DNA from: Cephalotus follicularis
Taxonomy: Eukaryota > Streptophyta > Magnoliopsida > Oxalidales > Cephalotaceae
Direction of reading: 5' to 3'
Assembly: GCA_001972305.1 (NCBI GenBank)
Contig: BDDD01000984.1
Coordinates: 175,753 to 239,752 of the forward strand
Length of the DNA: 64,000 nucleotides
Shown here: piece by piece, positions 1-64,000 of the stretch
Layout: every line of letters begins with the position of its first letter
Numbering within the stretch: the stretch's first letter is position 1
The notes under the pieces: generated by a model
Seen by the model: only the letters and a program-made list of their open reading frames with translations
The model's database searches: none
What the model was told of the DNA's origin: nothing
Translations under genes and position numbers: made by a program

Positions 1-220
1 ACTTAAATATAAACGTAAAACTCAAGATTCAATTACATATCGTACCTCTTAACGTACAATAACTTACCTAACTCTAAGACCTGAACAACTTTACAATGAC
101 ACTACATGACTCAATTAGTACACACATATCTATGTACCTATGCACACAACGAACACATTTCCTAACTAAATCTTTATCGAACCACACAACTTTGGTACCT
201 TTTGTGCAAGACATTCCATT

Positions 221-605
221 TTCTGTAGCTGCGGAAAATATTTCTTTAGCTGAGGATAAGACCCTTTTAGCAACCTGACACTATAAATAACGTCTGCCGG
301 TAAAACCGGTGAACTTTAATGGACAAACCAAAGCCTAACTACAATACCAACACATGGACAATTAGTCATCATATGGGATATGCATATACCTCATTCTAAG
401 CAAATATACTCTCTAATTCCCCAACCTAAAATCGGAGAACTTAGTTCCGAGCGTTGACTATGAGGGACCATACTTTTTCTGTAGCTGCAGAAATAGTTTC
501 TGTAGCTGCAGAAACCAGGTCTTTTCGGACCCTTATTAACCTGTATTCTAAATGCGAAATCCGATTTTCTGTAGCTGCGGAATTCCTTTCTGTAGCTGCG
601 GAAAG
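221..605. repeat. Three pairs of 21-bp-spaced near-palindromes, class TTTCTGTAGCTGCAGAAA
   Basis: The near-palindrome TTTCTGTAGCTGCAGAAA (variants GCGGAAA) occurs as three pairs. The AGCT centres lie at 227 and 248, 483 and 504, and 573 and 594, so each pair is exactly 21 bp apart. The spacers are unrelated. Coordinates and spacing are read directly from the sequence; the role is unknown. This is the same arrangement as the GTCGAC-core clusters in the other LTRs of the window but with a different core. Confidence 0.8.
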
Positions 606-784
606 GAGGACCTGTCATCTTAAAGTGTGCTTACTCTTGGCAATCTGGGCCTTGCTGAGATTTTTACTTGGATCTACGTAAGACTCGTATACTAACGTAA
701 CAATGACACTGAACGTAATACCAACGAAAGGATTTTCACAATTTGGTAAAACTTTTCGAACGTACTAATAATACTAATAAACCC

Positions 785-970
785 ATGCTTTTACATATAA
801 ACAGTTTAATGCTTAAATATATAAAAGCTTGACAAACCCCTTCATAAAGGTTACTGTTTCTTGACTAAATTTCTAACTAATACTTTAGTTTCCATTAAAC
901 GCTTTTACATATTTAATACTTATATATATAAAAGCTTTACTAACCCCTTCATAAAGGTTTCTGTCTCTAT
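785..970. repeat. Diverged direct duplication, two copies about 113 bp apart
   Basis: Two copies share GCTTTTACATAT, then a run of TA with TAAAAGCTT, then AACCCCTTCATAAAGGTT. The first lies at about 787-862 and the second at about 900-968. They are separated by a short unrelated spacer and differ by small indels. It looks like a local duplication within LTR-like DNA. Confidence 0.6.
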
Positions 971-1088
971 ACATAACAAAATTCAATACTGAATAACGTT
1001 GAACACCTGCCTTTTCATATAAAATTTGTTTATATAAACTAGTTCATTTATACACATTAACGAACTGAACATGACACCTAACGAACAC

Positions 1089-1185
1089 GGACAACTAATA
1101 ATCGGCAGCACGATTATTGGACAACTAATGAATCGGCGGCACGATCATTGGACGACAACCAAACCAGCGGTACGATTTGTTGAAT
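1089..1185. repeat. Short tandem repeat of about 30 bp, three units, each with an inverted repeat
   Basis: Units start at 1089, 1119 and 1150, each beginning GGACAACTA or GGACGACAA, and each contains CGGC(A/G)GCACGAT or a variant. In unit 1 the arms AATAATCG and CGATTATT form an 8-bp inverted repeat around GCAGCA; unit 2 keeps it with one extra base. The third unit is diverged. Confidence 0.6.
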
Positions 1186-1880
1186 GCCTCCTGAACGAGG
1201 TTTTGGCAAGCGTTTGCCCCTGCCTCAATCTCACGTGCTGCAACCCCGGTCCTCCACCGCTGCCAGTACTGCTGACCTGACAGACCAAGGAAAAACCCTT
1301 GTATAAATGACGAACACAATTATATTGAAAACTCAATATGAACATGACACTCGTACGTATATAAAAATATACATATATGCCTCCATAAAAATGATACTTT
1401 TAAAGTACTGTACCGAGTAGTAGTACGTAAGTAAGTACTATGAGTAACGGAATAGTGAACTTGACATAAATACCAAAACAAGTGAATCGGCTCACTCCTG
1501 TTTCCGATTGGGGATGACATTGTCTAACTACCTCACCAGAAATGTGCCTCGTACGTGCCTCTAAATTTCTCTTCCGAATAATAAAAGAGAATAAAACCCA
1601 ATGACTTGTAAATAGTACAATAAACCAAAAACATTGCGACCTATAAACAATAGAACATAACATAATACAGTGCGAGGCAATACCCGCTAGTTGTCAATAC
1701 AAACCTAATAGCCCGTAGTGCATCATACCCTACGCACTACACAAGCCGAATATAAACTACGAAGGCGCTCTACAAAGACCTATTCTTTTCAAAATTTAAA
1801 ATACCATTAAAACGTATTCGGCCTAAAAATACAACTAACGGCATGGTGAAATATACAACAGATACAAGACACCTTTGCCC

Positions 1881-2930
1881 CGGCACTGTTGTTGCGTGGC
1901 TTAGGAGCATCGAGTGAAACTCGTATTTCACTTGAGCCTAACCCCGCAATGTAGTGGAGATCCATTTTGGTGCTATTGATATTAAGATACTTGTGTAACT
2001 CTGATACCCTCTATAGGGTACTTTGGAGAGCAAGGGTTAGAGGGTCATGGGCCGGCCCAAAATACAGAAGTTACCAGTGTCTACAATATCTCGATTATTG
2101 GAGGTTGTACCCACACTGCTAGGGTAGAACGTGTGAGCGGGTATGTAGAGTTACGTCGAGGGTGTTCCGGGGTTCTGTTGGGAAAACGGTCGTGCACCGA
2201 TCACGACACCTTCCGTTTTTAGGTTTCGGTTCGTCAATGATGTGTTACGTACGATCGGCGAGTCCAGATCGACATGTTGTATTTATTACATACTAGATGA
2301 TCAGGAGAAACTGATTCGTGATGGCGCTGTTATCCTTGAGATAACTATCTCTACAACTGAGAGGTTTATCTATTGGATACCACCCCAGCCAAGTTACAGT
2401 ACCGAGACGTGCGTGGACGTAGTCGAAATCTCATTTTGGGTTTACCGTTACTCTAATAGGTAGGCGGGTGTGTGTTCTCCCGTTGGTATGATGCTTTTCA
2501 GAAACGCCAAGTAGTTAACGGGATTCTTTCAACTTGGATACTGAACCTTGAAAACAGTGTTCCCTCATTCCCTAGAGTAAGAGTATTGGTGAATCCGTGC
2601 TCTAGGTTGGGAAATGTCTATCCCGTGATATACACATAAGTCAACTGTACCACTAGTTGATTAGACCACTCTGCCAAACCCTATTATGTATATCGGTCTA
2701 CGGTTATAATTACTTTATACGGTTATCTTGTGACTACCTTAATTCTTACATACTAAGTTCTCACACAGTATACAACTCTTGTACACAGACGTCGGAGGAG
2801 CAACGAACGTTCTTGTGGGATTAGATTGTTTATATGGATTCGGATGGTTCGTCTGGCAGGGAATTCCGATGGCTCATCTGATCTTATCGCGTCTTCCGTT
2901 TGAAACATGTCTTACGTTCCAGAGTCATCA
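1881..2930. other. No recognisable gene or element
   Basis: About 1 kb without a supportable coding region. The longest open frames are around 70 codons and have no recognisable motif. A string resembling a reverse primer-binding site (CTCTGATACC, around 2000) is not followed by an LTR start. The segment at 2830-2905 carries two copies of a GGATTCGGATGGTTCGTCTG-like phrase, reminiscent of short repeats inside the H-like LTR near 40861-40980, so it is probably LTR-derived. Confidence 0.4.
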
Positions 2931-3789
2931 CTTTCCCCTACCTTTGATTTCAAGTTAGGAATCGAAAGTCCACCTCTTTTAGTACTCCAACAGGTCACTT
3001 GAGTCCACAGGTACGCTTTGGCAACTCCCTGGTTCGTCCTGGCAGTTGGTGTGCAAGCTCCAAGCTCCAACAATGGCACACACACACACACTTTTTCTCT
3101 TTCTCTCTTCTCTCTTTCCTTCTGGTGTTATAAAACGAGAGAGATAGGTTGGGAGGGTTATTTTTATGCAGACACCTCCCACCTAACACATTTCTTCTGT
3201 CATCTAACAACCACACCCGAGATCTCTCCCACTTTCTTTCTTTCTGCAATTCTTTTTATTTTCTTTCTTTCCTTTTGCAGGTGGCATATGGCAGGTGAGG
3301 ATTCCTCTGCATGTTCCATGTGAGGACATGTTCTGGGCATCCCTGGCAATACACAGACATGCACAACACGTCAATATGCACTAGAAAAGGCGTTAGGTAG
3401 CCTTTAAACAATCCCCCCTTACATGACGTTCTGCCGATGAAGAACGTGCTGTCCATTCGCACAAAAGGCGTCGACGTCTTCCCTTAGACGTCGATGTCTT
3501 TTCCAGTTGGTAAGAAGGTGTCGATGCTTCCTTCCCGAGTCGACGTGCATGCCCATGCATTCACGTGTGCCCTGGCTCACAAAGGAGTCGACGTCTTTCC
3601 AAAAGACGTCGATGTCGTTCTCCCAGAACGTTGCCGTTTCAAGCTTAACATACACATTCCAATTCCAAGATCATAACTAGGGTTTGTAAGCATCTTTTGA
3701 GTCCAAAACTCAACATTCTCATAAATTCAAGTTTAATGATTACATCATAAATCCAAAATATTACATTCAGGAAAATACCGGGCGTTACA
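2931..3789 (-). repeat. LTR L, start (upstream) half on the reverse strand
   Basis: Read on the reverse strand it starts TGTAACGCCCGG (ending at 3789), the usual start of Tekay-type LTRs in this window. It has the same landmarks in the same order as LTRs J and G: a palindrome cluster, a TTTGCAGGT phrase, a pyrimidine-rich leader (3090-3280 on the plus strand) and a CCCCTACCT...GAGTTAGGAATCG-like block at 2935-2965, shared with B at about 37465. The other end (TGTGACA side) was not found, so the left coordinate is only where recognisable similarity starts. Confidence 0.6.
3466..3620. repeat. Palindrome cluster in LTR L, class AAGACGTCGACGTCTT
   Basis: Five or six copies of a GTCGAC/GTCGATG core occur here, flanked by A-G-A-C and G-T-C-T. 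The ideal form AAGACGTCGACGTCTT is a perfect palindrome. Two pairs are spaced 20-21 bp apart: at about 3467 and 3487, and at about 3588 and 3609. The core is shared with the other LTR families but the flanks are a class of their own. Confidence 0.75.
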
Positions 3790-5650
3790 GTTACGTGGGG
3801 GTACTACCTTTAAACATTAATCCTTTTAAAAATCTTACACATTGATAACATATAATCTTAACTTCTCATAATCTCAAGTGTATTTTACAACCTTCAACAA
3901 TAAGCTTCAAAAACATCATGCTCTCTTTTGAAACCAGTATGCACTATAACAAACAATTCTAGCGTCGTTACACTTATGCATCATCTGTCATATTACAAAT
4001 AGTAGCGGAAAACTAAACTTATTACATCATAAAAATAATTTATGGATAACATAAGTTTTTCAAAACTTCTTTTGCGAACTTCCTCTAAAGCTCGAAATTT
4101 CTTCGTTCATCCATTCCTTGGAAATTTTTTATTTAAAAACAAACATTGAAGGAATGAGCTTAAATAGCCCAGTAAGGGTTTCAAAATCAACATTTCATCA
4201 CATTCATTCTTTTCTATTCATATCTCATGAAATAGAACATTTCATAAACACTGAGGGGTTATATAAACTCAAAGAACCCAACTGAAACTTTTGCTTCACC
4301 GGGGCATTGTGCACTCCCCGATTATTATCCTTACATCACATGCTTGTCCAAGAGCACTCTCCGCTCATAAAATTAATCCCTCTTGGATCTCAATCCAAGA
4401 ATTGTTCATCTTAGTTTGTTACCTGTTCTCATTTCATAAAATCATTTCTCAATACTTTGAGCGATCAGCTCAAAGTATTCATACAAATAGATTCGTACAA
4501 CATTTGTAAAAATGAAATTACATATCGAAACATTCCTTTTCAGAGAAAATGTAAAGCTGTAAAGTTATAGGGGACATTTCAACAATTTTAGAATGATAAA
4601 GATCATAAATTTTCATTGAGAAACGAAGTTGCAATGAATTTTTGAAGTTGCAAATTCCATATGACAGCAGAATATGAGCTATAAATTTGAACACAGCTTT
4701 TCATCAAGAAATTGGCAGAAATTTGAAATTAATGAAACATAACAATTGTATAAGACATCGTATAGTTTTCAGAACAATCAACCGTTCCAAATTTCATCAA
4801 GAAATGAAAAATTTATGATTAAAACAATCTGCTACATCATTTCCAGAAATATCAGAAGAATACTTTGGCATAAAAGGGTAGAATTTTCCTTACTTTTGCT
4901 TCAATATTCTTCTCTTCACTTGAAATTATCTCAGCAAAACTCAGCATAAACAACTGAATTCAGGCCATCTACACATCTATAAATACGTTGAATGGAAGCT
5001 TGGAGGGTAACTTTCCTCCTATGAGTCACCATGCCACCTATTGGCATGTGCTCATAAAACCCATGTGCTGACACACACACTCTCTCTCCAAATTGATGAC
5101 ATTTGTCCTTATTCATCATTCCAACATCAAAATATCTGATTCCCTTTCTCCCTAGCTTTACACATGTCTCATAATTAATATAATTAATTCACAAAGTTCC
5201 AAAAAGCTAGATTTCCTCAACTGGTCTGCAGTTCAAAGCGCTGGCGCTTTGTACTAAAGTGTTGTCGCTTACGTATTATACCAATATTCTTTAACTCATT
5301 CACAAGTTAAAGCGTTGGTGCTTGGGGTAAAAAGTCACCGCTTTAAAGATGTTGCCCTGGATGAAAACGCACTGGTTTAAAGCTCCGCTATAAGGAGTTC
5401 AAGCGTCGTCGCTTGACAACTTAACCGTTGCGACTTTAACAAACCGTCATCACTTTAAACAATACTGTCGATGCCTTACTCTATCCAGTCGATGCTTTCT
5501 TCCTTTCTGTCGACACTTTCATCACAACATATGATACCAAACGTGCAACACAACGTACCATGCAAAATATCATACTCCACAACACATCACTCTTAGAGAA
5601 AGTACATTTTCATAAACAACAACTTAAATGAAATTTTTTTGATCATTACA
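3790..5650 (-). repeat. LTR M, reverse strand, probable
   Basis: The right end at 5650 reads, on the reverse strand, TGTAATGATCAAAAAAATTT, a plausible LTR start. Within it (5233-5520) is a cluster of AAAGCG(C/T)(T/G)GGCGCTTT-type palindromes, the first two spaced 21 bp apart (5240 and 5261). The left end abuts LTR L at 3789, so L may have inserted into M or the two may simply be adjacent; no target duplication was recognised. There is no gag or pol coding sequence, and none of the open frames has a known motif. Confidence 0.45.
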
Positions 5651-8600
5651 GGTGACATTTATCCAAACCCTAGTCTACGGTCGGAGCTGAGATGACAAAG
5701 GATGCGCGGCACACAAACCGATGACAGTGATAAAGCACTGGGGAACTGGCTTACCTATGATAGACGTGGTACTATGTGGTCCATGGATCTGAGGGTGATT
5801 GAAGATCACACCAAAACTATTAGTAGGATAGTCATACCATAACCATGGGATGTTCTGGGAAATATATCATTGAACCGGAATTCCAACCAAGCTTTAGGGT
5901 CCTGCCTGATTTTGGAATTGGTTGACGTGTGAAGGGCACAAGTCATTTCATGAGAGGTTAGCATCTAAGAGAGATGTTACTTTGCTAAAGAATATTTCAT
6001 TTGGTTGACATATGTCACTTCTTATGATGTGAGTGTGAACATCGCCTTAATGAAATATTCTCGCCGAAGGGTTTATTGTGAACTGATAAGTGCAGTTGGC
6101 ATTTATCGGTATGGAGAGAGTTTATGGGCATTGGTGCATTATGGACTTGGGAATTAATTTTCCTACTTTAGGGTGGTTATATGGTCGGCCCAAATGTGGT
6201 TTTAGAACACTTTATGCTCAAAGACTTGATTTTTTTTTACCACGATGTTGCATAGTTGAAAAAGTCTTAGTCTTTGGTCAACAATGTCATGCTTTGCATG
6301 ACTTATTTGATGCTCACGTTTGTTTGGTGATGTTGGCCGGCCCTTTGATGACAATATGTGACTCACACTAGAGAAAAAAATGACTTAGACATTTTGTGAA
6401 AGTATCTTGCTTTACTTTAAGTAGTAGCGATCATTTTTTCAACACACTAGTCTCACTTCGCTTTTCTCCGTCTGTCACTCTCTCCTTCTCCCTTTCTTCC
6501 CCACGTCTCCTCTTCCTACATTAATGAATATGGTGCAAAGCTTCAAGCTTGGAAGAAAAATGATCACAATAAATTACCCTCTCACCCTCCAAAGTTCATA
6601 ATAGGTGAAGATGGTTTCTTTCATGGATTCCATTTGCACTTATGATGAACATTAGTTTAGGTGGTGTAACTCCAACCTTCTCTTCATGGGATCTTGCTTC
6701 ACATGTGTTGCTGCTGTGAGCATGGGGAAGAATTTATGTGAAGATGGATTCATTGATTTCAAGTTTGGAGGAGCACACAAATTTGGGAAGTCGACAAGGA
6801 ATTAGGTAATTGAATTCTATCACTTCCTTTGCACTTGTGTGATGTTTTGTGAGATTTTTTCTGTTGGGTTGAGGGCTGGGATTTCCATCCCAGCCCTGCT
6901 GTTTTCTTGTAGTTTTTTACCCCATTCCATACCCTAAGGGTTTGTAATTGGTGGCTTAGAGTTTGGGGATGTACGCTATGGTGTATGTGTGCATTCCCTA
7001 ACCCGATTTGTTGTTTGGTGATATGGTGTTGGAATGGTTGTATTTAGGGTTTTGGGGGCAGGGTATGGAACCCTTCCCAATCCCAATTGCTGCCATTTTG
7101 TGCCCTTGAAAACCCATAGGGTTTGTCTAGGTTAAGGATTAGGGTTTTGAACCAAAGTGTTAGGGTATTGGCATGTTACCCTAGTGTTGAAAATTGGAGT
7201 GATCAATATTCGGGTAGAGTATTCCCAGCTCTAATCCGCCAACCCTACATGCTTGGAATGGTTATGTAGGTTTGATCGATAACTGAATTAGTGATCATAG
7301 GGCCTAATGGAACAATGTTGGACCTTGACATTTAGGGTATCCCTTTTAGGGATTGAAATTTTTTCTAAAATGTATTATGTAACCCTTATGTCCATATCGG
7401 TTCCAATCCTGGTTGAGCGTTTAGAACAAATGATATCAGAGACCCTAATTAGGCTCAATTGGATCTCCTTTTAGTGTCTAGTGACTTGTCATTAAGTCTC
7501 TTTAAGTTAGCCGAAATATGGACTCCAACCCTAGAGTGAAAGTTGGCATTTTTAGGTCATTTTGAATGTTCAATTCAAAGTGATTTTGCCAATTGTTAGA
7601 ACTAGTGTATATGACTCTTTGAATGGATTGTTTGGTGATCAAAGATTAAGACATTGGATTTTAATGATGCAAGGGAGAATTCTAACATCCTTGTGTATGG
7701 TTTAGGATATCAAACAGACCATGAAATGTCATTAAACGGGCGTTTAAAAGTGTCGAGAATTTTAGTTCGAAAACTGGTTACGTGCAAGAGTTTCTGTTCA
7801 TATTTTTTGCACAAGTGCGTGTAGACTTTATGGCTGTTACAATACACAGAAAGTTGGACTGGTTAGTGACATTCTGAGTGCCAGAATTTTTTGGATAGTT
7901 TTTGGTAGTCGTTGCTAACATTATGGCAGTTTTCACAACTCTTACTGACAGAATTACTGTAAGTTGCCTAACAGTTTCCTGCAAGCTTCCTGTAAACTTT
8001 TCTTTGCAGTTTCTGTGCAATCTTCACACAGTTACTGGCAGGAATACGTTATGGACTGGATAGGTACGCACCAGAGTGTGAAGACAAAGATTCGATTCAC
8101 TTATGCACATAGTTCTCTCTTATAATGAAAATATTCTAAAGGAATATTAATATTAGTTTATTCTAATATTTTTTATTGCATTATTCTTCACTTAAATTTC
8201 TCACGTGGAGAAACCATCAAATAAAATACAGTAAGAGGTTATATTTAGGGTCACTGGATTTTAATTAATTTAGTGTGAGTTACTTTTCATTTAGGCTGAT
8301 AGATAAATGACAAATCATTAAATATTAAAATTTTCACGTGTTTATTCATTAAATATAGAGATTATATTTTTTGAATTTCTTGTGCATGCTGGTAGACTTG
8401 GTACTCGACCTTGTTTTTGGTTTTCTTTTCATGGATGTTATTTAATTTCTTTATTACTATGGCATTCAATTGGTTTGTAATAAGGCTATCTGCGTGCGCC
8501 ATTAATTTCTCTTATCCATTATTTTTACAGTAAAATTTCCCTTCTCCCTCTTTATTTGTATTCTTATTTTTATTACATAAGGGAGTGTAAATTATTATGG

Positions 8601-9198
8601 GGATGCAAATGGAGCTTGAAGAGAGGATCAAGAAGAATACAAGATCAAGTAAAGGCCATGTATGTATGGTATGAATCATGGAATAAAGTAGTTATTAAAT
8701 AATAAGCACCTAGGAAACCAAGTGGTCACGTTTGGCTCACGTGATCACTATAATAGATGAAGTCCCAAGTCAGACCATTTTTTTAGGGTGCATAAGATGG
8801 ATGGTTTTTCTTTTCAAACAATCCAAACACGTCCAAGAATGCTCAGCCGTCCAAATGGATTGGCAGATAATTAATTTATCTAAAACGGCTATGGTAATAT
8901 ATAAAACTTGATGAGACCAAATACCTCCAACTTGTGAAATAATAAGTCCACAAGCGGTGGGACACCAGGGTGTCCTGTCGTTGGCCTTCCACGACCTTTG
9001 TTGACTGGTGTGGACATATTGGGGATAGCACTGCCACAGCAGAGATCCCCCATATGACCATTTCTATTCAATTTCAGTGTGAGGTGCACTGGAAGGAAAT
9101 GTCCATGTTTTGGCACTCTAACAAGCACACTTGTGGGGATCAAAACGGGTTTATTTCTTTGAGGATTGTGGGTTTGACTTATATCGAGATATTATGGT
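5651..9198. other. Unassigned 3.5-kb stretch
   Basis: I recognise no protein domain here. The longest frames are 80-93 codons and have no coding look. The sequence is AT-rich with a pyrimidine-rich patch at 6465-6520 and several AACCCTAGGGTT-like phrases at 6940-7200, as seen in the transcribed leader of plant LTRs, so an old LTR or non-autonomous element is possible. A minus-strand frame at 8889-9143 contains GRGRP, which resembles an AT-hook, but nothing else supports a gene. No terminal repeats or target duplication were found. Confidence 0.4.
6872..6897. other. Perfect 11-bp hairpin with a TTCC loop
   Basis: The arms AGGGCTGGGAT and ATCCCAGCCCT are exact reverse complements around a 4-base loop. 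No T-run follows and plants do not use rho-independent terminators, so it is not called a terminator. It may be chance or a remnant of an element end. Confidence 0.7.
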
Positions 9199-10029
9199 TG
9201 TAATACCCAGAATTTTTGGTAAATAAAAATATATGTATAAATGTACGATATTTTTAATGAACGATATTTCGGGCCAAAATGTATTGTTTTCGACTGGAAA
9301 TTGAATTAATTGAGAAAAGACTTTTGGGCCTTTAGTAGAAATTTATTGTATTATAATAAATGGAAATTGGGCTTAAAAATGTTATGGCCCGATTTAGAAA
9401 TGAATTAATGAATGAATATTGAGCTGTCCTTAGCAGCCCACAATGAGGAAGCTTTGGCTGGAAATGTGCAGTGGATTCTAGAGTTTTCTACTGGTGCTTA
9501 TAAAAAAGGGAAGTGTGGTGGTGGGGACGGCTGTTGGAAAAGGGAGAGAAGGAGACAAAGAAATGCCCATTTCTGGAGACTTCTTGTTTCCCTTTTCCCT
9601 CTCCTTAAATCCTACCCACCTTCAACTTTGTTAAAGACGGGAAGCAAAGGTAGAACCAGTGGAGAAAAATGAGCCCAATGTAAGATAAGGAGCAAACAGA
9701 GAAATTGTACCGGGCAAAGAAGGAGAAGCGTTGTAAATCTCGCTGATTTAATGTAGGATCTCCTACCAGCACTTCCTAATAATTTTAACTAATGTGTTCT
9801 ATGGTTGCTACTGTGGTGTGAATACATTAAGAAATGTGAGGATAGGATATCTTGTTTTCCTGAATGAATGAGTGAAAGGTTAGACTGTGTATAATGGTTC
9901 CCTGGGCATAATAGATTAAGTGTGTATATGTGGACAATAGTGGAATGCTAACACCTAGCACTAAGTAAACCATACCCATGCACCGAGCACACCACTTATG
10001 TGTGTGAGCACAAACTGTGCGTCCCAATA

Positions 10030-10900
10030 TACCAAGCGTGTGTGTGTTGAGTGTGTCATTACATGGGTCCCAGTGTGGCGTGCGTCATAGCCAACACGCG
10101 AGGACGCGATGCCATGCCAGGCCCTCCTCATGTCATGCGCCAGAGCAGGCAATGGCGCGAAACTCTCCACTGCCCAAGTCGACCACTACGGATGCCCGAG
10201 GAGCGGAGGACACCATTGTCCTCTGCCATGCGTCCCATCTACTGCCATAGCGCTGGGGATGCACCAGTGCCATTATTGAGGACAAGTGCGAAGGATGCAC
10301 CAGTACCATGTGCTGAGGTGCTAAGTGCCATACATCCAAGACGCTAGAGTCCTCCTCTGCCATGCGTCCAAGGATGCGCCAGTGCAAAGCGCCATTGTTA
10401 TCCTCTGTAAACGCCCAAGGACACCATATGTGGAGGACACCATAGTCCTATGCCATGCGTCCCATCCCCTGCAAGGCACCTAGGATGCCAAGGCTGATCT
10501 CTCCACTATCCCCTGCATGCGCCCAGTGCATGTCTGAGGTGCCAGGGATGCCAGTGCTGAGCTCTTCACCATCCACTGCGTACGCCCAAGGTGCCAAGGC
10601 GCCAAGGACGCAAGGCACCTAGCTCTCCACTGCCATGTCCTATGCATGCGTCCAGACATCCACCTATCAGGCCATCTCAGGCATGCATCCACATGCCCAG
10701 CACGGCACAGCACTAAGCTTTCCCTTGGACTGTACCCTAGCATATATGCGTCCGAGGATATACATTCAAGGATGTACCAGTGTAGCCCCATGCTGTGCCA
10801 TTCGTGTAGTGCATTATAAACGTTATGCATGCGTGCTCCCTTACCATGCAAGTAAGGCGTGGTCCTCTACCATCATGCGTCCAGCGCATGAGGACATGGC
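10030..10900. repeat. GC-rich block with recurring ATGCGTCC words inside LTR I
   Basis: ATGCGTCC recurs at about 10229, 10359, 10454, 10644, 10745 and 10874, with many related GGATGC and GCATGC words between. Composition is much richer in G and C than the flanks. Open frames in this block (up to 123 codons) are by-products of low stop density and carry no domain. Confidence 0.6.
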
Positions 10901-11040
10901 CTTAATTACTGCCTGCATGCATCACATACATGCATAATAATGTGACGTATTGTAGTAATAAATGTAGTATTTTAATAAAGGCAGACCTCACCGTAAATGT
11001 TAATGTACTGTTAATAGTAGTGAATGAAATGTAATGTACT

Positions 11041-11235
11041 TCACTGGATCACCACTGAGATGAGCACTACAGGGATCACCGACCGAGATGAGCCAGTAGG
11101 GATATTTCCGAGATGACCTAATGGGTCACAAAATTTGAGCTAAATTAGGTGGGTCACCGAGATAGCCCAATGGATCACCGATTGAGATGAGTCAATGGAT
11201 CACCGACTGAGATGATCCAGTGGATCACCGATCGA
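11041..11235. repeat. Tandem repeat of about 27-31 bp inside LTR I
   Basis: About six degenerate units are built on GGATCACCGA(C/T)(C/T)GAGATGA(G/T)CCA. The copies at 11170-11250 are the cleanest. It occupies the same relative place in the LTR as the 27-bp repeat of H and the 36-bp repeat of the H-like fragment in B. Confidence 0.7.
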
Positions 11236-11943
11236 ATGAGCCACATTAATTGAATAACTGATACTGTATAATGAATGTCTATGTTCCTCTCCTCTTCCTA
11301 TAACGCCTAGAGTGCGTATATTGCTCTTCCTAAAGCTGAGGACCTGAGGAACCGGTCTGCCTAAACTATAATGTTTATTCCTCCCGGATTCTCTGCCTCC
11401 AACGTCTGGAGTGTGTAACCGCTCCTCCTTAAGTAGGGATGTCACGAAAGGATTTATAATGACTGTTATGGAATGTTATGGAATGATTGACTGTTAAGGA
11501 AATGTACTATTATAGACTATACTGTTCTTACTGCATCTCTCATAGCATACATATTTATATTTGATGCATTGCACTTCACATATGCATGGGTAGGGGTTCA
11601 TACACAACCAGTGGTTGCAGACCCAGTACATTGTAATGTAATGGGTCAGGAATAGGTGGAGCCTCCTAGCAAGCAGAAGACTGAATCGGAGTAAGACTCC
11701 TGTTTCCAGTTGCAGTTCGACGACCCAAAAGTGTTACTGATTGGTCTGTGTTATGACCTACCAGTTTGTGGCAGAGCCTTTATATTAAATAATGTTGTAT
11801 GAACTGGGTTTTATCCACAAAGTTTATTGTTTAATGAATTTCTGCATGCATTATTGTATTGATTAAATGTTTTTAAATTTCTGCATTTTATTGAATGATA
11901 CTATTGGTAGCACGTCAACCTTTGGGGTTTGGGGCGTTACAGT

Positions 11944-11957
11944 TTTGGTATCTGAGA
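11944..11957 (+). other. Primer-binding site of element I
   Basis: TTTGGTATCTGAGA lies two bases after the LTR. It resembles the initiator-methionine tRNA site TGGTATCAGAGC used by most plant gypsy elements, with two changes. It fixes the LTR end and the plus orientation. Confidence 0.75.
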
Positions 11958-12068
11958 CGTGGTTCTTCTACGCTGGGTTTACCAGTAAGGAGTCCTTAGC
12001 TTATAAAGTTTATTGCATGCGAATAAAATGAATGGATATTAACCCTTTGTTGTTATACAGAAGTGAAA

Positions 12069-12950
12069 ATGGACGGTCGTCGAAGTAGGACTGCACAAGG
12101 AGCAAGAGCCGAGCCGTCAACTAGACGTACTCGAGCAAGTAGGGATGCAGAAGAAGCGAATGTAGCCTAAGTGACAGAAATTGCAGACCTAGATAGACGG
12201 GAATCTAGGGGCCTTATGAGAAGGATGCGGGCGATGATGGCTAGATGAGTGAATTTATGCAACGACATGCGACTACATCGGAACAGACCTCAGCTGCCAG
12301 ACCTGGTAGGTGAGCGGCTGAAGCACCTGAGAAACCACCAGCTACACGACCCCTCAGGCGTTCGATGACAGCAAGGAGATTAGTTGATCACCCTTCACAC
12401 CTGAAGGATCCCTTAGCCAGGTTCTTGAGATTGAATACTCCAGTGTTCACCGGAGATGCAGATGCAATAGCAGCGGAGAGATGGATAATGAAAATTGAAA
12501 AGATCTTCATAGTGTTGGAGTGTTCTGACTCTCATAAAATACTCTTCGCCACATATATGTTGCAGGGCAAAGTAGACCATTGGTGCAAAATGATTGTTGA
12601 TTCATGGGAACGATCAGGGATAGTCAGATCGTGGGACATATTCAAAGAGGAATTTAATGAACAGTACTATCCCGAAGCACAAGTGGACAAAAGAGAAGCC
12701 GAGTTTCTTAACCTAACTCAAGGTGACATGACAGTGGGCCAATACGAGGCAAAATTTGTGGAATTGTCAAGAATAGCTCCCCATATGATCAACACAGAAA
12801 CATGAAAGGCCAAGAAATTCCTTATTGGCCTCAAAACTGAAATCAGACAGCAGCTGGTACCTCTCCGATTGAGATCTCTTCTTGAGGCGTGTAGCAGAGC
12901 TAGAGACATTGAAGTTGTGACCAATGAGAGACATATATTGAGGATCCAGA
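12069..12950 (+). pseudogene. gag fragment of gypsy element I, broken
   Basis: This is the N-terminal part of a Ty3/gypsy Gag, which packages the element RNA. The first ATG lies 127 bases after the LTR and opens with the Arg-rich MDGRRSRTA start typical of this lineage. Recognisable capsid (retrotrans_gag) sequence follows at 12430-12920, including the FTGDADAIAAERWI stretch and the QGDMTVGQYEAKF motif. In-frame nonsense codons lie at 12168 (TAA) and 12246 (TGA); a frameshift follows and TGA codons in the new frame lie at 12311 and 12803. All four stops fit C-to-T changes. The zinc knuckle and all of pol are missing because the frame runs into the inverted H gag near 12950. Confidence 0.8.
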
Positions 12951-12959
12951 CGGTAGATA

Positions 12960-13970
12960 AAAGATCGATATCCCCAAGTGGACTATCAATGCTCTGAGAA
13001 GATCCACCTTGACTCGGGCTGCTACTGCTTCTAGACTTTTGGGATTTATTACTACTCCCATGACTCCTTCCTGATTGCCATTCTGTCAGAACTCGCTTGC
13101 TACTACCAGACTAGACCCTCAGGTTACTCAGTTCTTTTGCTATTGCCTCAACTTCCCTGGCTCTACTGGATAGCTCAAATAGGGATCTCAAATACAGGGG
13201 CACTAGTCTTTGCCTGATATCTGGTCTCATCCCGCCGAGAAACCTCTTGGCCTTCCTTGTTTCATTGCTAACCATATGAGGACAATTACATAAATTTCGC
13301 CTCATACTGGGCCACTGTCATGTCACCTTGGGTCAAGCCAAGAAATTTAGTTTCCCTTTTGTCAACTTTGGCCTCGGGGTAGTGTTTATCATTGAACTCC
13401 GTTTTAAAAGAATTCCAAGAGTGTGGTACCCTTGATTGATCCTAGGAGGTGGAGCATATAGGTGCAAAAAAGGACCTTCTCTGTGTCTAAACATTGTAAG
13501 ACTCAGAAGATCTTCTCTACGTGCATTAGCCACCTCTTAGCGGCAACAGCCTTAGAATCCCCTGTGAAAGTTGGAGGGTTTAATTTCAAGAGCTTGATTG
13601 AGGGATCCTCCCAGCGTGTAGGCTGATCAACTGATCTCCTTGCTGCTTCAGCACGCCTCATAGGTCTTACAGCTGGGGTTTGTTCTGGTGCCTCAGTTGC
13701 TCGCCTAACTGGCCTTTCGACTGGGGTTTCCTCCGTGAGAGCTCCATGATGCCGCATAAATGCGTTCATTCGATTCATAATGGAACGCACTTCCCTCAGA
13801 AATCCTCTGTACTCTTCTCAGGTAGGAGGCACATTTTCTGTTTCTTGGGCCGGAGCCACATTCTCTACTTCTAGGGCCACACTTCCTTCTTCTGTAGCTC
13901 TAGCTCGGGTCTGTCTAGTCGTCGGCCCGACTCTAACTCCTCTTGCAGTTCTTCCACGTCGACCTTCCAT
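12960..13970 (-). pseudogene. gag fragment of gypsy element H, broken
   Basis: Read from the ATG at 13968-13970 on the reverse strand, this is a Gag related to that of element I. It has the same Arg-rich start, then the NPPTFTGDSKAVAAKRWLM capsid start at about 13540-13600, and RPDIRQRLVPLYLRSL at about 13170-13220. Ser/Gln/Arg-rich linker sequence follows to about 12960. A TGA interrupts the frame near 13820, and the capsid middle (13305-13540) is shifted between frames. No zinc knuckle or pol follows, because this fragment meets the forward gag of I tail to tail. The exact junction is uncertain by about 30 bases. Confidence 0.75.
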
Positions 13971-14156
13971 TTTTCTACCTTGTATAAGAGACAAAAGTCA
14001 GCTATCAATTTTTTTTATAACCATAATTCCAAGAAACTCAATATAATACTCATTTTTTCTGCAATTCTAAATAACTCCAAATAGCACTTTATTCAATCAA
14101 TCACTTCCAATTTCCAACAGCCAAGGACCCTACGTCGGTGTATCTTGTATAGTTTC

Positions 14157-14171
14157 CGATCTGATACAAAA
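14157..14171 (-). other. Primer-binding site of element H
   Basis: The forward sequence GATCTGATACAAAAC is, in reverse, GTTTTGTATCAGATC, a degenerate match to the initiator-methionine tRNA site next to the LTR end at 14173. It confirms the reverse orientation of H. Confidence 0.65.
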
Positions 14172-14648
14172 CTGTCACGCCCCGAACCGTGGGGGAATAC
14201 CCACGATCCGACACGTGATCACCATCCTTTCAATCTATGCAATCTCATATAAGCATACTCCAAAAGTTCTATAAATTTAAAACTTTAATCAATCATATTG
14301 TAGTTGTAGAATAATCAATTTGCCTATATCTTCTAACTCTTATAATTTTACGAAAATCGGGTATGTAGTATCTGTTTATTGGACTATACCCCCTTGTAAA
14401 TGAAAACACAATTTATAAAATATGCTTAGCCCTCAGCAAACCACACTCCCGTAGGAGGAAATCCAGAAATATACAATATTCATGCGGAAATAATCATTCA
14501 AATACTTCAATATATGAACCCATCCATATCCAATACATCAACACACATATATTCTATGCACTGCCACAAGCCGACTGGTCAATAGCTGTAATAAAACATG
14601 TCTCTTATACAACATCTGTTCATTTACATTGACCGCATTTATACAAGG

Positions 14649-17235
14649 TGTCACACCCCGTTTTCCACATGACATTCATATATGGTGATATCAGATATAA
14701 ATAATAATCCACAATTCATAATAACAAATTTCAAATAATATAAGCGGAAGCATCCCAATTGCCGGATTATAAAATTATCCGCACGCAGCCCATACTACGT
14801 GCTTATACAATACTAGCAAAATTATTCTTTTACATATTAGAAATGTAAAGATACAACAACGGAGTGTGAGCATTCATTTCAATAGAAAACAAATCGAATA
14901 ACAACCTTAACTTAACAAAAGAGAAGCTCTCCAATAAAGCTTCAGTAGCACCTCTCTAGACGCCTTCACTTAATCTGAAATTGTAGGGGGTTAGCCGTTG
15001 TCCTCACTTGGCTAAGTAGGAATAAAGCATGATAAAGAATATATAACTGTAACATGCATGTCAGTTATCTGAAATAGCATATATATAAGTATTTCAAAAT
15101 ATATAAGCAACCAATCCAAGTGGCCATAGACTATACAATTCTGGAATACCACACAAGGGTAAAATCAATCAATACAGTGGTTTGGGTGTCACATGTCGCT
15201 AACTCCTAGCACCAACTGTGCACCACCTAACTATCACCCTGCACTCCGAAGATGATAGATCCGGTCAATTCTACCGGCAATTAGCGGGCAGGTAACAATC
15301 AGGATCTGCATTGCAGATAAGTGTGGTGGAAGCTCTAGCCAACTTCTGGCACATAGGACCACCCCGTAGCCAGTGATGTCTCCTATCACTCGACTAACGA
15401 CAATAACATAGACAAACAATTCAATCAATTCAATAGCAATATTACATATATCAAGTATGCAATATAAAAGTTGTTTTCTTTAGAAACAATTTTTCAGTTC
15501 AGTGACCGTACCTCTCGTTGGAGGAAATGGTATTCAGTACAATAACAATGCCTCTCATGGAGAAAACCAGTAGTTCATTTGACAGTAAGTTTTCGTTTTG
15601 AAACAATAAGAAGAAAATCCATAATTTGTGCTTATAGCACTAATTGTTCCAATCATTAACTTTTAAGGGTAACAATAGTATTTATGAACACTTATCAGCT
15701 TTACAGAATGTATAACCGCATCAATAACAGCAGCGGAACAACCAATTCAAGGGTTCAACAAGATGTTAGCATACCCTAGTCATTCTCGCACAACTTATCA
15801 TAATGAGTGCATAAGTTGTTTACCTTGTGTAATATAACTACCTAAGGCCAGGATTGAATGTTACAATCATCCCATGTGGAGGTAAGGGTAATTACACACA
15901 ATTATAAGCCTAACAGCAGCTAATGTTAGCATTTTGTCACTTAACAGTCGGCTGTTCATAAGAATTGCTGGCTGTTTTAATTAGGTAGTCGACTATTTTT
16001 CCTTCACAGTGGACTGGTTATATTGAGTAGTCGGCTGTTGGGGTTAAACAATCGACTGTTCTTGCCCAGAAACGCCATGCAGTAGTTTAATAAAACTGAG
16101 TATGCACTACTCACAATCCAATTTCAATCAATCCATAACATGCAATCATACAGAAAACATCCTGGCATGATATACATATTATATCTTCTTAAGCATGTCA
16201 AAACCCCTACCTCAATTGCTATCATGGAATCAAATTGAGGTGATTCCTCTCTTTAAGTTCCAAGTCCTTCACCCAACTCAATCCTCCAAAATCCAGTAAT
16301 TAATCTATATGGTTGCATGTGTACAGGTTTAGATATCAACACAAGTACGTTCATCTAGTTATCTAGTCTTGATAACAACAAAATCGGAACCAGAAGCCTA
16401 CAATCAAATTTTCTAAGTTCCATTTTTCCATTCCCTAACTAACCCAAATTCAGTCTCCAATTGAAAGTTTATTACTCTTGATCATGTTTAATCAGGGGTT
16501 ATAGGTCGAACATGCTACTGTTTAACTTATAAATTCAACAATAACAGAACTTGGAGCTTACCAGGAATCAAAGCTTCAACTCCTCCTTTGATCTCCAATC
16601 CTTCAACATGCATCCAAGAATTTCTCCAGCAAGAGTTCCTCTATCCTCAGTGTTTCTAACTCTCCTTTCCATTCCCCAGCAACTGATATAAGGGTTTCAA
16701 GTCTTAGAACTCGTCAGATTCCATTAACTTAGCCTTCCCTCTTTTCTCTTCTCTCTCTCACATGCACCTCTTCTCACTCTTTTCCCTTCTGTTTTGCAGG
16801 TTGCAGGTGTGCAGGTCTTGCATAATTAATAGAGGGCATCCAAGGCATCACCCTTGCATGTTGTTACAGCTGGTGGCAGGCATACAACACCTGTCCATTG
16901 CATTCCACGCCTTTGCCCTGTCTCACGCCATGCATAGACACTTGTCCTGTGCCATACCAGTCGACTGTATTTACTTGGCAGTCGACTGTCCACCCCGTGC
17001 ATTAACCAGTCGACTGTTCCCCTGTGACAGTCGGCTCTTCCTTCATAAACTAGACAGTCGACTGTTACCCTGTTACAGTCAGCTGTAGGTGGCTGGTCTT
17101 GGTTTGTTAAGCTTATTCCCACACTTAAAATCCACAACCACAATTCATATAACCATTGGACATTAAAATTCAAGTAAGTGCATATTTTATTCATCAATAG
17201 TACAATATACATGAATTGAAATTGCGGTTATTACA
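14649..17235 (-). mobile_element. Solo LTR J (G-like family) inserted in the H LTR
   Basis: The forward start is TGTCACACCCC and the end is GCGGTTATTACA, mirroring the start and end of the LTRs of element G. It is flanked by a perfect 5-bp target duplication CAAGG (14644-14648 and 17236-17240). There is no internal sequence, so it is a solo LTR left by LTR-LTR recombination. At 2.59 kb it is nearly twice the length of the G LTR (1.4-1.5 kb), although both termini match. It carries two palindrome clusters of class CAGTCGACTG, at 15944-16066 and 16958-17093, where the G LTR has the other class. The open frames at 16762-17212 are read through the second cluster and are not genes. Confidence 0.93.
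15944..17093. repeat. Two CAGTCGACTG palindrome clusters in J
   Basis: The first cluster (15944-16066) has about five copies and the second (16958-17093) about six, of (A/G)GTCG(A/G)CTG. Adjacent copies are usually about 20-22 bp apart. The roughly 900 bp between the clusters includes the pyrimidine-rich leader. The same two-cluster layout is seen in A and C. Confidence 0.75.
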
Positions 17236-17769
17236 CAAGGTAGGCCGAGGAGATGTAGATCCTTACTCTGCGATTAAGCCCGATTGATCACTGTTGCGCG
17301 TCACTTGGACCTGAACCATTCAATTATAATGAAATGGGTCAGCAACCGGAAGGTTGTGTACAATATACATATGTAGTGAATGTGTCGAGTGAAGCAGAGA
17401 TATATATATGTGTGACATGAGAATGCAAACATATCAATTGATCCTAACATAACTCATATCATTATTCAATAGTTCATAATCATTATCTATGTTATTCCCT
17501 ACCCTTAGGCACTCTATTAGAAATCTAGAGGTTGACTAAATATATATACTGTCCCATACCAGCATACATATATAGTTAACATCTAGAGGTTTCCTAAATA
17601 TATATGTTGTCCCATACCAGCATATATAAGTAGTCAACTCTTCTATAATCTCAATTCTTGTCTTTACAATCATTTCAAGGCATATAAAACTATTCTCGGC
17701 CCTCTCTGCTCATTGAGTATGATTAGGCAAAGGACATTAAACCACCTATGCCTTCCTAGGATCGGTATG

Positions 17770-18197
17770 CTATACTCTCCTAGGGTAAGAGTAGGCAGAG
17801 GACTTTTAACCTTCTATGGATAGAGGACATTGAACCTTCTATGGCATAGGATATTAAACCTTCTACGGGTAGAGGACATTGAACCTTGTATGATAGAGGA
17901 CATTAAACCTTCTGTGGATAGAGGACATTGAACCTTCTATGACATTCTAGACCGTTTAACCTTCTATGTTATCTTAGGTCATTTAACCTTCTATTATATT
18001 CTAGGTCGTTTAACCTTCTATCATATCCTAGGTCATTTAACCTTCTATGATGTTCTAGGTCATTTAACCTTCTGCCATATTCTATGTCATTTAACCTTCT
18101 ATGATATTCTAGGTTATTTAACCTTCCATGATGTTCTAGGTCATTTAACCTTCTATCATATCCTAGGTTGTTTAACCTTCTATGATGTTCTAGGTCA
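17770..18197. repeat. Tandem repeats in the H LTR (22-25 bp then 27 bp)
   Basis: Units built on GAGGACATTGAACCTTCTATG at 17775-17945 grade into a cleaner 27-bp unit, CATTTAACCTTCTATGATGT plus TCTAGGT, repeated about nine times at 17948-18197. The array resumes for about 2.5 units at 21843-21911 on the far side of element K. As 27 is divisible by three, the array gives an open frame on the minus strand encoding a repeated 9-residue (RRLNDLEYH-like) peptide. There is no sign it is a gene. Confidence 0.85.
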
Positions 18198-18447
18198 TTT
18201 ACTTCTAAGCGTCGCCGCTTTGAGTACTTCAACTAATTTTGCGCTCCACTGGTTTTAACGGCAGACTTGCTCTTCTCAGGCGTCGACTTTTTGCCATAAA
18301 GCGCTGACGCTTTGATTGTGACCGTCGGCGCTTTGCTCTGTTTCTGCACTTCTTTATTTTGCTTATTTCTTTTCTTGCACAGAAAGTACCAAAGTTAAAT
18401 GCAAATTTGTAATCATTAAAACTTAGGATTGAGACTAAAAGTCAACA
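18198..18447 (-). repeat. Truncated downstream LTR of K
   Basis: It is nearly identical to 21593-21842 of the other LTR and lacks the remaining 787 bp. The outer breakpoint has TTTA shared by the H array (CATTTAACC) and the K LTR (CTTTACTTC), so a deletion through 4-bp microhomology is the likely cause. It contains palindromes GTCGCCGC, GTCGAC, GCTGACGC and GTCGGCGC. Confidence 0.9.
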
Positions 18448-19010
18448 ATCTCCCCCTTTTTGATGATTACAAAAATTTGCTACATTAAGGAAAAATTTAT
18501 ACCAATTGAAGACAAAAAGAAATTTTTCTTTAGATACCAAGACAAAGATTTCTTTAGATACCAACTTGAAATTTCTAGATAAACTCCCCCTTAATATAAC
18601 ATCTAATTTTCATTTTTCAAAAATAAAGATTTATGCAAAAAATCTTATCTTTACCATAAATTCACTTTTTCCACTAATAGTAACAAATCATATCTATCTC
18701 CCCCAAGCATAAGCTATTAATTTTTCCTTAATCATTAAGCATTCTCCCCCTTTTTGTTAGCATCAAAAAGACTATTTTAACAAAAAAAGATGCCACTTGT
18801 TGGGAAATTATGTCAAAGATTTGATACCAATAAACAATCTTAAAGGGATACCATTGAAAATAGAAGAATACCACTTAAAGTTAAAATATCAAAAAAAAGT
18901 TGAGATATACCAATTGTTGATACCAATTGTAGGATAAAATGATACTAAATGAAAGTTTGAAAGAAACATAAATATTATCATAATATCAATACCTCCCCCT
19001 CAACAAAAGC
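18448..19010 (-). other. Multiple polypurine tracts of K
   Basis: On the reverse strand there are AAAAAGGGGGAGA-type tracts next to the LTR (about 18449-18461) and further G-runs near 18582, 18700, 18744 and 18996. The one adjoining the LTR should prime plus-strand synthesis. A series of such tracts upstream of the 3' LTR is a described Sirevirus hallmark. No coding sequence is present between them. Confidence 0.75.
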
Positions 19011-19075
19011 TTTCTCCCCAATTTATGTACTTGAACATATTGAGCTTGACTTCAAGTACACCTCCAAAACAAAGT

Positions 19076-19850
19076 TTAAGCTTTTGGTACCCATTTGAAC
19101 TTGGGTCCTTTCAAGTTAGTTACAAAAGTTCCTTTCGGAACCCAAATCTTTCTAGTTTTAACATAGCAAAGATTATTTCTAAAAATGCAAGAGGTAGATA
19201 TATGTCCTAATCTACCACAATAATTGCAACAAATTTGAGGCTCATTTTTCTTAATAAAGAAATTGTTAAAGTGTTTGACATTTTTCATTTGTTCATAGCC
19301 AAGTCCGGCTTTGTCAAACACGCACCTTTGTAATCCTAAAAGATTATCCAATTTAGCACTACTATTCGAAAAAGTAGAAAAGGATTTCTTTAAAGCATCA
19401 ATCTCAATTTTCAGTTTTTCATTTTCTTCCATAAAATCATTTGACAATTTTGAAGAAACATTTAAAATGTCAATTTCATTCACATAAAAGCTATTCTTAT
19501 CCTTTAGAGATTCAATTTCCTTTATGTGTTTGCTATTTTCACTCTTTAGAATTTCCAATTCGTTAGTCATAGAAATAGCATTTTTCTTTAGAGATTTGTT
19601 TTTCAAACAAACATTTTCATATTCTTTAAACAAATTCTCATATGCATTTTGCAATTCTTCGAATGTAAAATTTACCTCATTTTCGCTTTCATCTTCCCTT
19701 GTGTCTTCTTCCATAGCCATGAGAGCAAAATTTACAACTTCTTCATCACTTTCCTCTTCGGAGCTTGAGGAATCACTATCATCCCAAGTAGCTACCATTG
19801 CTTTCTTGTTCTTGGAATGTTCTTTCATGAATTTTTCTTTCTTTTTAAGA
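19076..19850 (-). pseudogene. C-terminal half of the K Gag, one base out of frame
   Basis: It continues the Gag of K after a single-base shift near 19850. In order there is a Lys-rich stretch, an acidic Asp/Ser/Glu tract (DDSDSSSSEEES), about 100 residues with strong coiled-coil character, a second CCHC-like finger (CCNYCGRLGHISTSC) and a Sirevirus-type C-terminus with IWVPKGT and GPKFKWVPK. The frame has no internal stop over about 258 codons and overlaps the end of the first gag frame. The shift could be a simple indel or, less likely, a programmed frameshift; no convincing slippery site is seen. Pol does not follow. Confidence 0.8.
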
Positions 19851-20750
19851 TGGGCACTCGTTTTTGAAATGGCCCGACTTTTTGCATTCATAGCAAGTTG
19901 GCTCTTCCTTCTTGCTTGATTCAACATTGTGAGGGAACTTCTTTAAAGCCTTCTTCCCCTTTTGACTTTTGAGAAACTTCTTGAATTGGGAAGTTATAAG
20001 TGCCACATCTCCATCTTCATCACTCTCACTTTCTTCCTTTGAGACTTTTAGAGCGATTGACTTTTTCTTCTTGACTTCCACATGCTCATGATTCTTCATT
20101 GTTGTCTCATGTATCATCAAGGAACCTAGAAGTTGTTCGAGAGGGAGAGTCGATAGGTCCTTAGCCTCCTCAATGGCCGTCACCTTAGGAGTCCAACTTC
20201 TTGGCAAGCACCTTAAAATTTTTCTTACAAGTTCTTGGTTAGAATAAGATTTGCCAAGATTTTTAAGGGAATTTACAATAGTAGTAAAGCGAGTAAACAT
20301 GTCACTAATACATTCATCATTATGCATTATAAACAATTCATACTCATGTACAAGCATGCTAATTTTAGATTCTTTTACTTGATTCGTGCCTTCATATGTG
20401 ACTTCTAACAAATCCCACATTTCTTTTGCCGAATCACAAGAGGATATCCCATTAAATTCATTCGGGCCAACGGCACAAAATAAAACATGTTTAGCTTTAG
20501 AATTTAATTGGAGCATCCTAAAATCATTATCATTATATTCATTTTCGGGTTTAGGCGAGACTACTCCTTCTATTGTTCTTGTGGGCATCCTAGGACCATT
20601 AACAATTATATGCCACAATTGATAGTCAAGGGATTGTAAAAATATAGTCATTCTAGTCTTCCAAAAACTATAGTTATTTCCGTCAAAGAACGGAGGTCTA
20701 GTAATGGAGGAACCTTCTAGTCCTATGTTTAGATTCATTTGATTTGCCAT
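19845..20750 (-). CDS. gag: Gag (capsid/nucleocapsid) of K, N-terminal 301 residues
   Basis: An intact 301-codon frame starts at the first ATG after the primer-binding site, 42 bases inside it. It has a copia-type Gag: the PPFFDGNNYSFWKTRM start at residues 19-34, the capsid helices (UBN2/retrotran_gag type) with AKEMWDLLEVTYEG and the CISDMFTRF and RCLPRSW phrases up to about residue 185, a basic and acidic linker, and a zinc knuckle CYECKKSGHFKNEC near the C-terminus. The stop follows four residues later because of a one-base shift (see 19076-19850). It should assemble the virus-like particle and bind element RNA. It is the least decayed coding sequence in the window. Confidence 0.9.
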   Translation of the reverse strand: MANQMNLNIGLEGSSITRPPFFDGNNYSFWKTRMTIFLQSLDYQLWHIIVNGPRMPTRTIEGVVSPKPENEYNDNDFRMLQLNSKAKHVLFCAVGPNEFNGISSCDSAKEMWDLLEVTYEGTNQVKESKISMLVHEYELFIMHNDECISDMFTRFTTIVNSLKNLGKSYSNQELVRKILRCLPRSWTPKVTAIEEAKDLSTLPLEQLLGSLMIHETTMKNHEHVEVKKKKSIALKVSKEESESDEDGDVALITSQFKKFLKSQKGKKALKKFPHNVESSKKEEPTCYECKKSGHFKNECPS

Positions 20751-20791
20751 GGATCTTTATATCTCTAACAATTAAGAATAATGAGATAACC

Positions 20792-20805
20792 GCTCTGATA
20801 CCACT
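20792..20805 (-). other. Primer-binding site of K
   Basis: Forward GCTCTGATACCACT, reverse AGTGGTATCAGAGC, complementary to the 3' end of initiator-methionine tRNA. It lies directly beside the LTR end at 20806. Confidence 0.9.
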
Positions 20806-21842
20806 TGTTGGAAACTTATGGCAACCTTTAACTAGGACAAGTAAAACAATTTGTTTGCGGAAACAACAAATTAAGTTATGAAAATAAACAAGCACACACG
20901 ACAAATAAATTAGAGAGATAAGGGATAGAGAGTGTGCAAACAAATTTATAGTGGTTCGGAAAATCCGTGCCTACGTCCACTTTCTCAAGAGCCCCTTGAG
21001 TTTCCACTAGAATCCACTAGCAACCTTTGATTTTCGGCTTACGGGTGCAAATCAAAGAAACCACCTTACACTTGAATTTGGGTTCCGGGTGCAAATCAAT
21101 CAAACACCTTACAAGGGTTCACTCCCCTCTTTTACAATGGATGATGGAAAAGGATTTGTGTTGTGTTTACAATAACCTCTTAAAGGTTGGATATGAAAGT
21201 GTAAACTAGTTGCAAGCTTTGGATATGAAAGTGATAAACAAAAGCTTGATGTTCTTTCTCTTTGTAAGGGTGCAAGTTGAGATATTGAGATTGGATGTTC
21301 AAATGTTGTTCCTTGGTCACTTGAATCTTCATCCTTGGCTTGTATTTATAGCATTATTTAGTTTCTAGCCGTTGGTGATGAAATAGAGCCGTTGGTGAAG
21401 TCTTTGGAAATTGTTTGCACAAAAGTTGGCTCTTTAAAACAAGTTCTGACATTGTTCCAGCCGTCCAAAGCGTCGACGGTATTGCCTTAAGCATCGGCGC
21501 TTAGGTTACCGTTAGGAGTTAAATTTGAATTTTCTCGTTTGGACGCTGGCGCTTTAATGTGGGAGTTGACCGTACGCATAAAGCGCTGACGCTTTACTTC
21601 TAAGCGTCGCCGCTTTGAGTACTTCAACTAATTTTGCGCTCCACTGGTTTTAACGGCAGACTTGCTCTTCTCAGGCGTCGACTTTTTGCCATAAAGCGCT
21701 GACGCTTTGATTGTGACCGTCGGCGCTTTGCTCTATTTCTGCACTTCTTTATTTTGCTTATTTCTTTTCTTGCACAGAAAGTAGCAAAGTTAAATGCAAA
21801 TTTATAATCATTAAAACTTAGGATTAAGACTAAAAGTCAACA
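20806..21842 (-). repeat. Upstream (5') LTR of K
   Basis: 1037 bp with TGTTGG and CAACA termini. It contains AAGCGTCGACGCTT-class palindromes at 21472 and 21493, and 21677, 21698 and 21719, each step exactly 21 bp. This is a copia LTR, yet it carries the same palindrome class as several gypsy LTRs here. Confidence 0.92.
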
Positions 21843-22179
21843 TAGGTCATTTAACCTTCTATGATATTCTAGTTCATTTAACCTTCTATGATGTTCTAGG
21901 TCATTTAACCTAGCCTTAGAGGCTTCCTAAGTCTTGATATCATACTGAGAGCTTTAGGCACTGACCTTCAGCCCTTGGGCATTGGTCTACTCTGCATATA
22001 AGGTCTGCCTTCAAGTACTGAGACCTTGCATTCAGTATGAAGTTTTCCTTCTATGCTATTCACATCAACTCGGCAGCCTTAGGGATGGTCTGCTCGGTAG
22101 GCCTAGGCACTAGTCTTGTTTAGAATCATTTGGGATTAAAACCCATGCGAATCCAATTAATTTTATAAAACATGAGATT

Positions 22180-22620
22180 TAGGTGTCGACGCTATCATGC
22201 TAGGCGTCGACGCTTAGCGCTGTTCTACCATATTGCGCTTGAAAGTTATGCATTGACGCGTTCGCCCACTTTCCTTTGATCGTTGCTAGATTCTATGTTC
22301 TCGTTAACGCATTGCGCTACAGTGCAGTATTGCGCGTCGATGTGCCATGGGCACATCAATGCTGCCCGTTGATGTGTTCACTGATTAGCGCACAGAAACG
22401 CGAAGAAACACATATCGTGTCAACTGATTCATCCACAAGGCATCAAGTGGTTGCCTTGGCATCGACAACACTCTCTCAAGTGTTGACTGTTAAGGGACAA
22501 AGCACCAATGGTTTGCGTAAAGCGACAGCTGTCAGCCTCAAGCATCGACTGCACTCTCAAAGCGTCGACTTCTACCACAGAGCGTCGACTGGTCACCCTC
22601 AAGGCGTCGACCCTTTACTT
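22180..22620. repeat. Palindrome cluster in the H LTR, class AAGCGTCGACGCTT
   Basis: Copies of (G)GTCGACGC include a pair at about 22182 and 22203 (21 bp apart). Many degenerate copies follow (GTCGATG, ATCGACTGC, GTCGACTTC, GTCGACTGG, GTCGACCC) up to 22610. The frame at 22276-22623 is read through this cluster and is not a gene. Confidence 0.7.
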
Positions 22621-23365
22621 TAAAAGCATCAAAGAGGTTGACCAATGCAGGGGTTTGACGAATAGCATCAAAGAAACCAGATTAAATCCATCAAAACATA
22701 TGTAAATCATACCTGTTAATAATTGACCTTGTAGATTGGGAGGCCTTGCAGTAGAATCGGTGAACTGCCGCCTCTTTCAACCTTCATTCACTGCCACGAG
22801 CACAGCTCCTTCTTGCGCCAACAGAGCTTCCACTTCCTGCGTTGCTCGTTCTCTCACTATCTTCTTCAATTTCAGAAGATGAGCCGATAAAATTGAGAGT
22901 GCCAACCTCTCTTTCTCTTCTCGGCGTCTCCCATTTCTTCTTTCTCTCTTTCACCCTTTCTCTTTCTCTGTCGTTCTCTCTTCTCTTTCTCCCGCTAGAA
23001 CGAGTACGAGAGGAAGAAGGAAAGAACCAGCTCTTATGTTTGGAGTTCCCATGACGAAGAACTCTTTGGAAGTGCCTTCGCAGCCACACACTGTCGGGCC
23101 AACCAATTTCAATTCCAATTATGCGATTGTGAGACTGATTGTCTCATACGGCAATGCGTTAAACATGATGTATATAAAAATTGGTCTTTAAACATGTATG
23201 AAATATAATTGGTCCTCAATAGTCTTTTGGGCCATAAACTGTGGGCTTCAACACACAATATCTTTTATTGCTTTGGGCCTCATTGGGCTTTATTACAATG
23301 ATACACTATGCCACAGTTTACAACAATTATTTATACAATAATTACAATAAATTATGGGCATTATA

Positions 23366-24611
23366 GATACCAAGGTCTTCCTGTTTTCGGTAGACACACG
23401 GCTCATCCACGTTTTTGATGAATCTGAAAGACTTGATGGCTATGCGATGCTTACTTAAGTCCATATATCGACCTTTGGAGTTTGCACACCATGTACAGGG
23501 ACTTCTTGGATGTAAACCCTTCGGGTTGGGACATATAAATGTCCTCTCCAAGATATCCATCCAAGAATGTTATCTTAACATCCATTTGCCATATCTCATA
23601 AACACAATGAGCGGCAATAGCAAGCAAAATCCGAATGGATTTGAGAATGGCAACTGGTGAGCAAGTCTTGGTATTGTTGACACCATGTCATTGTCTATAC
23701 CCTTTTGCAACCAATCGCACTTTATATGTCTCAATCTTTCCATCAACGCCGATATTCTCCTTGAAGATCCATTTGCACCCAATAGGCACTATGCCTTCAG
23801 GAGCTAGCACCAAGTGCCAAACTTGGTTGGCATACATGGAATCCGTTTCGGATTGCATGACTTCCAACCATGCCTTGGATTCAATGCCTTGTACTGCTTC
23901 CTAGTAGCTAACAGGTTTGTCATCCTTGATATCGTTAGGTTCGTTAGTGTCTTCTACGAGAAAACTATATTTCTCAGGCGTTGTCGAATTCCTGCATGAT
24001 CTCCTCACTTGAGGAGTGCATGACTGAGATCCAATCTCAGGTTAAGATCCAACCCCAACTATGTCTCTTGAGGGTCTAACCTCTAATTCCTCCTCGTCCT
24101 GTGGTATTTCTCCTGGTGGTAACTCCCGGAGTTCCACTTTGCTCCAACTACTTACTTCCAGAAGGAATTCCTTCTCTTGGAACTTAGCAGTACGTGATAC
24201 AAAAACTTTTTGCTCGTTGGGATGGTTGAAATAGTATCCAATGATTTCCTTAGGATACCCCACAAACTGGCAGCGATCCGATCGCGGCTCCAGCTTAGAA
24301 GGTTCCAACCTTCTCACATAAGCTGGACAGTCCCAAACCCTTAAGTGGTTTAGGTTGGGTTTTCTCCCTTTAAAAACCTTGTAAGGTGTGGAGGAGATGA
24401 ATTTTGAAGGAATTCGATTTACGCCGCTGCCTGCAGCACATGACCCCAAAAATAGATAGGAAGATCGGTAAAATACATCATGGATCGGACCATATTAATA
24501 ATGTCCGATTCCTCCGTTCGGAAACACCATTATGTTGTGTGTTTCAGGAGGTGTCCACTGAGAGAGGATTCCATAGCTCTAAGATAATCTTGAAATTCTA
24601 CAGACAGGTAT
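23366..24611 (-). pseudogene. Copia element F: integrase C-terminal end and RT N-terminal part
   Basis: The reverse strand carries, from 24611 down, the end of the integrase catalytic core (the conserved Glu region with a GTP-less SLSGHLL-like phrase, then PIYFWG). The copia linker with KPNLNHLRVWDCPAYVRR and a YPKE..GYYF phrase lies at 24200-24380. The start of reverse transcriptase follows: the W-to-VAKGY segment at 23690-23780, then QMDV and KLQRSIYGLK at 23430-23580. Several stops and frameshifts make it non-functional. At 24611 it is split by solo LTR E (GGTAT duplication), and at 23366 it is cut off by the H LTR. The rest of RT, RNase H and the 3' LTR are not in the window. Confidence 0.82.
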
Positions 24612-26560
24612 TGTAAGACCCCAGAACGGTGGGAGTCCTTACAGGTAATAAAACGGAAACATAACATATCTTAACTGAACATATGCATAAAGTTATTTCC
24701 AAAATACGTGGTGGTCAAAACATATCATAATCTGATAACATAACTGAACTAAACATTGTTTGAAATCTTAAACATAATCCATAAGTCAGATACAGAAATC
24801 ATAAACCAAAAGTAACTTATTGTTCACAGACTAGTCCTAACAGAAACATAGTAGGATCACACTCCTAGAAGATTCTCTGACATAAGGTGGACATCTCTCA
24901 TCACACATTGCCCCGTTGCTCCTGACAACCTGCCGAATGGAAACAAAAATGCGGCTGAGGAAACTTCAGTATGAATAAGGAATATAAAAATAGTAGCGAT
25001 AATTTAAAAGTAGTAAGAATTCAAAAGTTAACTCAAAGTAGAAATCTTAAGCATTAAATCAGTTAAAATATTCTTTAAGTCCCATCTGAACTTTCATAGA
25101 AACCAAATCCATAAATTTCAAAACATGAGTTCCATACTGAGCCACATAACTTATCACATATCAGAACACATATAGTAAGGGAGGCGCTACTTCCACATGC
25201 CAAATAGAATTAAAGTGTACGGCACTACATAGTCAATTCTCATAACATATCATATCATATACCTAGGATCGATCCATACGGCTCTATCACAAATAACAGA
25301 TCCATAATCCTCCTCACAGGATAATCATAACATAGAGAGAAGCCTTAGGGTAATCACACCGCTACGGAAGTGTCATGTCCACGTGCCAGGCCTACGACAT
25401 GCCTATGGTACGCCCCATAGGTGGGTACAAACTCAGTACTTCACCATTTTGAAAACATTGATTTTATCATAATCAATTTTAAAACACATAAAAGGTTTTC
25501 CGAAACATGTCCATAAATCGTTATCAAATGATATTATTTCATATCACACATACTTTCATAATCGAAAATTAATTGATTTATTTTCACCATAAAAGAGATG
25601 ATCATATCACAAATCATAGCAAAATATAAAGCCAGAAACATTTAATTTCGTAAAGGTGTCAAAACTGACTTTATTTTCGAAACATATCAAGGAATGAACA
25701 TCCACTCATAAAATAAAACTGAATTTATCAAAGAGAGTGTCAAAGAGCAGAAAATATATGTACCTTATGCGATGACAGAATATAACTTACGAAATGACTG
25801 AAAATTTCTAACTGCCCCTCGTAGCACAAAAATCTAAAAGATACAAAATCATTCATATAAGGATCTGACAAACATTGTGGACATAAATCAGAATTATTAC
25901 GGTGTTTAATACAGACCCCGATTTATCAGAAGTGCAAACTGACCAAGAAAATTGGAAACAAAAATTTTTTGGACTCACCAGCTGACTGTACAGGAATCCA
26001 ATCAACTGTTGGAAGCTTGGCAGTCAACTACACAACATGTCCAGCCGACTACCCAAAATGGACTGTAGCCAGTTGACTGTGATAGGGTTCCAGTCAACTG
26101 TGTAAGACATAGCAGTCGACTACTCAAAGCTTAACAGCCGACTGTCCAGAAGAACAGGCGACTGTTCTGGACGACAGAACAGCAAAACTCTAACAATCCT
26201 ATACAGAATTCAGTCAAAAACCTGAATAACATAATACCAGAGGGCCATAACCATCTACATAAGACATTACATGACCTTACCACAGTAAACGAACCCAAAA
26301 TTATAAGGAGGTATATAGACAGTGGTTAACTTCAAAGAGAAAAAGAGTGACTTCTAAACCATTGTACACATATATAATCAAATTTTACTGTCCAATACAA
26401 CTTTTAGTTATCAAAACCAGTGTACCAACTATACAGATGTCTAAGAACTGATTAACAGATTAGAGACAAAACAAGGTGCAAAGTGGCTGGGGCCAAAATC
26501 AAAGCTCTAACAGCCTAAACAACATAGAATCGGATTCATAACAATATATAACAAACCATC
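24612..26560 (-). mobile_element. Solo LTR E, left part
   Basis: It starts TGTAAGACCCC on the plus strand and is a D-family LTR in reverse: it shares with D the ACCCACCTATGGGGCGTA block (25400-25435 in reverse) and the TTTCCAT(G)CGGCAGGTT block (24920-24945). Element A (26561) splits it, and it resumes at 54853. The left target-duplication copy is GGTAT at 24607-24611. It carries a CAGTCGACTG-class palindrome cluster at 25975-26175. With the right part the LTR is about 2.7 kb. No open frame of interest. Confidence 0.92.
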
Positions 26561-28655
26561 TGTAACGTCCGGGGTTTTTCATTAAAGTGTAATATTGTAT
26601 TCCCAATGTAATTTACGCTTGAATTAATGAGAACCATGTTTTTTCCTTTTTTGTGTGTTGAAAGGTTGCAAGAAAGTGTGTGTTGGTGTGTTTTTGTACA
26701 GGGGGCAGCCGACTGCCACAGGGAGGCAGCCGAATGGACCCCTTGTTGAGGGACAATAGCCAGCTGCTGTGAGGAAACAGCCGGCTGGTGTGGGTGTTGG
26801 CAGAAATAGCCGACTGCCAATTCAAGGCAGTCGACTGCCAGGCGCCAGACAGCCCACGTGCTGTCAGCCTTGAAGTGACAAAAAGTGGGAGTTTTGCCTT
26901 ATTTGGGCAGATGGCAGAGAGAGGGGCCGGGTTCCTCTCTTAAAACACAAGCTTTCCTCTTCAAATCTCCATCTTTCTCAGTGAATTCAAGAGTGTTTGG
27001 GAGTAGAGAAAATTGAGTGAAAGTGTGTGTGTTGTGGATCTAAGGAGCTTCGTGTTGAACCGTAGACTTGGTGGCTTGGACCAGTGGAGCAATCGGACCA
27101 GTGGGAGTTGCTAACCAAGCTAGGGAGTGCAAAAGCCTCAGATTTGGACTTAAAGAGGTGGATTGCAACTCCTAACTTGGAGTTCTAAGGTAGGGGGAAA
27201 GTCGTTTTTCCACTTAATTTCAACCATAAATGTTTTTCGTGAAATGAAATGCATGTTTGTGTTATATTGTGAGCCTGAAATGTGTTGTTACATAAATGTG
27301 TTTTTTTTTTTTGTTATGTTGGGTGTGTGTTGTGGATTGTATAGCCGCTGGTTTTCTACACCTGCTGCAGAATCCAGCTGGCTGCCCGTGTTGGGCAGTC
27401 GACTGCTCAATGGGTCCAGCCGACTGTTCTTGGGAGGCCAGTCGACTGCCCATGTGTGTGTCTCTAGGAAGTGCCTGCAGAGGTTGTGTAGTCGACTGTT
27501 GTAGGTCAGCAACCGGCTAGTGGGTGTGAGCAGCCGACTGTGGAGAGAGACAGTCGACTGTCTGGTTGTGTAGTCGACCACCTGGGTTGGGCAGCCGACT
27601 GTTTTGAGGGGAACAACTGACTGCCAGTGGGAGGCAGCCGACTGTCAGGGCATGTTTTGCCTTGTGAACATGTGTATGCATCGTGTATTGTGATGAGCTG
27701 CTTTGTAAATCTTTATGAACTATTTTGAGCATTGTGATTATTGAGTTTGAACTTTTATATCATCTTTCTGGAAGTGCATTGTAGTTTAATGAAAATCATT
27801 ACTTTACACGAAAATGTATGTTTGAGAAAATATATATTTTCGAACCATGAAAATGACTTCCAAAACACCGTGAACCGAGTTTTATGATATTGAGAACCGA
27901 GAACCGTGACATCATGAAAATGAGTTTGTTTTCAAGTATTTGTTTTATAAATTACTTGGAAAACTGTTTTGAGCATCGAGATGACTGTGATTGTGATTGA
28001 GTTGACTATGGTTTGCTGATTGTGATTTTGATTGTGACCGTACTAGTTGCGTGGCGGAGATGCCAGCGATGACTAGTGGTCGGGTTGACTCAGGGGCCAG
28101 GAGTTGGCTGGGTGACTCATATATATATATATATATATACATACATATATATACATATATGCATCGAGATATAGTATGTACTGCATCATATTGCATTCAT
28201 GCTTGGTTTTGTTGATCTTATGTTGCTTTGATGACTTTGGCCGAGTGAGCACAAAGGCTAACCCCCTACTGTTACAGATTGAAGCAGCGTTTTGGATTTC
28301 GCCGGGCAAGGCTATGTTAGGATGGGATGCGACAGGGTTTACTTTGCTTTAAATGTTTTGTAAAGTAGCGTACTTAAAACATGATGTACTTTGGATTATT
28401 GTACTAATGTTTTACTGTTGTTGATTGACTTTTCGATCACGCTCCGTTGTGGGCTTTTTAACAATGCTTTTCAGTTAGTGTGTTCGGGAATCATGTAGTA
28501 TAGGATGCATGGTTCCGTTTGCTTTCAGCTTATAGTTAAATGCTTCCGCAAGTTTGATGTTTAATCAAAAGTTTTAAGTTTTACCGTTTTCTGTATAAGC
28601 TGGATGTTTGTTAAATTGCCATGTTGTATGTTGTGAATGCAAGAGGGGTGTGACA
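26561..28655 (+). repeat. 5' LTR of A
   Basis: 2095 bp, from TGTAACGTCC to GGGGTGTGACA. Two clusters of CAGTCGACTG-class palindromes lie at 26703-26850 and 27377-27645. Relative to the 3' LTR it lacks about 190 bp (replaced by an AT run at 28118-28165) and two palindrome units at 27530. No promoter element can be assigned with confidence. Confidence 0.96.
26703..27645. repeat. Two phased palindrome clusters in the 5' LTR of A
   Basis: In the second cluster motif positions are 27377, 27398, 27419, 27441, 27491, 27512, 27533, 27553, 27573, 27594, 27616 and 27637, giving steps of 21, 21, 22, 50, 21, 21, 20, 20, 21, 22 and 21 bp. The core is GTCGACTG or GCCGACTG. The spacers are unrelated. The first cluster (26703-26850) holds six or seven similar copies. 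Confidence 0.85.
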
Positions 28656-28659
28656 ACAG

Positions 28660-28671
28660 TGGTATCAGAGC
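28660..28671 (+). other. Primer-binding site of A
   Basis: TGGTATCAGAGC lies four bases after the 5' LTR, an exact match to the initiator-methionine tRNA site. Confidence 0.95.
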
Positions 28672-28763
28672 ATATATCCATTTATATGCTTATCTTGGAT
28701 ACTATCCTTGGGAATTGACATGTTTCCTCAAGAGGACTAATGACATCTTTCTTATAGGAACCT

Positions 28764-30572
28764 ATGGACGGTCGGAGAAGACGCGGAAGGCGTAGGGTTG
28801 TGAATGAAGATGTTCTCGAGGGAGCGAATGTTGGGGAAGATCCGATGGATAATGTTCCACCAGAAGCAGCACCTAATGTGAGGGATCCGATGGACCGCAT
28901 TGCTGACTATATCCAGTAGCAGATAGCTGCTAATCAGCAACAGATGGCCGCTAATACAGAGAATATGGAAGAGATACGGAGATTGTATGTTCAAGCTCAA
29001 CCTTAGCCGATGGCTCCAGCTCATGGTGTGCACGATGATGGTAGCCGGTTTGGCAGGAACCTTGAGAGATTCATGAGGCAGAATCCACCTAGTTTCAGAG
29101 GAGAGCTTGATGCCACTATTGCTAAGAGGTGGTTACAGGATCTAGAGAAAATCTTTGAGGTGATGGAGTGTACCGACAGGCAGAAACTGCGGTTTATTGT
29201 GTACCGATTGTGGGGAGAGGCCACCCACTGGTGGGAGATGGTCAAAACTAAATGTGAGGATACTGGAGTCGCTAGCACTTGGGAGGGATTCCAGGAGGAG
29301 TTTCTGGCAGCATATGTGCCACGCATAGAGCGTGAGCGGAGGGAGATGGAGCTCTTGGAGCTGCGTCAAGGGGAGATGACTGTGGTCGAGTACCAGGCCA
29401 GGTTTGTGGAGTTTGCCAGACATTCAGCTTTTTTAGTAACCGATGAGGAAAAGAAGGTTCGGAGGATCCTGAGGGGTTTACGACCGGACCTTCGGTCTCG
29501 GATCAGAGTTATGGAGCTGGGCACTTTTGTGGAGGTCGCCCAGAAAGTGAGGTTAATGGAGAGTGTGTTGAATGAGGACCGGGCTAAGAGAGCCCGAGCA
29601 CAACAGAGAAGACAGACATCTAATCAGTCTAGACCAGCGTCGTCGAAATGGCAGGGCAGTGGTTCCCCGACGAAGTCCCCGAGGAATAGATCTCAGCGGA
29701 CAGCTTCACAGGGTGCTCCTAGTCATGGGAGTGATGCGAGGACAGGGGTTTGTTACCACTGTGATCGTGCAGGTCACCAGCAGAAAGATTGTTGGTTGAA
29801 GAAAGGGTTGTGTTTGAGGTGTGGCACAGCGGGTCACTTTGTGAGGGATTGCCCGAGAGGGACAGCGACAGCGCCTACTAGGCCAGCGAGTGGTAGCGGT
29901 TCTGCAACGGGACCCTCACAGCGTAGAGATACTGGAAAAGGCATAGCGAAAGGTAGAGTTTTCATTCTCACTCAGACAGAAGTTCCAGATTCCACTTCTG
30001 TTGTGGGAGGTACTGTATATGTTTATGGATTCTCTGCTAGAGTATTGATGGATTCTGGAGCATCACATTCTTTTATTGCTTCCCGTTTTGCATCATGTTT
30101 AGATATGTCTCCTGATTGCATGCCTTATGTCCTTGATGTGAGTACACCTACTGGGAGTTCTATGTGTGCAAACTCGGTGTACCGAGGTTACGAGATTTCT
30201 ATTGCGGGTGTTTCGTTGTATGCGGGCTTGATCGTACTACCCCTTCATGATTTTGATGTCATCTTGGGAATGGACTGGTTGTCAGCCTACCATGCACGTA
30301 TGGACTGTTACAACAAGGTTGTGGATCTTTGCTTACCTAATGGGACTACCTTCCAGTTTCAGGGAGACAGAGGATTCTCGATACCAGTTGTATCTTTTAT
30401 TCGTGCATCGAGGTATCTGGAGAAAGGGTGTGAAGGGTTCCTTGCGCATGTGGTTGACAAAAGAAAGGAGGAGGGCAAGAGTTTGGAGGAGGTTCCAGTT
30501 GTATGTGAGTTTTCGGATGTGTCCCTCCCGATTTGGTGTCCTTACCACCGAAGAGGAGCATGGAGTTTGTGA
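28764..30572 (+). pseudogene. gag and protease of A, broken by nonsense codons and a frameshift
   Basis: The true start is the ATG at 28764 (Arg-rich MDGRRRRGRRR), not the later ATG at 29010 in the same frame. TAG codons at 28917 and 29004 interrupt it. Gag capsid (retrotrans_gag) spans about 29070-29560, with NPPSFRGELDATIAKRWL and RQGEMTVVEYQARF. Two zinc knuckles follow, CYHCDRAGHQQKDC (about 29752) and CLRCGTAGHFVRDC (about 29812). The aspartic protease has its active site MDSGASHSF at about 30047, and LGMDWL lies near 30268. The frame is lost at about 30520-30572, just before RT. Gag forms the particle; protease cleaves the polyprotein. Confidence 0.9.
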
Positions 30573-32872
30573 TTGACCTGGTACCGGGTACGGCCCCTGT
30601 TTCTAAGGCGCCTGACCGGATGGCTCCTGCGGAGTTGAGAGAGTTGAAGTTATAGCTGCAAGACCTGATTGACAAGGGTTTTGTGCGGCCCAGTGTTTCT
30701 CTGTGGGGCGCGCCTGTATTATTTGTAAAGAAGAAGGATGGGTCGATGAGGCTTTGCATCGACTACAGGATGTTGAATAAGGTTACTATCAAGAATAAGT
30801 ATCCTCTTTCGCATATCAAGGATTTGTTTGACCAGTTACAAGGGTCAAGGGTGTTCTCCAAACTCGATCTAAAGTCAGGTTATCACCAGCTGAGAGTGAA
30901 GGAAGGAGATATTGAGAAGACTGCCTTCCGGACTAGGTACGGTCATTACGAGTTCTTGGTAATGCCGTTTGGCGTCACCAATGCACCGGCAGCGTTTATG
31001 TCACTAATGAATGATGTGTTCCGATCGTACCTGGATCAGTTTGTAGTAGTGTTTATTGATGATATACTGGTGTATTCAAGGAGCGAGGAGGAGCACGCCT
31101 ATCATCTGAGAGTAGTTTTACAGATTCTCAGAGAGCATCGGTTGTATGCCATGTTTGGCAAGTGTGAGTTATGGCTCAATCGTGTGATTTTTCTGGGTCA
31201 CATTATATCCGGAGAGGGTTTGGCGGTCGATCCGTCGAAGACCGAGGTGGTGCGAGATTGGCCGCAACCGAAGAATGTGACTGAGGTGTACAGTTTTCTT
31301 GGGTTGGCGGGTTATTATCGAAGGTTCATTCAGCATTTCTCGAGGATAGTTGTACCTTTGACAAGGTTGACTCAGAAGAAGACTTTGTTTATCTGGGACG
31401 AAGAATGTGAAGCCAGTTTTTGTGATCTAAAGGATCGGTTGGTGTCCGCTCCTGTTTTCGCGTTACCTGAGGGTAACGAAGGCTTCGCAGTCTATAGTGA
31501 TGCTTCGGGTAAAGGATTGGGTTGCGTGTTGATGCAACGGGGTAGAGTAATCGCTTATGCTTCGCAGAAGTTAAAGCCGTATGAAGAGAACTACTCGACG
31601 CATGATCTTGAATTGGCCGTGATTATTTTTGCCCTTCAGAAATGGAGACATTATCTATATGGGGCACAGTTTGAGATTTTCACCGACCACAAGAGTTTGA
31701 AGTATCTTTTCTGTCAACATACCCTAAACATAAGACAACGGCGATGGGTTGAGTTCTTTAATGATTATGACTGTAGTATTGGGTACCATCCCGGGAAAGC
31801 GAACGTGGTCACCGATGCGTTAAGCCGTAAGGCTATTGTTGCTAACACGATGATATCTCAGTGGAAGATGTTAGAGGACTTCCAAGAGTGGTCTCCGTTT
31901 AATCAGTCACCGGGGGTCTTTGTGGCCGATATGCGAGTGTAGCCTGCGTTACTGGATCACATCAGGGATGCACAACCACACGATCCCGAGTTGCAACGGA
32001 TTCGGGAGAACCTGGACTCGGAATCCGATTTTCGAGTACATGTTGATGGTATTCTGAGATATCGGGGACGTGTGTGTCTTCCGAATGAACCAGGGTTGAA
32101 GAATGAGTTACTACGCGGGGCTCATAAATCTTCGTACAATATTCATCCTGGTAGCACAAAAAAGTATCAAGATATGAAGAAGACTTATTGGTGGCCAGGC
32201 ATGAAACGAGAGATCGCCGAGTATGTGGCGAAGTGTTATACTTGTCAAACAGTCAAAGCCGAACATCAGAGGCCAGCGGGTTTGTTGCAGTCTTTACCAA
32301 TTCCAGAATGGAAATGGGAGCATGTGACGATGGATTTTGTTTCGGGTTTTCCTCTGACTCGGAACTGTCACAATGCGGTATGGGTCATTGTGGATCGGCT
32401 AACTAAATCAGCACACTTTCTGCCTACGCATGTCACAGATTCTGCGAGCAAGTTAGCTCGGTTATACATCAAGGAGATCGTGAGGTTACACGGTGTTCCT
32501 GTGAGTATAGTCTGTGACAGAGACTCGATCTTTACTTCCAACTTTTGGAAGAGGTTTCAGACAGCATTTGGGACGAAGCTAAACCTGAGCACAGCTTTCC
32601 ACCCACAGACAGATGGGCAGTCAGAGCGTACTATCCAGACCCTGGAGGATATGCTCCGAGCTTGTGTTATCGACTTTGCTGGTACTTGGGAGGACCATAT
32701 TCCCTTGATAGAGTTTTCTTATAATAATAGCTATCATTCTAGCATCGGTATGGCTCCGTTTGAGGCTTTGTACGGAAGGAAGTGTAGGTCCCCTGTGTGT
32801 TGGGATGAGGTCGGTGAGCGACCTTTACTTGGATCAGATTTGGTAGAGGAGACTTCTGAGAAAGTCAAGTTC
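30573..32872 (+). pseudogene. pol of A: RT, RNase H and integrase core, broken
   Basis: After the frameshift, a single frame carries RT, RNase H and integrase up to the B insertion. RT has [14 protein letters not shown] (about 30729), MPFGVTNAP (about 30962) and the catalytic FIDD (31051). RNase H has [10 protein letters not shown] (31492) and TDHKSLKY. Integrase has the HHCC finger with WWPGMK and CYTC (about 32120-32250), then DDE residues in MDFVSG, CDRDS and [10 protein letters not shown] (about 32330-32650). TAG codons at 30653 and 31940 break it; both sit where related copies have Gln. The frame ends in an integrase codon at 32872 where B inserted, and it continues in the same frame at 52003. 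Confidence 0.92.
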
Positions 32873-32930
32873 TGTCACACCCCATTCCCATAACAACAAT
32901 AATAATGGTAGCAATCAACATAATATCCGA

Positions 32931-35463
32931 TGTAATATCCCGTTTCTATGTTGACATGTTTATATGTTTAATTGTTGGGAGTATATCCTGTTTATTTATG
33001 CTATGGTTTGTGGACCTTTTTTATTTTTGTTTGAATTTCTTTCATTTTAGTTTTCTGGGCACAAAGCGCCGACGCTCTTATTAGAACCGTCGACTCTTTG
33101 GCTGCTGTGTGGCACGTCGACGCCTAAACGTGTGACTTCGACGTGTTTTGTATTTAAGTGCTTAACCGTCGACGCTTTCAGTAAACAGTCGATGCTTTGG
33201 TCGGCTTTCCATACCACTTTGGACGGTGACAGTGTTTTTGGAAGGTTGGATTCTTTCCTTTTTCTGGCTATTCGATTTCCTTAAGTTTTTGACGCGTTTT
33301 GATTAGTATAGCAATGTCTTAAAATACTGATTTTGTCAATTGAAATCATGGGTTTTCGCATTTAACCAGACAAAATCGTTTTTAAAGCATAAACCCTTTC
33401 TGCATATTTCTACAAACGAACAGCAACCTTGCAAGCCATTTTCTACACTGATTTTTGATATCTTTTGAAGCTAACTTCTAAACGAAAATTGTAGCTAGTA
33501 TTATGTAGTTTCTGTATCACCCTTTTATTTGTATTAAAACTGACTATAATTTGATTTCGAGCATGATTTAAGAGGCCTATTGAAACTAATTTTTTGTTGT
33601 TCTAAATTTGTTCGTATATGAAATTTAGGCACATAATTTGTTTTACTGATGTTTTGATCAAATAAGTTACGCTATAGATATGTATATGTTACTGGTTTAT
33701 ACTCTGGCTAACAAGAAAATCAGATTATAGTTCCTGATTTGCATAAACTGAGTAAATATCCGAAAATTTCAATTCAAAACGTATTTTATATTTTGCATGA
33801 AATCATAGGGTTATTCTGGCGTTTTGAATTAATAAAACAAGTCACTGAACCTACATGCTGTTAATTATGCATTGTGTTTATCAAAAATCGGATTTGTTCA
33901 TGAAATTGAAATTGTTTTCTGCATTGTTATTCTGTGTCTGACGCAAACCGTCGACGCTTAGTATTTGAGCGTCGCCGCTTTGTACTGTTTTGTGCTTTGG
34001 TCAGTCGACTCTTGGCTCGACGCTTTGTCCTTTTGTTCAACTAAACCGTAGACGCCTAAGATCAAACTGTCGACGCTTTATGGCAGCTTTGATGTTTGCT
34101 ACTTTTTATGTTATGTGATGTTTGGACTTGTATGTTTAGGTCTTTATATCATTCCTGGTGAAGTTTGGGACACTCTAGGATACTTTTGTCCGGTATTCGT
34201 GTTTGTTTAGATTTTTCGATCAGCTAAGGTACGGATTCTTCGATCCTTGGATACTCCTTCGGTTAAAATTAAATAAATTCAATTTTACTTTTTTTATCAT
34301 TTTGAATGGATTTATGTTATTATCAATATGTTCCTGGTTTTATTCGGAATATATTTCTATTTGATACGGATATTTTCATTCTGATAATAATTTTATTGAA
34401 TGAACTTTAGTATTGTTACATCAGATATTGGTTTTGATATGCGTATTCAAAAATATATTAACATGGCTTCCATTTTCAGAGTATGTTAACTTCAGATACA
34501 GTTAAGATTTTGTTTTCAGATAAGATCAGAAATTGTTTAGAAAATTATTAAAATTGTTTTCAAATAAAACAATATTCTAACATAATAACATACAGAGAAA
34601 AACCCTACCTATGAGGTATCATAGGCATGTTCTTTGACACGGAGAACATGACACCTACCGTGGTGGTGTGATCGGTCTACGGCGTCTCTTTTAAATATGT
34701 ATCCTGAGGGAAGGATATGGATCCTTTTGAGGCGTATGAGTATACTCTAGTTATTGTCAGAATTCAGAAATTCAGAAATTCAGTAATTGAGATTGTTTGT
34801 GTAGACCCGTACATAACTTTTCCGTCAGAGCTTGTGGGCCTCACAAACCCCTTGCACCTATATATATATGTATGTCAGAAATTCTCTATTACGGAATTAT
34901 GAAATCAGATAATGATTTGAATTATGATGTTATGTTTTCGCAAGGTTATGATGATTTTACAACTGTTCGCTTTTAAATATTCTCTTTTACCTTTCAAGAA
35001 TATTTACTATGTTACTTTACTGAATTTAAAGTTCAAATTATTTTGTTTATCGTTTACTGTTTTAATTCCTTATCTGTACTGAGGTTTGCTCAGCCGCGTT
35101 TTTGTTTCCATGCGGCAGGTTTTCAGAAGGACGGGGGAAACGTGTGATGAGAGTTACCCACTTGTCAGAGTATCAGCTAGGAGTTGGTCCTTGTGTTTTC
35201 CAGTAGGATCAGATTAGTTTTCAGTAAAAACATTTTCAGATTTTGGTTTTGTTTTGGTTATGATTTCAGTATTTGGATATCAGATTATGATTCGTTTTTA
35301 TTTATGATTGGTTAAATTTTCAGACTCTGTTTTATATCAGTTTGTTATAAGATATGGTTTCAGACCACCACATCCGTTTCGTATTAGTCTTTTGTTTAGA
35401 TTTCTGTTATGTTTCAGTTTGGTATTATGACCTGTAAGGGCTCCCACCATCGGGGGTGTTACA
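32931..35463 (+). mobile_element. Solo LTR C inserted in LTR1 of B
   Basis: 2533 bp, TGTAATATCC to GGGGTGTTACA. The flanks are TCCGA (32926-32930) and TCCGG (35464-35468), a 5-bp duplication with one mutation, and removing it restores the sequence seen intact in LTR2 near 41635. It belongs with the LTRs of D and E (shared blocks at 34605-34695, with ACCTA(T)GAGG..GTATCATAGGC, and at 35080-35120). Two palindrome clusters of class AAGCGTCGACGCTT lie at 33065-33200 and 33945-34080. No gag or pol; short frames are meaningless. Confidence 0.93.
33065..34080. repeat. Two AAGCGTCGACGCTT palindrome clusters in C
   Basis: The first cluster has about six copies with steps of about 21, 27, 22, 30 and 20 bp; the second has about six, including two clear 21-bp steps (around 33950 and around 34050). 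The related LTRs D and E carry the CAGTCGACTG class instead. Confidence 0.75.
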
Positions 35464-36189
35464 TCCGGCTTATACACTTTTACGCGGAAAATTTAAAACT
35501 TTAAAAACGATTAATAACTTGCGGAAGCATTCAATTATAAGCCGAATTAACAACGTAACACGCATCCCATACTACGTGTTACCAAAATACGACATTTCAT
35601 TATTAATTGCCCTCAAAACGGAGCGTGATTAAGACATGTCGGTACAATATTTCATTAAATACAGAATCCATACTTAATGATTATCCATCAAATACGATAA
35701 TACATTATCCCAAATTAGTAAAGCCATAAACTATGATACATTAATCCAGTACAATATTCCATCATTTCAATAACCAATTGATACAATCATCCAACTGATA
35801 ATTCTTAACAAGCACGTCTCATCATTCTCTTAAAACACGAGTATGGTTATTACAATACAATACAATTAAAACAACATTCAGGAAAGAAGCTTCCAACACA
35901 GCTTCAGCAGCACTTGTCCGATTGCCCCTGTCAATCTGAAATTGTAGGGGGTTAGCCTTTGTCCTCACTCGGCTAAGTAGAGAAAGAATAAATACCTTTC
36001 GGGATCAACAATAAGGTAAATCATGTAATGAATGCATAATGATGCAGTACAATATATATACAATATGTATTTGTATATGTATCTCGATCAATAGTTATGT
36101 AACCATGCCAAATGGCTACATCAACACAAATCATCAGTCATGTCACTAAGGACCAATCAATTCAATCAGTATTCAATAACCACCACCCG

Positions 36190-36770
36190 TAGGTTAGTAT
36201 TATCTCACGTTGATGCTAACCGGCCCATAGGCGGAGGAAAGCTCGATCAATAATTGACACTAACCGGCACGTAGCGGAGGAAAGTTTAACAAACAAATGA
36301 GTCTAACCGGCAAAGGCGGAGGATAGCTCATAGTGTGGATGTCAACCGGCACGTAGCGGAGGAAGACCATCCTGTGTGGTGTCCCTAGCCATCTCCTGGC
36401 CCCTAGAGCACAACCTGCCATTAGCGTAAGTGACAACCTCCGTCACCGCACTAACAGCGTAACAATCAATCAAACAATTCAATCATTGATGCTAACCGGC
36501 CCCGAGCTAGGAAAGCACCCAGCTAACCGTCCCGTGGTGCTAGGAAAGCTCAATCAATCAAAAAATCAATCCTTTCCAAGTAATTCATAAGATATAAAAT
36601 ACTTGAAATAATACATTTATTCAAAATGTAAACAGTCTTTGAAATCACGTTTCAATCATTCGAAAATATACATTTAACAGATATACATTTTCGTGTAAAA
36701 TAATGATTTGTTATAAAATCATTTACCGACATCCACGCTAACCGGCACAAGGCGAGGAAAGCTCAACTAA
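36190..36770. repeat. Dispersed CTAACCGGC / GGAGGAAAGCTC repeats in LTR1 of B
   Basis: About seven units consist of CTAACCGGC, 5-10 variable bases, then GGCGGAGGAAAGCTC or a variant, separated by 15-40 unrelated bases. Copies lie near 36216, 36270, 36304, 36345, 36487, 36520 and 36738. They are diverged direct repeats of unknown role within the LTR. Confidence 0.7.
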
Positions 36771-36825
36771 TCCACAGTAATATGCAAGCAAACATATGCT
36801 CAAAATGTAACCCGACCCTTTCGAT

Positions 36826-37190
36826 GTCGACACCTAACCTCTAGGCGCCAAATCGTCCATATTAGTCAATTAAGCGTCACCGCTTAACCCTAGGCATCAA
36901 CGCTTATACCCTTTAAGCGTCGGTGCTTTAATCAGTAACCCAAGTGTCAACAATTGTCCTTGACGTCGACGCTTCAAGGTAAGGATCCTTGAGCGTCAGC
37001 GTTCATTGCTTTGGTGTCGACGCTTTGAGGTAGGACCTCAAGCGTCAACATCCACGTGTCCATCGCTGCGCACATTCTAACCAGGGCGTCAACGCTTTCC
37101 ATAAGCATCGACGTTTATCGCGAAGTCAGTGTACACACTTACACGTGACAGTCCATAGCGTCGACGCTTATCGTCTAAGCATCGACGGTT
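36826..37190. repeat. Palindrome cluster in LTR1 of B, class AAGCGTCGACGCTT
   Basis: Twelve or more copies of the AAGCGTCGACGCTT family occur, many degenerate. Clear 20-22-bp steps include the run near 36868, 36888 and 36910. The closely related A LTR carries the CAGTCGACTG class. Confidence 0.75.
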
Positions 37191-38643
37191 AGAGAAGATC
37201 GGAAACATCTTCTTCTTCAACACGTTCAATACCAGGAGATCAACATGCATAATTACACATGCAATTCAATCCACAATCATTTCAATCACAATATGCAAGG
37301 TAGGTTTGCTACTCATAGCAACCTATCACAAATCACACCATTCACACACCAAGGGAAAATCATCCCAAAACGTGCATGCAATTCAATCCACAAAGTTCAC
37401 GCATTTCATCAATGATAAACATCATTCTTGAGCTCAAATAAATAAGTATAAATCCCCTACTATTACCCCTACCTCTGATTCCGAGTTAGGAATCGCAGTA
37501 GCAACAGCACAGTCGAGCCGCAGGTTCAATTGCCGAACCTTTCCAATAACCGTTGAACCGAAGCTGGTTCTCTCCAATTGATCAATTCCTCAATGCCAAA
37601 TCCAATTGCCACTCGCACACTACACATAGAACACATTTCTGTTGAGCTCGACACACAAAACATTGCGTCACCAAAACGCCGGCCGGATTCCGGCCAACTC
37701 ATCCAGCTTGCGAAACACCCATCAACGGGTTCCACATTGAACGGTCTACACATAACCACTCACGACTCACCGGGAATCGGTGCCAAATGCCGCGCAACGG
37801 CCGGCAGTGAGTCGTGACTCACTGAGTCAACTCGCCGGACCTCCACAGTTCCGATCACCACCCAAAAACGCAACACATTCACCAGTTATACACACCCATG
37901 CCCGTGACTCACCGAGACTCGGCACCAAAAGCGCGGTCTCAGGCGGTCGTGAGTTGACTCGCTGAGTCGATTCAGTCAACTGATTCCGGACGTTTTCGGC
38001 CGAATCACGCCTCACCGGTAGTCGAAATGGGTAGAGCTGGCCTTCTACACCATAACCCACGCCATCCGTGACGCTAACGGCGTCGAGAAACGCACGACGA
38101 AGGAGTGACAGTGGCGGGGAAGAAAGGAAAAAGAAGAGAAAAGTGGGGAAGGGGGAAGAGCTTACCGGCGGTAGGCGTGCCTGGGTGGTCCGCCGTCCTC
38201 TCCCGGTCACGTGGCTGGCTCCGGCGCTGTCTTCGGTGCCCTCTCTCCCTCTCTCTCCCGCTGTCTCTCCCAGACTGTCTCTCTCTCTCTCTGCAGCTTC
38301 TTCTTCGCACAGGCGCGCTATACGCCCGTGTCTCCCCCTTCTTCTTTTATTATTTTTGCTGCCCCCTTATTATTTTCTGGTAAAATACTAATGTCTGGGT
38401 CCCGATTTTTCTGCGAATCGCGACATAAATTATCCGAACAACCACCAAAATAATTGCAATAATATTGCGAGCATTTGGGCTTTATTGTCGCGCATTAAAA
38501 ATAGGTTTTATTAGCCGTCTTAGCTAACACGATAACGACTTAAATGCGTAATGCCTTTTTATAACTCCGGGCCCTATCGATTTTATCACAACTGTACATG
38601 CACCAATTTCATAATAATTATTTATGAAATTCGGGGCGTTACA

Positions 38644-38990
38644 TCCTCCCCTCCGTAAAGAAATCTCGTCCCGAGATTCCCTAGATTAAACATGTGAAGG
38701 TATAATGCCTTCACTTCTTCCTCTCGTTCCAAGTAGCTTTCCAAGCCCATGGTAGTACCATCACACTTCCACCAATATCGAGCTTCAGATCTCGATACAT
38801 CTCGCTAATCGCCGGATGTACGGAGAAACTGGAGCGATAGGCTTGTGACCACAGCTCATCCACATCAAACCATTCATAATCATACGATCCATAGTCATAT
38901 GGTTTATGACCGCACATTCCGTAACCGCACAATCTGCATTCGTTCAATCTACAACCATACTATATCCATATCACTGGGTTTTCAAGAACC
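38644..38990 (-). pseudogene. 3' end of the B internal region: polypurine tract and integrase remnant
   Basis: The polypurine tract reads GGAGGGGAGGA on the reverse strand immediately before LTR1. Upstream of it the reverse strand encodes a short piece of the integrase zinc-finger region (SSFSVHPAISEMYRDLK, about 38790-38840). This is joined almost directly to the terminal WKATWNERKK of pol (about 38711-38745). The catalytic core and all earlier pol domains are deleted. It shows that B descends from a full gypsy element. Confidence 0.75.
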
Positions 38991-38999
38991 CAACATATC

Positions 39000-41230
39000 A
39001 CCTATTATTATTCCGCAACTCCAAATAACTCCAATTAGCACTTATTCAGTTAATCACTTTCAATCTCCCAACAGTAAGGATCCTACACTGGCATATCCAG
39101 CACAGTTCCACAACAATCATACTTCAATCATACTCAAAAGTGCTATAAGCTAGAACTTTAAACAATCACTTCATGTCAGCGGAATAATCAGTTGAATACA
39201 TTTCAACTCTTATAATCTCCCAAAAATCGGGCATGAAGTATTCGTTTACAGGACTATGCCCCCTGTAAAGAAAACACATTTTATATATCCATACTCCCGA
39301 AGGAGGAATCAACAGTCATAAATGGGCTCAGCCCTCAATAAACCCCAATTCAATTGAATCACATCATCCTAGAACCTCTAGCGATGAATCCATTAAAATC
39401 ATACTCTCAGGATTTCTCAAAATTTCGGCATGAAGTATTCGTTTATCGGACTCCATGCCACCTGATAAACCACAGTTTATATGTTTTGGGGTTTAACCCT
39501 CATATCTTACCACAATCTATATGCTGGGGGCTCCGCCCGCACCAGACTACATCATAACTAAATTAAGTATATCATTTGCATGCGGAAGGACAATCCTTTC
39601 AATACCCTCAATGACGGGTTTGATCATATCCATTAACATCATACACATGCAAAGGATGGTCGTGTCAAGACCTCAAATGATGGGTCTGATCATATCCAAC
39701 AATATCATACACCGATCAAATGATGCACTGCCACACGCCGGCAGGTCCAATACATCAACCAACATTTATATTCCAGCACTGCCACAAGCCGGCAGGTCAT
39801 ATAATGTACAATAACAAACCTCAAAACATCAGTTCCCTTACTTTATTCATATAACACAAGATAGGCTAGAGAAATGTAATTTCTTACCATACGCTTGTCT
39901 TGACTAATCACTGTAGCTGTCATATGAACCTGCACCTGACCCACTTCATTTCAATGAAACGGTCGGTGGCCAATGGATGTGTACAATACACATATGCAAT
40001 GAATGTATGCAAAGGTGTAGCAGATATATATATATAATGTCAATCATGTAAGATGCGTACATAGCATAAGCAATGTGAACAATGTCGTTTCACATTTATA
40101 CAAGTCATAACATAATACGTCATCAGTAACTCTACCATATACCGTCATCCGGGGCCTGTCGTCCCGTGTCAATCCATGATTGTGCTCTATCCATTGCATT
40201 TCACATCCGTTTACGGTCCATAGCCGTTTACGATCTATACCCATTCACAATTCATATCCGTTTACGGCCCACAGCCGTTTATGGTCAATATCCGTTCACT
40301 CTACTAGGAATCTAGAGGCTGACAACATGTGTAGTTCACATCTAACGGTCGACTAAATATATATACTGTCCCATACCAGCATATATAAGTAGTTGGCCGC
40401 CCTATCGATTCATTCACAATCTATCTTGAGCATCCGTGCAATACACATGTATTCGATAACAGTCCATTCAACCACTATTCGATCGATAATGACCCATTAG
40501 ACCATTAACCGCTCAATAACAGTTCATACGATCACTAACTGCTCAACAACGGTTCATACGATCGCTAACCCCTCAACAATGGTTCAAACGACTATCCGTT
40601 CAACAACGGCCCATATGATCGCTAATCACTCAACAACGGTTCAAACGATCACTATCCGTTTAATAACGGTACATTCGATCACCAACCGTTCAACAACGGT
40701 CCATTCCGATACGATGCGATCGATAACGACACGATACGATCCAATCGACAACAACACGATAAGATCGATGATGGTACACTAGTCATCCATAACCATTTAT
40801 ACATTATCCATTCGCAAAGACCATTCACATTCTATCTCGATCAACTAATATTCGATATGGAAACTTTTCTGACAACACTTATGCCTTCCGGCTCATCTGA
40901 TCGACCATTTAGCCATTACGGCTTATTCGGTGGGTCACTTAGCCATTATGGCTCATTCGGTCGGTCACTTAGCCGCTATACAGTTCATAGCCCTCACTGT
41001 CACTTCATTTGATATATCCCATACGATTTCGGGAGGTCTGCCTTCTTGAGGTCAGCCTTTCAGGCAAATCTAGACTGCTTGGAAGCCTTAAGCACTATTT
41101 CGGAGGCTTAAACATTAGCCTGATCTCAATCGAAATCAAAATCCATGCGAAACCGGGCCGTTTCACTAAAACAGGGCTATTGGTGTCAACACCACCCTTT
41201 AGGTATCGACGTCATCACTCTAGGTAGCTA
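39000..41230 (-). repeat. H-like element fragment filling the core of B
   Basis: It is collinear with the H leader and LTR: 39020-39080 matches 14060-14120; 39160-39340 matches 14270-14470 (CAAAAATCGGGCATGAAGTA-like); 40340-40400 matches 17545-17640 (CTGTCCCATACCAGCATATA); 41120-41220 matches 22130-22215. The span around the H primer-binding site and LTR start (about 90 bp) is missing, so it is not a clean nested insertion, and no target duplication was seen. The H 27-bp array is replaced by a different array (40440-40760). No coding sequence. Confidence 0.65.
40440..40760. repeat. Tandem repeat of about 36 bp in the H-like fragment
   Basis: About eight degenerate units follow the scheme (C/T)CAACAACGGTTCATACGATC then CTAACCG. 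The flanking 40860-40980 has three or four copies of a GG(C/T)TCAT(C/T)(C/T)GGTCGGTCACTTAGCC-like phrase. The array sits where the H LTR has its own 27-bp array but the unit sequence differs. Confidence 0.7.
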
Positions 41231-41289
41231 CGTTCATATCAGGCTCTTCCAAAATGGTTCCCATCATGCTGCGTAACATGGTCAGGAAT

Positions 41290-41500
41290 CATGTGATGTG
41301 GCTATGCTTGTGCGTACAATCGAAGCATATCCTCCACGTTTACAGCATTCGCAGCCATCTGCTGCTGGAAGTAATCCGCTATACGGCTCATAAGGTCATT
41401 CTATCATTTACTTCCTTGTGAACATTTCCATTAGCGGCTCAAGGCCTTCCGCGTCTTCTCCTTCCATACATTTCGTTTCCCTTAAGGAAGATCATGATTA
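41290..41500 (-). pseudogene. gag N-terminal remnant of B
   Basis: The reverse strand carries the start of a Gag closely similar to that of A: the Arg-rich GRRRRGR beginning near 41480, then DYFQQQMAANAVNVED and LRLYAQAQ near 41300-41380. It holds several stops and small indels and ends before the capsid domain, where the H-like fragment starts. Together with the integrase remnant it shows that the middle of the B polyprotein gene was lost. Confidence 0.75.
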
Positions 41501-41570
41501 ATCACATCTTTAGGAAACAAGCGTTAATTGCCAAGGATAGTATCCCAGCTAAGCATATAAATGGATATAT

Positions 41571-41582
41571 GCTCTGATACCA
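41571..41582 (-). other. Primer-binding site of B
   Basis: Forward GCTCTGATACCA, the reverse complement of TGGTATCAGAGC, lies four bases before LTR2 at 41587. It shows that the right LTR is the 5' LTR on the reverse strand. Confidence 0.93.
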
Positions 41583-41586
41583 CTGT

Positions 41587-42098
41587 TGTCACACCCCGTT
41601 CCCATAACAACAATAATAATGGTAGCAATCAACATAATATCCGGCTTATACAGTTTTACGCGGAAAATTTAAAACTTTCAAAACGATTAATAACTTGCAG
41701 AAGCATTCAATTATAAGCCGGATTAACAACGTAACACGCATCCCATACTACGTGTTACCAAAATACGACATTTCATTGTTAATTGCCCTCAAAACAGAGC
41801 GTGATTAAGACATGTCGGTACAATATTTCATTAAATACAGAATCCATACTTAATGATTATCCATCAAATATGATAATACATTATCCCAAATTAGTAAAGC
41901 CATAAACTATTATACATTAATCCAGTACAATATTCCATCATTTCAATAACCAATTGATACAATCATCCAACTGATAATTCTTAACAAGCACGTCTCATCA
42001 ATCTCTTAAAACACGAGTATGGTTATTACAATACAATACAATTAAAACAACATTCAGGAAAGAAGCTTCCAACACAGCTTCAGCAGCACTTGTCCGAT
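41587..42098 (-). repeat. LTR2 of B, left part
   Basis: It matches LTR1 (32873-32930 plus 35464-35925) almost base for base up to CACTTGTCCGATT, where D begins. The equivalent of 35926-38025 in LTR1 is missing from LTR2. The remaining right part lies at 51394-51997. Confidence 0.93.
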
Positions 42099-44222
42099 TT
42101 GATCAGTGAATTCGTGGTATTCTTGCTGTGTTTTCTGTGTCCTTAATATCACTACAGGTTAGTAAATTCGTTTCCTCCAGTGATAATTTTGTTCTAATGC
42201 CATGAATTTAGTTTTGTGCTCCTTATGTCCTTTGGTTTCAATTCCCATATATAAATGTGTTGTCATTGTGTTAATAGGATTGTCAACATGTTTTATACAC
42301 ATAGTTATGTCTCAAACTGGTTGTATAACATCTAAAACTGATAAAAGACAGAATTTGGACATAAATATGCATTGCCTTCTTGTTTCCCTTTTGTAAGTTA
42401 ACCCACTGTCAGGTTGTTTTCTTGTCAATTCTGTGTTTTTATGTCACCTACAAGTCATATATGATCATATGTTTATGTCCATATGTCTTTGGTTTAATGT
42501 AGAAACCATTTGAACCATTTTCAGTAGTGAATTGTCGAATTTCCAATTGTTCTCTCACCCAGAAAGTCGGCTGTCTCTATGAACAGTCGACTGGAATGGA
42601 TGAGTAGCCGACTGCCATATGAATGCAGTCGACTGCCTTCGGTTGAGTAGTCGACTGGAGGTATGAACCAATCAACTGCCTGCACTTTAGATTGAGTAGT
42701 CGACTGGACCTTATGAATAGTTGACTATCTTGCTTCCCCAGTCGACTGGAGCCCTGTTTTAGTCGACTGTTTTGCACAGAAATGTACTGTTTTCAACTGT
42801 TTTAATCCGTTTGATCCTCGAATCGATCCGAGTCTTCACCAAACACTGTTAAGAGTCTGTTTAATACTTCTAATGTGTTTTAGACTCTTATACATATGAT
42901 TTCGAATGTCTTTTTAGATTGATTGTGATTCAAGTGAAGTTTGGTTTAAGTCATCTATTCGTAAGTACTTTGTGAGCGCATAATGTACGGATTTTCTGTT
43001 CCTTGGCTATCTGATGTTTTGAACTGAAAATAGTTTTGTAATGTTTCTTCGTTTATGAAATCAATGATGTTTTATGATTTTGATATGTTTTGAAATTAAA
43101 GTTGGTTTGACATTTTAAATGATTCTGACTTTATCCATACGATATGAAATGATACGATATGTTATGATACGATATGTTATGATACCGTTGTGAGCGGTTT
43201 TCGAATATGTTATGTGAAAACATATGTTATGTGATTTTGAATTGATTTTGATAAATCAATTATTTTTGAAATAAATACTGAGTATTGTACCCACCTATGG
43301 GGCGTATCATAGGCACGTCGTAGGCCTGGCACGGGGACGTGACACTTCCGTAGCAGTGTGATTAGTCTACGGCGTCTCTGAGTGTATGAACAAATCCCAT
43401 GAGGTGGATTTGTGGATCCGCTATGTATGATAGAGGCGTATGAATCGATTCTAGTTTATGTGATATGAGGTGAATTATCAATTATGTGATCCGAGGTGTG
43501 ATCGGATATGTGTATGTGAGAATTGACCGGTGTAGTGCCGTACACTTCAATTCTAGTGGGCATGTGGAATTAGCACCTCCCTTGCCAAATTTATGATTTG
43601 TGATATGTATGTGGCTCAGTATGTTTTATGAACTATGATTTGTGATTTAAGATTGTGAATCGAAAATAATGTTTTAAAATGTTCCGTAATTGTTTTGAAA
43701 GATATGCAATTATTATTTGAATATGATTAAACTGTTTTTAACTGTTTAAGATTTTTGTTACGTATTTATTAAAATATTAATGTTTTTAAATTACCGTTTA
43801 CTGTTTTATTTCCCTTATCCGTACTGAGGTTTGCTCAGCCACGTTTTTGTTTCCATGCGACAGGTTTTCAGGAGCAGCGGGGGAAAGTGTGATTGAGTGA
43901 TGACTACCTTATGTCTTTGGATCCCTAGGAGTGTGATCCTTGTGTTTTATGTTTAGTGGTCAAACTATGAAACTTATGATTTATGTTTTAAATTGGAACT
44001 GGATTATATTCTGAGTTTTTCCGTAACTGAGTAATATGATTAATTGTTAAGTTTTTAAGTTTTAATGCTATGATAAGACTGCCACATTTTTGGCTGTATT
44101 TGGTTAATAAATGAATGTTATGATTTGTTATGTAATGTTATGATCATATAAGATATGTTATGATAAGTAATGTTGTGTATGATATGACCCTGTGACGACT
44201 CCCGCCGTCCGGTGGTGTTACA
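42099..44222 (+). repeat. 5' LTR of D, truncated at its start
   Basis: It aligns with 49293-51393 of the 3' LTR. It ends GGTGGTGTTACA. It contains a palindrome cluster (42566-42770), a 15-bp repeat GATACGATATGTTAT (43140-43185) and the ACCCACCTATGGGGCGTA block (43290). The short frame at 42202-42396 recurs exactly in the 3' LTR (49396-49590) but has no known domain. Confidence 0.93.
42566..42770. repeat. Phased palindrome array in the 5' LTR of D
   Basis: Motif positions are 42566, 42586, 42607, 42628, 42650, 42671, 42699, 42720, 42741 and 42762, giving steps of 20, 21, 21, 22, 21, 28, 21, 21 and 21 bp. The best copies are CAGTCGACTG. The 3' LTR has the matching array at 49760-49965. Confidence 0.88.
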
Positions 44223-44227
44223 GATTA

Positions 44228-44239
44228 TGGTATCAGAGA
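44228..44239 (+). other. Primer-binding site of D
   Basis: TGGTATCAGAGA lies five bases after the 5' LTR, one change from the initiator-methionine tRNA site. Confidence 0.92.
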
Positions 44240-44393
44240 TTTAGGTTTCGTTTCCTTAGAAGACCTAACTAGGTTTGACCTGTGAGATTGGGTAGACACC
44301 GGGTTAGGCTGTTTCGGTTATGATTTTCTGATATGTTTTCTATTTTGGTTTTTGTTCCTTGTGATGTTTTATGTTTTGGATGCCTTTTCGTAG

Positions 44394-47300
44394 ATGGCAC
44401 GTACAAGAAACGCTGCTCGAAGAACTGCAACCGCTGAGGCTCAGGAAGTTAGAAATGAGCTGTCTATGGAGGAGCTGGTACGTCAGGTTGTCGCTCAGGA
44501 GATACGACGTGCATTGAATGAGCAGAATCAGAATCAGGACCGTAGGGAGCCGGTTGTTGCTAATGATGCTCCAGCTGATGTTCAGTTGGGAAGGGATGCT
44601 GGGGACAGGACTGATACGCCCACTTATGTTTGGCTTGAGCGGTTCCAGAAGTAGAGACCACGGTCTTTCAGCTCAGCCGTGATTCCTATTGAGGCTGAGC
44701 ACTGGATTGCTCATATGGATAAGATCTTTGATGTGCTTGGCTGCAGTGATGAACAGAAGATCAAGCTAGCTATGTATAAGCTTGAGGGTGATGCTCAGAA
44801 ATGGTGGAAAGCTATGGATTTGGCTAAGGGTGGTAATTATGCGGAGAATTTGACCTGGTCCGAGTTCTGTGAAGTCTTTTATCAGCATTATTTCCCCACT
44901 GCTGATAAGGAGGCTTACGCTATAGAATTTATCAATACCAGACAGAGGGATGGAGAGTCGGTGACTGAATTTTTGACTCGTTTTACTAGGCTTGCTGGTT
45001 TTGCTGGGTCCGCGACGGAGACAGCATTGGAGCAGGCAGAAAAGTTCAAGTGGAAGTTACATTATCCGCTCCGGGGTAAATTGATCAACACCAGGTTTGC
45101 TGATGTATCTGAAGTGGCTAATGCGGCAAAGAACATTGAGCTGGAAAGGTTAGATTTCCAGGCAGCTCGTCAACAGAGTGGCAGAAAGAGAAACAGAGGA
45201 GATTCCTAGGGGCAAGGTTCTGGACAGAATAAGAATAGGAATGGCAAGCGAGGGAAGAGAAATGATAACCGGGGATAGCAACAGCCCGGTAATGACCAGA
45301 GGCAAACTCGGGGAGCTGCGGATGGTCAGATTGCCAAGTGTGATGTATGTGGTAGACAGCATCCGGTGGGAGTGTGCTACAAGGCTATCGGGGCCTGTTT
45401 TGTCTGTGGACAAAAAGGGCACTTCGTGAAGGATTGTCCTGACCCTCGTGCAAAGGAAAGGAAAGGGAAAAATGCAGATCACGGACAGCGCAACGTGGGA
45501 GGTCGTGTCTTTGCTATCACTACCCAGCAGGCAGCTAACGCACCAGGTACTGTTTCGGGCTTTATTTATGTTGGTAACCGTAGGGCTTATGTTTTGTATG
45601 ATACTGGATCGACCCACTCGGTTGTAGCGAGGTCTTTTGTTCGGCATCTTGGGATGTCTTCGCAATTGCTTGATCCAGCTTTGGTTCTTTCACCCCCTAC
45701 GGGTTCTTCTGTTGTGATTGCTGAGTGCTTTTATGCTTGTCCTCTTGTTTTCGATGATCAGGTTCGTGATATGGATCTTTTGCCTATCGATATGTATGAC
45801 TTCGATATGATTCTGGGAATGAACTGGTTGGATCGTCATCGGGCTACGATCAACTACTATGCTCGAAGGATTCTGTTTGGGGATGTGAATAGTCCTGAGT
45901 TTGTTTATCAGGGTTCACAGCCGAGAAAAGAAGTGAAAGTGATATATGCTCCGAAGGCTCAGAAATTGGTGGCTAAGGGCGCTGAAGGTTTCTTAGCTGT
46001 TGTGAAGGATGTCTCAAAGGTTGTGCCTCGCCTTGAAGACTATCCTGTGGTACAAAAATTTTCTGATGTGTTTCCGGAGGAGTTACCGGGTTTGCCACCG
46101 CAACGGAAAGTGGAGTTTACCATCGAACTCATTCCCGGAGCGGCACCTTTATCTAAGGCACCTTACAGAATGGCACCGTTGGAACTGCAAGAGTTGAAGG
46201 AACAATTGCAAGAGCTGTTGGATCAGGGTTTCATTAGGCGTAGTGTTTCGCCGTGGGGTGCTCCTGTTCTTTTTGTAAAGAAGAAAGATGGGTCTATGAG
46301 GCTATGCATAGACTACAAAGAGTTGAACCGAATCACTGTTCGGAATAAATACCCGCTACCTAGGATTGATGACTTGTTTGATCAACTCCAGGGTGCTCGG
46401 TATTTCTTGAAGATCGATTTGAGATTGGGATATCATCAGCTTCGGATAAAGGATGAAGATGTGTCGAAAACTGCTTTCCGTACTCGGTATGGGCATTATG
46501 AGTTTCCGGTGATGCCTTTCGGACTCACTAATGCACCGGCAATTTTCATTGATCTGATGAATAGGGTTTTTCATGAGTACTTGGATCAGTTTGTTATTGT
46601 GTTCATAGATGACATTCTTGTGTATTCCAAGTCGAAAGAAGAGCATGAAGAACAGCTTCGCATTGTGTTGAGTATTCTGAGGAAGAATCAGCTTTACGCG
46701 AAGTTCTCGAAGTGTGAGTTCTGGTTGGAACAAGTGGCATTTTTGGGTCATGTGGTTATAGCTGAAGGTATTTATGTGGATCCTGCTAAAGTTGAGGCTA
46801 TTACGAAATGGCCAATACATACCACAGTGACGGAGGTTAGGAGTTTCTTGGGTTTGGCCGGATATTATAGGTGATTTGTGGAAGGCTTTTCCTCTATAGC
46901 CTTACCACTAACTCAGCTTATGAGGAAGGGAGCTAAGTTTGAATGGAATGAGGAGAGAGAAGCAAGCTTCGAGAAACTGAAGAGTGGTCTTGTGTCAGCA
47001 CCAATTCTTTGTTTAACGTCTGGGTCGGGTGGATACCAGATTTACAGCGATGCTTCTAAGAAAGGTTTGGGGTGTGTTTTGATGCAGCACGGTCATGTGA
47101 TAGCTTATGCTTCGAGACAGTTGAAGCCTTTTGAAGTGAACTATCCTACACATTATCTTGAGTTGGCAACGGTAGTGTTTGCATTGAAGATTTGGAGGCA
47201 CTACTTGTACGGAGAAACTTGTGACGTCTTTACCGATCATAAGAGTCTCAAGTATATCTTTACGCAGAAAGAGTTGAACATGCGTCAGAGAAGGTGGTTG

Positions 47301-48734
47301 AAACTTCTGAAAGACTATGATCTGAACATTCAGTACCATCCTGGTAAAGCAAATGTGGTAGCTGATGCTCTTAGTCGGAAGAGTTCTGGGAGTGTAGCGG
47401 CTTTGCTTACTCAACTGCAGTTGATTGCTGATATGGAGCAGATGGATTTGCATTTGTATGTTCGGGGTTCTGAAGGTTGTGTTGCTACGATGAATGTTGA
47501 GCCTACTCTTATATCTCGGATTAAGACAGCTCAGAGTGATGATGGTGAGCTTTGGGCCTTAGTCCAGAATGTTGAAAAGGGTAAGAAATCAGAGTTCTGT
47601 ATGGATGAGCATGGTGTGATATGGCTGGGTGATTGGTTGTGTGTTCCGTCAGACTCTTCTATCAGAGATGATGTTTTGTCTGAGGCACACAGTTCTCCAT
47701 TTTCTATACCTCCGGGTTCTACAAAAATGTATAGAGACTTTAATAAGAACTTTTGGTGGAATGGAATGAAAAGGGATGTGGTTGAGTACGTTGGGAAGTG
47801 TTTGATCTGTCAACAAGTAAAGATTGAGCACCAACGTGCTAGTGGTTTGTTACAGCCTTTGGAAGTTCTGGTATGGAAATGGGAAAGCATATCGATGGAC
47901 TTTGTGACGGGTTTGCCGAGAACTTTCAGAAGGAATGATGCTATTTGGGTAGTAGTGGATCGATTGACCAAATCGGCTCACTTCTTGGTTATCCGAGAAG
48001 ACTTTTCGGTTGACCGTTTGACTGAGGTGTTTCAGCAAGAGATAGTGAGACTGCATGGGACTCCGGTATCCATTGTTTCGGATAGGGATCCTCGTTTCAC
48101 ATCGCGATTTTGGAAGGGGTTTCAGAAAGCATGGGGTACTAGGTTCAGTTACAGTACAGCTTTTCATCCATAGACAGATGGGCAGACTGAGAGAACCATC
48201 CAGACCTTAGAAGATATGTTGAGGTCTTGTGCTTTGGAGTGGACTGGGAGCTGGGATGAGTATTTGAGCTTGGTGGATTTTGCCTACAATAACAGTTGGC
48301 ATGCTAGCATTGGTATGGCTCCGTTTGAAGCTCTGTATGGGAGGAAGTGTCGTGCTCCGACATGTTGGGATGAGGTTGGAGAGCGAGTTATCGAGGGACC
48401 CGAGTTAGTACAGGTCACTACGGAGAAAGTGGCTATAGCAAGGGAGAGATTGAAAGCGGCTCAATCTCGACAGAAGAGTTATTCGGACAGACATCGGAGG
48501 GACTTGGAGTTCAAGGTAGGTGAACATGTGTTCTTGAAAGTTTCACCTTGGAAAGGAGTCCAACGTTTTGGACTAAAGGGAAAGTTAAGTCCGCAGTTTA
48601 TCGGACCTTTTGAAGTTTTGGAGAAGATAGGCGCGGTTGCTTATCGGTTAGCTTTGCCTTCGCAGTTAGCACATGTCCATAATGTGTTCCACGTGTCTTT
48701 GCTGAGATGGGCTTATTTGATTTGGGCTGACTGA
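44394..48734 (+). pseudogene. gag-pol of D: one continuous frame with five nonsense codons
   Basis: A single frame of 1447 codons runs from the ATG at 44394 to 48734 with no frameshift. Order: Gag capsid (44680-45180, EAEHWIAHMDKIFDVLG), zinc knuckle [14 protein letters not shown] (45396), protease YDTGSTHSV (45597), RT with FIDD (46602), RNase [11 protein letters not shown] (about 47042), integrase HHCC finger (47690-47815) and DDE residues in MDFVTG, SDRDPRF and [10 protein letters not shown] (47890-48215), ending at NVFHVSLLR. Nonsense codons are 44652, 45207, 45276 and 48171 (TAG) and 46872 (TGA). The last eight residues are LTR sequence; the chromodomain-like end present in A and G is deleted. 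Confidence 0.93.
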
Positions 48735-51393
48735 TACCAGTCCAATTATGGGTATGAAATGCTATGTTGGGTTTGGGTTTATTTTATCAAAATTTATTTC
48801 ACTAAAACAATTTATTTTTACTTTATAAATCTTTTTTAATTCATTTTAATTTAATTAATTTAATTATTTTTCTTTTCCTTTTATTTCTTTTTTTTCCTTT
48901 CTCCTTTATTTCCTTTTCTTCTTATTTCCTTTCTTCCTTCTTCCTTCTCCCGAATCCCTTCTCTCCACCATCAATTACACTCCTTTTCAATCTCTTTTTC
49001 CATTCTAACTCCCCACAAATCGTCTCCTTTTCCTTATGTGGGCAGATTTGGTCTCCCCTTTTTCCTTTTGTTGTGCCATTGCCATTCTATAATTGCCTCC
49101 TTCTTTTTTTTTTGCCTTATGCACTGCCGAATTCTGCCTGTTAGTGTGTGATAATCTGCCGTGTAATTCGTTCTTCAAAATTTGAAGAGGTAATCTCAGT
49201 CCTTTTGTGTTTCTTTGGATTGAATTCTTCTAGTTTGTTAAGCATGTATGTACTCCTTGTTTTGTTTTCTTGTCCTCCTTCTGTACAATTGTTTGATCAG
49301 TGAATTCGTGGTATTCTTGCTGTGTTTTCTGTGTCCTTAATATCACTACAGGTTAGTAAATTCGTTTCCTCCAGTGATAATTTTGTTCTAATGCCATGAA
49401 TTTAGTTTTGTGCTCCTTATGTCCTTTGGTTTCAATTCCCATATATAAATGTGTTGTCATTGTGTTAATAGGATTGTCAACATGTTTTATACACATAGTT
49501 ATGTCTCAAACTGGTTGTATAACATCTAAAACTGATAAAAGACAGAATCTGGACATAAATATGCATTGCCTTCTTGTTTCCCTTTTGTAAGTTAACCCAC
49601 TGTCAGGTTGTTTTCTTGTCAATTTTGTGTTTTTATGTCACCTACAAGTCATATATGATCATATGTTTATGTCCATATGTCTTTGGTTTAATGTAGAAAC
49701 CATTTGAACCAGTTTCAGTAGCGAATTATCGAATTTCCATCTGTTCTGTCACCCAGAACAGTCGGCTGTCTCTGTGGACAGTCAGCTGGAATGGATGAGT
49801 AGTCGACTGCCATATGAATGCAGTTGACTGCCTTCGGTTGAGTAGTCAACTAGAGGTATGAACCAGTCGACTGCCTGCACTTTAGATTAAGTAGTCGACT
49901 GGACCTTATGAATAGTCGACTGTCTTGCTTCCCCAGTCGACTGGAGCCCTATTTTAGTCGACTGTTTTGCCCAGAAATGTACTGTTTTCGACTGTTTTAA
50001 TCCGTTTGATCCTCGAATCGATCCGAGTCTTCACCAATAACTGTTAAGAGTCTGTTTAATACTTCTAATGTGTGTTAGACTCTTATACGTATGATTTTGA
50101 ATGTCTTTTTAGATTGATTGTGATTCAAGTGAAGTTTGGTTTAAGTCATCTATTCGTAAGTACTTTGTGAGCGCATAAGGCACGGATTTTCTGTTCCTTG
50201 GCTATCTGATGTTTCGAACTGAAAATAGTTTTGTAATGTTTCTTCGTTTATGAAATCAATGATGTTTTATGATTTTGATATGTTTCAAAATTAAAGTTGG
50301 TTTGACATTTTAAATGATTCCGACTTTATCCATACGATATGAAATGATACGATATGTTATGATACGATATGTTATGATACCGTTGTGAGCGGTTTTCGAA
50401 TATCTTATGTGAAAACATATGTTATGTGATTTTGAATTGATTTTGATAAATCAATTATTTTTGAAATAAATACTGAGTATTGTACCCACCTATGGGGCGT
50501 ACCATAGGCACGTCGTAGGCCTGGCACGGGGACGTGACACTTTCGTAGCAGTGTGATTAGACTACGACGTCTCTGAGTGTATGAAAAAATCTCATGAGGT
50601 GGATTTGTGGATCCGCTATGTATGATAGAGGCGTATGAATCGATTCTAGTTTATGTGATCTGAGGTGAATGATCAATTATGTGATCCGAGGTGTGATTAG
50701 ATATATGTATGTGAGAATTGACTTGTGTAGTGCCGTACACTTCAATTCTAGTGGGCATGTGGAATTAGCGCCTCCCTTGCCAAATTTATGATATGTGATA
50801 TGTATATGGCTCAGTATGTTTTATGAACTATGATTTGTGATTTAAGATTTGTGAATCGAAAATAATGTTTTGAAATGTTCCGTAATTGTTTCGAAAGATA
50901 TGCAATTGTTATTTGAATATGATTAAACTGTTTTTAACTGTTTAAGATTTCTGTTACGTATTTATTGAAATATTAATGTTTTTAAATTACCGTTTACTGT
51001 TTTATTTCCCTTATCCGTACTGAGGTTTGCTCAGCCGCGTTTTTGTTTCCATGCAGCATGTTTTCAGGAGCAGCGGGAGAAAGTGTGATTGAGTGATGAC
51101 TACCTTATGTCTTTGGATCCCTAGGAGTGTGATCCTTGTGTTTTATGTTTAGTGGTCAAACTATGAAACTTATGATTTATGTTTTAAATTGGAATTGAAT
51201 TATATTCTGAGTTTTTCCGTAACTGAGTAATATGATTAATTGTTAAGTTTTTAAGTTTTAATGTTATGATAAGACTGCCACATTTTTGGCTATTTTTGGT
51301 TAATAAATAAATTTTATGATTCGTTATGTAATGTTATGATCAGATAAGATATGTTATAATAAGTAATGTTATGTATGATATGATGGTGTTACA
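48710..51393 (+). repeat. 3' LTR of D, start deleted
   Basis: The integrase frame passes directly into LTR sequence at about 48710: TGACTGATACCAG at 48730 matches the E LTR near 55480 in reverse. The polypurine tract and roughly the first 120 bp of the LTR, judged against E, are missing. A pyrimidine-rich leader lies at 48840-49110 and a palindrome array at 49760-49965. The end lacks about 25 bp present in the 5' LTR (CCCTGTGACGACTCCCGCC region). Confidence 0.9.
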
Positions 51394-51997
51394 CAAATGG
51401 GTAGAGCGGGCCTTCTACACCATAACCCACGCCATCCGCGATGCTAATGGCGCCGGGAAACGCACGGCGAAGGCGCGACAGTGGCGGGGAAGAAAGGAAA
51501 AATAAGAGAAAAGAGGGGAAGGGGGAAGAGCTTACCGGCAATAGGCGTGCCTGGGTGGTCAGTCGTCCTCTCCCGGTCACGTGGCTGGCTCCAGCGCCGT
51601 CTCCGGTGCCCTATCTCCCTCTCTCTCCCGCACTCTCTCTCTCTCTGCAGCTTCTTCTTCGCACGGACGCGCTATGCGCCCGTGTCTTCCCCTTCTTCTT
51701 TTATTATTTTTGCTTCCCCCTCAGTATTTTCTGGTAAAATACTAAGGTCTGGGTCCCGATTTTTCCTCGAATCGCGACATAAATTATCCGAACAACCACC
51801 AAAATAATAGCAATAATATTGCGAGCATTTGGGATTTATTGCCGCGCATTAAAAATAGGTTTTATTAGCCGTCTTAGCTAACACGATTTCGACTTAAATG
51901 CGTAATGCCTTTTTATTACTACGGGCCCTATCGATTTTATCACAACTGTACACGCACCAATTTCATAATAATTATTTATGAAATTAGGGGCATTACA
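51394..51997 (-). repeat. LTR2 of B, right part
   Basis: It matches LTR1 at 38029-38643 and ends GGGGCATTACA directly before the AGTTC duplication. The pyrimidine-rich block (51610-51720) gives long open frames on both strands that are not genes. Confidence 0.93.
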
Positions 51998-52500
51998 AGT
52001 TCATATGGGAGAAACTGCTTGTTGCTCAGAGCCGACAGAAGAGCTATGTTGACAGTGTCAAGAGGAGACCTTTGACCTTCGATGTCGGTGATCATGTTTT
52101 TCTAAAGGTTTCACCGTGGAAAGGCGTTCAAAGGTTTGGGAAGAAGGGCAAGTTAGCTCCGCGCTACATTGGTCCTTTCGAGATTTTGGAAAGAGTTGGG
52201 GAGGTGGCTTACCAGCTTGCTTTACCCCCTGCACTGTCAAATTTGCATGACGTCTTTCATGTGTCAATGTTGAGCAGGTATATTCGAGATCCGTCACATG
52301 TCTTGGATTGTGATTCTGTCCCTGTGAGAGATGACCTTTCTTGCGAGGAATTTCCGGTGCAGATTCTGGATTGGAAGACGCAAGAGTTGAGGAACCGAAC
52401 CATTCCTATGGTGAAGGTTCAGTGGCAGTTTCACCGTACTGATGAAGCGACTTGGGAACGCGAAGAGGAGATGAGGGAGCGTTACCCTCACTTGTTCTAG
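51998..52500 (+). pseudogene. pol of A, C-terminal end after the B insertion
   Basis: From 52003 this continues the integrase frame left at 32872, with no shift. It encodes the end of integrase (SRQKSYVD; the GPY/F-type GKLAPRYIGPFEILERVG at about 52147-52200; LHDVFHVSML) and a C-terminal domain with QILDWK, IPMVKVQW and EATWEREEEMRERYPHLF. The latter resembles the group II chromodomain of Tekay/Del elements, thought to guide integration into heterochromatin. The terminal stop is TAG at 52498. This part has no internal stops. Confidence 0.9.
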
Positions 52501-52530
52501 TACTGTTTTAATTTTGAGGACGAAATTCCT

Positions 52531-52545
52531 CGAAGGAGGGGTGGA
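52531..52545 (+). other. Polypurine tract of A
   Basis: CGAAGGAGGGGTGGA lies immediately before the 3' LTR. It primes plus-strand DNA synthesis in elements of this type. Confidence 0.88.
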
Positions 52546-54847
52546 TGTAACGCCCAGGGTTTTTCATTAAAGTGTAATACTGTATTCCCAATGTAATTTA
52601 CGCTTGAATTAATGAGAACCATGTTTTTCCCTCTTTTGTGTGTTGAAAGGTTGCAAGAAAGTGTGTGTTGGTGTGTTTTTGTACAGGGGGAAGCCGACTG
52701 CCACAGGGAGGCAGCCGACTGGACCCCTTGTTGAGGGACAACAGCCAACTGCTGTGAGGAAGCAGCCGGCTGGTGTGGGTGTCAACAGAAACAGCCGACT
52801 GCCAAGTCAAGGCAGTCGACTGCCAGGCACCAGACAGCCCACGTGTTGTCAGCCTTGAAGTGACAAAAAGTGGGAGTTTTGGCTTATTTGGGCAGATGGC
52901 AGAGAGAGGGGCCGGGTTCCTCTCTTAAAAACACAAGCTTTCCTCTCCAAATCTCCATCTTTCTCAGTGAATTCAAGAGTGTTTGGGAGTAGAGAAAATG
53001 GAGTGAAAGTGTGTGTGTTGTGGATCTAAGGAGCTTCGTGTTGAACCGTAGACTTGGTGGCTTGGACCAGTGGAGGAACCGGAATAGTGGGAGTTACTGA
53101 ACGAGCTAGGGAGTGAAAAAGCCTCGGATTTCGACTTAAAGAGGTGGATTGCAACTCCTAACTTGGAGTCCTCAGGTAGGGGGAAAGTCGTTTTTGCACT
53201 TAATTTCAACCATAAATGTTTTCCGTGAAATGAAATGCATGTTTGTGTTATATTGTGAGCCTGAAATGTGTTGTTACATAAATGAGTTGTTTTTGGTTGT
53301 GTTGGGTGTGTGTTGGGGTTTGTATAGCCGCTGGTTTTCTACACCTGCAACAGAATCCAGCCGACTGCCCGTGTTGGGCAGTCGACTGCTCAATGGGTCC
53401 AGCCGACTGTTCTTGGGAGGCCAGTCGACTGCCCATGTGTGTGTCTCTAGGAAGTGCCTGCAGAGGTTGTGTAGTCGACTGATGTAGGTCAGCAGCCGAC
53501 TGGTGGGTGTGGACAGCCGACTGTCCTGAGGAACAGCCGACTATCAAGTGTGGGCAGCCGACTGTCGAGAGAGACAGTCGACTGTCTGGTTGTGTAGTCG
53601 ACCGCCTGGGTTGGGCAGCCGACTGTTTTGAGGGGAACAACCGACTGCCAGTGGGAGGCAGCCGACTGTCAGGGCCTGTTTTGCCTTGTGAACATCTGTA
53701 TGCATCGTGTATTGTGATGAGCTGCTTTGTAAAGCTTTATGAACTGTTTTGAGCATTGTGATTATTGAGTTTGAACTGTTATATCATCTTTCTGGAAGTG
53801 CATTGTAGTTTAATGAAAATCATTACTTTACACGAAAATGTATGTTTGAGAAAATATATATTTTCGAACCGTGAAAATGAGTTCCAAAACATTGTGAACC
53901 GAGTTTTATGATATTGAGAACCGAGAACCGTGACATCGTGAAAATGAGTTTGTTTTCAAGTATTTGTTTTATAAATTACTTGGAAAACTGTTTTGAGCAT
54001 CGAGATGACTGTGATTGTGATTGAGTTGACGGTGGTTTGCTGATTGAGATTTTGATTGTGACCGTACTAGTTGCGTGGAGGAGATGCCAGCGATGACTAG
54101 TGGTTGGGTTGACTCAGGGGCCAGGAGTTGGCTGGGTGACTCATTGTACCGTGACATGCTTCATACCATCCGGAGTCGGGGCTGATGACAGGAGTACGAC
54201 GTCGGGGCCAGGAGTTGGCGACGCTCTTCGTACCCACTGTGAACCGTGAACCGTGAACCGGGTATTGTGTAGTCCTTTGGACTTGTCTGAGACCGTGAAT
54301 CGTGACATTGTGACACCGTGACATCGTGGTTGGCATATATATATATATATATGCATCGAGATATAGTATGTACTGCATCATATTGCATTCATGCTTGGTT
54401 TTGTTGATCTTATGTTGCTTTGATGACTTTCGCCGAGTGAGGACAAAGGCTAAACCCCTACTGTTACAGATTGAAGTAGCGTTTTGGATATCGCCGGGCA
54501 AGGCTATGTCAGGATGGGATGCGACAGGGTTTACTTTGCTTTAAATGTTTTGTAAAGTAGCGTACTTAAAACATGATGTAGTTTGGATTATTGTACTAAT
54601 GTTTTGCTGTTGTTGATCGACTTTTGGATCATGCTCCGTTGTGGGCTTTTTAACAATGCTTTTCAGTTAGTGTGTTCGGGAATCATGTAGTATGGGATGC
54701 ATGGTTCCGTTTGCTTTCAGCTTATAGTTAAATGCTTCCGCAAGTTTGATGTTTAATCAAAAGTTTTATGTTTTACCGTTTTCTGTATAGGCTGGATGTT
54801 TGTTAAATTTCCATGTTGTATGTTGTGAATGCAAGCGGGGTGTGACA
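52546..54847 (+). repeat. 3' LTR of A
   Basis: 2302 bp, TGTAACGCCC to GGGGTGTGACA. It retains a segment (about 54146-54336) deleted from the 5' LTR, with three GTGAACC units at 54239-54262, and two extra palindrome units at about 53509-53550. Palindrome clusters lie at about 52690-52830 and 53357-53670. Confidence 0.96.
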
Positions 54848-54852
54848 CCATC

Positions 54853-55607
54853 ACAGCAAAATTGGATAACTAACCTGTAATGGCGACACAAAACTGTTGA
54901 ATTAACACAACGATTTTCCAGACTTAAAAACGGCTGTTCAACAGGAAACAAAAGAAAGGAGGAAATATATGGATTCAATGACTGCCATAGTTATGCATAT
55001 CAAAACAACATAAACCATAAACCAAATTAAGGAGATCAAACCTGATTTGATGAAGCAAAAGTACGAAGAACAAAACGGATTCCCAACTTGGCAAATTCAG
55101 CTGTGACCAACAAGTGGGGAAGGATGACATAAAACAAAGGACAATGACATTCTTAAACGGAAAAGGGAGACAAAATCGGCTGAGATAAGGAAAAAGGGAG
55201 GATTTTAGGGAGAAGAAAATGGAAAGAGGGAGAAAAACGTGTGAAGGAGTTAAGAGAGGGAGAGATTCAGGGAAGGGATAGAGATAGGAGAGAGAGACTC
55301 AGGTGAGAGAGATATAAGAGGGAGATAAAAGGAAATAATAATTAATTAAAAGAAAATTTTGTTTTAATAAGTTTTAAAATAATAATAAGAAATTATAAAA
55401 GTTGATTTATTTGAAATAAAGTAAACATAACCTTACCAAAACATATGCACATACTAACATACCCAAAGGTCAAGGCTGGTATCAGTCATCCCAAAACACA
55501 TAGACCCAAAACAATGTAAATGGATTTCATAACACAACAGATTAAAAGCCCATAACAAACAAATTTAAAGGTCCGAAAATATGCAAATGGACAAACAGGG
55601 TATTAAA
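54853..55607 (-). mobile_element. Solo LTR E, right part
   Basis: It completes E beyond A. The purine-rich tract (55140-55340) is the reverse of the pyrimidine-rich leader of D, and CTGGTATCAGTCA at 55474 matches the D LTR. It ends GGGTATTAAA where GGGTATTACA or similar is expected, so the terminal dinucleotide is mutated. The GGTAT duplication at 55608-55612 matches 24607-24611. Confidence 0.9.
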
Positions 55608-55612
55608 GGTAT

Positions 55613-56165
55613 TCGCCTCCTCGGTTTCACCAAAGTAACTCAATAGGCATACCCGTTTGTTTTTCTACTTCATTTCTAAATTCCTTGAATGTCTCAAAGG
55701 AATCAGATTTGTGTTTCATCAGAAACATGTACCCAAACCGCGAAAGATCATCGGTGAAGGTAATGAAGTAGGAAAATCCTCCTCGTGCATTGACAGACAT
55801 TGGTTAACAGACGTCGGTGTGGACAAGACCTAGTATGTCCACTGCTCTTTCCCGTTGACCGGAGAAGGGTAATTTGGTCATCTTTCCAATTAAATAAGAT
55901 TCACACATTGGAAAGGACTCTAAGTCCTAGATGTCCAAAATTCCATCCTTAACTAATTGTGATAGTCTAACCTCGCTAGGATGGCCTAATCTACAATGCC
56001 AAATATAGGATGGATTGACATCATGTGTCTCTCTTTGTATTTTACTACTTGTTCGCTACTTGTTCCTTGTTAGTATCTAAAACATAGATCCCATTTTCAA
56101 TATGCCCAGCACAAATAGAAACTTTATCAAATGATGAAAGCATACAACCATTTGGATTAAATGTA
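55613..56165 (-). pseudogene. Copia element F: integrase zinc finger and catalytic core start
   Basis: The reverse strand carries, from 56165 down, the GAG-pre-integrase segment (NPNGCMLSSFDK, GHIENGIYVLD), a RLGHPSEVRL-like HHCC finger region, and the start of the integrase core with HTDVC and SYFITFTDDLSRFGYMFLMK. It ends at the RGGEY motif where E inserted. The reading continues at 24611 on the left and at 62825 on the right. Several stops, including one after HTDVC, show it is dead. Confidence 0.88.
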
Positions 56166-56170
56166 AGTTA

Positions 56171-57576
56171 TGTAATAACCGCAATTTCAATTCATGTATT
56201 TTGTAACGAACGATGAATAAAATGTATTGTTTGAGATGTATTCTTACCGTCGACGCTTTGAGCCCTGACACGTGCACGAACGCACAGTTGAAGGCTGAGT
56301 TAAGGAGCCTAACTGTCGACCTTTAAACGCCCAACATTGACGCTTAAAGGCGTATAAGCGTCGACGCCCATGAGATAACCGGCGACGCTTTAGACGTGTT
56401 ATGGCGCAAAGATGCCTGTCAGTTGGAATGAAATGGCAGAGTTGAAATGATGGAACATAGGCATGTGTCCATAGACGTGTTGGCCATGCAAAAGAGGCCT
56501 TACCAGCGATTGATAGTGCCAGACCAAGGAGTCTTGCATGCCTCTTTCACCTGCAACCTGCAAGACTTTGAGAAAGAAACAAAAAGAAAGGGAGAGATGC
56601 ATGTGAGAGAGAGAAGAGAAAAGAGGGAAAAATGTTATACAAATTGCTATTTTCCTCTTTAGAGGTATTGCTACTGTTTTGTTCTCCAAGAGAACCACTA
56701 TTGAAATGTTACTGTTCCTCCAAATATGAGATGCACAGTTATTGAATTGTTACATGTTTCTAAAAGAAAACAGCTACTATATTGCATATATATATGTAAA
56801 ATTGTTATCGAATTGATTGTCTATGCTTAATGTTGTTAGTCGAGTGATGGCAGAGGTCACTGGCTATGGTGGTGGTCCTAGGAGCCAGGAGTTGGCTAGA
56901 GTTCCACCCAAACTTATCTGCCTTGCAGATCTTATGTGTTAAACTACCCGCTAACGCCGGCCGTAAATGGTACCTGATCTATCATCTTCGGAGTGTACGG
57001 TGATAGATAGGTGGTGCACAGTTTGTGCTAGGAGGTAGTGACATGTGACACCCAAACCACAATATGAATTTATTGTACCCTTGTGCGGTATTCTTGCATT
57101 GTACTGTCTATGGCCACTTGGCATGATTGCGTATATATTGGAATATATATATATGTCATTTCATATGCATATTTACATTTGTAGATTCAATTACATGCTT
57201 AACCTTCCTACTTAGCAAGTGAGGACAACGGCTAACCCCTACAATTTTAGATTAAGCGAATATGTACGGGAAGTGTTGCTGAAACTTGGAGAGCTTCCAT
57301 TATGCTTAAGGTTGTTATGTTTTTATGATGTACTGTATTTGTAATGAACGGTTCACACTCCGTGTTGTTGTTTTACTTTCCTTGTGTAAAAGGATTATGG
57401 TCGGATTGTACATGCACGTAGTATGGGCTGCGTGCAGATGACTTTTATTTTATAATCCAGATATGAATGCTTCCGCTTATTTTGTTGAATTATTGAATGA
57501 GAATACTGGATTATATTTATTTCTGATATCACCTTATATGCTTGTCTATAATGGGATTGAAAGGCGGGGTGTGACA
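56171..57576 (+). repeat. 5' LTR of G
   Basis: 1406 bp, TGTAATAACC to GGGGTGTGACA. Relative to the 3' LTR it lacks about 110 bp near 56245. It has an AAGCGTCGACGC-class palindrome cluster at 56247-56395. The paired short frames near 56399-56698 recur in the 3' LTR and have no domain. Confidence 0.95.
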
Positions 57577-57579
57577 GCA

Positions 57580-57591
57580 TGGTATCAGAGC
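57580..57591 (+). other. Primer-binding site of G
   Basis: TGGTATCAGAGC lies three bases after the 5' LTR, an exact initiator-methionine tRNA match. Confidence 0.95.
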
Positions 57592-57679
57592 ATATTCCAT
57601 ATATGCTACCTGGGATAAGTTTCTCAGAAATTAAGTGAATTGTTTCCTAATGATTATGTCATTCCATATAGGAAACCGA

Positions 57680-58417
57680 ATGGACCTACAAAGAGGTAGA
57701 AGAGGAAGGCGTAGAGCCGATGAAGGAATCAATGCACCGCCAATGCACAAACATGATCCGCCAGCGAATGAAGGAGTGGATACTCCTCCAGTGCAAGAAG
57801 AGAGGAGTAACTTTGACCGCATGGTTGACCTCTTCCAACTGCAGATTCAAGCCAATGCGGCGAATATGGAAAGGATAATCGATTTTATCCGACTACGGAT
57901 GACTGCTAGTGCAGCTCACATGGAGGAAATACATCGATTGTACGTTCAAGTACAACAAGTTAGACAACCCTCTGGATGGTCTAGGCGAGCTTCCAAACAG
58001 CCTCGAAAGACTGCTACTCAAGATACTTCTCGTTCAAGGACTCCCATCCGAAGTGGTCACCTGAATTCTGTAGGGTGCAATTTTTGTGGTCTTCCAAATC
58101 ATGAGGAAACTAAGTGCTGGAAGAAGGCAGGGAAATGCCTGAGATGTGGTTCATCGGATTACCGCGTGAAAGAGTGTCCCATTGTGAAAGCTCAACCGAG
58201 TAGTGATAGAGCTGGTGGAAGTGGCGCGGCTTCTCAACCGCGAGGAGATATGGGAAAAAGAATCATGGAAGGTAAGGTTATACTTATCCAAAAAGTTATA
58301 ACTGATATGAAGTATATACATGCTGGTGTATTAGTTGACCTTAGGGTCACATACTCATTCGTTGCATCATGTTTTCTGTATGACTTGCATTGCATTACAG
58401 TTTGTTTACATATGTAA
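57680..58417 (+). pseudogene. gag of G with the capsid domain deleted, plus a dead protease
   Basis: The ATG at 57680 (MDLQRGRRGRRR) matches the Arg-rich Gag start of A. An upstream in-frame ATG at 57635 is in the leader and less likely. Residues 1-95 match the Gag N-terminus of A (ending HRLYVQVQQ), but the next segment is the linker, so the roughly 180-residue retrotrans_gag capsid domain is absent. One good zinc knuckle, CNFCGLPNHEETKC (about 58079), and a second with a changed His position (CLRCGSSDYRVKEC, about 58138) follow. The protease active-site region reads VDLRVTYSF in place of MDSGASHSF, so the catalytic Asp-Ser-Gly is lost. The frame stops at 58417. It is open for 246 codons, but it could not form a normal capsid. 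Confidence 0.85.
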
Positions 58418-61260
58418 TTGGAGGTGAATACTCCAACTAGCGATATCTTGCTGACCAATGAGATAATAGATAATAGTGCGATCACGATAGTGAGAGTTCA
58501 GCATTGCACTATTGTCGAGGACTGCTGCTATATCAAAATCTCCATACCGAATGGCTCCTGCTGAACTTAAGGAGTTGAAGACTCAATTGCAGGATTATCT
58601 TGATAGGGGCTTCATCAGACCGAGTGTATCACCATGGGGAGCACCGGTTCTGTTTGTAAAAAAGAAGGATGGATCGATGCGTCTATGCATCGATTACAGG
58701 CTGCTAAATCAGGTGACTATGAAGAACAAGTATCCCCTGCCACATATTGAGGAATTGTTCGACCAATTGCAAGGTTCAACTGTATTCTCCAAGCTTGACC
58801 TGAGAACAGGTTACCATCAACTGAGGATCAGAGAAGGTGATGTGGAGAAGACCGCATTTCGAACCAGATATTGTTGTTTGGTTTGACAAATGCTCCTACA
58901 GCCTTCATGTGTCTGATGAACAAAGTGTTTCAACCTTATCTTGACCAGTTTGTCGTTATATTCCTGGATGACATCTTGATTTATTCAAAGAGCATTGAGG
59001 AACACATGCAGACACTACGGAAGGAATAGCTATACGCCAAATTCAGCAAGTGCGAATTTTGGTTGGATCATGTGACTTTCCTAGGTCACATTGTGTCGAG
59101 TGAGGGATTGTCGGTGGATCCTTCGAAGATAGAGAGTATTGTTGATTGGCCCTAACCGAGAAACGTTACTGAGGTTCGTAGTTTCTTGGGATTAGCTGGC
59201 TACTACCGAAGGTTCATCAAAGGTTTTTCGAAGCTTGCTGCACCTTTGACATAGTTGACTCAGAAGAAGTCCAATTTTGTGTGGGATGATTCTTGTGAGG
59301 CAAGTTTCCAAGAGTTGAAGAGTCGGTTGATTTCGGCTCCAGTGCTGGCATTACCGGAAGGCAATGAGGTCTTTACTGTTTATACTGATGCTTCTGGAAA
59401 AGGACAGGGATGCGTTCTTATGCAACATGGTAGGGTGATTGCATACGCATCGAGGAAGTTAAAGTCGTACGAGGAAAATTATCCCGTACATGATCTTGAG
59501 TTGGTGGCCATAGTGTTTGCTTTGCAGAAATGGAGGCACTACCTCTATGGTGCTCAGTTTGAGATCTTTACTGACCATAAAAGTTTGAAATATTTGTTTT
59601 CCTAGAAGGAACTCAACATGAGACAGAGGCATCGGGTGGAATTCTTTAATGACTACAACTGCAACATTCAAGACCACCCGGGGAAGGCGAATGTAGTGGC
59701 TGATGCGCTGAGTCGTAAGTCAATGATTGCTGGAGCAATGGTCTCACAGTGGAAGCTATTGGAGGAATTTCAGAGATGGAATCCATTCATGGTTTCCCAT
59801 GGAGTTATTGTGGCAAGTCTAAAAGCACAACCAGAACTTCTGGAACGTATTCTTACTGCTCAGTATAGTGATACTGAGTTATGGAGTATTCGCGAGAACC
59901 TAGACACCGATTCTGAGTTCTCCATTCACACTGATGGCATATTGAGTTTCTGAGGGAGGATATGTGTTCCGGGTGATGAGAGTATCAATAATGAGCTACT
60001 GCAACAAGCTCACAAGTCAAGGTACAGTGTTCACCCTGGAAGTTCCAAGATGTGGCATGACATGAAAAAGAACTACTGGTGGAGTGGTATGAAGAGAGAG
60101 ATTGCTGAATATGTAGCGAGATGTTTGACCTGCCAGAGAGTGAAGGCTGAACATCAAAGACCTGCGGGACTACTACAATCGTTACCAGTAGTGGAGTGGA
60201 AATGGGAGCATGTGACCATGGACTTCGTGTCGAGATTTCCGAGGTCACGGGATCAGCACGAAGCAGTGTGGGTTGTGGTGGACAGACTCACTAAGTCTGC
60301 TCATTTTCTTCCGATGAACATGAACTATTCCATCTAGAAGCTTGCTCGATTGTATATCCGGGAGATAGTGAAATTGCATGGAGTGCCGGTCAGTATTGTT
60401 TGTGACCGAGATGCTCGATTTACCTCGAGGTTCTGGAAAAAGTTCCAAGCAGCTATGGGAACAACATTGAACTTCAGCACTGCATTTCACCCACTGATTG
60501 ACGGACAGTCCAAGCATACAATTCAGACTCTGAAGGATATGCTATGGGCTTGCATGATTGATTTTACTGGAAGTTGGGAGGATCATCTGGCACTGATTGA
60601 GTTCTCCTACAACAACAGTTTTCACACCAGCATTGGAATGGCTCCCTATGAAGCTTTGTATGGGAGAAAGTGCAGATCACCTATCTATTGGGACGAGGTG
60701 GGTGAGAGACAAGTGCTGGGACCGGACTTCGTACAAAAGACTACTGATAAAGTAGAGATAATCAAGAAGAGACTGCTAGCTGCACAAAGTCGGCAGAAAA
60801 GTTACGCCGATATCAGAAGGAGAAAACTAGAGTTCGAGAAGGGGGATCATGTATTCCTGAAGATCTCACCTTCCAAGGGGATACGCCGTTTTTGCCTCAA
60901 GGGGAAGTTGGCTCCAAGGTATATTGGACCGTACGAGATACTGGAAAGAGTGGGGGATGTGGCATATCAGATCGCACTACCGCCTAGTTTGTCGGGCGTG
61001 CATAACGTATTTCATGTTTCAATGTTACGGAAATACGTACCGACCCATCTCACATATTGAGCTACAACCCTGGATTCATTAGTCCTACATTCACATATGA
61101 AGAAAGGCTGACGAGGATCATGGATCGAATGGAAAAGGTGCTAAGGAAAAAGACTATTCCTATGGTAAAAGTACTGTGGCATTTTCACGGAGCAGAGGAA
61201 GCTACGTGGGAGCGGGAAGATGGAATGATGGAGACATTTCCCCACTTGTTCGGAATGTAA
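58418..61260 (+). pseudogene. pol of G: RT, RNase H, integrase and chromodomain-like end, broken
   Basis: RT starts at about 58515 ([14 protein letters not shown] at about 58660). A deletion near 58870 removes the stretch before the LTNAP motif and shifts the frame. The catalytic motif is FLDD at about 58963. RNase H has [10 protein letters not shown] (about 59380). Integrase has WWSGMK and CLTC (about 60075-60130), MDFVS, CDRDARF and the ERT-equivalent region (here SKHTIQTLKD, so the catalytic Glu is replaced by Lys). The GPY/F motif and a terminal EATWERED...FPHLF domain follow. Stops at 59027, 59153, 59252, 59603, 59951 and 60335 share one frame and fit C-to-T changes. A 1-bp deletion lies near 61040. 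Confidence 0.9.
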
Positions 61261-61288
61261 AGGCTAAATTCGAGGACGAATTTTCTTT

Positions 61289-61301
61289 AAGGATGGGGGA
61301 A
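61289..61301 (+). other. Polypurine tract of G
   Basis: AAGGATGGGGGAA lies directly before the 3' LTR. Confidence 0.88.
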
Positions 61302-62819
61302 TGTAATAACCGCAATTTCAGTTCATGTATTTCGTAACCAACGATGAATAAAATGTATTTTTTGAGATGTTATGTTGGTTACCCTTTTGAATTGAGCGAT
61401 GTTGGAATAAAATTAGTAGATGAGAAACTAATGAAATAAATCCTGGTGCCAAACCGCCGACGCCTAACTTCTTACCGTCGACGTTTTGAGCCCTAACACG
61501 TGTACGAACGCACAGTTGAAGGCTGAGTTAAGGCGCCTAACTGTCGACCTTTAAACGCCCAGCATCGACGCTTAAAGGCGTATAAGCGTCGACGACCACG
61601 AGATAACCGGCGACGCTTTAGACGTGTTCTGGTGCAAAGATACGTGTTAGTTGGAATGAAGTGGCAGAGTTGAAATGATGGAACATAGGCATGTGTCCAT
61701 AGACGTGTTGGCCATGCAAAAGAGGCCTTACCAGCTGTTGATAGTGCCAGACCAAGGAGTCATGCATGCCTCTTTCACCTGCAACCTGCAAGACTTTGAG
61801 AAAGAAACAAAAAGAAAGGGAGAGATGCATGTGAGAGAGAGAAGAGAAAAGAGGGAAAAATGTTATACAAATTGCTATTTTCCTCTTTAGAGGTATTGCT
61901 ACTGTTTTGTTCTCCAAGAGAACCACTATTGAAATGTTACTGTTCCTCCAAATGTGAGATGCACAGTTATTGAATTGTTACATGTGTCTAAAAGAAAACA
62001 GCTACTATATTGCATATATATATGTAAAACTGTTATCGAATTGATTGTCTATGCTTAATGCCATTAGTCGAGTGATGTCAGAGGTCACTAGCTACGGTGG
62101 TGGTCCTAGGTGCCAGGAGTTGGCTAGAGTTCCACCCAAACTTATCTGCCTTGCAGATCTTATGTGTTAAACTGTCGGCTAACGCCGGCAGTAAATGTTA
62201 CCTGATCTATCATCTTCGGAGTGTAGGGTGATAGATAGGTGGTGCACAGTTTATGCTAGGAGGTAGCGACATGTGACACGCAAACCACACTATGAATTTA
62301 TTGTACCCTTGTGCGGTATTCTTGCATTGTACTGTTTATGGCCACTTGGCATGATTGCGTATATATTGGAATATATATATATATATGTCATTTCATATTA
62401 ACTGTCATGCATTTTTACATTTATAGATTCAATTACATGCTTAATCTTCCTACTTAGCCAAGTGAGGACAACGGCTAACCCCTACAATTTCAAATTAAGC
62501 GAAGACGTACGGGAAGTGTTGCTAAAACTTGGAGAGCTTCCATTCTGCTTAAGGTTGTTATGTTTTTATGATGTACTGTACTTGTAATGAACGGTTCACA
62601 CTCCGTGTTGTTGTTTTACTTTCCTTGTGTAAAAGGATTATGGTCGGATTGTACATGCATGTAGTATGGGCTGCGTGCAGATGACTTTTATTTTATAATC
62701 CATATATGAATGCTTCCGCTTATTTTGTTGAATTGTTGAATGAGAATGCTGGATTATATTTATTTCTGATATCACCATGTATGCTTGTCTATAATGGGAT
62801 TGAAAGGCGGGGTGTGACA
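61302..62819 (+). repeat. 3' LTR of G
   Basis: 1518 bp, TGTAATAACC to GGGGTGTGACA. It retains the segment missing from the 5' LTR (about 61367-61475), including further GCCGACGCC/GTCGACG palindromes. The palindrome cluster spans 61453-61615. Confidence 0.95.
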
Positions 62820-64000
62820 AGTTCCAAGCCCAATTTAAGTACATATGAAATGCTTATAATGTTCTGAATCAAGTTTCTTACAAAATAACAAGGATCAAGT
62901 TCTAATATATAGCCACTTGGCAGATACAAATAAAAATATCCTAGATCCATTGCCGAATCGTAGATCCATTGCCGAATCATGGGTCCACCGCTTCTCTAGC
63001 TATAAGCCACATAGCCTCTCTTAGTCTCTGCAAAGAATTACAAATATTAGTACCACCCCTGGTGTCTAACACCCAAGTAGAGCTAACATTGTAATCTAGG
63101 TTTAATTCAATCATAAAAGTACCCAAACTCAAGGCATCTCCAGCGGTGGATCTAAGGAACTCCTCACAATTCTTCTTCTAGTGGCCTTGTTTCCCACAAT
63201 AAAACCAGGCCTTCTCCTCAGCAAGCTTCTTTATCCTCTTCCTGACAAAATCCCCTATAGGTCCTAGCGGCTTCTTCCTTTTCTTCACCTTCCTCCTTAT
63301 AAGGGCCTTGCCCTTGGACTTGGATCGCGTGGATCCACTCCTCCTAGAGGGCGTCCTATAGGAAGAAGAAGGGAGAAGCATGACAATTGATTTGGACTTA
63401 CCATGGTCCATGTCAACTTTCGCAGTTCGGAGCATCTCCACGAGCTCCGACAATGAGCATTCCACATTATTCATGTGGAAGTTTGTAATGAATTACCAAT
63501 ATGTCCGAGGGAAGGAATAGCGAGTGAGATCAATGTAGAAATCATTGTCCATGATCAAGTCTAATTAAGCCAGCTGCTCAATTAAGTCTATCATATTCAG
63601 CCCATGCTGATGGACTGAAGCATCCTCGGGCATCTTCATCCAGAAGAGCCGACGAGATAAATTAAACATGGCAGTCCTAGACTGGGCCCATACAACTCCT
63701 TTAAACAAAGAAGTATGTCACCTAAGGTCTCAAGGTGCTCATGTTTCCTTTGGAATTTTGTTACCATGCCAGCAGTCGTAAGACAATGAGCTTGCTCATC
63801 GTCATCATACCATTTGGCCACCTTGGCCTTATAAACCACAACACTTGGTCTTTAGTGTATATGGTTCCTCCCACTATTCTAATCGTATCCCACACCTCTA
63901 TGTGGAATTCGGGAGGATCAGACCTCCTAGTGGGGATCAGAATCTATCTCAGAATACAATGATCTTAGCTGTAACCATACGAACCATAATATCAAGATAG
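62820..64000 (-). pseudogene. Copia element F: gag C-terminus, zinc knuckle and protease, running off the window
   Basis: The reverse strand carries, from 64000 down, Gag sequence (about 63640-63840), a basic Lys/Arg-rich stretch (63220-63330), a degenerate zinc knuckle FYCGKQGH...NC (about 63165-63210; the first Cys is Trp and a stop follows the His), a protease active-site-like WVLDTRGGTNIC (about 63035-63080), and the NIISISYVLKLG phrase that precedes integrase (about 62840-62880). G interrupts it at 62819. The start of gag, the primer-binding site and the 5' LTR of F should lie beyond the right edge. Stops in all parts show it is inactive. Confidence 0.8.

Follow-up and report, generated by a model that had tools for sequence, protein, structure and literature searches.

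Palindrome arrays with a 21-bp pitch in the LTRs of Ty3-gypsy and Sirevirus retrotransposons of Cephalotus follicularis: candidate sites for a dimeric DNA-binding protein

The window, by which we mean the whole 64-kb stretch of Cephalotus follicularis DNA that was analysed, contains arrays of short palindromes situated in the LTRs of several Ty3-gypsy families and of one Ty1-copia Sirevirus (Table 1), which bears out an earlier sequence-only reading of this DNA in which gypsy and copia elements were both said to carry them. RT and integrase matches in gypsy order were identified by Pfam in elements B and D, and pieces of them in element E; a chromodomain match was obtained in element B alone and was weak (19.5 bits, cut-off 25.1). 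This match, zinc knuckles and integrase parts were the only Pfam domains of a DNA-binding kind in 20 ORFs, among which no extra DNA-binding reading frame was found. The hallmarks given for Sireviruses are a PPT of AGGGGGAG followed by an AT/TG attachment site, and a junction of the form CA/A(T or G)TGG/TATCAGAGC (PMC2829016). In copia element I the 3' LTR junction reads AGGGGGAG-AT-TGTTG, with AGGGGGAG present in four exact copies (terminal copy counted) and one variant within the 720 bp read upstream of the 3' LTR, and the LTR/PBS junction on the minus strand reads ...CCAACA-AGTGG-TATCAGAGC. By its PPT, attachment site and PBS junction, copia element I is a Sirevirus. Its 288-aa ORF was considered as a trans-factor and rejected, being a gag tail as judged by the names of its relatives.

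Table 1. Palindrome arrays in the 64-kb window and the LTRs that carry most of them (numbers separated by commas are spacings in bp)
Feature	Position	Strand	Description
Left-edge block	220..604	.	Three pairs of TTTCTGTAGCTGCAGAAA-like palindromes, every pair exactly 21 bp apart
Array J2	3466..3640	.	AGACGTCGACGTCT-like; 20,30,19,48,21,22; in a minus-strand LTR starting at 3789
Array L	5401..5520	.	Degenerate AAGCGTCGACGCTT-like; 22,19,21,21,21; sites partly by eye
LTR H	14671..17235	-	Gypsy, E clade; left limit approximate
Array H2	15945..16067	.	Second CAG-type array of LTR H
Array H1	16958..17085	.	CAGTCGACTG type; 21,28,21,27,21
Copia element I 5' LTR	20806..21842	-	Sirevirus-like; gag-only remnant between LTRs
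Array I	21468..21728	.	In copia LTR; 7 sites like AAGCGTCGACGCTT; all four short spacings exactly 21
Array c4	22181..22615	.	GCG-type sites; 21; 22,40,20,20,22
Array G	25979..26164	.	CAG type; minus-strand D-clade LTR; 20,22,21,28,21,22,22,20
Gypsy element B 5' LTR (B5)	26561..28655	+	Arrays 26706-26847, 27375-27644
LTR F	32931..35463	+	D clade, apparently solo; GCG-type arrays 33064-33205, 33946-34078
LTR C	35463..38643	-	B clade by other parts; GCG-type array 36872-37190, loose spacing
Gypsy element D 5' LTR (D5)	42100..44222	+	Array 42564-42769
Gypsy element D 3' LTR (D3)	49294..51393	+	Array 49759-49964; 20,21,21,22,21,28,21,21,21
Gypsy element B 3' LTR (B3)	52546..54847	+	Arrays 52690-52822, 53357-53668
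Gypsy element E 5' LTR	56171..57576	+	GCG-type array 56245-56390
Gypsy element E 3' LTR (E3)	61302..62819	+	GCG-type array 61452-61618; 21,66,21,24,21

The palindromes have dyad symmetry and fall into two main words, CAGTCGACTG (CAG type) and AAGCGTCGACGCTT (GCG type), which have the core GTCGAC in common and differ in their flanks. Sites number 20 in B3, 13 in C, 11 each in H and F, 10 each in D3 and G, seven in copia I and six in E3. The sequence-only reading had listed spacings for D that agree with our measurement, as do its three left-edge pairs at exactly 21 bp; those it gave for an LTR named A agree with B5, save that one spacing of 42 bp there had been split into 21 + 21 by way of a weak site. 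Two arrays (5401-5520 and 15945-16067) lie beyond its set. The array it reported in LTR C is present but loose, with only 3 of 12 spacings at 20-22 bp, and in LTR K (9199-11941) a GTCGAC-type array is absent. AGCT-centred palindromes, which it had placed beside those of the GTCGAC kind, do stand 21 bp apart in the left-edge block but are not a general class, as one weak pair (L138) was the only such pair outside the left edge across 20 sampled stretches.

The phasing itself is clear. The window contains 62 copies of GTCGAC where 6.7 are expected, and a motif-blind scan counted 27 cases of two similar fuzzy palindromes standing 20-22 bp apart, with both LTRs of each LTR pair included, against a mean of 0.4 and a maximum of 2 in 20 shuffles. 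With one LTR kept per pair and at most one mismatch to GTCGAC, there are 43 pairs at 20-22 bp, seven at 17-19 bp and one at 23-25 bp, and none of 21 other palindromes has a comparable spacing peak in the window (top ratios: GACGTC, 8 vs. 2.4; AGCGCT, 4 vs. 1.2). The shuffles and the comparison with other palindromes rule out chance clustering. In consensus site-calling, 50 of 77 neighbor spacings are 20-22 bp, three gaps of >110 bp being left out. A coding origin of the step (seven codons) was rejected, since steps of 20 and 22 bp are common and there is no peak at 18, 24, or 27 bp (2, 1, and 3 pairs, vs. 29 at 21 bp). Spacings of 27-30 bp form a recurrent second class in the window (12 of 95), with two at 31-33 bp. 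The proposal that every site lies on the same DNA face is weakened as a strict rule because the second spacing of the window is about 28 bp (2.7 turns, no whole number), not 31-32 bp.

The sequence-only reading had named a genome-wide 21-bp peak as the result on which its proposal depended, and that peak is present: pairs of CAGTCGACTG number 25,896 at exactly 21 bp vs. 47 at 25 bp, and pairs of AAGCGTCGACGCTT at 21 bp number 97 vs. 0 for the reversed pattern. There were 36 different spacers in the first 50 listed 21-bp pairs of CAGTCGACTG and 32 among 50 listed for AAGCGTCGACGCTT. The genome-wide peak and the varied spacers rule out repeated copying of a single young family. Among the 64 palindromic hexamers, GTCGAC was the most enriched across 20 stretches of 10 kb (76 vs. 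14.4). This 200-kb sample had 41 pairs at 21 bp and 3, 2, and 4 at 18, 24, and 27 bp; 19 and 23 bp were raised (12 and 6 pairs), no third-turn peak was clear (31 bp, 0; 32 bp, 2), and there was likewise no clear peak across 27, 28, 29, and 30 bp (4, 4, 4, and 8 pairs).

LTR clade does not predict which word an array uses. Either word occurs among the members of each of three gypsy LTR clades (B with CAG and C with GCG; D and G with CAG and F with GCG; E with GCG and H with CAG), and in all three different words stand at the same LTR position. The LTRs with two arrays (B, H, and F) have mainly one word in both, in 3 of 3 cases, although there are two CAG-threshold matches within the GCG arrays of F. 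The word changes need not be independent, since the arrays of C and E have 58 bp in common at 81%, spacers included. The 14-bp word AAGCGTCGACGCTT is common to the copia LTR and several gypsy LTRs, despite the lack of any BLAST match between the copia LTR and the gypsy LTRs. In the copia LTR, array I ends 117 bp upstream of TATAAATA, and two further TATAWAW words are present; the D LTR has no TATAWAW downstream of its array, and only in the copia LTR is a TATA clear at promoter distance.

For one pair of LTR families, the sites have changed more slowly than the spacers between them. Between D and G, transversions affect 2 of 94 site positions, 24 of 87 spacer positions and 52 of 344 flank positions, a contrast that comes from this one pair and from an alignment possibly anchored by the sites; when the site mask was slid along the alignment, the minimum fell at offset 0. 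This agrees with the assertion that it is mainly the palindrome and its pitch that are kept and not the spacers. D and G also have one 28-bp gap in common, and G is without one whole unit of D. Between the paired LTRs of a single element, the arrays change no more slowly than their surroundings, with mismatches at 21/442 array positions vs. 67/1647 elsewhere in B, 15/221 vs. 58/1867 in D and 9/156 vs. 50/1247 in E. Such decay is expected of dead copies but lends no support to a binding-site reading.

The sequence-only reading had also said that it knew of no published account of such arrays, which does not stand as worded because palindromic repeat boxes (RM boxes) in Sirevirus LTRs were described by Bousios et al. 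in 2010 (PMC2829016). According to that account, RM boxes are many copies of a family-specific LTR palindrome upstream of the TATA box, with divergent flanks; they are recognized by at least 8 copies per element, a CGG-CCG core and CpG islands (the RM of Tnd-1 is without CGG-CCG), they are claimed for Sireviruses only, as against classic copia, and no single factor that binds them had been identified there (PMC2829016). The arrays described here resemble RM boxes in being multi-copy LTR palindromes with dyad symmetry, in lying shortly upstream of the TATA in copia I, and in that the Vitis word CGGTCGACCG contains GTCGAC (PMC2829016). They differ in that their core is GTCGAC rather than CGG-CCG, and in three features not met in the RM-box account as consulted, namely their 21-bp pitch, their presence in Ty3-gypsy LTRs and one word being common to copia and gypsy elements of a single host (PMC2829016). 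As to CpG, the observed/expected ratio is 1.35-1.84 in arrays J2, L, I, F, C, and E, 0.94 in array c4, 0.79 in array J1 and 0.37-0.76 in the arrays of B, D, G, and H. Among the literature matches listed, as represented by titles and the starts of abstracts, we recognized no account of gypsy palindrome arrays or of a 21-bp pitch. The pitch, the gypsy hosts, the word common to both superfamilies and the change of word are new relative to RM boxes. Palindrome boxes in LTRs, presented until now as a mark of Sireviruses, thus also occur outside that group.

On balance, we expect the arrays to be multimerised candidate sites at which many LTR retrotransposons would bind a dimeric, sequence-specific protein of the host, or a pair of related proteins. 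That the host supplies the factor is plausible; we infer this origin, as well as the protein itself, its state as a dimer or tetramer and a role in activation, not repression. One dimer would be bound per palindrome, and the 21-bp step, at about two helical turns, would enable adjacent dimers to touch, with a step of about 28 bp also tolerated in the window. That the two words have the same core and different flanks is what a pair of related proteins, or one family binding in two modes, would lead one to expect. The element would benefit from such docking through activation of the LTR promoter or through shielding from silencing, and arrays may grow by duplication of 21-bp units followed by drift of the spacers. 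For few families of plant retrotransposons is it known what activates them or how they escape silencing. The pitch offers a testable physical constraint. Promoter-proximal factor sites at or near 21 bp are familiar from the SV40 21-bp repeats and the 21-bp LTR repeats of HTLV-1, animal viruses in which the copies are few, the factors are others and the repeats are not known to be palindromes of the GTCGAC kind.

Alternatively, a retrotransposon or some other mobile element might encode the binding protein, which would have an anti-silencing role like that of VANC on VANDAL DNA transposons and be exploited in trans by gypsy and copia families. VANC targets likewise form dense, non-coding arrays of short words that are family-specific and evolve by tandem repeats (PMC5735166, PMC10398659), and here the word differs between families within one clade. 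We nevertheless consider this origin unlikely: the 20 ORFs supply no extra frame and the one copia ORF without a known role is the gag tail, and "palindrom" is absent from the main text of PMC5735166. VANC words are 9 bp long and in one orientation, "spacing" is likewise absent from that text, and VANC is encoded by its own element. A host repressor or methylation-recruiting factor that recognizes retrotransposon promoters, so that the sites serve the host, is very improbable, since an element would gain nothing by keeping and multiplying the sites of its own repressor, yet here the sites persist and one word is replaced by another at the same position. In its favor, every GTCGAC-kind palindrome has a CpG at its center, 9 of the 11 D-G site mismatches are transitions (about five, by eye, at that CpG), and CpG-type changes between paired LTRs account for 11 of 45 mismatches in arrays vs. 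26 of 175 outside, a mild sign of methylation.

We regard two further readings as improbable. The palindromes may act in RNA, with hairpins in read-through transcripts feeding small-RNA production. Bousios et al. in 2016 reportedly proposed such a hairpin-to-small-RNA route, linked to silencing, for a palindrome-rich cis-region of maize Sirevirus LTRs, in copia elements only. Consistent with this, folding gave z <= -2.5 in six of nine array pieces (range -0.95 to -5.93) and -1.07 to 0.42 in three control LTR pieces; however, good folding is expected of any self-complementary word that is used repeatedly, the piece at -0.95 is the copia array, whose pitch is the most exact of all, hairpins require no fixed 21-bp pitch, and the paired spacers that this reading predicts to be kept are what varies most. 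Alternatively, the arrays may be 21-bp tandem repeats made by slippage and copying, their pitch a relic under no present constraint. Identity between spacers within arrays is 0.28-0.43 against a null of 0.25-0.31, short of an ordinary whole-unit tandem repeat; it is slightly raised in B3 (0.35 vs. 0.29, a value reached in none of 1000 shuffles), G (0.33 vs. 0.25, p 0.01) and D5 (p 0.043), with no clear excess in D3 (p 0.15), B5b (0.07), and H (0.06). These likenesses, the whole D unit missing from G, the 58-bp piece shared by E and C and the decay of dead copies fit a relic, but plain repeats would retain spacers as long as palindromes, whereas between families the palindromes persist and the spacers diverge faster than the flanks, different words have the same pitch, and spacers in the genome listings are mostly different. 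The relic reading is already disfavored.

Returning to a docking protein, we can put forward, as a tentative and rather doubtful extension, that one regulator family, of host or mobile-element origin and with at least two palindrome specificities, serves many or most of the LTR retrotransposons here as a common docking system, gypsy and copia elements having converged on its sites and 21-bp pitch and switching between its members. If so, the "tropism" of retrotransposon promoters would be a trait readable across the genome. With tens of thousands of paired sites at one pitch, and two related words across two superfamilies, one pull-down could be enough to identify the factor. A pattern scan of IMG/VR gave 0 matches for three AGTCGACT sites and 118 matching stretches for three GTCGAC at steps of 20-22 bp, so that a GTCGAC triple alone is not LTR-specific; most among the 80 of these 118 matches listed are 48 bp long, mostly 21+21, and are presumed, from the pattern matches alone, to be codons repeated in frame in GC-rich viruses.

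The window is made up of plant LTR retrotransposons nested in one another (see table), and the palindrome GTCGAC occurs in it 62 times, against 6.7 expected from dinucleotide composition. A motif-blind scan of the window, in which both LTRs of each pair were counted, returned 27 pairs of similar fuzzy 10-bp palindromes lying 20-22 bp apart, compared with a mean of 0.4 and a maximum of 2 pairs in 20 shuffles. With one LTR per pair and up to one mismatch to GTCGAC, there were 8, 29, and 6 pairs at 20, 21, and 22 bp, 7 pairs at 17-19 bp and 1 at 23-25 bp; additional peaks in GTCGAC-pair spacing lay at about 28, 42, 49, 63, and 70 bp. Consensus site-calling in hand-chosen array regions placed 50 of 77 site spacings at 20-22 bp, three gaps of >110 bp being excluded. 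When the arrays were completed by hand, 15 in all with each LTR pair represented once, 68 of the 95 spacings that did not exceed 60 bp fell at 20-22 bp, and 46 were exactly 21. These figures are biased towards 21 because a few weak sites were fitted to the lattice by eye; moreover, a binomial test has no meaning here, the sites and arrays being mutually related. A further 12 of the 95 spacings measured 27-30 bp and two 31-33 bp. Every one of the 15 arrays had at least two spacings of 20-22 bp, the lowest proportion being that of array C (3/12).

The two main array words are CAGTCGACTG (CAG type), which often appears as CAGCCGACTG in gypsy element B, and AAGCGTCGACGCTT (GCG type). By its own terms the sequence-only reading would have been refuted had no genome-wide 21-bp peak appeared, but such a peak was found: in the 1,577,397,061 bases searched, CAGTCGACTG-N11-CAGTCGACTG (21 bp) occurred at 25,896 places versus 89 for the reversed pattern, whereas CAGTCGACTG pairs at 25 bp occurred at 47 (control, 0). 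The corresponding GCG pattern, AAGCGTCGACGCTT-N7-AAGCGTCGACGCTT (21 bp), was present at 97 places (control, 0). The first 50 hits listed for each word contained 36 different spacers for CAGTCGACTG pairs and 32 for AAGCGTCGACGCTT pairs; the 36 group into 11 to 15 loose clusters and are therefore varied yet not fully independent.

In a 200-kb sample (20 stretches of 10 kb, one fixed position in every tenth contig, C3 to C193, including 13,481 N), GTCGAC topped the enrichment among the 64 palindromic hexamers (76 vs. 14.4), and exact GTCGAC pairs at 20-22 bp numbered 14 vs. 1.6. Allowing one mismatch gave 18, 41, and 8 pairs at 20, 21, and 22 bp, distributed over 12 of the 20 stretches, with 12 pairs at 19 bp and 6 at 23 bp. 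Applied to the same sample, the motif-blind scan found 25 pairs vs. 0.7, of which about four to six were not GTCGAC-like. The 28-bp mode of the window had no clear peak in this sample (4 pairs at 28 bp, 8 at 30 bp). A codon-frame origin of the 21-bp step was ruled out, there being no peaks at 18, 24, or 27 bp in the window or the sample. GACGTC was also enriched about 3.2-fold in the sampled stretches (46 vs. 14.4), perhaps deriving from words like those of the J2 array.

Retrotransposon components and other repeats of the window
Feature	Position	Strand	Content
Gypsy element B	LTRs 26561-28655, 52546-54847	+	gag, protease, RT, RNase H, integrase matches
Gypsy element D	LTRs 42100-44222, 49294-51393	+	gag, protease, RT, RNase H, integrase matches
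Gypsy element E	LTRs 56171-57576, 61302-62819	+	RT and integrase pieces
LTR F	32931-35463		apparently solo
Element C	3' LTR 35463-38643	-	
LTR piece G	~24.8-26.2 kb	-	limits partial
LTR piece H	14671-17235	-	limits partial
LTR K	9199-11941		
Copia element I	LTR 20806-21842	-	
Element I, between LTRs	18448-20805		
27-bp tandem repeat	17797-18201, 21843-21911		AGGTCATTTAACCTTCTATGATATTCT-like
J2 array	3466-3640		AGACGTCGACGTCT-like sites; limits of its LTR partial
Left-edge pairs	220-604		TTTCTGTAGCTGCAGAAA, unrelated to main words
Tandem arrays in element C	40200-40299, 40506-40704		51-bp and 30/60-bp

LTR sequence outside the arrays defines three gypsy clades, B with C, D with G and F, and E with H, the B-C and D-F links being confined to short blocks (71-87% and 75-83%, respectively). 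Both words are present in each clade: CAG in B and GCG in C; CAG in D and G and GCG in F; GCG in E and CAG in H. Off-type matches are limited to one each in C and E and two in F, and the LTRs with two arrays (B, H, and F) have mainly a single word across both. Array positions match between LTRs of one clade. The arrays of E3 (the 3' LTR of E) and H start 150 bp past the LTR start (that of the 5' LTR, E5, starts at 74, E5 being without ~97 bp), those of B3 and C end 149 and 163 bp ahead of a common homologous block, and those of D5 and F end 521 and 526 bp ahead of theirs. C and E have 58 bp of array in common (81%, spacers included), implying that arrays are old or able to move between LTR clades. 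The CpG observed/expected ratio was 1.46-1.84 in the AAGCGTCGACGCTT-type arrays of I, L, F, C, and E and 0.94 in that of c4 (L and c4 being further arrays in the window); the CAGTCGACTG-type arrays, at 0.37-0.76, are not CpG-rich.

The D and G LTRs, which are 65-71% alike in alignment, provided a comparison of sites with spacers. Transversions affected 2 of 94 site positions, compared with 24 of 87 spacer positions and 52 of 344 flanking ones, and the site figure was higher at every shift when the site mask was moved 1 to 10 bases in both directions; transitions made up 9 of the 11 site mismatches. This contrast comes from a single pair of families and is an upper estimate because the sites themselves may have guided the alignment. 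Within the LTR pairs of single elements, arrays were somewhat quicker to change than the remainder (B, 21/442 vs. 67/1647; D, 15/221 vs. 58/1867; E, 9/156 vs. 50/1247), consistent with dead copies decaying neutrally.

Our best reading is that the palindromes are putative sites of a dimeric host DNA-binding protein that would assemble on a 21-bp pitch, and that the elements would exploit for activation or protection. The binding factor might possibly be encoded by an element, but none was found among 20 ORFs scanned. The sequence-only reading had further proposed that every site lies on the same DNA face; because spacings of 27-30 bp form a second mode in the window, helical phasing is not strict and this proposal is weakened, and it is possible that a flexible bridge accommodates the longer step.

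The palindromes could instead act as RNA hairpins, consistent with unusually good folding in six of nine array pieces; however, the most regular array, that of copia element I, does not fold unusually well. Slippage explains growth of the arrays, as suggested by a D-G difference of a whole unit and by spacers that are mildly similar in B3, G, and D5, but slippage alone cannot account for palindromes outlasting spacers between families.

The LTR of element I has seven AAGCGTCGACGCTT-like sites, with all four short spacings exactly 21 bp. A TATAWAW word, TATAAATA, follows 117 bp downstream of the array end; the LTR contains two more such words. On sequence grounds element I is a Sirevirus by published signs, namely AGGGGGAG and AT/TG at the 3' LTR, additional AGGGGGAG copies, and a CA/AGTGG/TATCAGAGC junction. 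Its LTRs are ~2.4 kb apart, gag is present, and no pol match was found among the ORFs scanned between them; element I is apparently a Sirevirus remnant retaining gag alone. Close relatives of its gag are numerous in Cephalotus records (501 matches, 120 listed), and among the matches listed for this frame every legible species name was Cephalotus, a few names being incomplete. Since the 27-bp tandem repeat is found on either side of it, element I was probably inserted into a satellite-like array.

According to the portions available of Bousios et al. (2010; PMC2829016), 13 Sireviruses have repeated, family-specific palindromic "RM boxes" with a CGG-CCG core in all but one, mostly grouped upstream of the TATA box within the upper LTR half; the boxes form CpG islands. 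The authors did not find a single binding factor and termed the boxes Sirevirus-specific relative to classic Ty1-copia; these portions contain neither RM-box spacing nor gypsy cases. The array of element I is of this same known kind, and the earlier statement that no description had been published therefore fails for it; the gypsy counterparts, the word common to copia and gypsy, and the 21-bp pitch are additions of this window beyond the literature found. VANC anti-silencing proteins, as described in the available parts of PMC5735166 and PMC10398659, bind dense arrays of 9-bp words that evolve via tandem repeats.

For the gag-protease frame of B, the first 17 matches listed in a protein search (best 120 of 320) were all Cephalotus follicularis, at 63-84% identity, and those to other plants were mostly at ~30-35%. 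Together with the matches of element I, this points to C. follicularis or a near relative as the probable host. LTR K, to which a palindrome array had been ascribed, has no GTCGAC array in 9199-11941; by eye, GGATGC(A/G)CCAGTGCCAT-like words recur there at irregular steps. Positions 12299-12815, which encode a gag domain, are 65% alike to 13245-13715 in inverted relative orientation, with ~430 bp between them.
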